NCBI GenBank assembly: GCA_030407315.1
Contig: JALQPE010002009.1
Location: 1 to 64,000 of the forward strand
Reading direction: 5' to 3'
Length of the DNA stretch: 64,000 nucleotides
Origin: Asparagopsis taxiformis
Lineage: Eukaryota; Rhodophyta; Florideophyceae; Bonnemaisoniales; Bonnemaisoniaceae
Below the pieces are notes generated by a model, which saw nothing but the letters and a program-made list of their open reading frames with translations, was not told the DNA's origin and did not search any database. Below, piece after piece: positions 1 through 64,000 of the stretch (positions within the stretch are counted from its first letter, which is position 1; every line of letters begins with the position of its first letter). A program made the translations under genes and the position numbers.

Positions 1-84
1 GAGGATGAAGAGAAGGAAGGTGGGGGACGTTGATGGAACATGATAACCTGCGCGCAAGGAGCGCGCCAGTTTAAGAAGGGGAGG
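1..84 (+). other. 3' internal end and polypurine tract of an older LTR element
   Basis: No gene is visible. The purine-rich run at 72-84 ends directly before a TGTGGACTCG sequence at 85. This is the usual arrangement of a polypurine tract followed by the TG that opens a 3' LTR. I infer that these bases are the last internal bases of an older LTR element whose body lies to the left of the window. Confidence 0.4.
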
Positions 85-674
85 TGTGGACTCGTCCCGT
101 ATCGCGCTGCGAGCGGTCGCGGGGGGGACAATTCCAGGCGTCTGGATGGGCGTCAGGAAGGGGTCGCTTAAGCGGTACGCTCGAGAGAGTGAGTGGGTGC
201 TCGATAGGGAATCAGCCGCGAAGAGCCGCCGGGGAAATCAATGGCCGCAGTGACGGGCAAGGCAATTGTCGCCCAAGGGCGAATGGGCGCGTGCCGCCTT
301 GCATTGGCACCGGGCCACATTGCTTGCGCGGGACCTTCGGCGAGCGTGCAACGTGTAGCGATATAGGCGCGATTAGTCACACACGTGTGCGAGTGGGAGG
401 ATTCCCCCGTTACAGTTACACACGTGTATGTTACGGCTAGCCGTTTCTATTAGTTTACACGTAGCAACGTAGCAGCTTACTCTGTAAGGCCCTGGGCCGC
501 ATAAACACCCCACAAGGTCCATTGGACGCCGGAGCCCAGGGACCCATTGGTCCTGGTCCGGTTCCCGGCAGTCTCGTTGACCCTTAAAGGTCAACGGATT
601 GACCACTAAGCTACAATAAGGCCAGATCGTCTCGAGTCAAAATCTTTCAACCGTGGTCGTTTAAATTTCGTCTC
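85..674 (+). repeat. probable LTR of the older element, left part (interrupted)
   Basis: The stretch starts with TG after a polypurine tract and contains no credible ORF. It is cut at 674 by the 5-bp target duplication of the chromovirus inserted at 675-14115. The continuation should start at 14116/14121. Only one copy is in the window, so LTR identity cannot be shown by self-comparison. The reverse strand of 560-640 has a weak tRNA A-box-like string, which I did not call as a tRNA. Confidence 0.4.
670..674. repeat. target-site duplication GTCTC (partner 14116-14120)
   Basis: GTCTC directly precedes the TGTAGT start of the 5' LTR and directly follows the CCACA end of the 3' LTR. A 5-bp duplication is normal for Ty3/gypsy integrases. 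It shows that the 675-14115 element is a single complete insertion. Confidence 0.9.
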
Positions 675-1328
675 TGTAGTATACGTGGCAATTCCGAAAT
701 TGCAAATATTTACGTTTTTCCGCGGAATTCGAATTTCGCCGGATACGACCGGCGACAGCAATGAACGAACATTGCTGGCGCATGCGCGCGCGCAACCTGC
801 ACACGTGTGCAACGAACGTATTGGCAACGGCCAACGGACCAACGGGTCCCTACGTGTGACCCACAAGGTCCTTCCCATTCGGGGACGTTACGAGCAGTGT
901 TTACACTGTAAAGCGATGCCATCGTGGCTATATAGGTATTGGCATCGTGCCGGGAGGGAAAGGGGACAAGACAACGATCGAGCAACGGCTCTAGTCTACG
1001 ACTGACTTCTACGTTTACGTTTACGTTTTGCCTAACGAGGCTTCGTCTCCGTCGAGCTGCGTACTCCCTACCCATCGCCGCACGTAAGGCTGATTGCGTG
1101 TAGTGCCTCCGGGCTTGGTGAGAGCGCCTCCGGTGACGTACCACCTCGTTTGCTAACGTAATCCTCGCGTGGATTGTTGCGTCGTGACGCTCGTGTCTAC
1201 TCGCTAACCATCTCTACCTTTCTACCTAACATACAGTCAAACACCAGCGGGTGGACTGCTCGTTTCGTTTCGTAAGGACAGCGTGTCCGTGGCTCGTACC
1301 AGCTATCTAGAACTAACGTGGTTCCACA
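675..1328 (+). repeat. 5' LTR of the chromovirus
   Basis: The 654-bp copy matches 13460-14115. Visible differences are a C-run length change near 870, a T/C change near 1048 and a few substitutions near 1139-1160. It has TG...CA-type ends and a TATA-like CTATATAGG at 928-936. Confidence 0.95.
928..936 (+). promoter_or_regulatory. TATA-like box in the 5' LTR
   Basis: CTATATAGG lies in the middle of the LTR, as expected for the U3/R promoter, and is kept in the 3' LTR near 13711. The assignment rests on motif and position only. Confidence 0.45.
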
Positions 1329-1348
1329 CTGGTCTCTCGACCTAGAAG
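1329..1348 (+). other. candidate primer-binding site
   Basis: One base after the 5' LTR the sequence reads TGGTCTCTCGACC. A TGG immediately inside the 5' LTR fits complementarity to a tRNA 3' CCA end. I could not match the rest to a named tRNA by eye. Confidence 0.4.
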
Positions 1349-1427
1349 TTGCTACGAGCATAACGACAACCAACGAGGTTGAGCTCTTTTACGTTAACGA
1401 AAAGCTACGTGCTACAGACGACGGTCT

Positions 1428-3706
1428 ATGAATTACGCTGTGTCGAATTCCAGCGCGTCGCCCAGGCAACCGTTGCCAACGTCAGCGGACGCCGAAGCCG
1501 ACGTGGCCTTGTCAGCAGAAGCGATCTTCGCGACTGATCGATCTATCCCGCCGGATATCGAGGCGATCGGCCAGCTACCACGTACGGTAAGCCCGTTTGA
1601 GTCCGTGAGTATGGACCCCGCAACGCGCGGTCAGCTCAACGAAGGGAACGTGACTCCCACGGCACTACGTGTAGTGTACGAAGACCTTCGAGGTCACATC
1701 GAAAGGGCGAGCGACGCGGCCGTCGACGAAGCCGTAAGGCAGAGACTCGGAGTCTCGGAGCGCGAAGCTCGTGCGTTACGTGAACGCTCAGCGACCCTCG
1801 AACGGGAAAACGAAGATTTACGAAACCGCCTCTCCGCCGTGGAGGGAAGACTCGACTCGTTTGTCGTAGTATTCAACGAAATCGTCGCCGGACGTTCCGC
1901 TCCGCCGAGCGGAAGCGATCCGAATTACGAAGGCTCGCGCGCCTATAACTCGCAATCCTCCCCGGCCGTTCCGGGAGGATACCCACCAACACCCGGTCCG
2001 ACGACCCCGACAACGTACGGAAGGGGGGCGACAGTGCAACGAGCCATCGCCACCCCGACGAGACGCCACGAAGGCAATTACGTTTTAACGATACGCCAGA
2101 CCACGCGCGGTCGGCGGACGCAGCACGTGCTGCGCAATTCGATACGAGAGCTCCCCCGCCACGTGAGACGTACATTCCGTGGCTGGGTACGTTCGGCACG
2201 ACGGACACGCGAGTCCACGAAAACGAACGTGCCGACGCGGTACGCTTACCAGGGAACGCCCTCGGACCCGTTTGCCACGCGTTGGCAGAGCACACGACAA
2301 TGCTCGACGCATTTGCGAACGTGGTGTCGTACCGCATGTACCGACTTAACGATGTACGTGAACATCTCTACGTGAACGAGAGTCAAAGCGTACATAAGCT
2401 CAAACGTGAGCTGGAGGGACTTTTCCCTACGTTAAAGCCGTTCTCCGGCCGGAATCCGATTACGTTACTCGGATTCCTCGCCCAAATACGTGATGGGTTC
2501 AGCACACTCGGAGTGTGCGAGGGAGTGGCAGTACGTGCGCTGCACTTCTTCCTCGAAGGGGACGCCCGACGGTTCTACGATTCCCAGTGTACGACTGGTG
2601 TGATCACGACTGATCCGACGAAGAGGTTCTCGTGGCCTCACGTAATCAACGCGTTGATCAAACGATACCTGCAAGACGACGTGCTGCAGGAGGCCTACGA
2701 AAAGGTCACGATGATCACGCAGAGTCCTAACGAGGACGAGAATCAGTACGCTGATAGACTCGACACCGCCACGCGGGCGTGTAACTACGTGTTTACGGAT
2801 CGACTCCTCGTTCACCACTACGTACGTGGTTTGCTGCCCTCGACGCGGGCAGCCGTGACGGAACGACTCCGGTCACTCCCCGAACGAGAGAGGAACGACC
2901 TCACCGTTGTGAGACGATTGGCGACGGCCGAAGGAACGACCTTCCGTGCACGTACGGCAGCTGTCGCGTCAGCCGCGAAACCGAAAGTGCGGTTTCCGGT
3001 GAAGCCTACGTTGGCTATTTCCGACCACGAGTCGAGGAAGTTCGCGGACTACGATGAGTCCGCGTACTTACGTAATGAACGGGCTAACGAGCCCAGTTAC
3101 CACGATGGTAACCCGAACATCCCCGCGAGGGACGACGACGACGTGTCGCTCGCTGCGGTTCACGTTGCCGAGAATTTGGAGGCGATCCTCTTCACGAACG
3201 GGCCGCCGCCCAACGATACGAAAACGGCAAACGAAAAGCCGGACGAGCTCGAAGCTCGATTGAACCGTCCATGCGAGGACGTGCCGAAGCTCACGAGCGA
3301 GCAGACGCAATTGGCGCACTCCGTAATCCCGAATGATTACTGGACGCTGTCGTGTTGGTCATGCCGCGAAGATGGCCACTCGACGTTTACGTGTCCGCGT
3401 CTGACGCCAGATCAACGGATCTTTTTCGCGTACAAGTACTACCTCTTCCACGTGAAGAGCAACCCACGTCAGGCTGAGTACTTCCGCCAACGAATGGCTA
3501 AACGTAACCAGGAACGACCTGGCGAGCGAGGGAACGTGACCCCGCGGAGGTACGGCACGCCGCCTACGATACTCCGAAACCCCAATCGTGACGGGGGAAG
3601 GCCCTTCGACAGGCGCCGCGGCGATTTCGTAATGACCGACGTGACCCCCGCCCGTGGGCGAACGAACGAAATGGCCAGCGTAATGGCCGCAGCGGAGTCT
3701 ACGTGA
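1428..3706 (+). CDS. gag: gag polyprotein of the chromovirus (one frame break)
   Basis: This is the structural protein that forms the retrotransposon particle and packages its RNA. The first frame (1428-2375) starts at ATG and contains a clear coiled coil around residues 105-150 (alternating LRER/LENEDLRNRL heptads). The reading then moves to the frame open at 2282-3706, probably at a C-run near 2152. The second part holds the helical retrotransposon gag domain (roughly 2500-2890) and a CX2CX4HX4C zinc knuckle at 3352-3394, followed by a basic Arg-rich tail. The coiled-coil N-terminus is long for a chromovirus gag. One ancestral gag with a one-base change is more likely than two genes. Confidence 0.85.
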
Positions 3707-3889
3707 CGACCTCCGCTGACGAAACACCACTCGAGGGGAAACGAGTCACGATGACGAACGAGCTTCGTGGGCTCACGACGACAACGTGTCGAACGGCCCC
3801 GCGCCGGGAAAACGACCAGGCGATGTAGGTCACGAGCCACCCACATCGCCTGAACCCTTACGTAAAAGGGGGACGACCGACGTCGATGA

Positions 3890-4737
3890 TTGGTCCTCCG
3901 CAGGCTCACCGATGAACGAGAGTTACGTAAAGCTCACGGCCGCGAAGGCCAACTCGAGTCACACGACACCCGACGTGGGGGAAGAAACGAAGTCCGACGG
4001 GACGAACGAACCTCACACGAAGAGGAAGCCTCGCAGACGAGCGAGACGCGCTACCCGGAAGCACGACGCTTCCGAGCGCGAGAAAGCCAACACGCGGCTT
4101 ATACGAAGCGTGTCGACGCAAAAGAAGCCATACGGGCTCACACGATGAAGCGACGAACCGCTAGCGAAGACGTAGACCGCGCGCCGGTCAGGACCGAACC
4201 GTTGGTCCTCGACGGGCATACGTGCCTACTTGCGTCGAAGCATTATATCGTATCCGGAACGATCGGACTAGACCTCAACGTGATGAGGGCGATTACCATC
4301 GCGATGGATACGTGCAGCGGCTACAACTTGATACGAACAAGTTTACTACCCTACGACTGGGTCGACCGCTGTCTACGTGACGAAGAGCTACCGAAGCTCG
4401 GAGACGCCAACGGGCGACGTTTGCCTATCGAAGGCGCCATCCTGCTTCGTGTCAGGCTGGGGAACTCGCTGTTCCGCGTAAAATTCTTCGTAGCCAACAC
4501 GCTGGCTGTCCCGTTATAATGGGCACGTCGTTCATGTCGAAGCATGTCGATGCTATACGCTGTCGAGCGCAGACAATCGACCTCCATCGGGGGGATACGA
4601 TACCCATTATCGCGGAGGGCGATACGACGACTCCGTACGAGGAGGGGGAAGAGACGAATCCAAACGTGGAGCCCCGAAACGCCGCGAGCGTAACGCGGCC
4701 TCGAATAGGCCGAGCCGAACGTTCTCGGTTCGCCTGA
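3890..4737 (+). CDS. pol: retrotransposon aspartic protease region
   Basis: This is the start of pol and cleaves the gag-pol polyprotein. The motif MDTCSGYNLI around codon 140 of the 3890-4519 frame corresponds to the DTGA/S-G-x-N active site of retropepsins. Cys replaces the usual Gly after DT, which may affect activity. The frame ends at 4519 in a hydrophobic strand of the fold and resumes one base over (4519-4737). Another shift near 4700 leads into the RT leader. An overlapping frame (3786-4148) is Arg/Thr-rich and probably not the product. Confidence 0.75.
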
Positions 4738-4760
4738 CGAAGTACACGCGTGTACCGGCG

Positions 4761-6560
4761 ATGTCGCAACGGACCGTCAACGTGACGACGGATGCGACCG
4801 GACTCGTGTTCCTCGAACCGAAAGCGTCGGTGCAATTCCGGCATGGGCTGCGCATAGCCAACGGAGTGGTCGACGTAGGACCGAGAGAGACGTTCTCTAT
4901 CATCGTGTCGAACTTCACGAAGAAGGACCGCGAATTGCCGAAAGGCGCAACGATTGCGTACGCGGTACGCTCCCCGTTGGGAATCGTCCCACTCAAGCGT
5001 GAGGGCGGCGAAGCCCTCGCGAAGGTTTTGAACCTACCGCTAGTCGACGCGACGACGCGGACGAATACGAACGGGTTGGGCGACGAAACGCCAGACCCGT
5101 TGGTCAACGAAAAGGGGAACGACCCCGCCACGGATTGGCAGTCGACAATCGATTTGTCGCACCTCGACGACGAGGATTTACGAAAGCGCATCAACGAGAT
5201 GCTAGCTACACATTCGTCAATGTGGACGAGCGGACGCCTCGGCGAAATCAATGCTACGGAGCATCGAATCGAACTCGAACCGGGCACGCGGCCCATACGT
5301 TCAATGCCCTATCGTCAGGGTCCGGCTTTACGTACGATAGCCGAGGAGCAGATCACGAAGATGCTCAACGAAGGGGTTATCGAACCCGCGTCCAGCGAAT
5401 GGGCGTCACCAATCGTGTTGGTGCCGAAGAAGGACGGATCCTTACGTTTCTGTGTCGACTACAGGCGTTTGAACGCGAAAACGATCGCTGATTCGTACCC
5501 GCTTCCTCGTATGGAAGACTGCCTGATTCGTTGGGCGACGCCGCCATCTTCACGACACTCGATTGTAACGCCGGTTACTGGCAAGTGCCCGTCTCCGCCG
5601 AGGACCGTGATAAGACAACGTTTACGTCTTTCATGGGAACGTATCGCTACGTGCGAATGCCATTCGGGCTACGAAATGCCCCCGCTACGTTTCAGCGGAC
5701 GTTGGACATCATCCTCTCCGGAGTACGTTGGCAATCGTGCCTGGTCTACTTAGACGACGTAATCGTCTTTTCGAAAGACCTCGAGTCTCACCTGGGTCAC
5801 GTTGACCAGGTGCTTTCCCTGCTACGCGCAGCGGGAGTAACGTTAAAGCTCACGAAGTGCTCGTTCTTTCAACCACGAGTTGACTACCTGGGGCACGTGA
5901 TTACCCCAGGGAAGCTGCACGTCGCAGCTCGGAACAAGGAAGCCTTTCGTACGGCTACGTTCCCACGCGACAAGACGCAATGTCGATCGTTTTTGGGCGC
6001 GGCCAACGTTTACCGCCGTTTCGTAAAGGCGTATGCCGAGATCGCTCGGCCACTCAACACGATGTTGAAGAAGGACGCTTCCCCCGATTGGACGAACCCA
6101 ACGGACGCGCAAACGAATGCGTTCGAAACGTTGAAGACAATACTGGTGTCGCCACCAGTATTGCACCTTCCGAAGGCGGGACGTCCGTTCATGATCGATA
6201 CCGACGCGTCGGCGTATCAGCTGGGAGCTACGTTGCTCCAGCAGCAAACGAAGATAAGCCCAACGAATGGGTGCCGATTGGGTACTGGTCGAAGACCCTT
6301 AACGAAACCGAACGCGGTTACTCGGCAACGGAGCGCGAGTGCTACTCCGTCGTTTGGGCGATAACGTCGCTCCGACCCTACGTAGAGGGTCAACGATTTA
6401 CCGTACGTACGGACACGAAGCCTTACGTTGGCTGATGACGTTAACGGACGCGTCCGGACGACTACTACGATGGAGGCTACGCGTTGCCGAATTCGATTTC
6501 GAAGTCACGTACAGGCCTGGGCGCGTGCACCAGGTACCTGACGCTTTATCACGTGTGATA
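4761..6560 (+). CDS. pol: reverse transcriptase and RNase H
   Basis: This part copies element RNA into DNA and removes the RNA strand. The frame at 4761-5753 holds the PR-RT linker and RT fingers (PIVLVPKKDGSLRFCVDYRRLN). The frame at 5531-6364 holds the RT palm with YLDD at 5747-5758 and MPFGLRNAPATFQR before it, then the RNase H start (DTDASAYQLGA). The frame at 5980-6435 continues RNase H (YSATERECYSVVWA), and the 6339 frame completes it. Each junction looks like one missing base: near 5527, 6247 and 6417. Domain order and motifs are normal for Ty3/gypsy. Confidence 0.92.
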
Positions 6561-8351
6561 TCTACGTATGACGACGGTCGACCCGTCGACGATGACGTAC
6601 CATCGTACGGGGACGCGGTCCTCGTGACGACTCGCAGTCGGCGACAACCCACACGAAATGGGCAAGGACGAACGACGTCCGTACGTAAAAAGGCAACGAA
6701 TGCCAGGGGTCACGACGACCCGTCGAACGAGACTCGTGATGAACGAACATCAGCCACGACGGCTGGCCACGATGGCCTCGAGTTCAACCGCGACGCGTCG
6801 CTCGATGACGTTCTTGACGAGGAACCGGATTTCCTCGACGAACAGCGCGCTGCTGAAGACGATTCGGCACGCGTGCCACCAGCTGACGTTCAGCTTCCCA
6901 TTACGAGGGACGAGCTTATCGAAGCTCAACGCGAGGACGCGTTCTGTCAAACGATACTGACACGACAGTCCGAGACGCAGGACGCTGCATTCTTCGAAGG
7001 CCACGATGGCCTACTCCGACGCCGGAACCCTCACGATGAGGAACGTACACAAATCGTTGTGCCGGCTTCGTTACGGCCGCGGCTGCTGGAGTTAACGCAC
7101 CACCACGTCCTCGCTGGACATCCCGGGCAAACGCGTATGTACTATACCCTACGGAGGACGTACTACTGGCCCGCGATGGCCGCCGACATCCACGCAACGG
7201 TACGAAACTGCGTTGGATGTGCGAAGAACCGCGTGAAGCTTCGCAAACGGACGAACCCGTTACGTTTATTTCCGGCTACGGAGCCGCTGCGAGACCTATG
7301 TATCGACATACTAGGTCCGCTTACGAAGACCACGCGTGGTAACCGATTTATTCTCGTGATAACGGACCGCTTCACGAAGCTGACTAGAGTCGTACCTCTA
7401 CGTAATATCGATTCCGCCAACGTGGCGAGCGCGTTCGTCAACGCGTGGGTCTTCTCGTATGGACCCCCACGGACGCTCATAAGCGATAACGGAAAGCAGT
7501 TCGCTGCTAAGTTTTTCCAGCGCGTCTGCAACGAGATTGGCGTAACGAACGTCTTTACGTCGACGTACCACCCCCAAACGAACGGGCAGGTGGAGCGCTA
7601 CAACAGGACGATCCTGGCGATGCTGCGCAATTACGTGAACGAAAACCAGAACGACTGGGATCGATACGCATCGGCGTTAACGTTTGCGTACAACACGCAT
7701 GTGCATTCGAGCACGGGCACGACGCCCTTCGATTTGATTCTCACGAATCCACCGCCACCGTTGGCGCTACACACGTCGGTAACGAACCGCGAACTACCCG
7801 ACGGGGGAGGGCGAGCCACTTACGTTCGTGAGCTCGCCACAACGATGGATAACGCGTATCGAACGCTGAAGGCCGCGCAGGCACGTTATAAACGAAATTT
7901 CGACAAACGAGTCCGTGTCTCGAATCGAAACATCCGCGCGGGAGAATACGTATTCATCGACCCGACGGACGGGACCACGAAGGGCACGAAGCTCGGCAAC
8001 CACGCGTTGGGACCGTTCCGCGTACTACGTAACGACGTACGAACGTTCGTCATCCAACGAGGAGACGTAGTTGAACGTGTCAACTCGGACCGCGTTGCGT
8101 ACGCGCCAACGCCGGCGAACGCGCCCCCGCCGGAGCCATACGATGCCACCGAGGCAGACCTCGACAAGAACCGCGACGGTCCGGCGTATGTAGTAGACGA
8201 CCTACTCAACCATCGCGTAAACGATGACGGCACCCTAGACTTCCTCGTGAAGTGGGTCGGGTATCGTAACCCTACGTGGGAACCCCGCCGGAACGTATCT
8301 GAAGAGAGCGTCTCTCGATACTTCGCACGCGTGCGACGAGCAACAACGTGA
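6339..8351 (+). CDS. pol: integrase with C-terminal chromodomain
   Basis: The first residues finish RNase H. A linker rich in charged residues follows, then the integrase HHCC zinc domain (HHHVLAGHPG...CVGCAK, about 7096-7225) and the DDE core. The core's Asp is in CIDILGP (about 7300), the second Asp is in SDNGKQF (about 7485) and the Glu is in NGQVERYNR (about 7590). A GPY/F-like module follows. The last 60 residues (8185-8345) form a chromodomain (YVVDDLL...FLVKWVGY...TWEP). Known chromodomain integrases target chromatin with particular histone marks; that is family knowledge, not shown here. The frame is intact from RNase H end to stop. Confidence 0.95.
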   Translation: MLLRRLGDNVAPTLRRGSTIYRTYGHEALRWLMTLTDASGRLLRWRLRVAEFDFEVTYRPGRVHQVPDALSRVISTYDDGRPVDDDVPSYGDAVLVTTRSRRQPTRNGQGRTTSVRKKATNARGHDDPSNETRDERTSATTAGHDGLEFNRDASLDDVLDEEPDFLDEQRAAEDDSARVPPADVQLPITRDELIEAQREDAFCQTILTRQSETQDAAFFEGHDGLLRRRNPHDEERTQIVVPASLRPRLLELTHHHVLAGHPGQTRMYYTLRRTYYWPAMAADIHATVRNCVGCAKNRVKLRKRTNPLRLFPATEPLRDLCIDILGPLTKTTRGNRFILVITDRFTKLTRVVPLRNIDSANVASAFVNAWVFSYGPPRTLISDNGKQFAAKFFQRVCNEIGVTNVFTSTYHPQTNGQVERYNRTILAMLRNYVNENQNDWDRYASALTFAYNTHVHSSTGTTPFDLILTNPPPPLALHTSVTNRELPDGGGRATYVRELATTMDNAYRTLKAAQARYKRNFDKRVRVSNRNIRAGEYVFIDPTDGTTKGTKLGNHALGPFRVLRNDVRTFVIQRGDVVERVNSDRVAYAPTPANAPPPEPYDATEADLDKNRDGPAYVVDDLLNHRVNDDGTLDFLVKWVGYRNPTWEPRRNVSEESVSRYFARVRRATT

Positions 8352-9589
8352 AAGGCCACGACGGCCCCCGAAAACGCACACGAGCGTCGGGTTAAGCGCA
8401 CGCGTGCGCGACGTTGCACGATGCAACAAAGAAGGCGACGAGCCGCACGAACGAGAAGCGAAGGCACAACGAGTGGCCGGGACGTCCACCCTTGCGTTGG
8501 GGGGGCGCGATGCGTGCTAGAGCCGTCGCTCTTTTCGTTTTCGACACCATACGTTGGTGGAGGCACGAGCGCCAACGAAAGATTGGACGACGAGTCCACG
8601 CGCGGACGATTCACACGATGTGAAGAGCCACGACTGGCTCGACAGTGTTGACCGTCCCACGGGCAAAGGTGACGACACCACGGGCCACGGACGGACAACA
8701 CGTCAGATTTTTCGCGCGAAAAATTATACGTGGGCCAGCGGGCCATGGACGCACGGTACGAAAAATCGGGCCGATTACAGTGCGTTAATCCGGCCAAATC
8801 TCGGGACACGCGTGCCCCGAAAATTTCGTAATTTCGGCATGTCACGTGAGCCATCGTACGTCCCCGTGGACAACCGCTGACAACGAGTCGCATCGACCAA
8901 CGAGGTCAACGCCAAACAGCTCGCGAGCTAACGGCAACGTGACGCCGGAAGGCGGAGAAACGACGTAGGACGGACGCGTCCCTGGCGAAGATGGCAACGG
9001 CCTCATTACGAAACATCCCGCACGAAGCGGAACGAAGCTATACGTTAGCTGACGAATTAGACCAACGGGTCTCAGCGCACGAAGCGCGCGAGTAAAGCGT
9101 GCGAACGACGAGCCAACGAGGCCGCGACGAAGGACGGCGAACCGTATCGCCATCGTGAGGCACGACGCCGAACGCGGTAGCCACGTACGGCAACCACGGA
9201 ACGACACAACGGTGTCCTGCCACGCGGGCATAACGAACGACGCGCGGAAGCGAAAAGCCCGCCGGCCAGTCGAACGCACGTAACGAAACACGAATACGCA
9301 ACGGCGTACAAGCTGGTAGCCAACGTAAACGGCACAGCTGAAGGCAACAAGCCGACGAAAAGTTGGCTCACGTAACAGCCTCAAACGCCCGCGGGCATGC
9401 GAAACGACTTCGTCAATCGCGTCCCCGTCGGGTTCGCAAGTCGAATGAACGAATACGCAACGGCGTAGAGGTCGAGCATTACGTATGCCCAGGTGCACGT
9501 CGCACCACATAACGAATGAGCTAACGAAACGCTCCTCGGACGCCGCGGCGAACGACGCCACCACGCGAAACGGACTAGCGCAACGATTG
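8352..9589. other. chromovirus 3' internal region, no gene seen
   Basis: This follows the integrase stop and has the same ACG/CGT-rich composition. ORFs on either strand look like composition artefacts (Arg/Ser-rich, no conserved motif). A diverged inverted copy of this stretch is found at 37196-38621, so it is a stable part of this family. Confidence 0.6.
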
Positions 9590-10290
9590 CGCCACCGGCT
9601 AACGTGAAGCCGCGGGAACGTGAAGCGCGACGGCGCTAACGGTGTTAAAGGCCATACGAAAAGCCAAGCCCGCCGGCAAAAACGTTGTCTACGGAACTGC
9701 GACGCACCACGACGCACTGCCGCGTACACGCAACGGCGTGAAACGTCAAGCCAACTCACGCGCGAGTCGGCCTGACGCTTAGCGAATTTTCCGTCCAGCT
9801 CTTCGGAGCAAATTAAAATTGGCACCGACGTGCTACGTGCCAGAGAGCTCGAATGCTCAACGGAATTCGACACCCGACGGGGTTATCCGCACGAGGAACG
9901 ACGGCGGAAACGAATTCCGAGATAGTTACAAAATGATAACGCCACTGGCCAACGTGAAGCCGCGGCAACGCGAAGCGCGACGGCGCTAATGACGTCAACG
10001 GCTATACGAAAAGCCAAGCCCGCCGGCCACCACGTCGTCAACGAAACCGCAACGTACTGCGACGAATTACTGCGTACACGCCACGGCGTAGAACGTCAAA
10101 CCGACTCACGCGCACGTCGGTCTGACGTTCGACGAATTTTCCGCCAAGCTCATCGGAGCAAAATTAAAATTGGCACCGATGTGCTACGCGCTAAGGAGCT
10201 CGAATGCTCAACGAAATGCGACACCCGACGGGGTTATTCGAACGAGAAACGACGGCGAAAACGATTCCTGAGTTAGTTACTAAATGATAC
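9590..10290. repeat. 350-bp tandem duplication inside the chromovirus
   Basis: The block at 9590-9939 is repeated at 9940-10290. Both copies carry the same order of blocks: CGCCAC(C/T)GGC, GAAGCGCGACGGCGCTAA, AAAGCCAAGCCCGCCGG, AATTGGCACCGA and CACCCGACGGGGTTAT. Divergence looks like 10-15%, more than the LTR pair, so the duplication predates this insertion. A shorter third trace (CACCCGACGGGGTAG) lies near 10448. Confidence 0.85.
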
Positions 10291-10646
10291 GCGCGCCAAC
10301 GGGCTCTAAGACCGAGGTTAACGTACCACTCGCAGTGAAAAGCCGCCGCTACGCGCCGCCGCTTTGCCGAATAATTGCGTGTGATACGAACCTGCCAACG
10401 GGCACGCGCCGCCGCGAACTCGAACCACGGGCTACGTAAGCCATACGACACCCGACGGGGTAGACGCCACAACAAAAAATTGTGGGGAGGGGCTTAACGC
10501 TAAACCCCTCCTCTCTGCAGACGACCTGCCAAACGCAAATTACGAAGCTCAACGGAGCCATGCGATTACGCAAAGAAACAAGACGAAGTTTACGAAGCAA
10601 TACGATGCTAGAGCCGACGTGGCCTACGAACTAACCTAGGAACGAC

Positions 10647-13010
10647 CTAGTAGCGACGAGAACGCTTGCCCGCAGGGTCATACGGACCAGGGCCTTCGCC
10701 GCGGCTATCGTGGCTGCGGCTGCGAGTGGGCTGAACGAAGCCCGGCGCGTACGGATCGACGGTCTGCGTGACCACGGGGGCTCGCTCGCGACGAGACGCG
10801 GGATCCCTAGCGTAAGGATCCGCAGTCCCGTGACTGCGCGTATCCGAAGGGCGCGCCGGAGCGGGGTCGCGTGGCAGGTACGCCGCTGCGTGACCATACC
10901 CGACGGGGTCGCCGAAGCCGCCGCCACTCGCGTAACCGTACGGTTCATTACGAACGCCAACGGGCGGCGCGTAACTACGAGTCGCCGCGGCGAGACGCTC
11001 CGAAATCGCGCGTTCCGTTGCCAAGCGGGCAGTCAGGTCCAACGTCTGGGCCCTGAACTCTTCGGCTGCGCGAGCCACGGACGAGATGAGGGAACGGATA
11101 ACCCAGCCGTCCGCACGAGGCGGAGCGGACATCGACGTACCGAGAAGCCGACGGGCATCCTCATCGGAGACGCGGTCGTCCAGGCTCACGAAGCGTGGCG
11201 CGCGTTCGGCCGGCGTGGCCACATTCGGACGACCGACTGGGCAACGTTGCCCCTTCCGTAGCCTCGCGTGGCACGACCTCTCGAGGATCCGGCGCACGCG
11301 GCGCTTCGTTTTGATGGCCACGACGGCCAGAACGCGTCCCTCGGGGGCGCTCGTTGCCCCCGAGGCCGCCGAAATAACCGGCACGATTGCCACGACGGCG
11401 TTCGGAACGGGAAGCGACCCGCGGCACGTAAGCCCCATCGCTACGAACGGAGACGAACTCCTGGTTATCGCCGCTTGCGTAATCGGGACGTATAACCCGA
11501 TACTCCGGCCCCAACGCAAGGGCGCCGCGAACCTCAGCCAACGCGCTGGTACGGAGACAACGTGTCGGAACCGTCCACCGGGATTGCACGAAGCATCTCG
11601 TAATCGGCCAGGAAGTCCAACGTGGACTCCGGCAGTAGGCACGCGCGCCCGAACACACGACGTTCCACGAAAGCGAGCACGCGAGCATCGCTGCGTGTTC
11701 GATGTCCACGGCCATAGGAAACGTTCCTTCACGGGGGCAGGCGCGTCCTTCACGGCATCGGTGAAAAATGTACCACGCGTGGTAATAACGTGGACGACCC
11801 ACGGGGGTACGGAAACTCCTCGACTACTTCCGGCAACGGCGGGAAGTAGAGCTCGCTCGGGACGACCCACGGAGCTGACGCGTGCGACACACGAAGTCGT
11901 CCGCGTTCACGTGGCGGAGAGCGAAGTGGTCATCGTACGACACGACGCTTTTGGAGATGACGCTCAACGAAAGAGCAGTCTTCCATTCGGCACGTTGCCT
12001 TTCGGAAAGTGTCCGCGGACATACGAATACGGACGACACCGAGATGAACGGCGGTTCCTCGGGCGTCCCCTTCCATAAGTATGCGTCCATACGGTCGACG
12101 TAGATCGCGTCGTTGACGTCACGCAACCACGAGCGGTCGCAACGTATCGACGCCGGGATCTGGTAACGTTCCGATCCCGGCGGCCCGTTGGCGAAACGAC
12201 GCCCGGCTGCTCGCCCCCACGTATCTTCGGCGGAACGCATATAGTCGACGACCGCGCGGGCGTCCAGACGATCTCTGGCCAACGTGGCGAGATCGTCATC
12301 CGTGATACCACGCGGGGCAACGCAGCCCACGCGTGGGTCAGGACGCCTACGTTTAGCGCCGCACCGCCACGTGAGGCGGTGCCGACTGTCCCAACGGGGT
12401 CACCACCCTCCGGCGAGGGGTCCTGGCGAGGAGAACGCGGCGAGCCATCACGACGAGGCACGCCCGTGCGGGCCGCCGCCACAGCACGACGCGAACGAGC
12501 GGCCGCTGCCATCGCGGCTACACCCATCGAAGGGGCCGCGGCATCCGGAATGATGGGTGACGAATTCCCCGAGTCGGACGCCGTTGCGTCATCATCACGT
12601 GGGGCGACGGCCCTAGCAGCCTCGGCAGGCGTCACGGAAGCCACTAGGCGAGACGGAGCCATCGGGCGAGACGAAGAGGCGACGGCCTGCGAAGCAACGG
12701 CTTCTCCCGCCCTAACGGATGGGGCGGGCGCGACGGACGCTTCCGTCGCTGGCGGCGCACCGGCCCCGACGAGGGAGGGAGCGCCCTGCGAAGGGTTTCT
12801 CGCTCCACCTCCAGCAGAGCCGGCGGGCCGCGGGGTGTTAGCATCGGTACTGCGAGTCGTAACCATCGTGGTTACGCTGTACACGATAATTACGACGAGT
12901 GCAACGAGCACGACGACGAGAGCCACGCGGGCTAAACGGAACAAGAGAACGAAAGGAACGGAGGTAGTAGTACCCAGCGGGGGAAGAGGATAAGGGAGAA
13001 CGAAAGGCAA
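10647..13010 (-). CDS. antisense coding region of the chromovirus, unknown function (frame-broken)
   Basis: Three overlapping minus-strand frames look coding in turn. Frame 13010-about 12330 begins with about 19 hydrophobic residues (VALVVVLVALVVIIVYSV), then an Ala/Pro-rich segment. Frame 12330-11824 has a mixed, folded-protein composition (SERYQIPASIRCDRSWLRDVNDAIYV as two short runs). Frames ending at 11161 and 10647 carry FPMAVDIEHAAMLACSLS and an Arg/Tyr/Gly-rich tail. The 13010 frame opens with TTG; the first in-frame ATG is near 12870, after the hydrophobic run, so a membrane anchor is possible but not certain. It lies where env or accessory genes sit in other LTR elements, but on the opposite strand. 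I do not recognise the family. Confidence 0.5.
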
Positions 13011-13103
13011 CGGCCTGGATGACGATGGTGAGAGGAAGGGTGAGCGACGATCGCTATCACGTTAAGCCGCCGCTTAAATATCCTTCGGACGACCGTTGTC
13101 GAC

Positions 13104-13415
13104 ATGCCCGCTGGCAGATTCACGAAAGGCCGCGGCCTGCGCTCGTATCGCGCTGAATTGAAGCACACCCGCGTGGTGGAATTGGACACTGCATCCGTTG
13201 CAGGAAAACGCCTAAGCGAGGCATTGACGTACGACGCCAACGGGCGGGCCGCGATGATTACGAAAGAGCCGGAGCGCACGCGCGCGCTCCGCGCCGTGGC
13301 GATTCGATCAGCCAACCGGGCCATGTACGTTTCAACGAGATTTTTCGGGACAACTGCCACGTCCGCAGTTGTACCCGAAAAGGCGCCACGGCCCCGTGTC
13401 TCAGGCGCGTCCTGA
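13104..13415 (+). CDS. small ORF before the 3' LTR, unknown
   Basis: A 103-codon ORF starts with ATG 94 bp from the start side of the antisense region, so the two are divergently arranged. It ends just before the polypurine tract. The protein is basic (MPAGRFTKGRG..., KHTRVVELDTA) with no motif I recognise. It could be a small accessory protein or a chance ORF in GC-rich DNA. Confidence 0.3.
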   Translation: MPAGRFTKGRGLRSYRAELKHTRVVELDTASVAGKRLSEALTYDANGRAAMITKEPERTRALRAVAIRSANRAMYVSTRFFGTTATSAVVPEKAPRPRVSGAS

Positions 13416-13443
13416 CGGGCCTCGCGTGGCCGGGACGTCCACG

Positions 13444-13459
13444 TGTGGGGGTGGGGCTG
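13444..13459 (+). other. polypurine tract of the chromovirus
   Basis: A G-rich run (GTGTGGGGGTGGGG) ends immediately before the 3' LTR, the position from which plus-strand DNA synthesis is primed. Confidence 0.75.
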
Positions 13460-14115
13460 TGTAGTATACGTGGCAATTCCGAAATTGCAAATATTTACGT
13501 TTTTCCGCGGAATTCGAATTTCGCCGGATACGACCGGCGACAGCAATGAACGAACATTGCTGGCGCATGCGCGCGCGCAACCTGCACACGTGTGCAACGA
13601 ACGTATTGGCAACGGCCAACGGACCAACGGGTCCCTACGTGTGACCCACAAGGTCCCTTCCCATTCGGGGACGTTACGAGCAGTGTTTACACTGTAAAGC
13701 GATGCCATCGTGGCTATATAGGTATTGGCATCGTGCCGGGAGGGAAAGGGGACAAGACAACGATCGAGCAACGGCTCTAGTCTACGACTGACTTCTACGT
13801 TTACGTTTACGTTTTGCCTAACGAGGCCTCGTCTCCGTCGAGCTGCGTACTCCCTACCCATCGCCGCACGTAAGGCTGATTGCGTGTAGTGCCTCCGGGC
13901 TTGGTTGAGAGCGCCTCCGGTGACGTGCCACCTCGTTTACCGACGTAATCCTCACGTGGATTGTTGCGTCGTGACGCTCGTGTCTACTCGCTAACCTATC
14001 TCTACTTTCTACCTAACATACAGTCAAACACCAGCGGGTGGACTGCTCGTTTCGTTTCGTAAGGACAGCGTGTCCGTAGCTCGTACCAGCTATCTAGAAC
14101 TAACGTGGTTCCACA
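13460..14115 (+). repeat. 3' LTR of the chromovirus
   Basis: This 656-bp copy of 675-1328 differs at only a handful of sites. It is followed directly by the GTCTC duplication at 14116-14120. Confidence 0.95.
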
Positions 14116-14120
14116 GTCTC

Positions 14121-14640
14121 CAACGGTAGTGGAGACCTTCCCGCTTCTTTTAACGCCGCTAGGCGACCGGGAGGCCTTCCGGTCACCGGGACAAGGGTGC
14201 TGACTGGAGTGCTGTCGGTTGGCATCCCACCGGTCAACGAAGCCAACGCCCGCAGGCTTTTCAAACGGTCCCGACCGCTGCCGTCAGTGTGTTCATAGTT
14301 GCGGAATACGTCGTGTGAAAACCACGCGTGGAGGCGACCACAATCCCCGCGGGATCCATCGCGCTAAGTGCCTAGTTAACCCTTGGTGGGTTGAGGACGG
14401 CCACGGCCGATAGATCCCTCCGCAGGTTGATCCAGCCGTCCGGACCCCGCTCTACCACCCGCTACGGGTTGGGAGACAGGTGTCCGGGCTCCGAGGGATC
14501 GATCCACCCGACACAGCCCTCGGCTACTAGGATCGCACGAGGCGTCAGCCTCGTGGAATCGGCGCTCTCACTCGTGAGTTCGAAGCCTTATCACTATCCT
14601 CTAATCCCCTCGGAGGTATAATCCATTTATAAGGGCTAGG
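14121..14640 (+). repeat. probable right part of the interrupted older LTR
   Basis: If 85-674 is an LTR, this must be its continuation, because the chromovirus insertion splits it. The stretch is GC-rich with a TATA-like TATAATCCATTTATAAGG near 14615. It has no coding potential. The right end cannot be fixed without a second copy; composition changes sharply to C/A-rich DNA near 14640. Confidence 0.35.
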
Positions 14641-15530
14641 TCCTACCACTTGCGTGTAAAATCGCCACGTCACACACAACCCTCTCGTTCCAACACCACC
14701 TCGCGCCATCCCTCCGCCAAAAACGAAATTGGACAATCTATCTATCATTTCTCATGACACACACCCACCACCCTGCCTTACCACCCATACACCCGTCATT
14801 CCGATAACGATGTGAGTCAACATCCGACAGAACATACCTCCTGGATTCTGCCGCTAAACCCACACACCTCAAGCACGCCCCACCAGGAATGTCCTGCACT
14901 CACTCATCACTATCACCGCTGATGGAAGACCAGCAGCTATCACTCACCGAGACCTTGTTACAAGACCCGCCGTTCAACAACAACAGATTCCCACATAACG
15001 CAGTTGTCGTTCCAGAGCTAGAACACACCTACTGTCAGTCAGCCAAATCACTAAAAACCACGACGTTCTCTCCAAAGTACTTTGCCTACATCAAAAAACA
15101 ATCAGACCCCCTCGTAAACGAGATGTAATTATCTGCGGGAAACGCACAGAAAACAATCTCTACGCTGTAACCACCACCATCATCCTTTATCCCCAACCAC
15201 GCCGTCAAAAACCACACCGCATCAAGCCAATCATGCACAAGCTGCCCGAGCTTTGCAGCACAACCGCTCCCGCATTCTCCAAATCCAGAAACAAGTTCCT
15301 CTCCGCAGAGAAACAAAGACATCCTAATGGCCCCCAAAAAATCCATCGAAACCCCTGCAGCTCGACGCTCCAAAAAAAATTTCCCAGACGCCCCCGCGTA
15401 AGCCAGCGTCTGTGTTTTCGGAAGTGGGCGCGGACGTCCAGTCTCTCTAGTACGGGTCCTAGTCGGCCCCGAGATTTACTAGAACAATGAACGTCCGCGT
15501 CCAAAAAAAAAATAAAAATTTTTTGGATGC
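14641..15530. other. C-rich, G-poor intergenic DNA
   Basis: The plus strand is dominated by C, A and T with few G. ORFs are short and without motifs. An A-rich run with a GGACGTCC-bearing hairpin (about 15486-15540) leads into the minisatellite. Confidence 0.5.
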
Positions 15531-15922
15531 GGACGTCCACTTTCTCTAGTACATATGGCGGAATACTAGGGCCCGACATCCACTTTCTCTAGTACATATG
15601 GCGGAATACTAGGAACCGACATCCACTTTCTAGTACATATGGCGGAATACTAGGCCCGACATCCACTTTCTCTAGTACATATGGCGGAATACTAGGACCC
15701 GACATCCACTTTCTCTAGTACATATGGCGGAATACTAGGACCCGACATCCACTTTCTCTAGTACATATGGCGGAATACTAGGACCCGACATCCACTTTCT
15801 CTAGTACATATGGCGGAATACTAGGACCCGACATCCACTTTCTCTAGTACATATGGCGGAATACTAGGACCCGACATCCACTTTCTCTAGTACATATGGC
15901 GGAATACTAGGACCCGACATCC
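15531..15922. repeat. 43-bp minisatellite, 9 copies
   Basis: Nine near-identical units contain CTAGTACATATGGCGGAAT and CGACATCCACTTTCT. The third is short by one CT step and the early units differ at the AGGACC junction. The unit shares its ATCC/CTAGTA vocabulary with the dispersed repeat at 36235-36469, which suggests it grew from one copy of that repeat. Confidence 0.93.
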
Positions 15923-16479
15923 AGTATACAATATATCAGCGAAAACGGGAGGGAAGAAATTACAGCGGATGGTAAATTCAGGGCCCATATCGGACCGTAT
16001 TTTATTCTCTCATTTAGGAAACTGCTCGTATACAATACGTCTCTCTAGAATAGGGAATACATCTGGTCAGAATAGGAAATAAATACCCGGTTAGAATAGG
16101 AAATAAATACCCGGTTAGAATAGGAATACGTATCCAGCCAGAATACAAAATACCTGTCAGCATATCGTCGATCACCCATCTCCCTCACTATCGCGTTTCT
16201 CCCTACCATCCGAACGCCATGCACCACCATCCGCACATACTGCAAGAACCCTCACGACCTAGATTACAAAAATACGCTCCTTCCCAATACCATCCCCGCT
16301 TTCCTCGACACCCCCCAGCCCATTAAATCATCAAGACATCAAACACGAACATGGTCAGCAAATCTTACACCACTTGAAACGCACTCTCACTTCTATCGTA
16401 TGCCCCAAAATATACACATACCAGAAACACCTCACAGCTTCATTCCCCATCTTCCTACATCCCTTCTTCACTCTCCTTC

Positions 16480-17520
16480 AGTCCTGCCGTTCCTGCTTCA
16501 CCACTCCTGCATCACATACACAACATCAGAATCAACCACCACAGTCAGACTCAAAAGCAACGCTTACCACGACAGATATCCTAGAAACTCCCTTACTTAC
16601 CTCTCCGAGAGGATGACTGAATCATCCATCCTACACAAAATACAAACCATGATCCAAAAACCTTGCAATGAATAATCAAAGTCAGCAGTCCATATCTTCG
16701 CAAAACAAGTCTTGGTGCTCAGTAAAACTTACCTTCTGTCATCAACATTCCTGCATCATCTACACAACATCGGAATCAACCACAACAGTCAGACTCAAAA
16801 CCAACCTTCCATCACAGCATACTTTCAAAACTCGCACACTTACCTTCGCTCCACACAATACACACCATGACTCAATAGGCTTCCAATGAAAAATATCGCA
16901 TCAACGGAAATAGTCAGACTCAAAACCAACCTTCCCTCGCTGCTTACTTTCAAAACTCGCACACTTACTTACCTGTTCCATCCTGCACACAATAAAAACC
17001 ATAAATCACGTAATCGTGTAGCCAAGAAAAGTAGTCAGCATTCCGCATCTTCGCACAACCGGTCTGGGCGCCCAATGTGACTTACCTTCCGTCATCACTA
17101 TTCCTCCATCACCTACGCAACATCGGATTCAATCGCAACAGTCAGATTGAAAACCAACGTTTCCCTCGCTACATACCCTGAGAACTCGCAAATGTACCTC
17201 TCATCCATCCTACACACAATACAAACCATGATCCAAAAACCTTGCAATTAACAATAATCATAGTCAGCAGTCCATATCTTCGCAAAGCACATCTTGGCAC
17301 TCAATGAAACTTACCTTCCGTCATCAACATTCCTGCATCATCTACACAACATCGGAATCAACCACAACAGTCAGACTCAAATCAACCTTCCCTCACAGCA
17401 TACTTTCAAAACTTCACGTACCTCTCTTCCATCCTCCGCTCAATACACACCATCAGTCAACAGGCTTCCCATGAAAAAATCGCATCAACGGAAATAGTCA
17501 GACTCAAAACCCACGCTTCC
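16480..17520. repeat. degenerate satellite, unit about 240-350 bp
   Basis: The core ACAACATCGGAATCAACCAC recurs near 16520, 16762, 17109 and 17347, followed each time by AGTCAGACTCAAA and an AACCTTCC/TACTTTCAAAACT tail. Partial tails occur near 16911 and 17490. No gene is seen between the copies. Confidence 0.8.
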
Positions 17521-17558
17521 CTCAACGCATACCCTCGAGGGTAGAGGATGGAACGAAG

Positions 17559-17596
17559 GTACGTGCGCGAATCTTGATCAAGATTCGCGCACGTAC
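17559..17596. repeat. perfect 38-bp palindrome upstream of transposase 1
   Basis: Both 19-base arms match exactly around a TTGATCAA centre, with GTACGTGCGCGAATC as the outer part. It lies about 600 bp before the transposase at 18191. A longer perfect palindrome holds the same place before the transposase at 62921. Confidence 0.9.
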
Positions 17597-18190
17597 AAAG
17601 CAAAGTCGGTCAAAGAAGATCAGTCGGTGATGAGGGCGGAGTGGAGCCTGCGGCGTCGACCGGACAGCTTTCTGCGTCCGCTTAAGTCTTGCTGTGCATA
17701 CTCGAAATCATCGCCGGCAGTGAGATTGAGTATGGCCCAAGCCATGGTCTCTGATTCCCCGAACAAAGAGATCCGGATCGAGAACAACGAATATAACATA
17801 TAATCATATATATGAGAATCCATTTGCTTTCCTTACATGATCCGTGGCATATCCGCTGTAAAGCACATTCAGATTCCACGAAGTTTGGAAATAAAAAAGT
17901 TTATTATTACAAATGAATTAATTGAAAATTCATCTCCCAGGGCAGTCGTTCGTCCTTCCATGCACACGTTGCCAGCACGCAATGTGATGTAACAGTTGGA
18001 AATGATTGAACTCTCGGTTAAATTCCACCGTTGGGATGTCAGCTGGAGTGAGCACAAACTACTACCCAAAAAACTACGAACACGTTACATTCCAAGTCTC
18101 GAAAGCACCACAAAAATAAAATTGGTCGCATCTGGACGGCACAGTCTCCCCTGTTCAGCTCGCAATCCTCCCTTTTGCGTCAAACTCGAC

Positions 18191-21100
18191 ATGGAATGCA
18201 AGTATGAAGGGTGCTTCTACTACTGCGTAGATGCTTATGCGCTCGCGCTGCATGAGCGAACGTGTCGCTACCGTTTCAACCCCTCTCCCCAACATTTCAA
18301 CAACGCTCGTGTCCCTGCCGTCACCCATGAGCCTGCTCGAAACGGCGACCATGATTCCCCGCAACCCAGCTCCCCAGACCCAGAATCTGGTCGTGCTTCC
18401 TCCAGCGACTCACCCTGTGACGCTCCACTGCCACCAACCTCAACCCCCTCCCGCGCAGACCTCCTCGTGCAATCCCTCGCCGCCAGTCTCACAACCCTCG
18501 AGTACAAGGCCGCGCTGGCCGCGTGAGCGAAGTCATCACCATCCTACAACCCCGCATTCTCCCTAGAAAAGTTCAACAGCGCCGTTCGCACCGTAGAAGA
18601 ATGTCGCCACGTTACCGCTTCCATGGTCGAAACACATTTCCGCACCGAAGGTTACAAGAGCCACATCATTCCAGACAAAACTGGTAAGTACTCGGCACAG
18701 CTGTACCTCCGCGACCCAGTCGACATGCTCCGCAGGCAGTTAGCACTGGCTAACGACCAAAATACTCTCTTCCACCCCTCCCCACAGACCGCCCCAGACG
18801 GCACCGCAATTTTTTCTCATCCCCTACACACAGAATTCGCGAAAACGCTGCACCAGGTTACTAGACAGCGCGTGCAGCTCTCGGAAAATCCACAGGTCGT
18901 ATGGGCAGAGGAAACTGATCCCACACCTTCCTCCTTTGCCGGCCTCCTCCAAGTGTACTCCGACAAGAGCAGCACAAGCCTCAAGAGCTCCGCAATCGTC
19001 GCATACCCCATACACGTCACACTGCTCAACTTCTCCGCCCCCCTCCGTCGCCACTGCATCCGTACCGGCCTCACCATCGTCGGGTATCTTCCGTACATTG
19101 TTAACCCTTCGTCCAACGCCTTGTTCGGTGATGAAATGCCGACAACCTCTAGTTCTGCTAGTCGCGCTCGCAAAATTGATATTCTTCATAAAGCACTCGA
19201 AAAAGTGTTTTCGTCCCTATCCACCGCGTTCTCTTCCGGGTTCCCCTGCACAGACTCCACTGCAACTGCCCGCCAATGCTTTCCCATCCTAGCCAATTAT
19301 TGCTGCGACTTTCCAGAGGCCAAAGAGCTGTCATGCACTCGCAACAGCACTACCACCACACATCCCTGCCACCGCTGCTACATCCCCGCCACTCAACTTG
19401 AATCCACGCGCCACACCAGCCCCGCTCCCTCGATGATACACGCTCTGCACGCCAAGAGAGCGCTCAGGAGCATACAACTGCTCCGCTCGAAGCTCTCTCC
19501 CTCCTCGAACAACACTCTGTCCTCGAATCGACCGCTCTTTTACCCCACCAACAGTCCCCTAGACCCCTACAACATTTTCTCCTTCGAGCCTCTGCACAAT
19601 CTCCACCTCGGCATCTCAAAGCTCATCAAACAGTGCATTGTCCACCGCCTCAGCTCCCCAGACCTCACCACCACCACTGCCTCCCATTCCGGGACACCTC
19701 GCACCTTCAAGAAGGTGAAAAAATCCATCCTCGCCGGCTCAAACAGCATTCTGTCCGCTATCGAACGCGACTACTACATCACCGGTCTTCATGTCGACTT
19801 CTCCAAGGGTGAGAAGGGCACCAATTTGAACGGCCTCTTCACGGAGGACGGCATACGCGGCATGCTCGCAGCCAAAGACTATCACCATGTCGACATGGTG
19901 TTCCCTTTCATCGCAGCATTCATTGACACATGCTGTGACGAAGTAGAGACAGCCCCCCTCACTTCCATCTGCACGCAATACTCTGACCTCGTCGCATGGG
20001 TCATGAAACGCGGTCGCATCAAGCACTGGACTGCCGCCGAACTAGAAAGCCTCCAGAACTCCATTTCCTATTTCAAACAATCAATGCTCTCCACCCTCGG
20101 CCCATTCCACACCACAGGTCTCAAAACTTTCAAGTTCCATCTTCTAGACCATCTTCCCGGTGACTTGCAGAGATATGGCGCCCTGGAACACATTGATGCA
20201 GGCCCCTACGAACACTCGCATCTTCTGTTCAAACAGAGTTATAGGAAAACCTCTCGAAGGCGCTCCACAGCCATGGAAGAGACTATTCGCCACATGGAAT
20301 TCTCCTTGGCCACTCCAACTGGTCACACCCCATCGAACACATTGGGAAACGCACGCATGATATCGCCCACAGACGGTGCAGTACTCGTTCGCGACGGATT
20401 CACCGTTGCACTGCACGACTTTGCCTCCCTGCTGCCCGATGCAACCCTCCTCGTTGCAGATATCGACGGACAGCCCGATCCTGCCACTCTTTTGCCTCTG
20501 CACAACTCCTCGTTCCCGTCTGGCACCATAACGCTATTCCAGCAACTCGGTGACACAGCTGCACAAGCGTTCCTCACCCTCGCTAGACTGCGCGCCACGG
20601 CAGAAGGCCCTCCAATACATGACATGGACATTTCCGTCACCGTGGTAAAGTCCGCCTACGTCATGGGAGGGTACGTCCCAGATGCCGACGACTTTGACCC
20701 GCACAGTGGCATGCTTCGCCCCACAAACGTGTCGAGGCACAAGCAGCAGCGCGTCTTTGCAACTTCATCATTCGGCCCCGCAAAGAGATCGCAGTACTCC
20801 TTTGTCGTCATCTCCGGAACTGCCGATGACTACAGAACCATATGGGTAGGGCGCGTCCTGGCACTGGTACGCCTGCAGTCTCCAAACCTGTTTCAACCTG
20901 TAGAACTCGCTTTCGTTCAGTATATGACCTGCTTTGCCCCAAAAACCGCTGTGGAAAAATCACTTGGGTGCATTTGTTTAAAGTGGTCCACATGGGACCC
21001 GGACAACGGATCCGTTGACAGCAATGACACTGCATCCCACAGTGCAGGTGGTCCTTGGTTTGACCTCATTCCTGCATCTACTATATCTGGCACCGTGCAC

Positions 21101-21229
21101 ATCGTACGAAGTAACTTTCCAGTCAAGCCATTTACGAAACAAATGCACTGGTCGGACCACCGTTTCTATCTCAACCGCTTCTACACCAACACTGATTACC
21201 AGTTCACAGATGATAATGAAGAAGAATAA
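18191..21229 (+). CDS. CACTA/Plavaka-KDZ-type DDE transposase 1 (one in-frame stop)
   Basis: This is a large transposase that would cut and paste a DNA transposon. The frame from ATG 18191 begins with a zinc-finger-like CKYEGC...HERTC, then a Ser/Pro linker. It meets a TGA at 18524-18526 and continues in the same frame to TAA 21229. The main part (from 18623, 868 codons) has VYSDKSS, a GYLPYI strand, a DFPEA...CHRC zinc pair, FEPLHNLHLGISKLIKQ and EHSHLLFKQSYRKTSRR. These fit the order seen in Plavaka/KDZ and Tnp2 transposases. Catalytic acids cannot be assigned by eye. The gene is tail-to-tail with the coiled-coil gene, 77 bp apart. The TGA is most simply CGA changed to TGA, so this copy is probably inactive unless read through. 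Confidence 0.75.
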
Positions 21230-21306
21230 ATCTAAATCGCAGCACTCTATTGATAATGTACTACATGATAAGCCTTCTAGTCAACGTCACATTTACTGCA
21301 CTAATT

Positions 21307-23621
21307 TCAACCATCCTCCATTACGCCAAAACCGTTATCAGCAGTGGCTGCATGGCGCCGCTCCATGCCCCCATACTGTGGGGCATTGATTTCGACATTC
21401 AGGTTTGCACTCAGGTGTCCAGCATATGGGTCAACGACGAAAAGTTCTGCGCCAATTAGTCCTTGCGCAATCACACAATCCATTACAGCACCGAGGTTTG
21501 ACGTAATATGCGATTGAATCCAATCCTCGGACACTAGAACAAGTGATGAGCAACGGTTTACATCATCAACGACATGAACAATTCCAGACCCCTCTCCGCT
21601 TTGCCACACTTCAACAGCCTCTCTCGTCACAGTACGGCTTGCAAACACATGCCGTGACTGTGCACTAGTCCGCTGTTCGCTCTCGACAACGTCCGTTTCT
21701 TCCCTTGCTTGCGAGCCTTGGAGACAAGACATGCAGTACACCACCATACCAACTAATTGCTGAAAAGCTACCCCCACATATTGACTGTACCGCCTTGTAA
21801 ACTCCTTCTGCCGTGCACCTCCTTTCCCCTTCGGTTCATCCAAACACTCCACAGTAGTCACTAGCCAAGCATCCAGGCGCGCCAGCGTTAGTATGCTCGT
21901 CTCTATGTCCATTACTTGTTCTGGTCGTATCGAATAACCCCTGAAGATGTCCAGCACATTCACAGCTACTCGGTTGTTAAACCATGCATCACCATTCACT
22001 TCCATTTCGAAGCTGTCAGGAACCATGCCTTTGCTGTATCGCAGCTCTGAGAACGGTGCCGTTCGCCACCTCCCCATATCCAAATCACCGTTGCTTTCCC
22101 GTTTCAAAAGCTTCTCAGACGCTTCGCGCTTTTGATCCTCTCGCTCGTCCATCTCAGCTCGCGTCGTCAGCATCGTGCATCTAGACATTAATTTCGTGTA
22201 CCCCAGCGAACCGAACAATCTGTCCCTCGCATTACGCTTCCGTGCACTCATCACGTCGGACAGTTTCTGCGTCACCTTCACTTTCAATTCCTTGCTCCCC
22301 GCCACAGCCTCTTGACAGCACACACGCTGCTCCTCATCGGAAAACACATCACACCACGGACTTTGACGCAGTACGTGTCGCACCAAGTCATTCAGCAGAT
22401 CACTCTCGTCTCTGTACGAAGGTGTATACCACTGCAGATTCTTGATGATATAGCCCGGAGGGGTAGCAATATATCCTACACCGTTTTCGCTCCAAAGTGT
22501 CCCTTCTACCGGCTCTACCTCGATGGTACGTCCAGTCCAACGTCTCTGCGTTTGTTCCGCTATAGGGTCCAGCTCCATAGTCTCGTTCTTGCACCACTTT
22601 GTCAGGTTTTCCTCAACCGCCCTAAGAACTCCAAGGTATTTCACAGGAATGGCTTTCTGTATTTTCGACTTACCGCCACCGTGATCACTGATTCTACCTG
22701 TTCTCGCAATTGCAGTAAGGCTGGCATTTTCCGCCTGCAGAGTCTTCACCTTAGCCTCCAACGCAACTATCTCCGTGGTGAGCGCCTTGTTTGCTATGTC
22801 CTGGCTAAACACTTTTTTTCCAGCTCCGCGATCTTCTTCTTCTGCGCATTGATGCGACTCGCCATTAAATCGATGGATTCCGGCGGATGCAACCTCTCTG
22901 CCCTCACCGTCCCCCCATCTCCCACGCTATCGGGATTATGATGTCCTCCATCGGCAATAGCCTGACGTCGCGGGGGCGTTACGCGCATATTTGGCACCAA
23001 TGACAGTCTGTTGTGACGAGGCCCGCACTCCGGCTGCTCTCTCCCCTCAGTACCACCTGACCGCCGATGATAGTTGGCATCCTGTGAACGTTGCTCAGAA
23101 ACAACATCCCTTGCCGCTATCCTCGGGTCCCTGACTGCATTACCTGCTGGGGCTGATGTACTCGGCATAGTTGGCGCAGTGGGGGTCACAGCCTCCAGTG
23201 TCTCGGGAACCCCCGGCTGGGACTCCGTCTGCAGCACCTCCGCATCTGCCAACCCGGGAGGAACTACCTTTGCCATAGCACTCTGCCGCAATTCCAACAT
23301 GTTTTGAGCCACTATCATGTCATCATCATGATGTTCACTGTCCCTGCGAGCACGCTTGCCTCGGTCAAGCCCCATCTCTCTCCGCGCCGTTCCTCCTTCC
23401 TCACTTTCTCGCTGCGGATCCCCAGTTCTGCGCCGGTCCGTCTTGCGACTACCGGACCGCGGTTCAATGCTGCCGGTAGGCCCAGACCGCTTCTTCGCAC
23501 GGGATTGTCGGGCACTCGATACAGCAGCTGCTGACCGGGTTTTCTGGAGGCCCGGAGGCTTTGGAGCTTTCTTCGCAATACGCGGCGGCATAATGAAGCT
23601 TTCCCCGAAGCGATGGAACAA
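21307..23621 (-). CDS. coiled-coil element protein 1, unknown function
   Basis: The gene starts at ATG 23621 (a second ATG is at 23591). The N-terminus is basic and disordered (MPPRIAKKAPKP..., Arg-rich to residue 100). A coiled coil follows (RINAQKKKIAELEKK, continued by IVALEAKVKTLQAENASL) and then a C-terminal helical domain of about 400 residues. The frame changes at an A7 run near 22806, in the middle of the coiled coil, so both halves belong to one protein. The DVMSARKRNARDRLFGSLGY segment aligns in position and pattern with REQVRHRFLVELGF in the gene at 42829-44352. The two elements therefore carry the same family. A DNA- or complex-binding partner of the transposase is possible; no function is shown. 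Confidence 0.65.
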
Positions 23622-23768
23622 TTGGGTTGCACGAGATACAAAAAAGATTGCTGTATAGTGTCGGTAACCACAACGGTCTGCGATGAACGTTCAGGTCAGG
23701 TCAAGTACCGGAGAATACGCCAACAGCCCAGATTGTATACGGTAGGCAGTCATCAACAGTATTTAATG

Positions 23769-24031
23769 AGGTACAATTACAGCTGTCGAGCTAGGCCGCG
23801 AGCACCCCTATGTCCGGAAGACGTCCTGATTTGAATTAAAATTTGGGCTATTCTCAAAAACATGCACATGTGAACATGTTTTTGAGATGGGGGTGTGCCG
23901 TACGGCACAATCGACCCGCTGAAATCGATGTTTTTTGCAATATTTTTTCTGCCCTGAATTGTAGAATTTCTGGGCTGGACAGCAATGCAACTGAGCTGGA
24001 CATCCACCGGGCGTCCATTTCAACTTGGTCG
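23769..24031 (-). repeat. palindrome-bearing repeat R, copy 1
   Basis: This inverted copy of 29455-29768 contains TGTGCCGTACGGCACA at 23894-23909 and the imperfect palindrome CTCAAAAACATG...CATGTTTTTGAG beside it. It lies between the start of the coiled-coil gene and the end of the methyltransferase gene. Confidence 0.85.
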
Positions 24032-24250
24032 TGTATTTTGCATCTGCACGCATAACAGCATCCAAGCAGTCAGGTTCACTGCTCGGACGAAGTGCACCTG
24101 GAGTGTGAACGATTGGTTTTTGACAGGCGAGTACTGCTCAATAGGTTTCACCCTGGACTAATGGTGGCTGGACATGCTGCATTATATGATATACTTCAAC
24201 TCTGGAACGTAGCTTTATTTGTAGTCGAAATGAAAACATCTTTCGTGAAC

Positions 24251-26902
24251 CTAATTCCATGCTCTAAACGCTGTCCCATAATGAACGTAGAGCTCCTGCC
24301 CGGACGGATATCGCGGATTGCACGTACTACAATGATCTTCGGATTTTCTAGGTCCTTCGCCTTGAGCTTCTTCCCCGTCGAACCGCTGCTGTAGTTCTCG
24401 ACAAACTCGACGTTGGCCATCCGCCTGGTGTCTTCCGCCGGAGTGTCCTCACCTCGCAAATACCGCGGGTCGTTGATGAACTGCGCCGAACAGAACGGAG
24501 CCGGAACAATCCAATTGGATGCTCGATGTTTTCGTCGTCCTCCGCTGTTGCATACAGCTTGATGGCATACATCAAGAATGTTTCCTTCGTTATCGCCATG
24601 TGACCCTCTCCGTACGCGAACCTCATCGACTCCTTGCTCATATCAGAGTACACAACAGTTCCGTAGTATGCACATACTTCGTCGCCAACATTAAATGTCT
24701 GTTCAGCGAAGAGCCCTCTTCCTGCATTTGGATGCTTAATCAGCGATGGTCGAACGCTCAATTTTTTCGCAACACAATCGTGTGCCCGCATCACGCGAGG
24801 GTTTTCAGTTTGCAACCAGCGGCGCAGGGAAGGTGGCCAATAATGTACCGGTTTTTCCATGTGCTCGTGCGACGCAATCGACTCTGGGCACAGCTGCCAG
24901 AGGTACTGCCGAATATATTTCGGGAACCTCTGGTACAGGGGAAGGCCAGGTGGGGGTTCGATGATCCTGCGTTCCCTCTGTGTACGCATCGTGACAGAGG
25001 GGGACGCCAAGAACTTCTCAGCACTCTGTTTCGCTTCTGTCGTGACCCTCATGTCAGTGTTGTTTGAAAGAATTACACGTGACATGACTGCACACAGCTT
25101 TGGAAGCGATCGTGCCACACACAATTTGTCCATGTCACTGCCGACGAAAACACGGTGCTCAGGCAAGCTCATAGCTGCTTTTCCCGTTGCGAAAGTGCCA
25201 GAGAATGGATCGACAACAATATCACCAGGCTGTGAATGCTGGCTGATCAACTCCATCATGAGAGCGACGCTCTTCTGCTCTGCACGAACTCTGACCGTAG
25301 CACCGGTTGTGCTCCTTGTTCGCCACACCATCTCATTCGAATCGATGGCGGGCATATTGATGGTGACGTTGCACCACGCCGGGTACGTGCCGTCCATGTA
25401 TCCGTGGTTCCTATAGGCCACCATCTCGCTTCCGGTCTTGAACGGAACACCTCGCTTCCAGAAGTGGATAGCGACCTCTGCCATGTTCATGCGTTGGTAC
25501 CTCTTCCGCCCCGGCATTTGATAGAGGTGCCCAGGTAGTCGGACAAACAACAGAGGTACCTCGTCAACGAAGAAAACTGAATTCCGAACGACGTCCTCCT
25601 CCTCTCCTCGTCCTCCTCCTCCTCATCCGCACTTTCTTCGCCACTGTGCTGCGATGCTTCGGAGTCCGAATTCATGGACGTAACCTCTTCTTCATCCGAC
25701 CCGTCATCACTGGCAGCAGCATCGGTTGGGCCTTCTGACTGCGGTCCTTTGTACGTTTCCAAGTAATGGAACCATTCGTAGAACTGCAAAACGGAGCAGA
25801 ACACGATGCCGTGGCCACCGGGGCGCAACAGCTCGTCAAACACTTCGATGCTAGCCTGCATATCTTCTGCAGTTAGCCTGTCGTACGAAGAGTTGGAATC
25901 GTTCCTCTTACGACGAACATTGTAGGGCGGATCAGTCAGAATGAGCTGAACGTTGCCCGTGATGGGCACGTGTTCTCGGCTCTCGTCGGCACTGACCAAA
26001 TCTTCGAAAGGGACGTCGTACACCCGGCAATACTGACTCATTTTCGAAAGAAAGTCCTTTGCGAGAGCCTGCCCTTCACTTTCATGCTCTTCTGTCGCAT
26101 GGGGTGACGGTGACGGGAGAGACGGCCCTTGGGCAGTAAGACTGGTCCTCCCAGGTCCAAGTTGAAGCCTGGTTGTGTGTCTTGTCGACGGAACCAAACC
26201 TCTCCCTCCTGTGTTGCGACGAGTGGGAGTGTCATCAACCGGCTTGGGGACCTTTTCTGCGTCCGCGGCTTGTGGTGCCGGGCGGAGGACAGCCATAACG
26301 TCTTCGTCGAGGGTGTCAAAGTACGCTGGCAGCTTGTCCGGATTTCCGCTTGACAAGTATATTTCCAGCGCCCCCCAGCGGTCGGACTCCGGCCAGGTGT
26401 ACAGGTCCGGGTTGACGATAAGAAACTGCAACCGGTCGAAGAACTTCCTCACAAGGTCCCTAAATGCACTGTGCTGCGCACTGGTTCTTGTCTCTACTTT
26501 TCCACCATATCCATCAGGATGAGATAGGGGAGCTTTGTCGTGGTAGAGATCTAGCTTCTGCTCCATCGGTGCGAATAGACCTTCATCGAGCACGTCAAAC
26601 CAATGCTCACTGCTGTCGAAAATGATGTACGGCGCCATCAACTCTTCGAAGCTGGAAAACTTTGCGGCGAAGGCCACATCGGTCCAAGCATGGTATAAAA
26701 CTTGAACCACGTAACAAGCTCGATTAGTGCTTTTCCGATGGGCTGGGACGCGTGCGGCTTCGTTCCCCTCTTCGGCCGCGTCGCCTATTCGGCGACGCGG
26801 CAGGTTCTTGTTGTGATTTCGGATGATAGACAACGCTTGGAAATACATCAATACCTCGAACGTTCCGGTGGAGCAAGAACGAAGGCGCTTGGTTCCCCGC
26901 AC
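24251..26902 (-). CDS. DNA amino-methyltransferase fused to SET domain, copy 1 (broken)
   Basis: This predicts a DNA base (adenine N6 or cytosine N4) methyltransferase joined to a lysine methyltransferase. In the 26902-25487 frame LTDPPYN lies at 25919-25933. In the 25550-24348 frame GDIVVDPFSGT lies near 25185-25225. DPPY before the FxGT motif with a spacer between is the beta-class order. Downstream come AGRGLFA, YYGTV and then, in other frames, FIND and a final LYVHYG, which are SET landmarks. Breaks lie near 25600 (in a GAG run), 24510 and 24300, each explained by one missing base; the stop is at 24251-24253. The acidic Glu/Asp stretch between the motifs is an insert. The homologue at 48022-50580 is unbroken across all of these motifs. 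Confidence 0.8.
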
Positions 26903-27558
26903 TGCGGCGCCTGTAGTGGCGAAGGAAGCATGTTACATCCAATAAGGAAGGTCTGCGGCACGATCCCAGAAAGGATGCAGTGCTCAACCCATTGCCCGAT
27001 ACGCTCATCCTGTCTTGAAAACTCGGCAATGGGTAATGCCAGACGAACAATCTGCTTGGCTCGCTCAACGTTCATCTCTGCCATGACGATTTCGGCAACA
27101 TCCGCCTCGACTCCAGCATTCTTCGAACGACCGCTGAAGGCCATGCTGAGTCGACCTTGCAGCGCCAGAAATTGTTCTTCCGTGCCCTGCGCAACCCAAG
27201 CGCCAAGGTCCGCGTATGTGAAACCTCCCGGCTTGTCCGTCAAGTCTGCGAAACTTGAGTGGGCGAACAAATCCAGCAAGAGGCGGAGGAAGTCTTTGCC
27301 AGCGAGAGTAGTTTCGCGGGCGGCGCGACCTACGTTTCGACGTGTACCCATGTCACTAGAATCCTCCCAAGGGCTAGCGGGTTCGCGCAGAATTGGCACG
27401 GTTGCGTCGTCAACCAGTTTTCTATTTGTTTTCTCTTTCTCAGGTTTCCAGTCGGTGAGTGTTCCACTTCTACTTTCATTCATCTTTCCTCTTACCACTT
27501 CTCCAATACTTTTCTTTTCTGCTCTGCCTGTGAGTACATATCTCAATTTGGGATGCAA
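26848..27558 (-). CDS. N-terminal helical part of the methyltransferase-SET protein, copy 1
   Basis: The frame ends overlapping the 26902 frame, so it is probably the N-terminal portion of the same protein, split by one base. DFLRLLLDL...ADLGAWVAQGTEEQFLALQ matches in pattern the helical region after the ParB motif in 47079-48041 (FIECLNLTLDL...SIRRWLAVGSQREDLAE). No NGxHR motif is seen here, so the ParB core itself is missing or lies further upstream and is lost. Confidence 0.5.
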   Translation of the reverse strand: MHPKLRYVLTGRAEKKSIGEVVRGKMNESRSGTLTDWKPEKEKTNRKLVDDATVPILREPASPWEDSSDMGTRRNVGRAARETTLAGKDFLRLLLDLFAHSSFADLTDKPGGFTYADLGAWVAQGTEEQFLALQGRLSMAFSGRSKNAGVEADVAEIVMAEMNVERAKQIVRLALPIAEFSRQDERIGQWVEHCILSGIVPQTFLIGCNMLPSPLQAPQCGEPSAFVLAPPERSRY

Positions 27559-28869
27559 TGGTATTGTTAAGGTACGTTAGTCTCCTAATCACCATCAATT
27601 TCCCTCTCCATTCAACGTCACTAACTTGTTTCCTTTCTCTAAATCAATTTTTCTTCTTCTCTTCATTTCCTAGCTTATTCATGCAGCTCAATCAGTTGAT
27701 AGATTTGTAGACTTTTCTAGTAGTTTTAGTTTTAATCTTCAGAATAGTTTCAGTTGTATTAGAAGCATTTTTAACATAGGGATTGTTTATTCTCAATGTA
27801 GCCTGCGCAAATAAACAAATCCAGAGTGAAGCTTCCCATATCGCACCCTCTTAGATTGCTAACCTGTAGGACCAGCCGGGGTGGCGATCCGCTAAGGGAG
27901 TTCTGAATTGCAGCCGTGTCAGGCGAGGTGAACCGTAACGCGCTGGTTGAACTTGTTTCGCGCGTCGCTCGGTCGCGCTGGCGAACGGGTGGTACAACGG
28001 CGGAACGCGTAAGGAACGATCGCAACACGGGATTCGCGGGCCGGCGCAAGCCGTGATCTCAGGGTGAGATCACCGAGTAAACTCGAGCACAACGCGATCC
28101 ACACCGGGGTCGTAAATCCCTGGCCTAGTGGCGTGCGACGCAACGCGCGCTATCGCGATGCGACGCGGTTCGACGAACGGTTTATGCGCAACGCGCACGG
28201 GAACGTCAGCGATCGTGAGCAACCCGCACGCCACGTTGTAACGCAATAGGTCCTCGCGATTCGCTAAACGCTTAACTCGTGGCTGCGAACATGCTGGCTG
28301 TTTATTGGTAAGGTGCGAAGCTGAACGACCATTAGTAGCTAACATCTCAGGACAGGCTGTCCTTGCGTGGCCAGCCGGCAGCCGCTCGCTCGCACGCAAA
28401 AAGGGAAATATTTGGGAAAAAGACTTTCGTCATAAAAAACCCAAAAAGGGAAATAAAGGGAAATTCGTAAAAAGCGCTACACGTGGCGCCGGGCTCGCGG
28501 TTTCGTGGTAACGTACGCGCGCACGCGCTCGCATCCACGCTCCGTGACACGTAATCAAAACGCCACGCGTACGCTCGCTTACTAACTAACTAAGATAGAT
28601 GCACGCGAATTCATCCCGACGCAATAGCAGCGAACGCGCGCGCGTCGACGAAATAAATTGCGTCACACTACCTATCCTACTGCGTATACCTCTCGCTAGC
28701 TCATAGTCACTACGAAATAAAAATTCCTAGCCGTACTATTCTGTCCATTCCCATATGAATACCGTCCATGCCCCATCCTCATAGCGCTAGAACTGCCTCC
28801 CTCTACCCCAAAAAGATGCCCACGACAGCGTGACGCTCCATCTCATCCACCACTCCCAGACACCTAATT
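27559..28869. other. intergenic DNA with a CG-rich island
   Basis: 27559-27790 is AT-rich and may hold the promoter of the methyltransferase gene. 27795-28660 has the ACG/CGT-rich composition of the chromovirus LTRs and ORFs without motifs, so it may be a solo or broken LTR. I could not find matching ends or a target duplication. Confidence 0.4.
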
Positions 28870-29453
28870 TTACTATATCAGGACACTACTTTTACTGTCT
28901 CCAGGTGCTGCCCAGGGCAGCACGAAATACTCTCTCCAGGTGCTGCCCAGGGCAGCACGAAATACTCTCTCCAGGTGCTGCCCAGGGCAGCACGAAATAC
29001 TGTCTCCAGATGCTGCCTAGGGCAGCGAGAAACACTGTCTCCAGGTGCTGCCCAGGACAGTGAAAATCACTGTCTCCAGGTACTGCCCAGGACAGAGCAC
29101 CGTGTTGGTTCCATCTATTGTCCCAGGCAGCGTATTTCACTATTCGGCCATGTTGCCTTGGCCAATACAAAACACTATCCGCCAACACTGCCCAGCACAG
29201 TAGATTACATCATATCCAACTATTGTCTAATCATTAATTTTTACTGTCTCCATTCACTGCCTCAGACAGTACGGTGAGACAGTGTTTTTACTGTCTGCAG
29301 ACAGTGTTCCGTACTGTCTGCCAGACAGTGCAAATCACTGTCTCCAAGTGTGGCATTAATTTTCATTCGCCGCATAGTGATTTTTACTGTCTCAGACAGT
29401 AAAAATCACTGTCTCACCGTACTGTCTGAGGCCCCCTTTCCAACACCGTAGTG
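28870..29453 (-). repeat. CACTA-type terminus with subterminal repeats (right end of element 1)
   Basis: Read from the right, the sequence opens CACTACGGTGTTGG (29453 inward) and is filled with ACTGTCT...AGACAGT palindromes. It then runs into six 35-bp units built on GTGCTGCCCAGGGCAGCAC (28892-29101). The last 77 bp match 42064-42140 in inverted orientation with about two differences. CACTA ends and arrays of subterminal repeats are typical of CACTA/EnSpm elements. Confidence 0.85.
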
Positions 29454-29454
29454 T

Positions 29455-29768
29455 CACGACCAACCTGAAATGGACGTCCGGTGGATGTCCAGCTCGATTG
29501 CACTGCTGGCCAGCCCAGAAATTCTAAAATTTCGGGCACAAAAAAATTGTAAAAAATCATCGAATTTGGCAGGTCGATTGTGCCGTACGGCACACCCCCA
29601 TCTCAAAAACATGTTCACATGTGCATGTTTTTGAGAATACTATTCTCATTTGAGTTAAAATTTGGGCTAGTAGCCCAAATTTTAACTCAAATCAGGGTGT
29701 CCCCCGGATAAAGGGGTGCTCGCAGCCGCCCCAAAAGCCGCCTAGCTTGACAGCTGTAATTTTAACAC
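29455..29768 (+). repeat. repeat R, copy 2
   Basis: It begins about 1-2 bp after the CACTA terminus with ACGACCAACCTGAAATGG and ends near CAGCTGTAATTTTAAC. It contains GGACGTCC, the 16-bp palindrome at 29579-29594 and a CATG hairpin. It lies just upstream of the ParB-dioxygenase gene. Confidence 0.85.
29579..29594. promoter_or_regulatory. 16-bp perfect palindrome TGTGCCGTACGGCACA
   Basis: The same palindrome is at 23894-23909 and 34361-34376. It is the size of bacterial parS (TGTTTCACGTGAAACA) and shares its TGTnnC...GnnACA outline. Its neighbours encode ParB-like domains, so a binding-site role is a reasonable guess but unproven. Confidence 0.35.
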
Positions 29769-30044
29769 ATTACACATCAAGGACACTGCCTGCTTCACGC
29801 CACCTCGTCAGGTTTCGAGAGCCCGACTCGGGCCCGTTCCGAACGGACACTCACATCTCTATTGCCTCTCTTGCATTCCAGCGGTCACGATAGGTCTGTA
29901 CCTAACAAAATTTCGGTTGTATTGTGTTATTATTTCCAGCGATTGGCGTTCACGACCATTCTTCAACTTAACGTGAAACCTACCATCCACATCACTCCAA
30001 TACGTCAACGTCAACCATCTCTTTTCCTTTCCAACTCAACAACC

Positions 30045-33000
30045 ATGGCGGATACGCATTTCAGCAGTTTGTTTTCAACGGTTTGCGGCGATAAAGTGAG
30101 TGCGTCAGCGGAGTCGCGCGGACTCAAGCGCGGCGTCGATGTCGACTTGTTTGCGGACGTGGACGGTGCGGCTGTGCATATTGGGACGGCTTCGGTGAGC
30201 ACTGCTGGTGGCGATGTTGGCCTTCCGCGCACGCTGCACAACCACAAGCTGCCGGAAACCGACGAGGCCGACTACATCGTCGTGCGCAACATTGCGACTA
30301 AGGACAACTTCAAGGACCTCCCGTTCCCGTACATGTTTGATGGCGCCGAGGACCGCCGGAGACGATAGGTGGAGCATACGCTGCGGCGTTTTACCCTTGG
30401 GATACTCGGATGATGCGCCCCGCTGCGGAGGATGGCCCTAGCGACATTCGTACCCCTGCTGCAGCGTCAAACTTCAACGCAGCGACGAACCAGGCCAGCT
30501 CGGGACGCCCAGTACCGGTCCAGCAGGCGAAATCACTGGTTCGGGGGGTACGAAGCATCCAGGGGTACGAAGCATCCAGCACGCTCCGTCCCGGTTTCGG
30601 GAGGCACGAAGCGCCCTGCTCGCTCCAACGTCACCGAAGCTACTACACAGGACGTAACCGAGGTGGACGACGAACCGGAGGTGGCGGAAAGCATTCGTGA
30701 GCAGCAGGGGACGCAAATTACGGTGCCCAAGTTTGTGACGTCGGATTACGTCGGAGAAGGAGCGACTGTGTTGGTGAGGCAGCTAGTGGAACCGGCCGTG
30801 ACCCTTCGGGATGTGAAAGAAGACCACGTGGAGGACCTGCGCAACAATATGTTGGCTGTGGGGTATGTGACCTCTTCGCGTATCACTGTGACGGTGCTGA
30901 GGTCGCAGAACACGCATCTGCCCGCCGACACGCGTCTGTTCCAGAATGGCAAATTCCATGCCAATGCGAACGTGACCGTGATCGACGGACTGCATCGTCT
31001 CAATGCTATGCATAGCATTGCCGATGACTTCACGCGCCTCACCCGTATGCAAGAACCAAGCTGCACAGGACGCAAACCGCTTGCGCTGGGTTACTCAGCC
31101 TCTGGATGTGTACTACCTTCGCCGCAAGGACGACAGTGATCTTCAGCCTCATGAGATCATCCACAAGAGTGCAGAGTCGAACCATACGACTGGGACGCAA
31201 CTGACGGAGCGCTCCCTGGTTCGATCTTGTCGTCCATCCAGCAGTTCATCCGTACGATTGCTGTTGCAAATAACGTGGAAAACGCTGGCGACTTGCGTGA
31301 GTCTGATGTCATCCGAACATTGTTCGAGGCGCAGTTCATGGGGATGATGAATTCAACGAACACGGCCCGGCGGTGGACGCGTTTGGCTATAGCAACGCTG
31401 AAGCATCCTGTTCTCGACGACATGTTGCGTGAGCTGAACAATTCCGAGCGCCGCAACGAGATTGGGATAACGCACCTGGACCACAAGATAGTGCGCGAGT
31501 TGCTGGAAGAAAACTTTGTCTTCTTCTTGCGTGGTCTTTCGGAGTACTTGAACCCTGCTCATGGTGGACGTCCGGATGGACGCTTAGACGTGAACGACTT
31601 CTATACATACGTCCGTCGCGTGACTGCAATAGCAAGTTCTCTGTACGCTGCGTATGGGCGCCCAAAGAGTATTATGCGCAAGTCATTTCTGAGCACAGAG
31701 ATGGTAATTGGGTTGGTTAAGCAGCCGAAGGAGTTTCAATGGCATCTCACCAATGCCATTGCAATGTATAGAGGGGACGACCGGAGCAGTGAGGTTCGAA
31801 TGCGACGGAGAACCACGCGTTTACAGGATTTGGAAAAGAACTTGAAAGAGTTTTTCAATCCGACATTGAAGAAGAAGACTAAGGCTCGACGCAAACGCCG
31901 CCCTTCTGCTGCCAATGTGAGACTCACTCACAAGAAGCAGCGGAATGTCGAACATGAGCCTGCTTCGCATGGCATCCGCCGCCGTTCACAGCGACTTCGC
32001 TCGACGGGGAGCACACGCCTCGAGGAAGAAGAGCCGGTTGTGGTACAACAATCCGCCGGGGAAGAAGAGCAGGCCGTTGTTGATAAACCCACCGATCAAC
32101 AACAAGCCACTGTTTCCGGTGATGAGGGTGACGAAGACTCCGCCCGTTCCCCCGATTCTGCCGTTGAGATTGTCCCCCAAGATAACCAACGTGCTGGTGC
32201 GACTCCCTCCAACCAAGAATCTGTCCATACCGCTTCGGACGAGGAAGACAAACAGGGTGCAGACGAGGGCCAAGTCGAAAGCAAGGGGGTCCGCGAAGTG
32301 ACAATTACATTCACTGTTCCGGAAGGAGTGGAAGTCGATGAAGACGGTTACATCGTTTGTGACTCTGCTTCTGAAGACGACCTCCTGTTCGACGACCGTA
32401 TGCCATCTCTTTCTGAAGATTTCGAAGGCACACTCGAAGCCGAAGGGCATCATCTTGCGCAGCGTCCTGCGGACATCATCGCGTCGGTGAGGGTTGGCTG
32501 TCTGCCCCCGATTGAGCTCAGGTTGTTATTGGAGAGTGTGGAAATCGATGAGGAGGGCAGAGAGGTGAGGTAGTTGAAGCAAGTGGCGATGGACCCTGTG
32601 TTTGAGGGGCTGCATATTCCGGAACAACATCGGGCTCGTCATCTTGTTTTGGAGATCGACACCATCTATCCGATGTTTTTCGCAGCGTGGAAGATGGCTG
32701 CCAAGGCGATGTGTGAGCCTACATCGACGTTTCTACCCTCGAGGCTGGACTTCGCCCAGGTTGCGCGAATGTCTACAAGCTGGAAGGATTCGTATGAGGC
32801 CGGCACTGGTATGGCGTACTTCCACAATTGCCGAACGGAAATCAACGAGCGAGGGTATACGGTGATGCACAATTTCGCGGATGTAAGCTACCTCGATGCG
32901 TCGGACAAGTTCCCATTTGACTTGGGTCTCATGGAAGAAATTCCTAACCAGGAATTGTTTCGGTACTTCTTGGGAACATGGGAGGGGGAGCAGGTGCACA

Positions 33001-33968
33001 AGGACCCTGGGAACCGGCAGCTGTGGAGTCCCATTGTCAATACAGGGGACGATGAAACAGATGAGAAGAACCGGAATGAGGGGAGGGCTCGCTTCTCGTC
33101 TACGCGCCACTGCCTGGTTGACTATGCCGAGAACGATGAGACACATATCGACCGGTTCAAGTTTGTGACGCGGCGAGCCCTGCTGGATGTGTGGTTGGGA
33201 ATCCTTGTCCGGCTGATAGGGCTGGAGGAGTGCGGTTTACCGGGAGAAAAACTTGTCATGCCGGCATCTGGGGGACGGTTGTTGATAACGGGAAAGGGGT
33301 GTCCTCGGCAGGTCCCACACAATGATTTTCCTGTTCCTCCTCGCGACCGCAAAGATCAACTTCCTGGTTACTTTGTTATTGCCAACGGAGATGACCCATT
33401 CCCTATCTGGGTGTGTCCAGGGTCCCACAAGTACGTCTTTTCCAAAGCGCTGGAATTAGATATGTACGCCAAGACGATGAAGCTGAAGAAGGTAATCGTT
33501 CCGCCACGTTCCGTCTTCATCGGTCACGGCCATGTACAACATGCCGGGGCAGGGCATGTCGACAGAGTTGTGTCACACACGACAACGAGGTATCACACGT
33601 ATTTCAGGAATGCGTCGTATCCGATTCTCGACAATGTTTCGTTTGGTTTCATCAGGCGGTTGGGATTCGAAGAAGAAGTAATCCCCAATGCTCCGCGCCG
33701 GACTGCCAGGCAAAGTCAACCGGCACCTGTCAATGTTCGCCACAAGACAGTTGTTCCCATCCCGGTCAAGAAAGATCGTAGGTCGATGACAGGGCATCTC
33801 GGAATCATGCGCATGAAGACGACAGAACCTCGCAAGAGGACAGCCCTCACACACGATGAACTAGTAGTCTTGAGCTATTGAACTCCACAGTTGCCGGTAA
33901 CGCCTATTCTGCCGGGAGATCCTGATTATATTGGGGACGAAGAGGAAGAACAATTTTCCGACGGCTAG
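30045..33968 (+). pseudogene. ParB-like domain fused to 2OG/Fe(II) dioxygenase-like domain, copy 1 (broken)
   Basis: ATG 30045 opens MADTHFSSLF. The ParB core IDGLHRLNA lies at 30981-31007, followed in a shifted frame by DVYYLRRKD...LQPHEI, conserved in the other copies. The 31227-32573 frame gives a helical region, a basic stretch and a long acidic linker, and ends at TAG 32571. The same frame continues directly into the dioxygenase. There H249-N-D251 (counted from 32574) is the metal pair, CPGSHKYV follows and H323 in QHAGAG is the distal metal ligand. After TGA 33879 the frame stays open with an acidic tail to 33968. Damage includes breaks near 30353, 30545 and 31050 and two in-frame stops. 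The 55089-58613 homologue is a single open frame, which supports one ancestral gene. Confidence 0.75.
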
Positions 33969-34233
33969 ATAGCTCAACAACAACTACTTTGGTAAACAAT
34001 TATCGAGAATATAATCATCTCCTTTATCACTTTCAATCTATGAACCTACTATAATGTACTTCCGTTCCATGCTTTCAAACTACATTGTCCATTCCCTCGT
34101 GGGTTGGAGCATGATTTCCAGGACGATTCCCTCACATCTCCAGACTCGATAGTCTATCCTACAAATAGCAGAACAATTGGGTTTGTACGTGCTTCATCGC
34201 CTACTTGCTTCTGGTAATGGGTGGACGTGCACG

Positions 34234-34445
34234 ATACACGATCAACCTGAAATGGACGTCCGGTGGATGTCCAGCTCAGATGCATTGCTGGCCAGCCCAG
34301 AAATTCTACAATTTCGGGCACAAAAAAATTTTGTAAAAAACATCGATTTCGGCGGTCGATTGTGCCGTACGGCACACCCCCATCTCAAAAACATGTTCAC
34401 ATGTGCATGTTTTTGAGAATAGCCCAAATTTTATTCAAATCAAGT
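34234..34445 (+). repeat. repeat R, copy 3
   Basis: It has the same orientation as copy 2, with the palindrome at 34361-34376. It lies downstream of the ParB-dioxygenase gene, so copies 2 and 3 bracket that gene as direct repeats. Confidence 0.85.
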
Positions 34446-34736
34446 GTCTAATTTGGCCACAACGGCCCCAGACACCGGCCGCCGCCCCGAGTGGGGCCAT
34501 CACTGCTTCTGTAAGCACCAACTGTAAGCCAAAATCGCGTCTTACGAAGATTCAATTCCAGGCTTTAAGCCTAAGTTATGCTAGGGTGACATCGTTTCCC
34601 TGTTTCATCATGGTCCTGCCTTACTCCTCCACGACAAACACTACTCACCCATCATCCCGTTACTCATATTTCGTGCACTTTGTATGAGTAGTGAACCGCC
34701 TGCTTAGTTGCTGCAATGCGTGGATGTAGGCAGCAC

Positions 34737-34815
34737 ACGACCAACCTGAAATGGACGTCCGGTGGATGTCCAGCTCGATTGCATGCTGGCCAGCCCAGAA
34801 ATTCTAAAATTTCCG
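34737..34815 (+). repeat. repeat R, copy 4 (truncated)
   Basis: It holds the first 80 bp of the repeat (ACCAACCTGAAATGGACG...CAGCCCAGAAATTCTAAAA) and stops before the palindrome. Confidence 0.8.
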
Positions 34816-36234
34816 AAAAATCAATTTGGTGGCCCAGCATCTCCTGTGCCGAAAATTCCCGCACTCACTTCTGATGTACTATAATCGTAGTAGTAGTAGT
34901 CTAGACGTGTTTCGCACTTGTACGCATCAGGGAAGGCGTCACGGAAGGTTGAGACTACGTACTTGTGTACCGCGTCGTCTGAAATACCGAGTAGTGTTTG
35001 TTGTATAGTTGTGGAGTATGCGTCTAGTGGTTTGTAAAGCTTGCAGAAACGGGATAGGAATGTGGGTGGCCCTATTTATGAATACATGAGTACCAATATT
35101 CAGGGTTGACAAAGCGGAAAGGCATAGGCTCATACATGTTTGAGATTGCATAGTGGAGAAAAATTTACATCGAAATTTACATGGAGCTGATGGAGGTTTT
35201 AAGGATGAGGTATGAGAGGAAGAAAATTCTTCTGTGGTATGAGGATGTGTTCTGTGGGGGGTGGATGGAATCTTGGGATGGTACAGGGGGAGGTGGAAAT
35301 GTGCGGAGTGCGGGTTTAGATTGGAGTGTGATTCGGAGAGGAGTGCCGACAAGCATATTATGGGGATGGGGAGACGCTGCGGGGTGTTGGGGTAGTGAGG
35401 GCGGAGGAGGTGTTTAGGTGGGACCGTAGGAGGGTGCGGTTGAAGGAGCCGAGAGGAGGGGGTTTTAGGAAAGTGAGGAGAAAGAGGGGGAGGGGGTGGC
35501 GTCTGTTCTGGCTGTGGTGAGTGGGGATGTGATGGTGAAGAAGGGGGTTGTTGTATTTGAGGAGGGAGGGGAGTGGGAGGATGGGTGCGAAGTGGGGGGT
35601 TGATATGTGGTTCAGAGCGGGGAGGTTTCTGGGGAGACGGCGGGGGAGCGGGAGCGTGGGCCGTGTGGTGGTGGTGTATACGGTATCGAAGATGCGGATG
35701 GGCGTGGGGGCATGGAGCAGCTGAGGGAGGGAGGGGTGGAGCAGGTCGGGTACGGGATGGGGAGTGAGAGGTTTGGGAAGAGTAAGCTGCAGGGGAAGTT
35801 TGTGTAGAGGGCGAAGGAGAGGGGTTGAAGGTAGAGGAGAGAGGGTATTGAAGAACAATACGTTTCAAAGGTGATGGAGGAGAGCATGGTCGAGGAGATA
35901 GGGGGTGTTTTGCCCTATTCTGAGGTAGTATGAGGACTGGTTATACGAAATCTGTACGGTAGAGCAGAAAAGTAGGTATGGAATGGAGGTGTGCACCGTG
36001 GAAGCGGGGATAGGTAGCTGAAAATGCGTGCTAGAGTGGTATTAGGGGTGTTTGAGGTACAGTACGGGGGAGGTGAGCACCAACTGGAAGGGGTGTGAGC
36101 GAGAGGATGAAAAATTAAAGACGAAATTGGAGTCGACCGACAAGGAAAAATAGAGTGGTCGCTGTGATGGATGCGGACATCCATGTCGAGCACGGCGGCA
36201 GAAATTTCTGGGGTCGAAATTTTTGAATTTCTGA
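34816..36234. other. purine-rich asymmetric intergenic tract
   Basis: 35181-35900 is almost all G and A with T on the plus strand. The long minus ORFs (up to 309 codons) are Pro/Ser/His-rich products of that skew with no motif. No gene is supported here. Confidence 0.6.
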
Positions 36235-36469
36235 ACCGGCGCCCGTCCTAGGTGGACATAGACATGGCGGAAGTCCATCCCGAGGGGGACATCCGTGGTA
36301 CTAGAAACAATGAATGTCGCCCTAGTAATACTAGACGTACTAGACCGCATGGACGTCCGGTTCTAGGCGGACATCCAAAAATACTGGAGAACATGGACGT
36401 CCGCCTAGTAATACTAGGTGTACTAGAGGTTGTGGACGTCCGCGTCTATTTCCGAGAACACAGACGATC
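36235..36469. repeat. dispersed repeat with GGACGTCC and CTAGTAATACTAG
   Basis: Several short inverted units (GGACATCC, GGACGTCC, CTAGTAATACTAG) recur over about 230 bp. They resemble the sequences beside and inside the 15.5-kb minisatellite. Confidence 0.6.
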
Positions 36470-36526
36470 CACATCACTCCAATACGTCAACGTCAACCAT
36501 CTCTTTTCCTTTCCAACTCAACAACC

Positions 36527-37195
36527 ATGGCGGATACGCATTTCAGCAGTTTGTTTTCAACGGTTTGCGGCGATAAAGTGAGTGCGTCAGCGGAGTCGCG
36601 CGGACTCAAGCGCGGCGTCGATGTCGACTTGTTTGCGGACGTGGACGGTGCGGCTGTGCATATTGGGACGGCTTCGGTGAGCACTGCTGGTGGCGATGTT
36701 GGCCTTCCGCGCACGCTGCACAACCACAAGCTGCCGGAAACCGACGAGGCCGACTACATCGTCGTGCGCAACATTGCGACTAAGGACAACTTCAAGGACC
36801 TCCCGTTCCCGTACATGTTTGATGGCGCCGAGGGACCGCCGGAGACGATAGGTGGAGCATACGCTGCGGCGTTTTACCCTTGGGATACTCGGATGATGCG
36901 CCCCGCTGCGGAGGATGGCCCTAGCGACATTCGTACCCCTGCTCCAGCGTCAAACTTCAACGCAGCGACGAACCAGGCCAGCTCGGGACGCCCAGTACCG
37001 GTCCAGCAGGCGAAATCACTGGTTCGGGGGGTACGAAGCATCCAGGGGTACGAAGCATCCAGCACGCTCCGTCCCGGTTTCGGGAGGCACGAAGCGCCCT
37101 GCTCGCTGTGCCAGAGCCTCCAGTGGAGGCCCGAAGCACCCTGCTCGCTCCAACGTCACCGAAGCTACTACACAGGACGTAACCGAGGTGGACGT
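36527..37195 (+). pseudogene. duplicated 5' part of the ParB-dioxygenase gene
   Basis: Bases 36470-37195 nearly repeat 29985-30673, including the 5' leader and ATG. Differences are one extra G at the 36832 run, one C/G change, and a 42-bp extra unit near 37109. The copy stops before the ParB core and is joined directly to chromovirus sequence at 37196, so only an N-terminal stub remains. It shows that the frame break near 30353 in the longer copy is one G. Confidence 0.9.
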
Positions 37196-38621
37196 TCGTG
37201 AGCTCGTCCGTTATGTGGTGCGACGTGCACCTGGGTCTACGTAATGTTCGCCCTCTACGCCGTTGCGTAATTTCGTTTATTCGCCTTGCGAACCCGACGG
37301 GGACGCGATTGACGAAGTTGTTTCGCATGCCCGCGGGCGTTTTAGGCTGCTACGTGAGCCAGTTTTTCGTCGGCTCGTTGCCTTCAGCTGTGCCGTTTAT
37401 GTTGGCTACCAGCTTGTAAGCCGTCGCGTATTCGAATTTCGTTTCGCGGGGTCGACCCGTTAAGGTACGTCGTTATCGTTACCGACGTCCGCGTGCGCGC
37501 TCGTATCCTGGCCGACGTGGCCGGTGGCGCGCGCGCCTTCGAATGCGAACGAGGTTGAAGCTTCGTTAGCTTACTCGTTTGCGACGCGGACGTGCGCGTG
37601 TTAATCTACGTGACCGTACGTGGTCAACCCCTTTCGGGTTCGCTCGCATCGTTATGGGTAGCCCGCGGGCTTTTCATTTTCGCGTGCCGATCGTTATGCC
37701 CGCGTGGCAGGACACCGTTGTGTCGTTTCGTGGTTTCCGTACGTGGCTACCGTGTTCGGCGTCGTGCCTTGAGGTGGCGATAGCGGTTCGCCGTCCGTTG
37801 TTGCAGCCTCGTTGGCTCGTTCGTTTCGCACGTTTCTCGCGCGCGTTTCGTGCGCTGAGACCCGTTGGTCTCGTTCGTCAGCTAACGTATAGCTTCGTTC
37901 CGCTTCGTGCGTGAAGTTTCGTAATGAGGCCGTTGCCATCTTCGTTGGGGACGCGTCCGTCCTACGTCGTTTCTCCGCCTTCCGGCGTTACGTTGCCGTT
38001 AGCTCGCGAGCTGTTGGCGTTGACCTCGTTGGTCGATGCGACTCGTTGTCAGCGGTTGTCCACGGGGACGTACGATGGCTCACGTGACATGCCAAAATTA
38101 CGAAATTTTCGGGGCACGCGTGCCCCGAGATTTGGCCAGATTAGCGCCCTGTAATCAGCCCGATTTTCCTACCGTGCGTCCATGGCCCGCTGGCCCTATC
38201 ATAATTTTTCGCGCGCAAAATCTGACGTGTTGTCCGTCCGTGGCCCGTGGTGTCGTCACCTTTGCCCGTGGGACGGCCAACACTGTCGAGCCAGTCGTGG
38301 CTCTTCACATCGTGTGAATCGTCCGCGCGTGGACTCGTCGTCCTATTTTTCGTTGGCGCTCGTGCCTCCACCAACGTATGGTGTCGAAAAAGAAAAGAGC
38401 GACGGCTCTAGCACCCATCGCGCCCCCCCAACGCAAGGGTGGACGTCCCGGCCACTCTTTGTACCTTCGCTTCTCGTTCGTGCGGCTCGTCGCCTTCGTT
38501 TGTTGCATCGTGCAACGTCGCGTACGCGTGCGCTTAACCCGACGCTCGTGTGCGTTTTCGGGGGCCGTCGTGGCCTTTCACGTTGTTGCTCGTCGCACGC
38601 GTGCGAAGTATCGAGACTCCC
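37196..38621 (-). mobile_element. inverted fragment of a related chromovirus
   Basis: Read on minus, it matches about 8311-9530: the last codons of the chromodomain integrase (at the 38621 end), the integrase stop, and the following non-coding region. It differs at many positions and has an extra block around 37480-37620, so it comes from another copy. No LTR is attached. Confidence 0.85.
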
Positions 38622-40042
38622 GTTGAACGGGAAAGTAGTAGAATATGATGCCTAGGGTAATACTTTCTAGTGCCTACAATTGATGTTCAGGACGATAGAA
38701 TCAGGTGGAAATGCCATTCCAGCCGCATGTTCAGGCATCTGGCTACGAAATGTCGGGCAGAATGGAGTATCTCTCTCGGTGGTCTTCATAGAAGTGCAGA
38801 GGGATAACCAAGTGTGTCAAAAAGGGTGTCAGAATTTTTATGTAGCAAGGACAACGATGCCTGAAGGATTGTTTCAGTTCTATCATTAGACTAGACTACT
38901 CATCAAATCGAACTATCGTATCTAAAATCTTACTATCTCTACAACCAGGACTAATGTGCAAACAAATCGAGTTCCTTGCTGTTTCAAAATTACATGTGAT
39001 GTTCAGACAGGAGGGCAATAAACACCATTACAGATGATTTGCAACAGGTTAGCAATCGGATATAGAAAAGTATTGTAAAGGATGAGAAGAACATGAGTAT
39101 GAATGGAATGAACAAACTTACCATCATTGAACTATTTTTGCGTCCAAAGGTATTGGTTGTAGGTTGGAATGGAGAAAGCTTGCAAGCTTTCGTCATTCCA
39201 ACCTACAACCAATACCTATGCCAGAATCATTTGCAATCAATAGACTAGAATAGGATCAGCGAAAAACGATATTTATGGTTAGTGCACTATCTTTCATGGA
39301 AAGCATGTGGAAAGAAATGAGAGAGGGGAAAGATACCTACTCGACAACGTACCAGCCTTACCTGTCATCTTCATGATACCCGGATGATGAAATGGTCCTA
39401 TACGTCGCGCATCAACAGCCTTAAATAGACAGCTCATCCACTCATAATGACCTCGTCGTAACTGGAAGGCAGATGATTTGGCAGACGATGATGTGGCAGC
39501 GGATGATCTGTCAAATTTTCTGGACGTGATAAATTAGCAGAAATAGAAATCATGCCCCTACGCAATGTCAAACCAACCTAAAAGTCTTGGTAATGATGTT
39601 TAGCTGCATACTGAAGGAGAAACATCGAATAAATGCTGTAAATTAGAGTAGTAGACAATCCGAAAGAGAATTGCAACCGTGTTCTCATCTATATATAGTT
39701 TATTACCATAACAAGATTACTATTGAGGCCTATTATACCATGTACTGAAGCTAAATTGTAAATGATTCGTGTATTCCACTCAGAAAAGGAAGCAGGAATC
39801 GTTGGAGGCATGAAAGCTCGCTGAAGAACCCAACATGGGAAATCAAGTCACCTGTTCCTTGAGTTAGGTAGGACACTAGTCAGTGTGAAGTTTTCGATAA
39901 GATGTAACGGTAAGAAAATATAGGTACCATAAACTATTACAGTGGCTTGGTTAAGAAGAGACGGATACCATCTTATTAGTTGCCTACTAGTTGACACTAA
40001 TCCACAATTTGTGCAAGGTTCTCTCGAATCCAAAGAGAAGAG
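38622..40042. other. upstream region of transposase copy A
   Basis: AT-rich DNA without a supported gene. From 38957 rightward it is the inverted copy of 64000 down to 62922 and includes the 70-bp palindrome. 38622-38956 is unassigned. Confidence 0.6.
39149..39218. repeat. 70-bp near-perfect palindrome, left-arm copy
   Basis: The arms AGGTATTGGTTGTAGG.../...CCTACAACCAATACCT pair with two mismatches (GGAGAAAG against GACGAAAG). It lies about 830 bp upstream of the transposase ATG. Confidence 0.92.
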
Positions 40043-42063
40043 ATGAAACGAACAGCTGTTCGGAAGAAAGGTACACCTCGAAGAACCCGGAGAAGGTTTG
40101 AATCATTGTCAATCCCATACGAAAGTGGGACAAGGCACGAAAATGGGGAAAACCCGCTAGTTTCGAACGAAACATTCGAACTCGAGGTTCACGCCGATAT
40201 ACCGAACGAAAACGTCGGAAAAGCAACTGCTGAAGACGAGAATGTTTCTAGTGGCAATGGAGAAGAGCACATTGGATTTTTTGAGGCTGGAAAAGCTACC
40301 AGAGAAGAAGAAACGATAGGCTCTGAGGAAAGCTCGGCCGAGAGCTGTGATGACCACGACGGAGAAGAGGCAGCGGAAGATGACCGCGGACTTGTGGATA
40401 AACTGCTGACCTGGCCAGTATTCTCTGCAATAATATTGCTTAGTGGAACGCTACGGATGAAACGCAAGGACTATGAAGGTATGCGTGAGATGTCTAATTT
40501 CAAGCGGGACATTTCGGATCAAGCACCTAACGACTCGTACATGAGGAAAGTCATTTTACCGTTCATTCTGAAAACATGTTTCCCACAAAGCATGGATACA
40601 ACGTGTGAAATAGATGTAACAAGAAGCGGCTCTAGGCTTGGAAAGATGTCTCCAGGACTGTCCAGTAGCCGTAGAGCTCATTGTACTACATCGGTATGAG
40701 TCGTGCTACCGAGCACATGGGCGGAAAGGGGTATACAGACCGGACCCATTCTGGACTGCATAAAGTCTAGTAAAAATGATAATAGTGATGAAAGGGAAGA
40801 TGAAGCATATCAAATTGCTTCAGAAAGTATTGAAAACTCTTTCATTGTCAAATGCCGTTCAGCTCTTCTGAATGACCCATTCCATCGCATTTCGGTAAGT
40901 GCATCAGATCATGACGGTCACAAGATGCCCAGAAAGGTATACCCCCGACATGGAGACGAGTTGAGGATCATATGTATGCCGACGACAAATCAAGAGGCCC
41001 TGGTGGCTAAGCTGGGAGGAGCCAGAACGAAACAGGGAAAGAACATCGAAACTGGAAAGAATTCTAGGAGCAGAAGAAGTTTTGCAGCAAGGCAAGGAGT
41101 GACTGGAGAATTGAAGCTATCATCATTGCAAGTTATCTTGCAACCGGAGAAGAACAACAAGAATCAAATATGGAAGATGTGATAGGCCCGCAAATCGATG
41201 CAATGGAAGAAACTGAGAAAAGAAATGCGAGGCGTGTCGTCTCCACCACAACGCTCGACGGAGAACATTGCAACAATGATATTCGGGCAGGTGACGCTAT
41301 CACTCTGTTTCGGCCAAAAAGTAAGTCTGATGGGAGCACATTTGAAGAGTTACTACTCGTGAACAGACATCTGAAAAAGGGACGCTCTGAACATGCGACT
41401 TTTCTCATTTGCTCCACAAGGGGAGCAACTGGGCAGCTACATCGTGAACAGATTCGGGTGAAAGACGTCCAGCTCATAGGAGCTCCAGACAAGAGGTCTA
41501 GATGGCACCCCGGCTCTAAACGTATGGATGCCTGCAGTGAGGGGAATCTTTCAGATGGCAGGAAATATATCGTATACCGATTTCTGCTATATGCTGATGA
41601 CTTCCAGCCGTTCACAAGCCGGAAAGGAAGTTTTGGTGGCTGCTATATGCTTCCATTAGGCATACAGCCAAGGAAGAGAGAAAGCTTCCACGCAGTCCGA
41701 GTTCTTGGATTCGTTCCCCCGGGAGTTTCAACAAATGTTGTAATTGAGAGAGTTGTACCCGACATTGTGAAGGGAAGTACAGACGGTTTTCCAGCGAAAG
41801 ATGCAAATGGAGAAGACGTGGTCATATTCCTGGATCCTGTTGGATTTATGGGACATTACCCAGCTGTTTCGCATACTCTGGATGTCTGTGGACACACCAG
41901 TAATACACCATGCCATAGCTGCATTTTCGAAAAGCAAGATATGAGCAGCAGTGGAGGTTCACGAAATGCATACACAGCATTGCTAAACAGTCAGATGAGT
42001 AGGCATGCCCGAGGAATGCACCGAAACAAGCTTGTGAGGGAAGTCGCATCGCGAGATCAGCTC
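40043..42063 (+). pseudogene. CACTA/KDZ-type transposase copy A (5' half, damaged)
   Basis: It is the same gene as 62921-59216, starting at ATG 40043 (MKRTAVRKKGTPRR). A TGA at 40697-40699 stands where the partner has CGA. A two-base length difference near 41090 shifts the frame, which recovers at 41170 (MEDVIGPQID). Conserved segments LLYADDFQPF, GFVPPGVSTNVV and CHSCIFEK are present. The gene stops at 42063, where the CACTA terminus begins. It cannot make a full transposase. Confidence 0.9.
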
Positions 42064-42520
42064 CACTACGGTGTTGAAAAGGGGGCCTCAGACAGTACGG
42101 TGAGACAGTGAATTTTACTGTCTGAGACAGTAAAAATCACTACTGAGTTTGAGATTAAAAAATGTAGTAAATTTACTCCCTGAGGCAGTAAAAAACACTG
42201 CCTGAGCAATTTGGTGCCTGAGGCAGTAAAATTACTATTTTAATTTTTTCAGTTCTAGTGGCGCAGACAGTAAAATACAAAATTTCCTGGCAGTACGGTA
42301 TGTAGCAGAATTCAGTACTGTACGATAGCAAATTCTAGTAATTTTTGCTGGTACCACAGGGCAGTAGTGCAATGCAGTGATTTTTGATGATTTTTGGAAT
42401 GGAATGTACTGCCATACAGTACTGCCCTGGCAAATGACCTGGCATTAGAATCAGGCAGTAAAATATACTGGCTCCGGCAGTGAATTGTACTGCCTGCAAG
42501 TACTGCCTTGATAGTAATTG
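42064..42520 (+). repeat. CACTA terminus and subterminal repeats (left end of element 2)
   Basis: It opens CACTACGGTGTTG and continues with GGCCTCAGACAGTACGG and repeated ACAGTAAAA/ACTGCC units of both orientations up to about 42520. The first 77 bp match the inverted end at 29453 with about two differences. Confidence 0.87.
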
Positions 42521-42828
42521 GTGATTGGTATTTTCTGAGATTCAATATTGCAATAGTTGTCCAGGATAGGGTTGTACAATGTGTTCGCATGTGAGTTCAA
42601 GTAGAGAAAAGAGGAAACTATTCTGAAGCTACTAGTAGTGAGAAGTGTAGAGGATGCATGGTCACATGGAAATGACCGTTACAAAAAGGTAGGAGAAAAT
42701 CGGTCGTTTTCCGAGGATATGAGTAGAGTAGTTGGCATTATTTGTTACTATTGCTAGCATTCTCGTTGCAGGAAAATCGTCTGGAGTGACACTTTGCAAT
42801 TGGAACGAGAGGCGAAGTTTGACGGAAG

Positions 42829-44352
42829 ATGGAATCTCAGCGTCGTGAGGAAAATCCAAATGACTGCCTAGCAGGGATTATTCGAGAGGGATTCAGGACA
42901 GTGACTGGGGAAGTTCGTCGTATTGGGGAGAGAATGGATGAAATCGACGATGATCGAACGTCCCAACGCCAGCAAATCGAAAAGCTGATGAGTCGCGTCG
43001 AGTTTATAGTAACGGAATTACAGGGTGTGAAAGACATCTATGATGGTTTATTACAGCAGAGTCAGGGCACTTCGAAGAAGGGGATGACTGACAAGGACAG
43101 GGACCGGTTGCGCATCTCGCAGTCAGCAGAACTATCGTTTTCTTACAATTTTCTGTGTGCAGTATTTGGAACTGTTGTACCTTTGCTGGTCGACAAGATT
43201 GATGCTGGGGCGACAATTTACACCAACCAAGGAATCTACGACCTCCGTGGGTGCAGGCTGCTCTCTGCAATGATGTTTGCGAAGCAGAGCAATGACAAGA
43301 GAGATGTGTTCCAATCCAACACCGGGAAGAACAACATCGAGCTTCGATTCCAAGTGGTGATGTCTCTCCTGCGGAGCATTCAGAAGGAAAAGTCGGGTAC
43401 AGGCCGTACAGTGGAAGGCTCGAGCTCTGGACGCGATTCGAATGCGTTCAACGTCTGGAAGGAGAACAAGTATATTCCGGACAAAATAATCGAAGAAGTT
43501 GTTTATGGTGCCACTGGCGATGGCCGAAACCAGCCTTCAGGAAGCATTGACGGAGGGGCTAGGAAGCGGAGGAAAACAGATGGAAATGGTGGACAGTTGA
43601 GCAAGCGTGAAATATCTTTGGCTGTTACGAAAGTTGCGCTGACAAAGGTGCTCGGTTTCCTGAACAAGTCTAGAGAGCAGGTGCGCCATCGATTCCTTGT
43701 CGAACTGGGGTTCGCTCTAGTGTTGGAAATGGACGCCTCTATCACTTTCAAGTTTCCAACTCACGGTCTCATTCGAGATATGGACGTTATCCCCGATACC
43801 CGTGTGACCAACGGAAATCTAAGGCCTGAGGAACGGAAAGTTGTGGATGACAAGAATTCCGAGATCATGGTAGAATTCATCACTGAGCGGAAAGAAATGG
43901 TTGTCATCATTCAGTAAGAAGTCGAGATATCGGGATGTGTGGCCAAAAGGATGATTCGAAGCAGAATCAATATCCTGGAGGTAGCCCTGAACACTGCAAT
44001 TGCTTTCCTTCAATGCACGAGTAGAACGGTTTTCCTGCGACGTTCCTGCAATTCACTCAGATTTGTCTATGCAATCGCTTCCGGGATTCTAGGAATTTTC
44101 AAGGTACAATCAGGTCAGACCTTCGAAGAAAGTGTACAAGACGAGCTCAAACAATTAGGAAAGGCGATGTTGCCGAGTGAGCGAATCTGTAAGAGGCATC
44201 TCTGCGAAGATGTACTGACAATTACTATCGAAAAATTCGATGAACAACACTTGGAACAGCGTATTACCGCGTTTGAGGAGGATAGCGGACATGGAAATGA
44301 AGAAGATGGGAGTGAAAGCTACGTTGAAGTTTTCCTTGATGAGGAAGATTGA
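42829..44352 (+). CDS. coiled-coil element protein 2, unknown function (one in-frame stop)
   Basis: ATG 42829 (MESQRREENPND). An N-terminal helix pair (residues 10-80, RIGERMDEIDDDRTSQRQQIEKLMS as heptads) is followed by a helical domain, then a Lys/Arg linker and SREQVRHRFLVELGF. The frame meets TAA at 43915. It stays open in the same frame to 44352, with a helical, acidic C-terminus (VEVFLDEED). The stop is most simply CAA changed to TAA. It is the family member matching 21307-23621. In both elements this gene reads away from the CACTA terminus. Confidence 0.65.
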
Positions 44353-44599
44353 TAATGGAAGCGCATAAGTAAAGTTTCATAACCTTTGAAGTAAAATAAT
44401 TACGACGAGGCAGACTTAGGAGAAATAGAAACCTTTTGATATGAAACTGTCTAGGATATGAGTGGAAAAGGTGCACCCTAGCATGCTACGTACTACCTGG
44501 TGTACTGGAAACAGTAGCTATCGTTCTTATTTTTCAGCTCACTCTGCGACTAGAAAGCGTCATGTCTACTACGGTTAAGAGTTTTACCCTGTCATTGAG

Positions 44600-44850
44600 C
44601 ACGCCTCTAGTACCTTCGGGGCCTGTGCAGTCCCATCCAATGCCGTAGCTCCACCTGGCAGAGTAGTGCGGAAAATAATACCGGGTATTATTTTGGGGAA
44701 TATTTTGCCAAGTGGAGGGCAATCATTCGTACCGACTACAAGCGATCCCTGGACGAAACCTAAGAATAATACCCGGTATTATTTTCAGGTATATTTTGCC
44801 AATGGAGGGCAATCATTGTTACAGAATGCAGACAGTCCCTGGACGAAGGA
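44600..44850. repeat. two fold-back units with AATAATACC/GGTATTATT cores
   Basis: Cores are at 44674-44692 and 44765-44783, each followed by TTGCCAA(G)TGGAGGGCAATCATT. They lie in the gap between the 3' ends of two convergent genes. Related units are at 50.8, 54.5 and 58.9 kb. Confidence 0.85.
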
Positions 44851-44959
44851 AGAGGCCAGAAAGATACGGAGCATGTATCGATGGATACCATTGACTTGAT
44901 CGAGGTTGACTAATTCTGAACAGTCGTGTAGACACATCTATAAAAGATAGAAAAAAGTT

Positions 44960-46347
44960 TTATTCGCAGGCGACATCGTGTACGGTAGGATGAGGTGCAT
45001 CGACAGGGGAACTATTCTGTCCAGCAATGACGTCATGTCCAATTGTATCTAGCTCGCTGCAGATGGTGTGTCCACTGAAAATGCATGCTGGGAGGTTCAA
45101 GTATGCAGTTCCCAACACAACATTCTTGAGAACGCGCTCGAAAGTTCCATATGGACGAGGGCCTTGAACAGGTTTCCAGGTCAGTGAGAACGAGTTGGCC
45201 AGTTTGAAATTTTTGCTCTCCGGCAGCTCAAAGTTCTCCTGTATTTCTCGACTTGAGAGGACGCGAGCTTCCAAAGGATACGAATAGCTGCAATTGACAT
45301 AGTCGTATTCATCAGATTCTCGAGTAAGAACGACAGTACTACTCATGTTTTCAGATCTCCTGTATAAAGAGGAACCAACAAGAACAGCCTTTGTAGATGG
45401 AATAGAATCTTCTGAAGCACTGTCTGCTAGAGTTCCCAAAAATCTAATGACAGAAGACCCAGAATCGTGTCGTGTTTTCTTCCACTTGAGAATAGTAGAG
45501 TTCGTGCATGTAGACATGGAAGGAGCTAAAGTACTGCAGAGGTCATAGTATGTTCCAAAGTGGATCGATAGCTCTTTATCTCTCCCAGTTGAAATTCGAA
45601 CCGCCTCGACGCTCGGCAGGAAAATTGTGTTTGGGTTGTTCTTCTCTTTGCATAGCCGGGAAAGTTCTGAAAACTGTTCAAGCGAGCAATCTGCTCTTGC
45701 CGTCACATAGTCTTGCACCAAGGAGCTCACTTCCCGGCCTGTTTCAGACTTCGTGATTTTGGAGGACAGTGGTTTGTCCAGTTTTAAGCCAACTCTCTGG
45801 AACAGGTAGTCGCACACAATGTTTCCGAAGATGGGTCCAGTAGCGCTTGATGAACCGCGACAGTTGAGAATCTGCCTTTCGAGGTAGGATACCTTTTGAA
45901 ACAGCTTGGATATGTCCTCATTGATGTTAGGACCAGGAGGACTCTCATCGCAAACTAAGCGCGGCTCGGAATTGGATCGACTCAACAAGTTTTGTTTGCA
46001 GTCTTTTTTATGGAAACTGTCTTCACCCGCAGACGAGATCGTCTGCTCTAGTGCTAGTTGCTCTCCAAACCTCCAACGTAGCATGTTTCCAGAGTCAATG
46101 TCAGCAGCGAATTGTTCTTGAATAATTTTGCTGTAGAGACTGACTGGTCGAAACCGTGTTCAGATTGATATTGTAGCGTAACAAACAAGTTTCCAGTCAA
46201 ACAATGTTCTCCGGACGCGTCCGGCTTGGCAGTACTCAAAACTTTGGCGCCCCACCAAACCTTTTTCTGTTTCCTTCCTCTCGTTTGTAAACTCCATTCT
46301 ACTTCAATGACTGATCCTTCGGAGACAAAGTCTGTTGGGTCTTGCAT
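44960..46347 (-). CDS. unrecognised element gene (one frame break)
   Basis: ATG 46347 opens MQDPTDFVSEGSVIEVEW, then RKQKKVWWGAKVL, an early region with a small beta-barrel look (Tudor/chromo-like at most). The frame changes at an A-run near 46127 and continues through 46084-44960 for 374 codons. It has a predicted helix around FQKVSYLERQIL and a C-terminal mixed domain. I know no family for it and see no copy in element 1. It is divergent from the ParB-methyltransferase gene (a hairpin lies between) and convergent with the coiled-coil gene. Confidence 0.55.
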
Positions 46348-46764
46348 AATGGGTATTCCCAGGAAAAGAATGGAAGAGGTATCGACTGAGGAAACAGGAA
46401 AGATGACGAAACTGTACAGCTTGTATCCGTGTGGAATGATAGAGAGAAAATTGGTAGGTTACTATTTTTATACTTGCATAACTCGTAACGGTTATAAATT
46501 ACTAACAACTGTCCCAAGCGACATGGGAGACCAACATCGTGATGATCATCTCTCTTGAACATTCATCACCATATAATAAAGATCTTATTCCGAGCTGCTC
46601 GAAGCCATTACCAGTAGATTGGGTGTATTTTTCGCTGTGGCAATATAACGGAACCTAGACGTGTATGTATAAACAGACGCAGGGATCGAGAATGATGCAG
46701 TGAAATCAATGTGTATATTTATATACTGGTTGTAAGAACGAGTCTAAAAGTTCGAACAGAAGAT

Positions 46765-46836
46765 GAAGTCCTCTCAAGAGATTGGTTTTGAAATCTCCGA
46801 TGGCAGATTTCAAACTCAATCTCTCGAGGGGACTTC
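46765..46836. repeat. hairpin with 32-base arms between divergent genes
   Basis: GAAGTCCTCTCAAGAGATTG... pairs with ...CTCAATCTCTCGAGGGGACTTC with few mismatches and an 8-base loop. It lies between the starts of the genes at 46347 (-) and 47079 (+), the shared promoter region. Confidence 0.85.
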
Positions 46837-47078
46837 AAATTCAAAACAAAAATGGAAATGTCCGTTGGCGAAATAATTGTATTGAAAGGCCGCCGAAGAA
46901 CCTAATTATTCCTCATTGCGTACCCTACCTAGCCAAAGTATACCTGAAAATATTCAGGTTAACTCTTTAACTGTGCATTTAAGGTTTATCAAGATTGTTG
47001 CCGAAGGTATTTAACGGCAGGTAGGAGAGAAGATTGTTTTCTGCTGGTGGCTGATTGAGGTGAAGAATTTATTTCTCG

Positions 47079-48041
47079 ATGGCCTCTGAGAAGAGAAATC
47101 CAGAGAGCACCTCTCGGCGTCCCCTTCATGGTGAGCGGCGCAATGGGGTATTGCACATCGACCCATTCAAGATCAAAAGATATGTCGAGATTCGAGAAAT
47201 CGACTACAGGCACGTCGATGTTATTGCCGAGAGCATTCAGGTTTACGGCTACAATGACAACCCAATTACCAGTCGGATCATTGCCGGTGAGGTAGAGGTG
47301 CTGAATGGTGCGCATCGTTCGAAAGCTGTAATCAAGCTCATAGAGAACGGTGAGCTTCCGCGTGATTTCACTGTTCCTATGATTGAAGAAGAAGTCGACA
47401 TATCTCCGATTACAAGTGCTGCTTTCCTTCTAGATAGTGTGAAAGCATCAAACGCGAACGATATGGCATCCAGGCAGAAGAGGATGACTTTCATTGAGTG
47501 CCTGAATCTTACTTTGGATCTTAGAGATGGGTACTGGGAGCGAAACGCAGGTGAAAAACAAGGAAGCTCAAGCATGGTTACAATTCGCGACGTGAATATG
47601 CCATCTATTAGGCGATGGCTCGCCGTGGGATCTCAGCGCGAAGATTTGGCAGAAACTGTGCTGAGGCAGCCACAGTACGAGAGTTGCTTGTCAATTCTTC
47701 GTGTGCTTCGCCCCTACAGTCGCATAGAAGAACCCAATCCCAAAATGGTTCGCTGTCTGTGGCAGTTGTTCTGTATTGTATGGGGAAGGCCGGTGGAAGT
47801 TCAGATCAATTTTGCGATGAAGGAGTTTCCCACATCTCTCGAGAAAAGAGCATCAGTCGGCGAGCAGTTGTTTGGGATGTCTACAAGTGGTGAAATTGCT
47901 TCTCCATTGTGTCGCGAAGTCCTCACCTGTGAGTATTTTCGTTCTGGAAGAAGTGCACAGGGTAGAACATTAACAGAAGAAGACAAAGTATGTGGAAGGC
48001 TGATGTTTATGATTTCATTTTGTGCACATTGCCCTCACTAG
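47079..48041 (+). CDS. ParB-like domain, N-terminal part of ParB-methyltransferase-SET
   Basis: ATG 47079. VLNGAHRSKAV (NGAHR at residues 76-80) is the ParB/Srx core motif, preceded by RHVDVIAESIQVYGYNDNP, the usual strand-helix lead-in. About 220 mostly helical residues follow. The frame closes at 48041, 20 bp into the next frame, which opens with GTG, not ATG. One T fewer in the T4 run near 48019 would join them, so I read the two as one protein of about 1,165 residues. ParB domains bind or cut DNA and, in phage, accompany DNA methylases; here it probably recruits or positions the methyltransferase. Confidence 0.75.
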   Translation: MASEKRNPESTSRRPLHGERRNGVLHIDPFKIKRYVEIREIDYRHVDVIAESIQVYGYNDNPITSRIIAGEVEVLNGAHRSKAVIKLIENGELPRDFTVPMIEEEVDISPITSAAFLLDSVKASNANDMASRQKRMTFIECLNLTLDLRDGYWERNAGEKQGSSSMVTIRDVNMPSIRRWLAVGSQREDLAETVLRQPQYESCLSILRVLRPYSRIEEPNPKMVRCLWQLFCIVWGRPVEVQINFAMKEFPTSLEKRASVGEQLFGMSTSGEIASPLCREVLTCEYFRSGRSAQGRTLTEEDKVCGRLMFMISFCAHCPH

Positions 48042-50580
48042 ACGCAGAAATGCACCCATTCGCCGGGGTAGGAAGCGTCGTAGAACTGGGAGGGATACAG
48101 AGACTTCTACATTCGCCCCTTTCCAGCGCACAAGAGCAAACGGAGAGTCTGTGGGTGTCGTTTTGGAAAGGGTTATGTCTGCCTGGGATACAACAGCGAT
48201 GATTCTGGGCTTCGAAAGCGCCTACATGATGTGTCGCCCATACATGGTTTTCGACTCTGAGAAATTCCAATTCATCTGTCTTGCTAATCGTACTGACGGG
48301 TGGGCACATCCTGACCACTACTCAGATCTTCTGCTTCCGTCCCCGGTAGTGAAAGTCCGCGAGGATGCAGGTTATCCAGGCACTTTGGATATCTCTGTTG
48401 ATGCTAGGTTGAGGTCTTTGACAGAAGCCGTACTAGTGTCTGCGTATGACTGTATGACAGGCATTGATGTATTTGGATCAAGTACGAACCAGATGGAAGG
48501 GCTGCGCACTAAATTTTTCCATCAGCCTGACCGGTTCGGATTGAACGCTTTCATCGAAGCAAGAACTGAACAATCCATCGCATTGGATGGTCACGAAAGA
48601 CTCAAGGTATGGAAGAACTGGAACCGTGAAATGCGTGTGAAGCCAGTTGATATCTGCGACTTGAAAATTCTCTACGAGACTGAACAGCGCAACGCAGCAT
48701 CCAGATCTCTTTCTCGAGAAAGAGATCGTCTTGAGTCGAATGAATCAATGCAGCACAGCACTCGCCGTTTAGGTACAGGTGGAAGGAAACCTACCAATGA
48801 CTCTGGATCCCAGTATACATCCAGCATGGATGGGAGGGCTTCAATGGACACGGTTATGCAAGATGTTGCGGAGGATACACCGTCAGCGGAGGCAGTGGGT
48901 GAGGAAGAGGGGGTACCGGATCATATTGTGCAATTGAAAAAGGTCATGAAGAGATTTTGCGTGGCTTACAACTGTACAGCCTCGAGGTTAGTGCACCAGG
49001 TTAACACTGATTCCATTGGCATGCTTTCAGGGAATACTATTGATGGACAAGCACAACTTGTGCTCACCGATCCACCCTTCAACACGCAGAGGGAGAAAGG
49101 CAAGACCAATTCAGACTATGATGACATCAATAGCGCACAAATGTTCCGTACCGGAAAGGACATTTCTCGAATGCTGCGCCCTGGAGGACATGCCCTGATA
49201 TTTTCCAGTATCAAACAGTTGGTTGGGTGGGGAGAAGCTCTTCAAAATGCAGAAAGCGGGGAACAATCCATGCGTACAGACGATGTTCCTCTCATTCTAA
49301 GCCGTCGTCCCTACGTATTCATCCAAAACCCAATGAACAAATCGTGTTCATTACACAACATTCACGAGTTTACTGTGCACAGTTTCAAACGTGGGATGGG
49401 AGCTGCCGCGTTTGAAATGGTTGATTATTCTTTGCATAACCGTGACCTTTCACGACATCCAGGGTACGTGAACGCAATCGACAACTGCCCAAAGCTCGGA
49501 CCTGGTGAGTCATTGAACTTCGAAGACAAAAGGCTACGTGCGGAGCAGAAGCCTCTGTCCATACTTCGAGAGCTTATTTCAAGGTTTTCAAAGCCAGGAG
49601 ACATTGTGGTAGATCTATTCTCCGGAACGTATTCTACTGCAATAGCTTGCATGACAATGAGAGATGGTCTGTATCGCAAGTTTATTGGATGTGAAAAAGA
49701 CGCCACATGCCATGGATCAGCTCAGCCGTTGTTGCTGGATTGCTTTGTTAGGCAAGGTCGAGATGGAGTTTTTGGGGAGGCAACCAAAAATGACATATCG
49801 AGTATTCTCGCTAACAAAGAATGGAATTACTCGATAAGGAGCAATGTAGGAAGTGAAAGACTTCGACATCGAAGTGATGCGCCTGATGGATTCCCGTCGG
49901 TATCTTCACTACCACTGCATATGTTGCGATTTGTCTCCTCTGTTGCGCGGGATCAAAGCATGCTCCGAAGACTTGCCGAAGTCCCAATGAATGAATGGGG
50001 CGTAGAAGATTTAGGCAAGGTTTTCTCCGTTGACCCTGAGATGATGCTTGCAGTAGATGCCTCCTTTCACAACGTTATTGTTGTTGCATCGACAGTTCGA
50101 GAGGGAGGATTGGGGGTTTTTGCCGCAGAAGATTTAGAGAGGGGCTCTGTTGTTGGATGGTATAATGGGACAATTTTATACGGGAAGATTGGGGAGAATG
50201 AACCGCAACGCAGTCGCTTGTACGGACCGGACGGGTTCGGTTGTACTGGTGAAAGATTCCAAAACTTCAATATGGAGATGGAGACCAGTGTCATCGGAGA
50301 AGAAGCACCGGTCGATAAGATATATCTTGTATCAGCGGAATACAATGTCTGCAGCTACCTCAACGACAGTAGGACCATTGACGGAATGGAGAGAGTTGCA
50401 AATGTGCAACGCAGAAAAAATGCGGAGTTCCGAGTTCACAAAGACGTCAATCCTACTTGCGACTTCAAGTATGCAGTAGCAAAACCTGATCTCATCCTAG
50501 CACAGGTTGTAGTAGATGTTCGAGCTGGGGAAGAGATATTCGTTGACTATGGATTGCGCTACTGGACTGCAGAGAAGTAG
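48022..50580 (+). CDS. beta-class DNA methyltransferase fused to SET domain
   Basis: The 852-codon frame has a basic start (RRRNAPIRRGRKRRR), then a region shared with the 26.9-kb copy (YMVFDS). The catalytic motif DPPF is at residues 350-353, followed by a spacer that should hold the target-recognition part. The AdoMet motif GDIVVDLFSGT has its Asp at residue 531. DPPF before FSGT is the beta-class amino-methyltransferase order, giving N6-methyladenine or N4-methylcytosine. GGLGVFAAEDL (about 695), VCSYLND (about 775) and VRAGEEIFVDYG (about 835) are the SET landmarks. All motifs are intact. It is convergent with the ParB-dioxygenase gene at 51266, with hairpins between. Activity on DNA or histone is inferred from family only. 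Confidence 0.88.
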   Translation: MHIALTRRRNAPIRRGRKRRRTGRDTETSTFAPFQRTRANGESVGVVLERVMSAWDTTAMILGFESAYMMCRPYMVFDSEKFQFICLANRTDGWAHPDHYSDLLLPSPVVKVREDAGYPGTLDISVDARLRSLTEAVLVSAYDCMTGIDVFGSSTNQMEGLRTKFFHQPDRFGLNAFIEARTEQSIALDGHERLKVWKNWNREMRVKPVDICDLKILYETEQRNAASRSLSRERDRLESNESMQHSTRRLGTGGRKPTNDSGSQYTSSMDGRASMDTVMQDVAEDTPSAEAVGEEEGVPDHIVQLKKVMKRFCVAYNCTASRLVHQVNTDSIGMLSGNTIDGQAQLVLTDPPFNTQREKGKTNSDYDDINSAQMFRTGKDISRMLRPGGHALIFSSIKQLVGWGEALQNAESGEQSMRTDDVPLILSRRPYVFIQNPMNKSCSLHNIHEFTVHSFKRGMGAAAFEMVDYSLHNRDLSRHPGYVNAIDNCPKLGPGESLNFEDKRLRAEQKPLSILRELISRFSKPGDIVVDLFSGTYSTAIACMTMRDGLYRKFIGCEKDATCHGSAQPLLLDCFVRQGRDGVFGEATKNDISSILANKEWNYSIRSNVGSERLRHRSDAPDGFPSVSSLPLHMLRFVSSVARDQSMLRRLAEVPMNEWGVEDLGKVFSVDPEMMLAVDASFHNVIVVASTVREGGLGVFAAEDLERGSVVGWYNGTILYGKIGENEPQRSRLYGPDGFGCTGERFQNFNMEMETSVIGEEAPVDKIYLVSAEYNVCSYLNDSRTIDGMERVANVQRRKNAEFRVHKDVNPTCDFKYAVAKPDLILAQVVVDVRAGEEIFVDYGLRYWTAEK

Positions 50581-50728
50581 GACAGTTTAGGCGTCCAATT
50601 ACAGATATCAAGAGTACCATCAGCAATAAAAAGTCTTGCATCTGAACTCGTACAACGTTGTAATACTACAATCTACCTGAGCGATAATAACAGACTTTCA
50701 TTAGCTGAGCGGTGCGAGTCAGCCCACG

Positions 50729-50942
50729 CCCAATGATAGTGCTGCACCTGGGCTTTTCCATGCCAAAATAATACCGGGTATTATTTTGGCATGGCAAAGC
50801 CCAAGTGCAGCCACGTTATTGGCTGTCATGAACGCAGCGGCAGCCAATGGAATTGCTGCAACTGGGCTTTGCCATGCCAAAATAATACCCGGTATTATTT
50901 TGGGTGTGGCCAGCCCAAGTGCAGCTCTGCCATTGGCTGCCA
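50729..50942. repeat. two long hairpins with AATAATACC/GGTATTATT cores
   Basis: Cores at 50767-50785 and 50881-50899 are flanked by matching arms of CCAATGG/CAGCC, CTGGGCTTTGCCATGCC and their complements, about 45 bases per arm. They fill the gap between convergent 3' ends. Confidence 0.9.
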
Positions 50943-51265
50943 GGTTTGCATCTCAACTATAGTTAGTATACTAAGAAGAACAATCCAAGACCTTGGTTAC
51001 TCGAGTGATGTGGAATTGTGGCAGTCTTGCAAAACTGTGCCATGCATGTAGGAAAAGAGATGAGTCTGTACGATGTAGGGTGTAGAAGCTATGCTGGGTG
51101 AGAGGTAGAGGAACTCTAATAGTGCAGTAGACTGACTGTGCTAATATTTTCAAAGTCATGAATAGGAGTAGATTTAGTTGTGGTAAAGGAAGTATACTAC
51201 CGAAGCTAGCTTAGGATTAGCAGATGCTGCCTGTAGTGGGAGAGGCAAAGCAGTATTCTTGCAGA

Positions 51266-53182
51266 TTATCGCGCACTAGGTGCATCCCAGTAGTTGACTG
51301 TTTCGATAGCATCCGCCAATTCTTCTTCGTCACTTAAAAGGTAGAGATGAGAACGAACCGGAAGACCATATGTTAGGCGATTTTCCGCTGAACTACTGAA
51401 TCCTTTGCCTCCATGGTAGAAGTCACCACGACCGATGAAGAGAGAATACGGTGGCACGTAGATGTCCATAACAGGCGTCTTGTACTTCTCAGCGTCTGCA
51501 CGCGTCAAACAGACGTGGCTGAAATACGCTCCACGAAGCCAGAACCCATCAGCCGCGCTTGCCATCAGAAAGTACGATCTTCCAGGTGGGAAATCGGAAT
51601 CATTGATGACCACCGGTAGGTCTGTGTGCAAGTCTTGATCTGGAGCACCATCAGAGGTCAGCAAAAGACGTAAACCGGTTTTAGGAAAGGCCACAGGCTC
51701 ATGGATTCCTAGGCCCAAGTACATTAGCTCGGCACAGATTGCTTTGCCGACCTCGAGAATCATCTTGTTCTTGAATTGATGTTCATCCATCTGCTCGAGA
51801 TCGTCGCAAATCTTCTTCCTTGAGATAGAGAACCTTCCCAAACGAGAGGCCTGTTGCTCTGCTGTTACCTCACCCTTGTTTCGAATCTGATGCCAGGGAT
51901 CATTGGAACTGTCTTCAGCAGAAGAATGAACAGGTTTGAACTTCTGGGCGTAGAACGTGAACAGTTCATGTGCTGCGTTGCCCACAGTCGAAGAACGGAA
52001 GATACCACTGAGTACATGGGCACCCAAGAGATTGAGAGTTGACCTAGCTGTTGCAAAGAACTTCTCTGCACAGCAAGCTGGACCACTGCACGCTATACAA
52101 TTCATATCGGCAGCAGCTGCACTCAAAATCTCCTGTCGGATTGTTTCGTACAGCTTGCTGTCGATATAGTACTTGACCCTAGAGTCTGACGGTATGGTGT
52201 TCGGGAGGATATCCATAATCCGTTCATCGACTACCCTGTCGGGGAGGGGATTTTCTTGCTCATCGCTGAACAATGGAATCTCTTCCGTTGAACGTTTCAC
52301 TTCGAGTCTTCTGCGCTTCGGAAGGGGCTCTTCGGACTCTTCTTCTACCTCCGACTCTGCCTGACTGTCGCCGCCAACCCGTAGACTCTCCGTTCTCTGC
52401 CGTTTCGACCTGCGAAGTGTCTCGACTGGCTCATTCACCGCAAGCGGTGGTGCATTGAGAGGGAGACGGAGGAGAACAGATCCCAATTGCTTCTCAGAAC
52501 CTGCCACAGTGGCATCAGGGGTTCCTTGAGCCTGCTCAACTGCAGGAACGGAAGTGGCAGGAGCAGGAGGGGTGGAAGGGGCAGGAACGGAAGTGGCAGG
52601 AGGAGGAGGGGTAGTAGGAGCAGGAGTAGAAGGAGTAGAAGGGGTAGAATGAGCACGAGGAGCAGGAGGGGTAGAAGGGGCAGGAGGAGTAGGACCAGAA
52701 CGGGTAGAACGGGTTGAATGGGTAGAAGGCTCATCTGATTGGGGCGTAGATGGCTTCGGCGCATCTTCAGATGGCTGTTCATTGTGAACAATGACCCTTT
52801 GGTCTTCTTCCATGTCCACAACGCCCGTGGAAAAGCGAAGCTGCTCATACATTTCGTCGGAGACGAGAGCATGCTTCGTACCGCTGTTGTCGTCGGTATT
52901 GAAGTGCAGGAGGGTCTCCGCGATACTGTTCGCAATGACAGTCTCCTTTCCTGACCCAGTATTCTTGAGCTCGGAGTAGAAATGCTCGAGCGGAGGCTCC
53001 ATCATTTTATGAGCAGCAACCGGCTCAGACATCTTGAACACTTCAATTAAAACACGAACGAAAGGACTACCAAATCCTCTTGTCGTCCTGCTCAACTGGC
53101 GCAGATCTCTCATGCGAGTCCAGAGAGCTGTGATCAGCAAGATGGAAGTCTGCCATGAATACGAGATCCATGTTGCAGCCAT
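51266..53182 (-). CDS. 2OG/Fe(II) dioxygenase-like part of ParB-dioxygenase 2
   Basis: The frame is the C-terminal part of the gene starting at 54053. It begins with the last helices of the ParB half, then a Pro/Thr/Ser/Ala-rich linker (about 52470-52740, low complexity) and a basic stretch. A conserved helical region follows (RVKYYIDSKLYETIRQEI), then the dioxygenase fold. HTD lies around residue 517, SYFLMASAADGFWL follows, and the distal His is in DFYHGGKGF around residue 589. RVKYYI...KL and SHVCL are shared with the 55089 gene. Fe(II)/2-oxoglutarate enzymes of this fold oxidise bases, proteins or small molecules; a base substrate is a guess from context. Stop TAA. Confidence 0.75.
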   Translation of the reverse strand: MAATWISYSWQTSILLITALWTRMRDLRQLSRTTRGFGSPFVRVLIEVFKMSEPVAAHKMMEPPLEHFYSELKNTGSGKETVIANSIAETLLHFNTDDNSGTKHALVSDEMYEQLRFSTGVVDMEEDQRVIVHNEQPSEDAPKPSTPQSDEPSTHSTRSTRSGPTPPAPSTPPAPRAHSTPSTPSTPAPTTPPPPATSVPAPSTPPAPATSVPAVEQAQGTPDATVAGSEKQLGSVLLRLPLNAPPLAVNEPVETLRRSKRQRTESLRVGGDSQAESEVEEESEEPLPKRRRLEVKRSTEEIPLFSDEQENPLPDRVVDERIMDILPNTIPSDSRVKYYIDSKLYETIRQEILSAAAADMNCIACSGPACCAEKFFATARSTLNLLGAHVLSGIFRSSTVGNAAHELFTFYAQKFKPVHSSAEDSSNDPWHQIRNKGEVTAEQQASRLGRFSISRKKICDDLEQMDEHQFKNKMILEVGKAICAELMYLGLGIHEPVAFPKTGLRLLLTSDGAPDQDLHTDLPVVINDSDFPPGRSYFLMASAADGFWLRGAYFSHVCLTRADAEKYKTPVMDIYVPPYSLFIGRGDFYHGGKGFSSSAENRLTYGLPVRSHLYLLSDEEELADAIETVNYWDAPSAR

Positions 53183-54053
53183 ACATGTCTACGGACTGCT
53201 TGAAGACATCGTCGTTGATGTCACGGCCTTCTTTAACTGCCCTTTCCTGTTCCGCAGCGAGAATTTCCTTGGTGAACATGCTCAGTACGGAACTCCAGAA
53301 CTCAAGCGCTTTGTTGTTCACAGTCCGGAAGCCTTTCGCAGCAGTCACGTGCTTGTTGATGGCTTGGTAGCCCAGTTTCGATATCGACAACTGGCTGTCC
53401 ATGATGACCTGAATGCACTTCCGATTCGGTTCACCCAGCATGTCCTTGGTCGTGAGCAGTTGGACCACAGAACACACTCGGTCTGCCAAAGAAACAAGGG
53501 CAACATCATGTGTGAGTGTGTTTGCTTGACTGGACAGCCCGAGTACTTCAAGAGGTGTGAAGTACTCATCGGAGACTTCTTCTGTCCCTGGGCGCCTGAT
53601 CAAAGCCACATCGATGTTCCTGAATGAAGCAGCATACGGATGTTGCCCTTCCGGGTCTTCACGAATGCACTTCTGGAGAGCCGCAACGCGATGGCCACCA
53701 TCGATGTAGAACGTTTGAAGGGTGGGGGTTGTGCTGCCTTCACTAGGAAGGAGCATTTTGCAGGCAAGGATTCGGGAGATTGAGGAGGTGAATCCTTCCC
53801 TCAGGAACTTCTCCTTCAGCTCAAGCACTCTCCCTTCCCTAATATGACGAGAGAATAGGGGAGGTCTGTGCAAATCCAAGGGAGACAGCCTGTGGTCAGC
53901 TTTGGGACAGTCTGACAACTGAACCTCGGCGGTGACAGAGTTATCGTGACCAGGGCTGCGAGAAGGGGCGCGAGAGCGAGCGGAGGCCCGACCGCGAGTC
54001 GAAGCGCGAGCAGGGGCGGGGGCAGAGGGTTTGGAGCGAGTGCGAGGAGCCAT
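53067..54053 (-). CDS. ParB-like part of ParB-dioxygenase 2
   Basis: ATG 54053. A basic, Ser/Ala/Arg-rich start (MAPRTRSKPSAPAPA) precedes IDGGHRVAAL at residue 117. IRRPGTEEV...FTPLEVLGLSSQANTLTHDV follows, the segment conserved among all ParB-dioxygenase copies. The frame runs out at 53067 inside the region that aligns with the start of the 53182 frame, so one base change near 53140 splits what was one gene (54053-51266, about 930 codons). Confidence 0.75.
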   Translation of the reverse strand: MAPRTRSKPSAPAPARASTRGRASARSRAPSRSPGHDNSVTAEVQLSDCPKADHRLSPLDLHRPPLFSRHIREGRVLELKEKFLREGFTSSISRILACKMLLPSEGSTTPTLQTFYIDGGHRVAALQKCIREDPEGQHPYAASFRNIDVALIRRPGTEEVSDEYFTPLEVLGLSSQANTLTHDVALVSLADRVCSVVQLLTTKDMLGEPNRKCIQVIMDSQLSISKLGYQAINKHVTAAKGFRTVNNKALEFWSSVLSMFTKEILAAEQERAVKEGRDINDDVFKQSVDMYGCNMDLVFMADFHLADHSSLDSHERSAPVEQDDKRIW

Positions 54054-54483
54054 TGAAGGATGAGGGAAAGCAGGAATGGAGAGAAGCTTGATTGAGTGTA
54101 CGACCCCGATAACGACGATACAGAGACGATTAAGATAGATTTATTTCGCTACTGCAGTCTGATAAAGGATCAAACGTGAACAATCCGTTTCAACTCTGAT
54201 TTCAATTTTTTGTTTATTTCTAGACCACTTGACTCAGATCAAGAGTAATACTCGAAATTCAGTTAATTTCTGCGGCCAAATACAATCGCTATACGACGAG
54301 TTCATACTCAAAGTGGCTAAACAGGTACGAGTTGGTCATGGTGATTACCCCAAAACCACTCAAGTAATAACTACATAATGCTGAAGTCACATACTTCCCA
54401 GCATTTTGCACCAACTCGTGGAGCTGATGCGTACATACCAAATGCGTCTGTATTCAACATGAACCACGAATAAGTGGGCTTCG

Positions 54484-54770
54484 GCCAATGAGTGCACTGC
54501 ACCTGGCTTGAGAAACTAGGAATAATACCCGGTATTATTTTGGCCTCCCAAACGCCAGGTGCACCAACGCCATTGGCCGAGGTTGTCCAGACTACCACCG
54601 GCCAATGGGTTGGTGCACTTGGTCTATACCGACCCAAAATAATACCGGTATTATTTTGGCCTCCCAAAAGCCAGGTGCACCAACGCCATTGGCTGAGGTT
54701 ATCCGGAGTACCCCCAGGCAATGGGGTTGGTGCACTTGGTCTACACCCACCCAACTTTATACCCGGCCAG
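54484..54770. repeat. two hairpins with AATAATACC/GGTATTATT cores
   Basis: Cores at 54521-54539 and 54638-54655 (the second a perfect 18-mer) are flanked by GCCAATG, GTGCAC and CCTCCCAAA arms. A third, worn unit follows near 54720-54770. They lie between two tandem ParB-dioxygenase genes. Confidence 0.9.
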
Positions 54771-55088
54771 ACTCCTACTGTTCTCAGGAACTGAAAATTT
54801 TACCGGGGATAGTATACGATGTAATATAATACCAGGTTTTACTATCTGCTATCGTTTCTTGCATCTACTGAAGAGGTTTAGAATTGGCAGCTCCTGTAGG
54901 TAGAGCTTTCTGTGGAGAATAGCTTTCTGCATGTGGTGTTTGTTACATTTGTGAAATTGATCTGACTATATAAAGAATCCATGCAGTATCTCTTTTATCA
55001 TGTTCTATTGGAATTGTGGATTTGTGTTTATTACTCTACGGATTCATACCCAACTAAGGCTTCAACACGGCGGGACAGATGCCCTTCA

Positions 55089-58000
55089 TCACTTCAATTT
55101 CGAATTGCCCTCCCAATGTCCAACGACATATTCTCCTTCTTCACTTTGACGCTGCTCAGTTTTGAGGAATATGTGAGATCGGATCGGGAACTTGTATTGA
55201 AGACCCTTATCGCTCTCAAAGCCTTCCTCGTGGTGATAAACATCCCCTCGGCAGACAAGAACAGAATATGGTGGTACTTCACACCTCTTCATTGGAACTC
55301 TGTATAACTCTCTGTTGGGATGTGATAAACAGACATGACTGTAGGGTGCAAGCACGAGGCCGAATCCATCTGCGCCGCTTGACATCATGAAGTAGGATGG
55401 CGGAGAAGGGGGACTGTTAACTTCATCGATTCCCACTTCATAGTCTGTATGTCCAGCACGAGGTTTAGTCCGCTCTCCAGTCAGCACTAAAGTAGTTCCA
55501 GTGCTGGGGAAGGCCATCGGGTCCTTCCCACTAGTCCTCAATTCCAAACCTTCCGCACAAATACCTAGACCGAGCTCAACAATCATCTTCTTCCGATAGA
55601 GATTATTATTGTTATCCTCGAGGTCATCACATAAGCTCTTCCGCTTTGTTATAAAGATTCCTCTGCCCTTCTCACCTTCTTCATCAGAGTTTTTCCCATC
55701 CATCATAGCCATGCACCACGGTGTCCAGTCCGGATCTCTGCGGGTGTCACCGGATTCAGAGTTCTTCTTGGCATCCTCGAGACGTTCCTCAAACAACGCA
55801 GAAAAATGAAGGAGCAGTTCGTGGATCGCATCTGCAGTAGTAGAAGACTTGAATATTCCGTCCAGAATTGTAAACCCAACCAAGTCTATTTCATTTCGTT
55901 TCTCTCGGAAATAAGCCCTCGAGAGAAACTCAGCGGAAACATTTTGTGCCGAATAGGCACTCGCTGCTGCTTCAGCGACCTCGGCTCGAAGCGTATCGAC
56001 CAGTTTCCCATTCACATAGTATTTCATTCGACTGTCGGGATGAATGATAACAGGCAGTTTCGCTTCTATACCTTCCTCCACATCTTTGTCAGGGACATCA
56101 TTTTGTTGCCTGTCCGAATACTGACCTCCTTGAACCGCGTGGACTGCAGCGTCTTTGCCGGATTGCAAATTTGCGTCTTCACGCATCTTTTGCTTCTTCT
56201 TCTGCCGCGGCCTGCTGGTATCCTCTCCCACCAGGTCAATAACCTCTTGAGGGGTGACATCCACCAATTTCCGTTTGGATCGTAGAATCATTGGCGGCGT
56301 CTCCGTATTCCTCGGCTTTGCCTTTAAGGGCACGAAACCACTGCTGTGCTTGGCTTTCATCAACTTCCTAGGCGTAGAACTGGTAACAGGTGTTTCCGTG
56401 TCCTCCAGCTCAGGTAAAACAGGTAGGCCGACATCCGCTGTAGATAACATAGCGTCTCCAGTGCCATCACCCTGATTTCGTACACCTTTCATCGGGTCCT
56501 CCGTTGTCCTTCCAGAAGAATGTTCGGGACATTCTTCGCGGACATCTTTCGTTCCAGACCCATCGCTCTTCCTAGATTCAGGACCTCCTTCACCATCTCG
56601 ACCAGTTCTTGGATGACCAACTGACATATTCGCCGGCGACTTTCCACCCTGCTCTGGTCTGAGCGTGGCACTTCCGGCTGCCACTGGGCTAGGTGGTTGT
56701 TGCAGGTCATTTTCATCACCGTGGTCATTTCTTCCTCGATTTGCACCAGTTGGTTCAAGCTCTTGAGTTCCTACGTTCTTCTGCAACACATCCCCAACTT
56801 CACAATCTCCAGGTTTCGAAGAATTGTTCTCGGTAGGCGCAGTAGGCACTGCGCGGTCCGTTGTAACCTGCTTTGCGCTTTCGGAATCTGCCGCTTTCCC
56901 TGTCGCCTCTTCACCAACCTGTGTTGCAGCACCGACCTCAGCGTTAACACGATCCGATATTTCCAGACTGCCCTGTGTCTGCTGTTGGGTAAGTACATTT
57001 GGACTCTGTACCACGTCCGAGCGATCAATGGCAGCATTTGAAGTATCACCATACGATGCGGATTGTTGTCGTGGTCGAGGTGCAGTATTCCCTTCCAAGG
57101 ATTTTCGCCTAGTCCGCCTTTCCTGCACACCTATTTCAGGCGCGACGGAATGGTCGAGAGAGTCATCCGATAGAATTGGGCCGTTGAAAACCACATAACG
57201 GATTTCTTTCATCATAGACCGCGTCAATGCTGCACGTATACCTCTCCCAGTTGGTGCGTCGGAAGGATAGAAATCTTTGAGGACAGTCAAAATGCGATAT
57301 CGTATGGTTTTTCGTGTTCGTCCACCTGGCTCCGGTACTTCATGTAACTTCCTGAAACATGGATGAGGTGAGGAATGCCAGGAGTTTTCTTTCCGTACAG
57401 CTTTCTCAAGTATGTCATATATTTCACACATGCTGTAGCACCACTTTTGCGCGCATGTCTTTAGACTTATACCACCATCTCCTTTCCTACGTTTCCACAT
57501 CGTCCACATTGCAGTGAGCTCTAGAATGACAAGTTTGGTGTCCACCGAAGCTTTTCGAAACGCAGAAGCGAATAGGACGTCCACAGTGCATCCCTGCATA
57601 TTCTTCGAGTCTGGCGGACTAGTTTCAGTTGCAAATCGACTTGGGATAGCTGACCAATGTTCGAACGCCGGGTTATTTACGTCTCCGAAGCCCTGCGCAA
57701 TCGAAACGTACTTCATCATAATTCCTTCCTGACAACCTGGAATGACCTTGTTCTCGACTACAACTTTTGTGCACACATTTACCTTCGCCTTCATCAAGCC
57801 CTTCATCATCATGAACTTCATGACCGTACAGACGTGGTCAGCAATAGAAACTTCTATCACGTCATGAGTCTTTTCGTTCAGCTTCTGCGATATTCGCATC
57901 ACTTCAAGAGGATGAAACATTTCACGGGTTCCAGGTGGTCGGATGAAGTCAACGCTAATGCTCCTCAGTCTCCATCGATCAGCAACTGTCGGTTTGTTTT

Positions 58001-58613
58001 CCACAATCGACTGCAAAGCGCTGATACGATGACCTCCATCAATGCACTGCAGTTTCTTCCGTCCGTCTGACCCCATTGTTTCACAGATGGTCATTCGGGT
58101 GCCAGTTTCCAGAAACCCCTCGGTAGATATTTTGCTGACCAGATCGCGCACTCTGGCCTCCTGCACAAGACGAGAAGTTGATTCCGGTTTGGCAACATCT
58201 AGCGGATTGATCATTTTAGGTTCAGTCCTGCATTCGACAATGTTGATGTCAATCCCCATCACAGACTCTTCTGATGCTTCCATGCCAGCAGGACTCCCCT
58301 CGCCTTCACGGACGTTAGACCTCTCCCTGTTTTTCGATTTCACCGTCCCAGGAGTAGATGGAAAGCGTAGAGTGTTTTTCCCAGATGGTGATATATCGCC
58401 AAGGGTTTTTGCTGCCTCTATCATGGCAGCGTCTGCTCCCTGAATGGGTGTCTGGCTATCTGCCGTCTCCCTTCCCGCTGCAGACGGAGCCCCTCCATCA
58501 GCAGAACCTCCGGAGGGTGTTTTATCACCGCCTACCGTCGTTGCAAGTCTCTCTGCAACGCTTTCGACGGTATCCTTTGGTTCCGCAGCGCGCTCAGTGT
58601 CGCTTCCGGCCAT
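55089..58613 (-). CDS. intact ParB-2OG/Fe(II) dioxygenase fusion protein (copy 3)
   Basis: A single 1,174-codon frame from ATG 58613 to TGA. The order is: Ser/Gly-rich start; ParB core IDGGHRISAL at residue 191; FIRPPGTREMFHPLEVMRISQ; a helical region to about 450; a long disordered, acidic linker (about 500-830); a helical block (SRMKYYVNGKLVDTLRAE). The dioxygenase domain follows, with H1055-T-D1057, SYFMMSSGADGFGL, His pair 1127-1128 and R near 1145. These are the expected metal and 2-oxoglutarate residues of the double-stranded beta-helix fold. The TET/JBP, phytanoyl and other branches share this pattern, and I cannot place it by eye. Neighbour genes are another copy and the transposase, all on minus. 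It is the best-preserved member and defines the architecture. Confidence 0.87.
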   Translation of the reverse strand: MAGSDTERAAEPKDTVESVAERLATTVGGDKTPSGGSADGGAPSAAGRETADSQTPIQGADAAMIEAAKTLGDISPSGKNTLRFPSTPGTVKSKNRERSNVREGEGSPAGMEASEESVMGIDINIVECRTEPKMINPLDVAKPESTSRLVQEARVRDLVSKISTEGFLETGTRMTICETMGSDGRKKLQCIDGGHRISALQSIVENKPTVADRWRLRSISVDFIRPPGTREMFHPLEVMRISQKLNEKTHDVIEVSIADHVCTVMKFMMMKGLMKAKVNVCTKVVVENKVIPGCQEGIMMKYVSIAQGFGDVNNPAFEHWSAIPSRFATETSPPDSKNMQGCTVDVLFASAFRKASVDTKLVILELTAMWTMWKRRKGDGGISLKTCAQKWCYSMCEIYDILEKAVRKENSWHSSPHPCFRKLHEVPEPGGRTRKTIRYRILTVLKDFYPSDAPTGRGIRAALTRSMMKEIRYVVFNGPILSDDSLDHSVAPEIGVQERRTRRKSLEGNTAPRPRQQSASYGDTSNAAIDRSDVVQSPNVLTQQQTQGSLEISDRVNAEVGAATQVGEEATGKAADSESAKQVTTDRAVPTAPTENNSSKPGDCEVGDVLQKNVGTQELEPTGANRGRNDHGDENDLQQPPSPVAAGSATLRPEQGGKSPANMSVGHPRTGRDGEGGPESRKSDGSGTKDVREECPEHSSGRTTEDPMKGVRNQGDGTGDAMLSTADVGLPVLPELEDTETPVTSSTPRKLMKAKHSSGFVPLKAKPRNTETPPMILRSKRKLVDVTPQEVIDLVGEDTSRPRQKKKQKMREDANLQSGKDAAVHAVQGGQYSDRQQNDVPDKDVEEGIEAKLPVIIHPDSRMKYYVNGKLVDTLRAEVAEAAASAYSAQNVSAEFLSRAYFREKRNEIDLVGFTILDGIFKSSTTADAIHELLLHFSALFEERLEDAKKNSESGDTRRDPDWTPWCMAMMDGKNSDEEGEKGRGIFITKRKSLCDDLEDNNNNLYRKKMIVELGLGICAEGLELRTSGKDPMAFPSTGTTLVLTGERTKPRAGHTDYEVGIDEVNSPPSPPSYFMMSSGADGFGLVLAPYSHVCLSHPNRELYRVPMKRCEVPPYSVLVCRGDVYHHEEGFESDKGLQYKFPIRSHIFLKTEQRQSEEGEYVVGHWEGNSKLK

Positions 58614-58889
58614 TGCAAAGATTTGGACGCGTAGAGAAGCCGTTCAGGATAACAAAGATACCTTTTCTCTCCGACTACACGATCAAGAGATATTCCTCTT
58701 TCAAGGTGGTATTTGGCGGGAAACGATCTCCCTACACGTCTAAACGTGAAATATCAGTTATTGATTCACCTTCCACGCGCTCCAATTGTATTCGGCCATC
58801 TGTCATTCCTCGACGAAGGACTTCCCACACACAATTCCTTCGTTCCCAAAACCATCCCATTGCCATGAATCATAGTACTCCACTTGTCA

Positions 58890-58965
58890 CTGGAGCCAAA
58901 AAACTATACCGGGTATTATTTTCCACTTCATTGGCCAGGTGCCGGCTCTCCATTGGATTATGCGA
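58890..58965. repeat. worn hairpin with GGGTATTATT half-core
   Basis: ACTATACCGGGTATTATTTTCCACTTCATTGGCC has one complete and one decayed arm of the AATAATACC/GGTATTATT unit. It lies between the ParB-dioxygenase start and the transposase end, as elsewhere in this element. Confidence 0.65.
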
Positions 58966-59215
58966 ACTCAACTTTGTGGAACTAGGAGTCCTGCAACTCG
59001 CGGCTCCATCTCTAGTACCAATGGCGTCATACGTACGTAAGTGCGTACGCTCTTCGCAAAACACACTTTATTTGTGCGCATGGAACAAAAGCCCACTCTA
59101 TTCTTCAAACGACATGTACAAATTTTGTATAGCATTTGTTGGAAGACTTGATCAGGACTGCTGCTAAATGAATTACGAAAGTTTACTGATGTATTAAACA
59201 CTGTGCTGGAACACT

Positions 59216-62200
59216 CTATGCTGAACGTGGTGGGTATCCATCTTCTCTAGTTAAGACGCTCACTTCACCACCAGAAAGAATATCACTATTGTGCTCTACA
59301 ATGCCACTTTGTCTATCGTATGAACAAACTCCTGACTCGCAGTTATGTACGTGCAAAACTTCTCGGACCCCGTCGTTCATTTCAACGTGAACTATAGTAT
59401 CATTCCCACCTTTCCGGTACATACCGTCTCCAGTGCATGTCAAGGGAATGCAGACAGCATATGGAGTTTTCTGCTTCCATTTCTTTGCCTTCTTCTCCTC
59501 TCCTTGCCCTACCACAATAAAAAAGGACAATGTGACGAAAAGGACACGTCTAGAACATGTGAATTCCTCCATGCTCGTCCTGCTATGGGCGGGTACTACT
59601 ATACCAGCATCATACCATCCATCTTTGCACACTGCTTGAATGATGCTTCCAGGTTCAGCACGCCCTAACCTCGATTCGCTCTCAGATCCCTCATGACTAG
59701 TGCGCACTCTTTGTGCAGCAGTGAGCCACCATAGTCGTTCACCATGTTGAGACCCGTTTACCTGTCTGGTTCTGAGAAAAGTTTCAGAAGCTTTACGTAT
59801 CCTTGCCATCATGACGGTTTCTTCTGCCGGAACATTTTTCGCGTCTTCAACAGATTCCCCTCGCCACCGCGTGATTGGACAGTGGGTGCTCACCATAGTA
59901 CTGCTCCTCTCTGATATGAGATGGAATACAGGACTTAAGAAGCATCTTTTTGCTGCCTCTTCTGTCGCATGTGGACTCTCCGAAATTCCTTTTCCTAGTG
60001 CAAAATACACGCGTCTGCAATCGGCAGACGTCCATTGTTTTGTATTGTGACCTACCGCACCCAGCGTGATGGCTATTCGTGCGAGCCAGTCATCGGCCAT
60101 GATGAGCTCCATTGATGACAGATGTTCATTCTTATGGTTCGAGTTTCGAACCCCTCTTTTAAGAGGCTGGTGCATTCTCTCGAATAAAAGCTCTTCCACA
60201 TGTTTCGCAGCTCCAAAAGCTGGTAATGTATGTACGCAAAATTCTATCAACCGATGCAAGTTCGGTTTGTCCAGATGTTTCATTGCAATAGGATCCTTCT
60301 TGCATACCTCATGCAGTTCTTTCATATAGTCTGAAACAAGAGCTAGAATGTGGTCATGGCGTCCGCCATTCTCGGCCTCGAACCTCCTGGTTGACTCAAG
60401 TCCATCTATCCACCATGTTGGGATGAATCGAATGCTGGCAACAACCATTTGAAACTTTTTCAGCAAACGAAGAATACGTTCAAGTTTTTCATACCCGTCC
60501 CAAGAGTTCCCGATGACGATACGAAATGCCGAATAAAATGCTTGGGGAGCTACAACGAGAACAGCGAATATATCGCTCATGTTCATCGATAATAGGTAGT
60601 TCTGCCCGAATACCTGACTCTGACTACTCAAACAGAACATTCGGAGGGTATTCAGTAGAACTGTTTCCGCAACATTTCGAATTACAGGTGTTGCTGCAGT
60701 GATTGTCGCATTCATCACATCTTGAGCCAGTCCGGAGAGCAGATGGTCTGGGGCAACTACAGCAGAGCGATATGGATCGAATTGACAAGGAACAACTGGA
60801 ACTCCTTCTTCGTTTGTAGGAACTCCTCTCCGCACACGATTAAGGGATTCACTCAAATTATGGAGTGCCTTATTCTCAATCGGATCTAGGCTTAGTCCAA
60901 GAACTTTGAGCTGATCTTGCGATGCGACTTCCCTCACAAGCTTGTTTCGGTGCATTCCTCGGGCATGCGTACTCATCTGACTGTTTAGCAATGCTGTGTA
61001 TGCATTTCGTGAACCTCCACTGCTGCTCATATCTTGCTTTTCGAAAATGCAGCTATGGCATGGTGTATTACTGGTGTGTCCACGGACATCCAGAGTATGC
61101 GAAACAGCTGGGTAATCTCCGATAAATCCAACAGGATCCAGGAATATGACCACGTCTTCTCCATTTGCATCTTTCGCTGGAAAACCGTCTGTACTTCCCT
61201 TCACAATGTCGGGTACAACTCTCTCAATTACAACATTTGTTGAAACTCCCGGGGGAACGAATCCAAGAACGCGGACTGCGTGGAAGCTTGCTCTCTTGCT
61301 TGGCTGTATGCCTAATGGAAGCATATAGCAGCCACCAAAACTTCCTTTCCGGCTTGTGAACGGCTGGAAGTCATCAGCATATAGCAGAAATCGGTATACG
61401 ATATATTTCCTGCCATCTGAAAGATTCCCCTCACTGCAGGCATCCATACGTTTAGAGCCGGGGTGCCATCTAGACCTCTTGTCTGGAGCTCCTATGAGCT
61501 GGACGTCTTTCACCCGAATTTGTTCGCGATGTAGCTGCCCAGTTGCTCCCCTTGTGGAGCAAATGAGAAAAGTCGCATGTTCAGAGCGTCCCTTTTTCAG
61601 ATGTCTGTTCACGAGTAGTAACTCTTCAAATGTGCTCCCATCAGACTTACTTTTTGGCCGAAACAGAGTGATAGCGTCACCTGCCCGAATATCATTGTTG
61701 CAATGTTCTCCGTCGAGCGTTGTGGTGGAGACGACACGCCTCGCATTTCTTTTCTCAGTTTCTTCCATTGCATCGATTTGCGGGCCTATCACATCTTCCA
61801 TATTTGATTCTTGTTGTTCTTCTCCGGTTGCAAGATAACTTGCAATGATGATAGCTTCAATTCTCCAGTCACTCCTTGCTGCTGCAAAACTTCTTCTGCT
61901 CCTAGAATTCTTTCCAGTTTCGATGTTCTTTCCCTGTTTCGTTCTGGCTCCTCCCAGCTTAGCCACCAGGGCCTCTTGATTTGTCGTCGGCATACATATG
62001 ATCCTCAACTCGTCTCCATGTCGGGCGTATACCTTTCTGTGCATCTTGTGACCGTCATGATCTGATGCACTTACCGAAATGCGATGGAATGGGTCATTCA
62101 GAACAGCTGAACGGCATTTGACAATGAAAGAGTTTTCAATACTTTCTGAAGCAATTTGATATGCTTCATCTTCTCTTTCATCACTATTATCCCTTTTACT

Positions 62201-62921
62201 AGACTTTATGCAGTCCAGAATGGGTCCGGTCTGTATATCCCTTTCCGCCCATGTGCTCGGTAGCACGACTCGTACCGATGTAGTACAATGAGCTCTACGG
62301 CTACTAGACAGTCCTGGAGACATCTTTCCAAGCCTAGAGCCGCTTTTTGTTACATCTATTTCACACGTTGTATCCATGCTTTGTGGGAAACATGTTTTCA
62401 GAATGAACGGTAAAATGACTTTCCTCATGTACGAGTCGCTAGGTGCTTGATCCGAAATGTCCCGCTTGAAATTAGACATCTCACGCATACCTTCATAGTC
62501 CTTGCGTTTCATCCGTAGCGTTCCACTAAGCAATATTATTGCAGAGAATACTGGCCAGGTCAGCAGTTTATCCACAAGTCCGCGGTCATCTTCCGCTGCC
62601 TCTTCTCCGTCGTGGTCATCACAGCTCTCGGCCGAGCTTTCCTCAGAGCCTATCGTTTCTTCTTCTCTGGTAACTTTTCCAGCCTCAAAAAATCCAATGT
62701 GCTCTTCTCCATTGCCACTAGAAATATTCTCGTCTTCAGCAGATGCTTTTCCGACGTTTTCGTCCGGTATATCGGCGTGAACCTCTCGAATGTTTCGTTC
62801 GAAACTAGCGGGTTTCCCCATTTTCGTGCCTTGTCCCACTTTCGTATGGGATTGACAATGATTCAAACCTTCTCCGGGTTCTTCGAGGTGTACCTTTCTT
62901 CCGAACAGCTGTTCGTTTCAT
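59216..62921 (-). CDS. CACTA/KDZ-type transposase copy B (nearly intact)
   Basis: ATG 62921 opens MKRTAVRKKGTPRR. An A-run one base shorter than in copy A near 62818 breaks the first 40 codons from the 1,216-codon frame (62866-59216), which itself opens with TTG. Acidic N-terminus; then LLYADDFQPF and GFVPPGVSTNVVIERVVPD; a GDYPAVSHTLD...CHSCIFEK zinc pair; DHLLSGLAQDVMNA; and KHVEELLFERMHQPLKRG. The C-terminus is Tudor-like (GSIIQAVCKDGWYDAGIVV). LYADDFNPF-type and GxPPG-type segments are typical of CACTA (Tnp2) transposases, and the end sequence CACTA agrees. With the KDZ/Plavaka-like marks in copy 1, I assign the wider group only. Confidence 0.8.
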
Positions 62922-64000
62922 CTCTTCTCTTTGGATTCGAGAGAACCTTGCACAAATTGTGGATTAGTGTCAACTAGTAGGCAACTAATAAGATGGTATC
63001 CGTCTCTTTTTAACCAGGCCACTGTAATAGTTTATGGTACCTATATTTTCTTACCGTTACATCTTATCGAAAACTTCACACTGACTAGTGTCCTACCTAA
63101 CTCAAGGAACAGGTGACTTGATTTCCCATGTTGGGTTCTTCAGCGAGCTTTAATGCCTCCAACGATTCCTGCTTCCTTTTCTGAATGAAATACACGAATC
63201 ATTTACAATTTAGCTTCAGTACATGGTATAATAGGCCTCAATAGTAATCTTGTTATGGTAATAAACTATATATAGATGAGAACACGGTTGCAATTCTCTT
63301 TCGGATTGTCTACTACTCTAATTTACAGCATTTATTCGATGTTTCTCCTTCAGTATGCAGCTAAACATCATTACCAAGACTTTTAGGTTGGTTTGACATT
63401 TCGTAGGGGCATGATTTCTATTTCTGCTAATTTATCACGTCCAGAAAATTTGACAGATCATCCGCTGCCACATCATCGTCTGCCAAATCATCTGCCTTCC
63501 AGTTACGACGAGGTCATTATGAGTGGATGAGCTGTCTATTTAAGGCTGTTGATGCGCGACGTATAGGACCATTTCATCATCCGGTATCATGAAGATGACA
63601 GGTAAGGCTGGTACGTTGTCGAGTAGGTATCTTTCCCCTCTCTCATTTCTTTCCACATGCTTTCCATGAAAGATAGTGCACTAACCATAAATATCGTTTT
63701 CGCTGATCCTATTCTAGTCTATTGATTGCAAATGATTCTGGCATAGGTATTGGTTGTAGGTTGGAATGACGAAAGCTTGCAAGCTTTCGTCATTCCAACC
63801 TACAACCAATACCTTTGCACGCAAAAATAGTTCAATGATGGTAAGTTTGTTCATTCCATTCATACTCATGTTCTTCTCATCCTTTACAATACTTTTCTAT
63901 ATCCGATTGCTAACCTGTTGCAAATCATCTGTAATGGTGTTTATTGCCCTCCTGTCTGAACATCACATGTATTTTGAAACAGCAAGGAACTCGATTTGCT
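60908..64000 (-). repeat. right arm of the long inverted repeat
   Basis: It matches 38957-42063 inverted at about 98% and continues past the window edge. The arm covers the 5' half of the transposase, its upstream region and the 70-bp palindrome. 62922-64000 holds no gene. Confidence 0.93.
63745..63814. repeat. perfect 70-bp palindrome
   Basis: Two 35-base arms match without mismatch around AAGCTTG|CAAGCTT. The centre is at 63779/63780. It lies about 820 bp upstream of the transposase ATG. Confidence 0.97.

Follow-up and report, generated by a model that had tools for sequence, protein, structure and literature searches.

DNA transposons with TET/JBP oxygenase genes have been described in fungi, some of them with CAC..GTG ends or Plavaka-type transposases, and an anti-silencing role has been proposed for the oxygenase (Kojima 2025, PMC12730594). 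ParB-adenine methylase fusions are an established prokaryotic and phage architecture (PMC5512222).

The locus analysed here lies in a stretch of 64,000 nucleotides (the window) from the 141-Mb assembly of a phycobilisome-bearing alga, Asparagopsis taxiformis. Like the fungal elements, it is a DNA transposon, here with candidate oxygenase genes. The fungal elements, however, are discussed with 5mC, whereas here neither a TET/JBP match nor a host C5 methyltransferase was detected; the methyltransferase-SET gene is a further difference, and ParB is not mentioned in the excerpted text on those elements (PMC12730594). HarbingerS and oomycete MuDR elements also have a SET histone-methyltransferase gene on a DNA transposon, but here SET is fused to a DNA methyltransferase and ParB, a fusion that the excerpted description of those elements does not mention (PMC12730594). 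Dinoflagellate and charophyte retrotransposons with C5 DNMTs likewise combine an algal transposable element with a DNA methyltransferase; those are retroelements with cytosine-C5 enzymes (PMC5890265), whereas the present element is a DNA transposon whose enzyme is phage-like and of adenine type. The succession of ParB and an N6_N4-type methylase bearing TDPP[FY]N is that of phage and bacterial fusions (PMC5512222; the ORF of locus L036, read by eye, is a ParB-adenine methylase fusion), but in none of 5 viral and 6 prokaryotic loci does a match extend into the SET part. For the Plavaka giant repeats of Amoebidium, the cargo named in the excerpted text is tyrosine recombinases, with no comparable writer set (PMC11244446).

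Ends, extent and family placement of the element

The element is a CACTA-like DNA transposon of 23.7 kb, starting with CACTACTGAG at position 42138 (Table 1). Its left end was found 256 times in the genome (at most 1 mismatch) and its right end 326 times, with 0 occurrences for either reversed control. On the left side, three of four other copies resemble the window only from 42136-42138 onward and have unrelated flanks; for the fourth, the sequence piece stopped short of the element end. The right end, ...CAGACACAGTAGTG, is absent from the window contig and present in other copies, and similarity to all four other copies ends at contig position 64336. Both-ended copies have the inverted ends CACTACTGAG...CACAGTAGTG (5/5), with a CACTA-type start. 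All five copies with both flanks carry a target duplication of 2 bp (AT, CA, AA, CA, and TG), that of copy C605 being read from three bases of the right flank. The empty homologous site for copy C2576 was located inside the window, at 26875-26876. Within copy C2115, 13 occurrences of GGCAGT/ACTGCC fall in the first 500 bp, against 8 in the 44 interior 500-bp intervals combined.

These data revise the outline drawn in the first-pass annotation, which had taken CACTACGGTG at 42064 as the element start and had predicted a CAACACCGTAGTG right end and a CTC target duplication. CACTACGGTG does mark the end of an abundant repeat, with 1018 + 996 exact genome sites (2014) vs 107 + 118 (225) for the reversed control, but these sites are mostly ends of another, larger family, and the other copies place the element start at 42138. 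CAACACCGTAGTG also belongs to the other family, and CTC is replaced by the 2-bp duplications. The core of that annotation, a mobile element with CACTA-type ends and a transposase, is borne out.

Table 1. Features of the element and of neighbouring sequence in the window
Feature	Position	Strand	Basis or remark
Second, fragmentary gene set	18623..33881		Parts listed below by coordinate
Plavaka transposase, second set	18623-21229	+	Pfam Plavaka 2.2e-22
Methyltransferase-SET relative, second set	27558-24348	-	N6_N4_Mtase 7.6e-11; tblastn to P0001 residues 307-1078
CACTACGGTG-type end	29444-29453		Within second gene set
ParB-like and dioxygenase-like ORFs, second set	30432-33881	+	ORFs
Remnant of second copy of the same element	38625..42063	+	Inverted repeats I1-I5, 98-100%
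End fragment of different CACTACGGTG family, within transposase gene copy; outside the element	42064..42137	+	97% inverted match to 29375-29453
Left terminus CACTACTGAGTTTGAGAT and subterminal GGCAGT/ACTGCC array	42138..42640	+	Genome-wide end count; array count in C2115
acc1, function unknown	42829..44352	+	Two ORFs in window; 507 aa in C2115
acc2, function unknown	44960..46084	-	374 aa in window; 462 aa in C2115
ParB - N6-adenine-type DNA methyltransferase - SET gene	47079..50580	+	Two ORFs in window; one 1169-aa frame in other copies
Palindromic intergenic repeat, candidate protein-binding site	50724..50936		Related to 54521-54766
PD1, N part ParB-like, C part dioxygenase-like	51266..54053	-	Frame broken in window; also broken in C2115, at a different site
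Repeat of 116 bp upstream of PD1, 2.1 copies	54521..54766		Related to 50724-50936
PD2, intact, 1174 aa; N part ParB-like (GxHR), C part dioxygenase-like (HxD...H...R)	55089..58613	-	Motifs
Transposase	59216..62866	-	1216 aa in window, 1233 aa in C2115; 38 scored copies, 99-100%
Stretch upstream of transposase	62867..64000	-	Right terminus absent

The transposase had no Pfam match at E<=10. It aligned by blastp with the Pfam-Plavaka transposase at 18623-21226 in the window (2e-4, 153 residues, CxxC included); the wider CMCT clade is defined by transposase homology together with CxxC and H(3-4)H motifs, of which the comparison covered the CxxC. A 3-bp duplication is given for CACTA/EnSpm, and termini of TGT..ACA or CATCA..TGATG for Plavaka (PMC12730594); the element has 2 bp (5/5) and ends CACTACTG, differing from CACTA/EnSpm in duplication length and from Plavaka in its termini. 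An earlier comparison with KDZ transposons was rejected on the same 2-bp duplications, those of Zisupton being 8 bp (PMC12730594). On balance, we lean towards a DNA transposon of the wider CACTA/Plavaka (CMC-type) group that is autonomous, has been active recently, moves by cut-and-paste, and carries its own chromatin-marking kit. Shorter derivatives share its ends and carry 2-bp duplications without transposase or enzyme genes, and the kit is therefore dispensable in cis. Derivative C605 has a 118-bp tandem array that matches the palindromic repeat next to PD1 at 76-80%.

Element copies insert into one another: the insertion at 42064 interrupts the transposase gene of the adjoining remnant at residue 653. 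In the second gene set of the window, Pfam did not find the SET part of the methyltransferase-SET relative. The CACTACGGTG-type stretch C64:23292-38829 has neither a PD gene nor a matching duplication. A- and B-type CACTACGGTG ends lie about 14.5 kb apart in C21 and C101; their interpretation as one simple element was dropped, the flanks being without a duplication, and the left flank of C4 and C116 was too short for the same comparison.

Gene content and the ParB-methyltransferase-SET fusion

Between 42.8 and 62.9 kb, the window holds a transposase-like gene, the methyltransferase-SET gene, and two more two-part genes. The near-intact copy C2115 codes for acc1, acc2, a ParB-methyltransferase-SET protein of 1169 aa, PD2 of 1174 aa, and a transposase of 1233 aa; its PD1 has a broken frame. 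Broken frames in the window copy affect acc1, PD1, and the methyltransferase-SET gene. Both acc1 and the methyltransferase-SET gene are intact in other copies; for PD1, C2115 was the only other copy read. Each of the three scored genes has 38-40 near-identical copies, which points to recent spread. All 40 scored copies of the methyltransferase-SET gene form one open frame, ruling out an intron, and 38 of the 39 PD2 copies are without a stop.

The scored methyltransferase-SET and transposase genes lie on opposite strands, 8.6-9.9 kb apart, in 15/15 contigs. PD2 adjoins the transposase in 25/25 contigs and faces the methyltransferase-SET gene in 16/16. A single, fixed arrangement was found in 12 of the 12 contigs with all three genes. 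Among the left ends listed (100 of 256), the expected spacing of 4.85-4.95 kb to the methyltransferase-SET gene was found in 5/8 contigs and another spacing in 3/8; the distance to the transposase was about 17 kb in 3/7, about 24 kb in 2/7, and neither in 2/7. A second element (C64) carries a related gene set between its own ends (35-45% identity), including a 40% identical partner of acc1, and the order of genes is related between these diverged elements. Homologue searches returned four proteins in total (P0001-P0004). P0001 has 2 differences from the C2115 methyltransferase-SET protein, P0002 has 6 of 1155 from the C64 protein, and P0004 has 1 from PD2 of C2115; P0003 did not occur in the portion of C73 that was compared.

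The proposed fusion of ParB, an adenine-type DNA methyltransferase, and SET was recovered in profile searches. Pfam identified N6_N4_Mtase (2.2e-14) and SET (1.3e-5, 26 bits vs a cut-off of 22.4) but not ParB; the ParB part was assigned to its superfamily by phrog_1033 (ParB-like), at 6.2e-5 in P0001 and 0.003 in P0002. The top PDB matches were DpnA, CcrM, and MboIIA, all weak (7.6e-4 to 7.4e-3), and tblastn of P0001 against phages gave one methyltransferase match. TDPPFN is present in 3/3 sequences, and DPPF/Y precedes FxGT in 3/3. By profile and motif order, the methyltransferase is assigned to the beta-class N6-adenine type, with adenine as the predicted target base.

Synonymous divergence between C2115 and C64 is saturated (pS 0.80), and no dN/dS ratio is therefore given. 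Nonsynonymous change (pN) was lowest in the methyltransferase (0.283) and SET (0.300) parts, followed by ParB (0.366), the linkers (0.415-0.441), and the low-complexity part (0.557).

The ParB-like, dioxygenase-like proteins

The two ParB-dioxygenase genes of the first-pass annotation persist as two co-mobilised, ParB-like two-part genes with shared motifs, but neither part found a profile match; profile searches supported the methyltransferase, SET, and the ParB of the methyltransferase gene, but in PD1 and PD2 neither the oxygenase part nor the ParB-like part. GxHR is common to all six aligned rows, five of PD type plus the ParB of the methyltransferase gene itself, and a ParB profile search of the PD proteins gave no match. 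Among six members of the dioxygenase-like domain, HxD and SH are present in 6/6, the distal H in 5/6 (absent in L021), and the R expected to bind 2OG in 4/6 (absent in L017).

Pfam returned 0 families at E<=10 for all six members, and TET/JBP identity was rejected on this ground; a 2OG match was not found in NCBIfam, PHROGs, or PDB. Weak matches were to unrelated families, namely phrog_7379 (function unknown, 0.012), TetR-type PDB chains (at least 1.1), and, for 1/6 members, an NCBIfam tRNA methyltransferase model (0.0055). In hhalign against a host PhyH (probability 1.6), the PxSH-like motif was paired with PGSH; 4/6 members aligned with PhyH no better than shuffles, and the top scorer only near PxSH. 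An hmmsearch comparison with this PhyH gave no support either. Two AlphaFold models from 3-sequence alignments had pLDDT of 37 and 31 and were unusable. A viral scan with the dioxygenase profile and phage tblastn with the left dioxygenase-like ORF gave no match. On their motifs, the C parts are candidate dioxygenases.

The empty Pfam, NCBIfam, PHROGs, and PDB searches, together with the missing distal H in L021 and R in L017, would suit DNA-binding accessory proteins of transposition with a different or diverged fold. We think this fairly unlikely, considering that HxD and SH are kept by every member and the distal H by five of six; the pairing with PGSH of PhyH also argues for an oxygenase, although its probability is only 1.6.

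Possible role of the gene set

The methyltransferase-SET gene and two possible oxygenases suggest that the element may write its own chromatin marks. In the most likely reading, it would mark its own copies with 6mA and histone methylation. The ParB modules would hold the enzymes on element DNA, either at the subterminal arrays of GGCAGT/ACTGCC or at the palindromic repeats next to PD1, although ParB modules elsewhere may be nucleases or NTPases and not targeting parts (PMC5512222). The methyltransferase would put N6-methyladenine on element copies, and the SET domain would methylate histones nearby. Oxidation of a mark may then fall to the oxygenase-like proteins, which could take off or modify the methyl group on adenine. 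As a net result, copies would stay transposition-competent, or transposition would be timed, as a self-directed epigenetic switch.

An exon-by-exon search of the host found no C5-cytosine methyltransferase (10/14 controls were detected, all prokaryote), which makes a 5mC-eraser role unlikely, and it was rejected as the likely one. A search for MT-A70 gave 0 matches, as did its controls. A closed reversible circuit is a tentative proposal that we consider doubtful as a whole. It would combine a ParB-guided writer of N6-methyladenine and a histone mark, ParB-guided oxygenases erasing or converting the adenine mark, a host without cytosine-C5 methylation, and ParB reading of family-specific subterminal repeats.

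Both SET and DNA methylation are classically linked to silencing, and many near-identical copies would yield much enzyme; the 6mA and SET marks could silence the element at high copy number, as a brake and not as anti-silencing. We regard such self-restraint as improbable: near-identical copies point to recent spread, and eukaryotic 6mA goes with permissive chromatin where studied (PMC12695648). There is little probability that the targets of the enzymes are host genes or other transposon families, to the advantage of the element or the host. The 2014 exact CACTACGGTG sites (control 225), mostly ends of another family, and the insertion of copies into each other speak for such a role, but the subterminal repeats differ between families (GGCAGT in the element, GACAGT, by eye, in the CACTACGGTG family), which suggests own-family recognition. 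Passive carriage of a phage- or virus-derived cluster without a role in transposon life is equally improbable, for all the phage-like character of the ParB-methylase, since full-length genes are still open past synonymous saturation with lower nonsynonymous change, gene order is related in diverged elements, and a Pfam search of 8 window proteins detected no hallmark of viruses.

Marking of the element's own copies remains our preferred reading. If the enzymes work, a single protein would link the marking of a DNA base to that of histones, which is directly testable, and the source of adenine methylation in a eukaryotic genome would be a transposon and not a host enzyme. With intact genes this similar, the 6mA question comes within practical reach of long reads. 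Working enzymes would also represent a second chemistry in the transposon-silencing arms race, outside the fungal 5mC/TET theme.

Termini and copies of the element

The first-pass annotation had taken CACTACGGTG at 42064 as the start of the gene-bearing element. This terminus is real and abundant (1018 + 996 exact genomic places; reversed control, 107 + 118) and belongs to a large repeat family. The element itself begins elsewhere: in three of four other copies compared on the left side, the match to the window begins only at 42136–42138, where a second terminus, CACTACTGAGTTTGAGAT, starts, and the flanks are unrelated to the window (the compared sequence of the fourth copy stops short of the left end). 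The 74 bases ahead of CACTACTGAGTTTGAGAT are an end fragment of the CACTACGGTG family, 97% identical to the inverted stretch 29375–29453. This fragment interrupts the transposase gene of another element copy (38625–42063) at residue 653, and the window therefore contains nested insertions.

Searches of the genome located 256 places with the left terminus CACTACTGAGTTTGAGAT (≤1 mismatch) and 326 with the right one, CACTACTGTGTCTGAAATCGGGC (≤2 mismatches), and none for either reversed control. The copy C2115:16128–39875 is 23,748 bp long and has CA flanking both ends. Instead of the CTC duplication proposed earlier, target duplications of 2 bp were present in the five copies with both flanks: AT (contig C1931), CA (C2115), AA (C2576), CA (C753), and TG (C605, right flank of just three bases). 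For a sixth copy, in C2830, the sequence compared stops short of the left end. An unoccupied homologous site for the C2576 copy is located in the window at 26875/26876. In the C2115 copy, the motif GGCAGT/ACTGCC is found at 13 places within the first 500 bp and at 22 within the last 1,248 bp vs. a total of eight over the 44 intervening 500-bp windows; the clusters form a subterminal array, and such arrays are typical of CACTA elements. Cut-and-paste mobility is shown by the ends, duplications, and copy structure; the element's own transposase, of tentative family assignment, is probably responsible.

Several further junctions were observed. The transposase genes at window 42063 and C64:38840 both stop at CACTACGGTG-type termini at almost the same point (residues ~653 and ~641), which may be a preferred insertion target within this gene. 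In C73:9001–17066, a junction as at window 42064 and a flank as at 29453 are ~6.1 kb apart vs. 12.6 kb in the window; this stretch is perhaps the other haplotype of the window locus. The same GC-rich sequence breaks both element copies of the window's contig, C1883 (64,926 bases), at the same position (64337–64926; left of 38625), representing a subfamily insertion or an inverted duplication of the locus. Upstream of their transposase genes, both copies have a 77-nt near-perfect palindrome (window 39145–39221 and 63742–63818).

Gene content and linkage

Genes of the element in contig C2115 (acc1 and acc2, two further genes of the element; PD1 and PD2, genes with a ParB-like N part and a dioxygenase-like C part)
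Gene	Contig	Product
acc1	C2115	507 aa
acc2	C2115	462 aa
ParB-methyltransferase-SET	C2115	1169 aa
PD1	C2115	two frames, 474 and 316 aa
PD2	C2115	1174 aa
Transposase	C2115	1233 aa

Three of these genes are split in the window copy: acc1, PD1, and methyltransferase-SET. Scoring of the best-ranked candidates gave lower bounds for gene copies in the genome (141.5 Mb in 3,156 contigs): the best 38 of 2233 transposase candidates were 99–100% identical and open, most of them spanning residues 23–1216 of 1216; the best 40 of 3780 for methyltransferase-SET were all 100% identical (rounded) and open; and the best 39 of 4475 for PD2 were 99–100% identical, 38 of them without a stop.

The genes travel as a set, as the first-pass annotation supposed. 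Among 117 scored genes over 72 contigs, counting contigs with a partner gene, the transposase and methyltransferase-SET genes were linked in 15/15 contigs with both, PD2 adjoined the transposase in 25/25 and faced the methyltransferase-SET gene in 16/16, and all three lay together on 12 contigs. C1931, with two transposase copies, had one extra PD2-transposase pair 15.5 kb apart. Spacing from the left end (first 100 of 256 ends) was mixed, being as expected in 5/8 contigs for methyltransferase-SET and in 3/7 for the transposase, with ~24 kb in two more. Shorter derivatives in C753 (~15.1 kb) and C605 (~12.2 kb) retain both element ends, acc1 (broken up in C753), parts of acc2, and an N-terminal remnant of the methyltransferase-SET gene at 52–56%; the transposase was not found in either, and the interior is mostly different sequence.

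Palindrome-containing repeats (AATAATACCCGGTATTATT) adjoin PD1 (window 50724–50936 and 54521–54766) and are a possible candidate cis site. A related 118-bp unit forms ~8 tandem copies in the C605 derivative (L045:4151–5102).

Encoded proteins and related elements

The proposed methyltransferase-SET fusion was confirmed within one protein by Pfam (N6_N4_Mtase, 2.2e-14; SET, 1.3e-5), and PHROG returned methyltransferases (down to 2.1e-23) and, for the ParB part, a ParB-like partition family (6.2e-5) together with an unnamed family on the same stretch (1.6e-6). The best PDB chains were DpnA, CcrM, and MboIIA (7.6e-4 to 7.4e-3) for the methyltransferase and KMT2 SET domains (0.1–0.5) for SET. TDPPFN and FSGT/FAGT motifs occur in all three aligned methyltransferase members. 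A motif rule distinguishes adenine-N6 from cytosine-N4 methyltransferases, and by this rule the motifs point to a predicted adenine-N6 type.

Four homologues were found in the protein database; P0001, P0002, and P0004 are 2, 6, and 1 residues off proteins of the present genome, and P0003 shows 31%. Five viral loci matched the methyltransferase stretch and the part ahead of it (one ORF, read by eye, is a ParB-methylase of 435 aa with no room for SET), and six prokaryotic loci matched within residues 631–877. The PD profile had no match in the viral scan.

The ParB-dioxygenase claim held at the level of motifs but not of profiles. N parts of PD1, PD2, and relatives have R, V, G, and GxHR in common with the ParB of the methyltransferase gene (5/5 PD-type rows plus ParB), and the C parts have HxD (6/6), SH (6/6), a distal H (5/6), and a subsequent R (4/6); profile-library searches gave no ParB match for the N parts and no oxygenase match for the C parts, of which one gave a hit to a model for tRNA methyltransferase (0.0055). 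Alignment of the C part with host PhyH by hhalign (probability 1.6) paired the PxSH motif alone. Two of six members beat shuffles against PhyH (2 and 29 of 2000) and four failed; the alignment of the top scorer starts no earlier than the PxSH region, that of the other at HxD. We consider the PD proteins, named dioxygenase-like here, to be probably true 2OG enzymes.

An element with CACTACGGTG ends and AT on both sides (left flank two bases only), C64:3–19326, carries acc1 (40%), part of acc2, a methyltransferase-SET gene that is intact (1155 aa, 43%), and a 1215-aa ParB-dioxygenase-like gene (35–41%). In the same element, an in-frame 962-aa ORF on the minus strand (C64:13864–16752; L017:3867–6752) joins transposase residues 2–696 to a dioxygenase-like domain. 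C64:23292–38829 contains the transposase, methyltransferase-SET pieces, acc2, and acc1, with no PD match and with left and right flanks that differ from each other. A Plavaka transposase (Pfam, 2.2e-22) lies in the window's left part, together with PD-like ORFs and a methyltransferase-SET relative aligning to residues 307–1078, its SET part undetected by Pfam. At window 1428–8351 there are retroelement ORFs of Ty3/gypsy type, which by eye resemble gag, RT, integrase, and chromodomain.

Synonymous change is at saturation in the C2115–C64 comparison (pS 0.80), so the dN/dS ratio cannot be computed. The pN values were 0.283 (methyltransferase), 0.300 (SET), 0.366 (ParB), 0.415–0.441 (linkers), and 0.557 (low-complexity part). 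Saturated pS with lower pN, least in the methyltransferase and SET parts, fits purifying selection that is strongest on these two.

Possible role of the encoded enzymes

Published work describes TET/JBP genes carried by DNA transposons (PMC12730594), SET genes in HarbingerS and MuDR elements (PMC12730594, introduction), retrotransposons carrying C5 DNMTs (PMC5890265), ParB-methylase fusions (PMC5512222), Plavaka giant repeats (PMC11244446), and eukaryotic 6mA (PMC12695648). No element combining an adenine-type DNA methyltransferase with ParB and SET appeared in the titles and abstract openings searched, which cover few subscription papers.

Searches of the genome gave 13 phycobilisome-linker matches, 10 light-harvesting-protein matches above the cut-off, and none to C5-cytosine methyltransferase, for which the same search was positive in 10/14 control genomes, all prokaryotes. 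The phycobilisome-linker and light-harvesting-protein matches suggest a red-algal host. The MT-A70 search gave no matches in the genome or controls and is hence uninformative.

The enzymes may mark the element's own DNA, because ParB-like parts are common to the writer and the oxygenase-like genes, subterminal arrays differ among families, and the genes remain together. The oxygenase-like proteins would act on the element's adenine mark, another base, or protein, which are more likely substrates than 5mC since no C5 methyltransferase was found in the genome. Such marks could protect the element or else restrain it.
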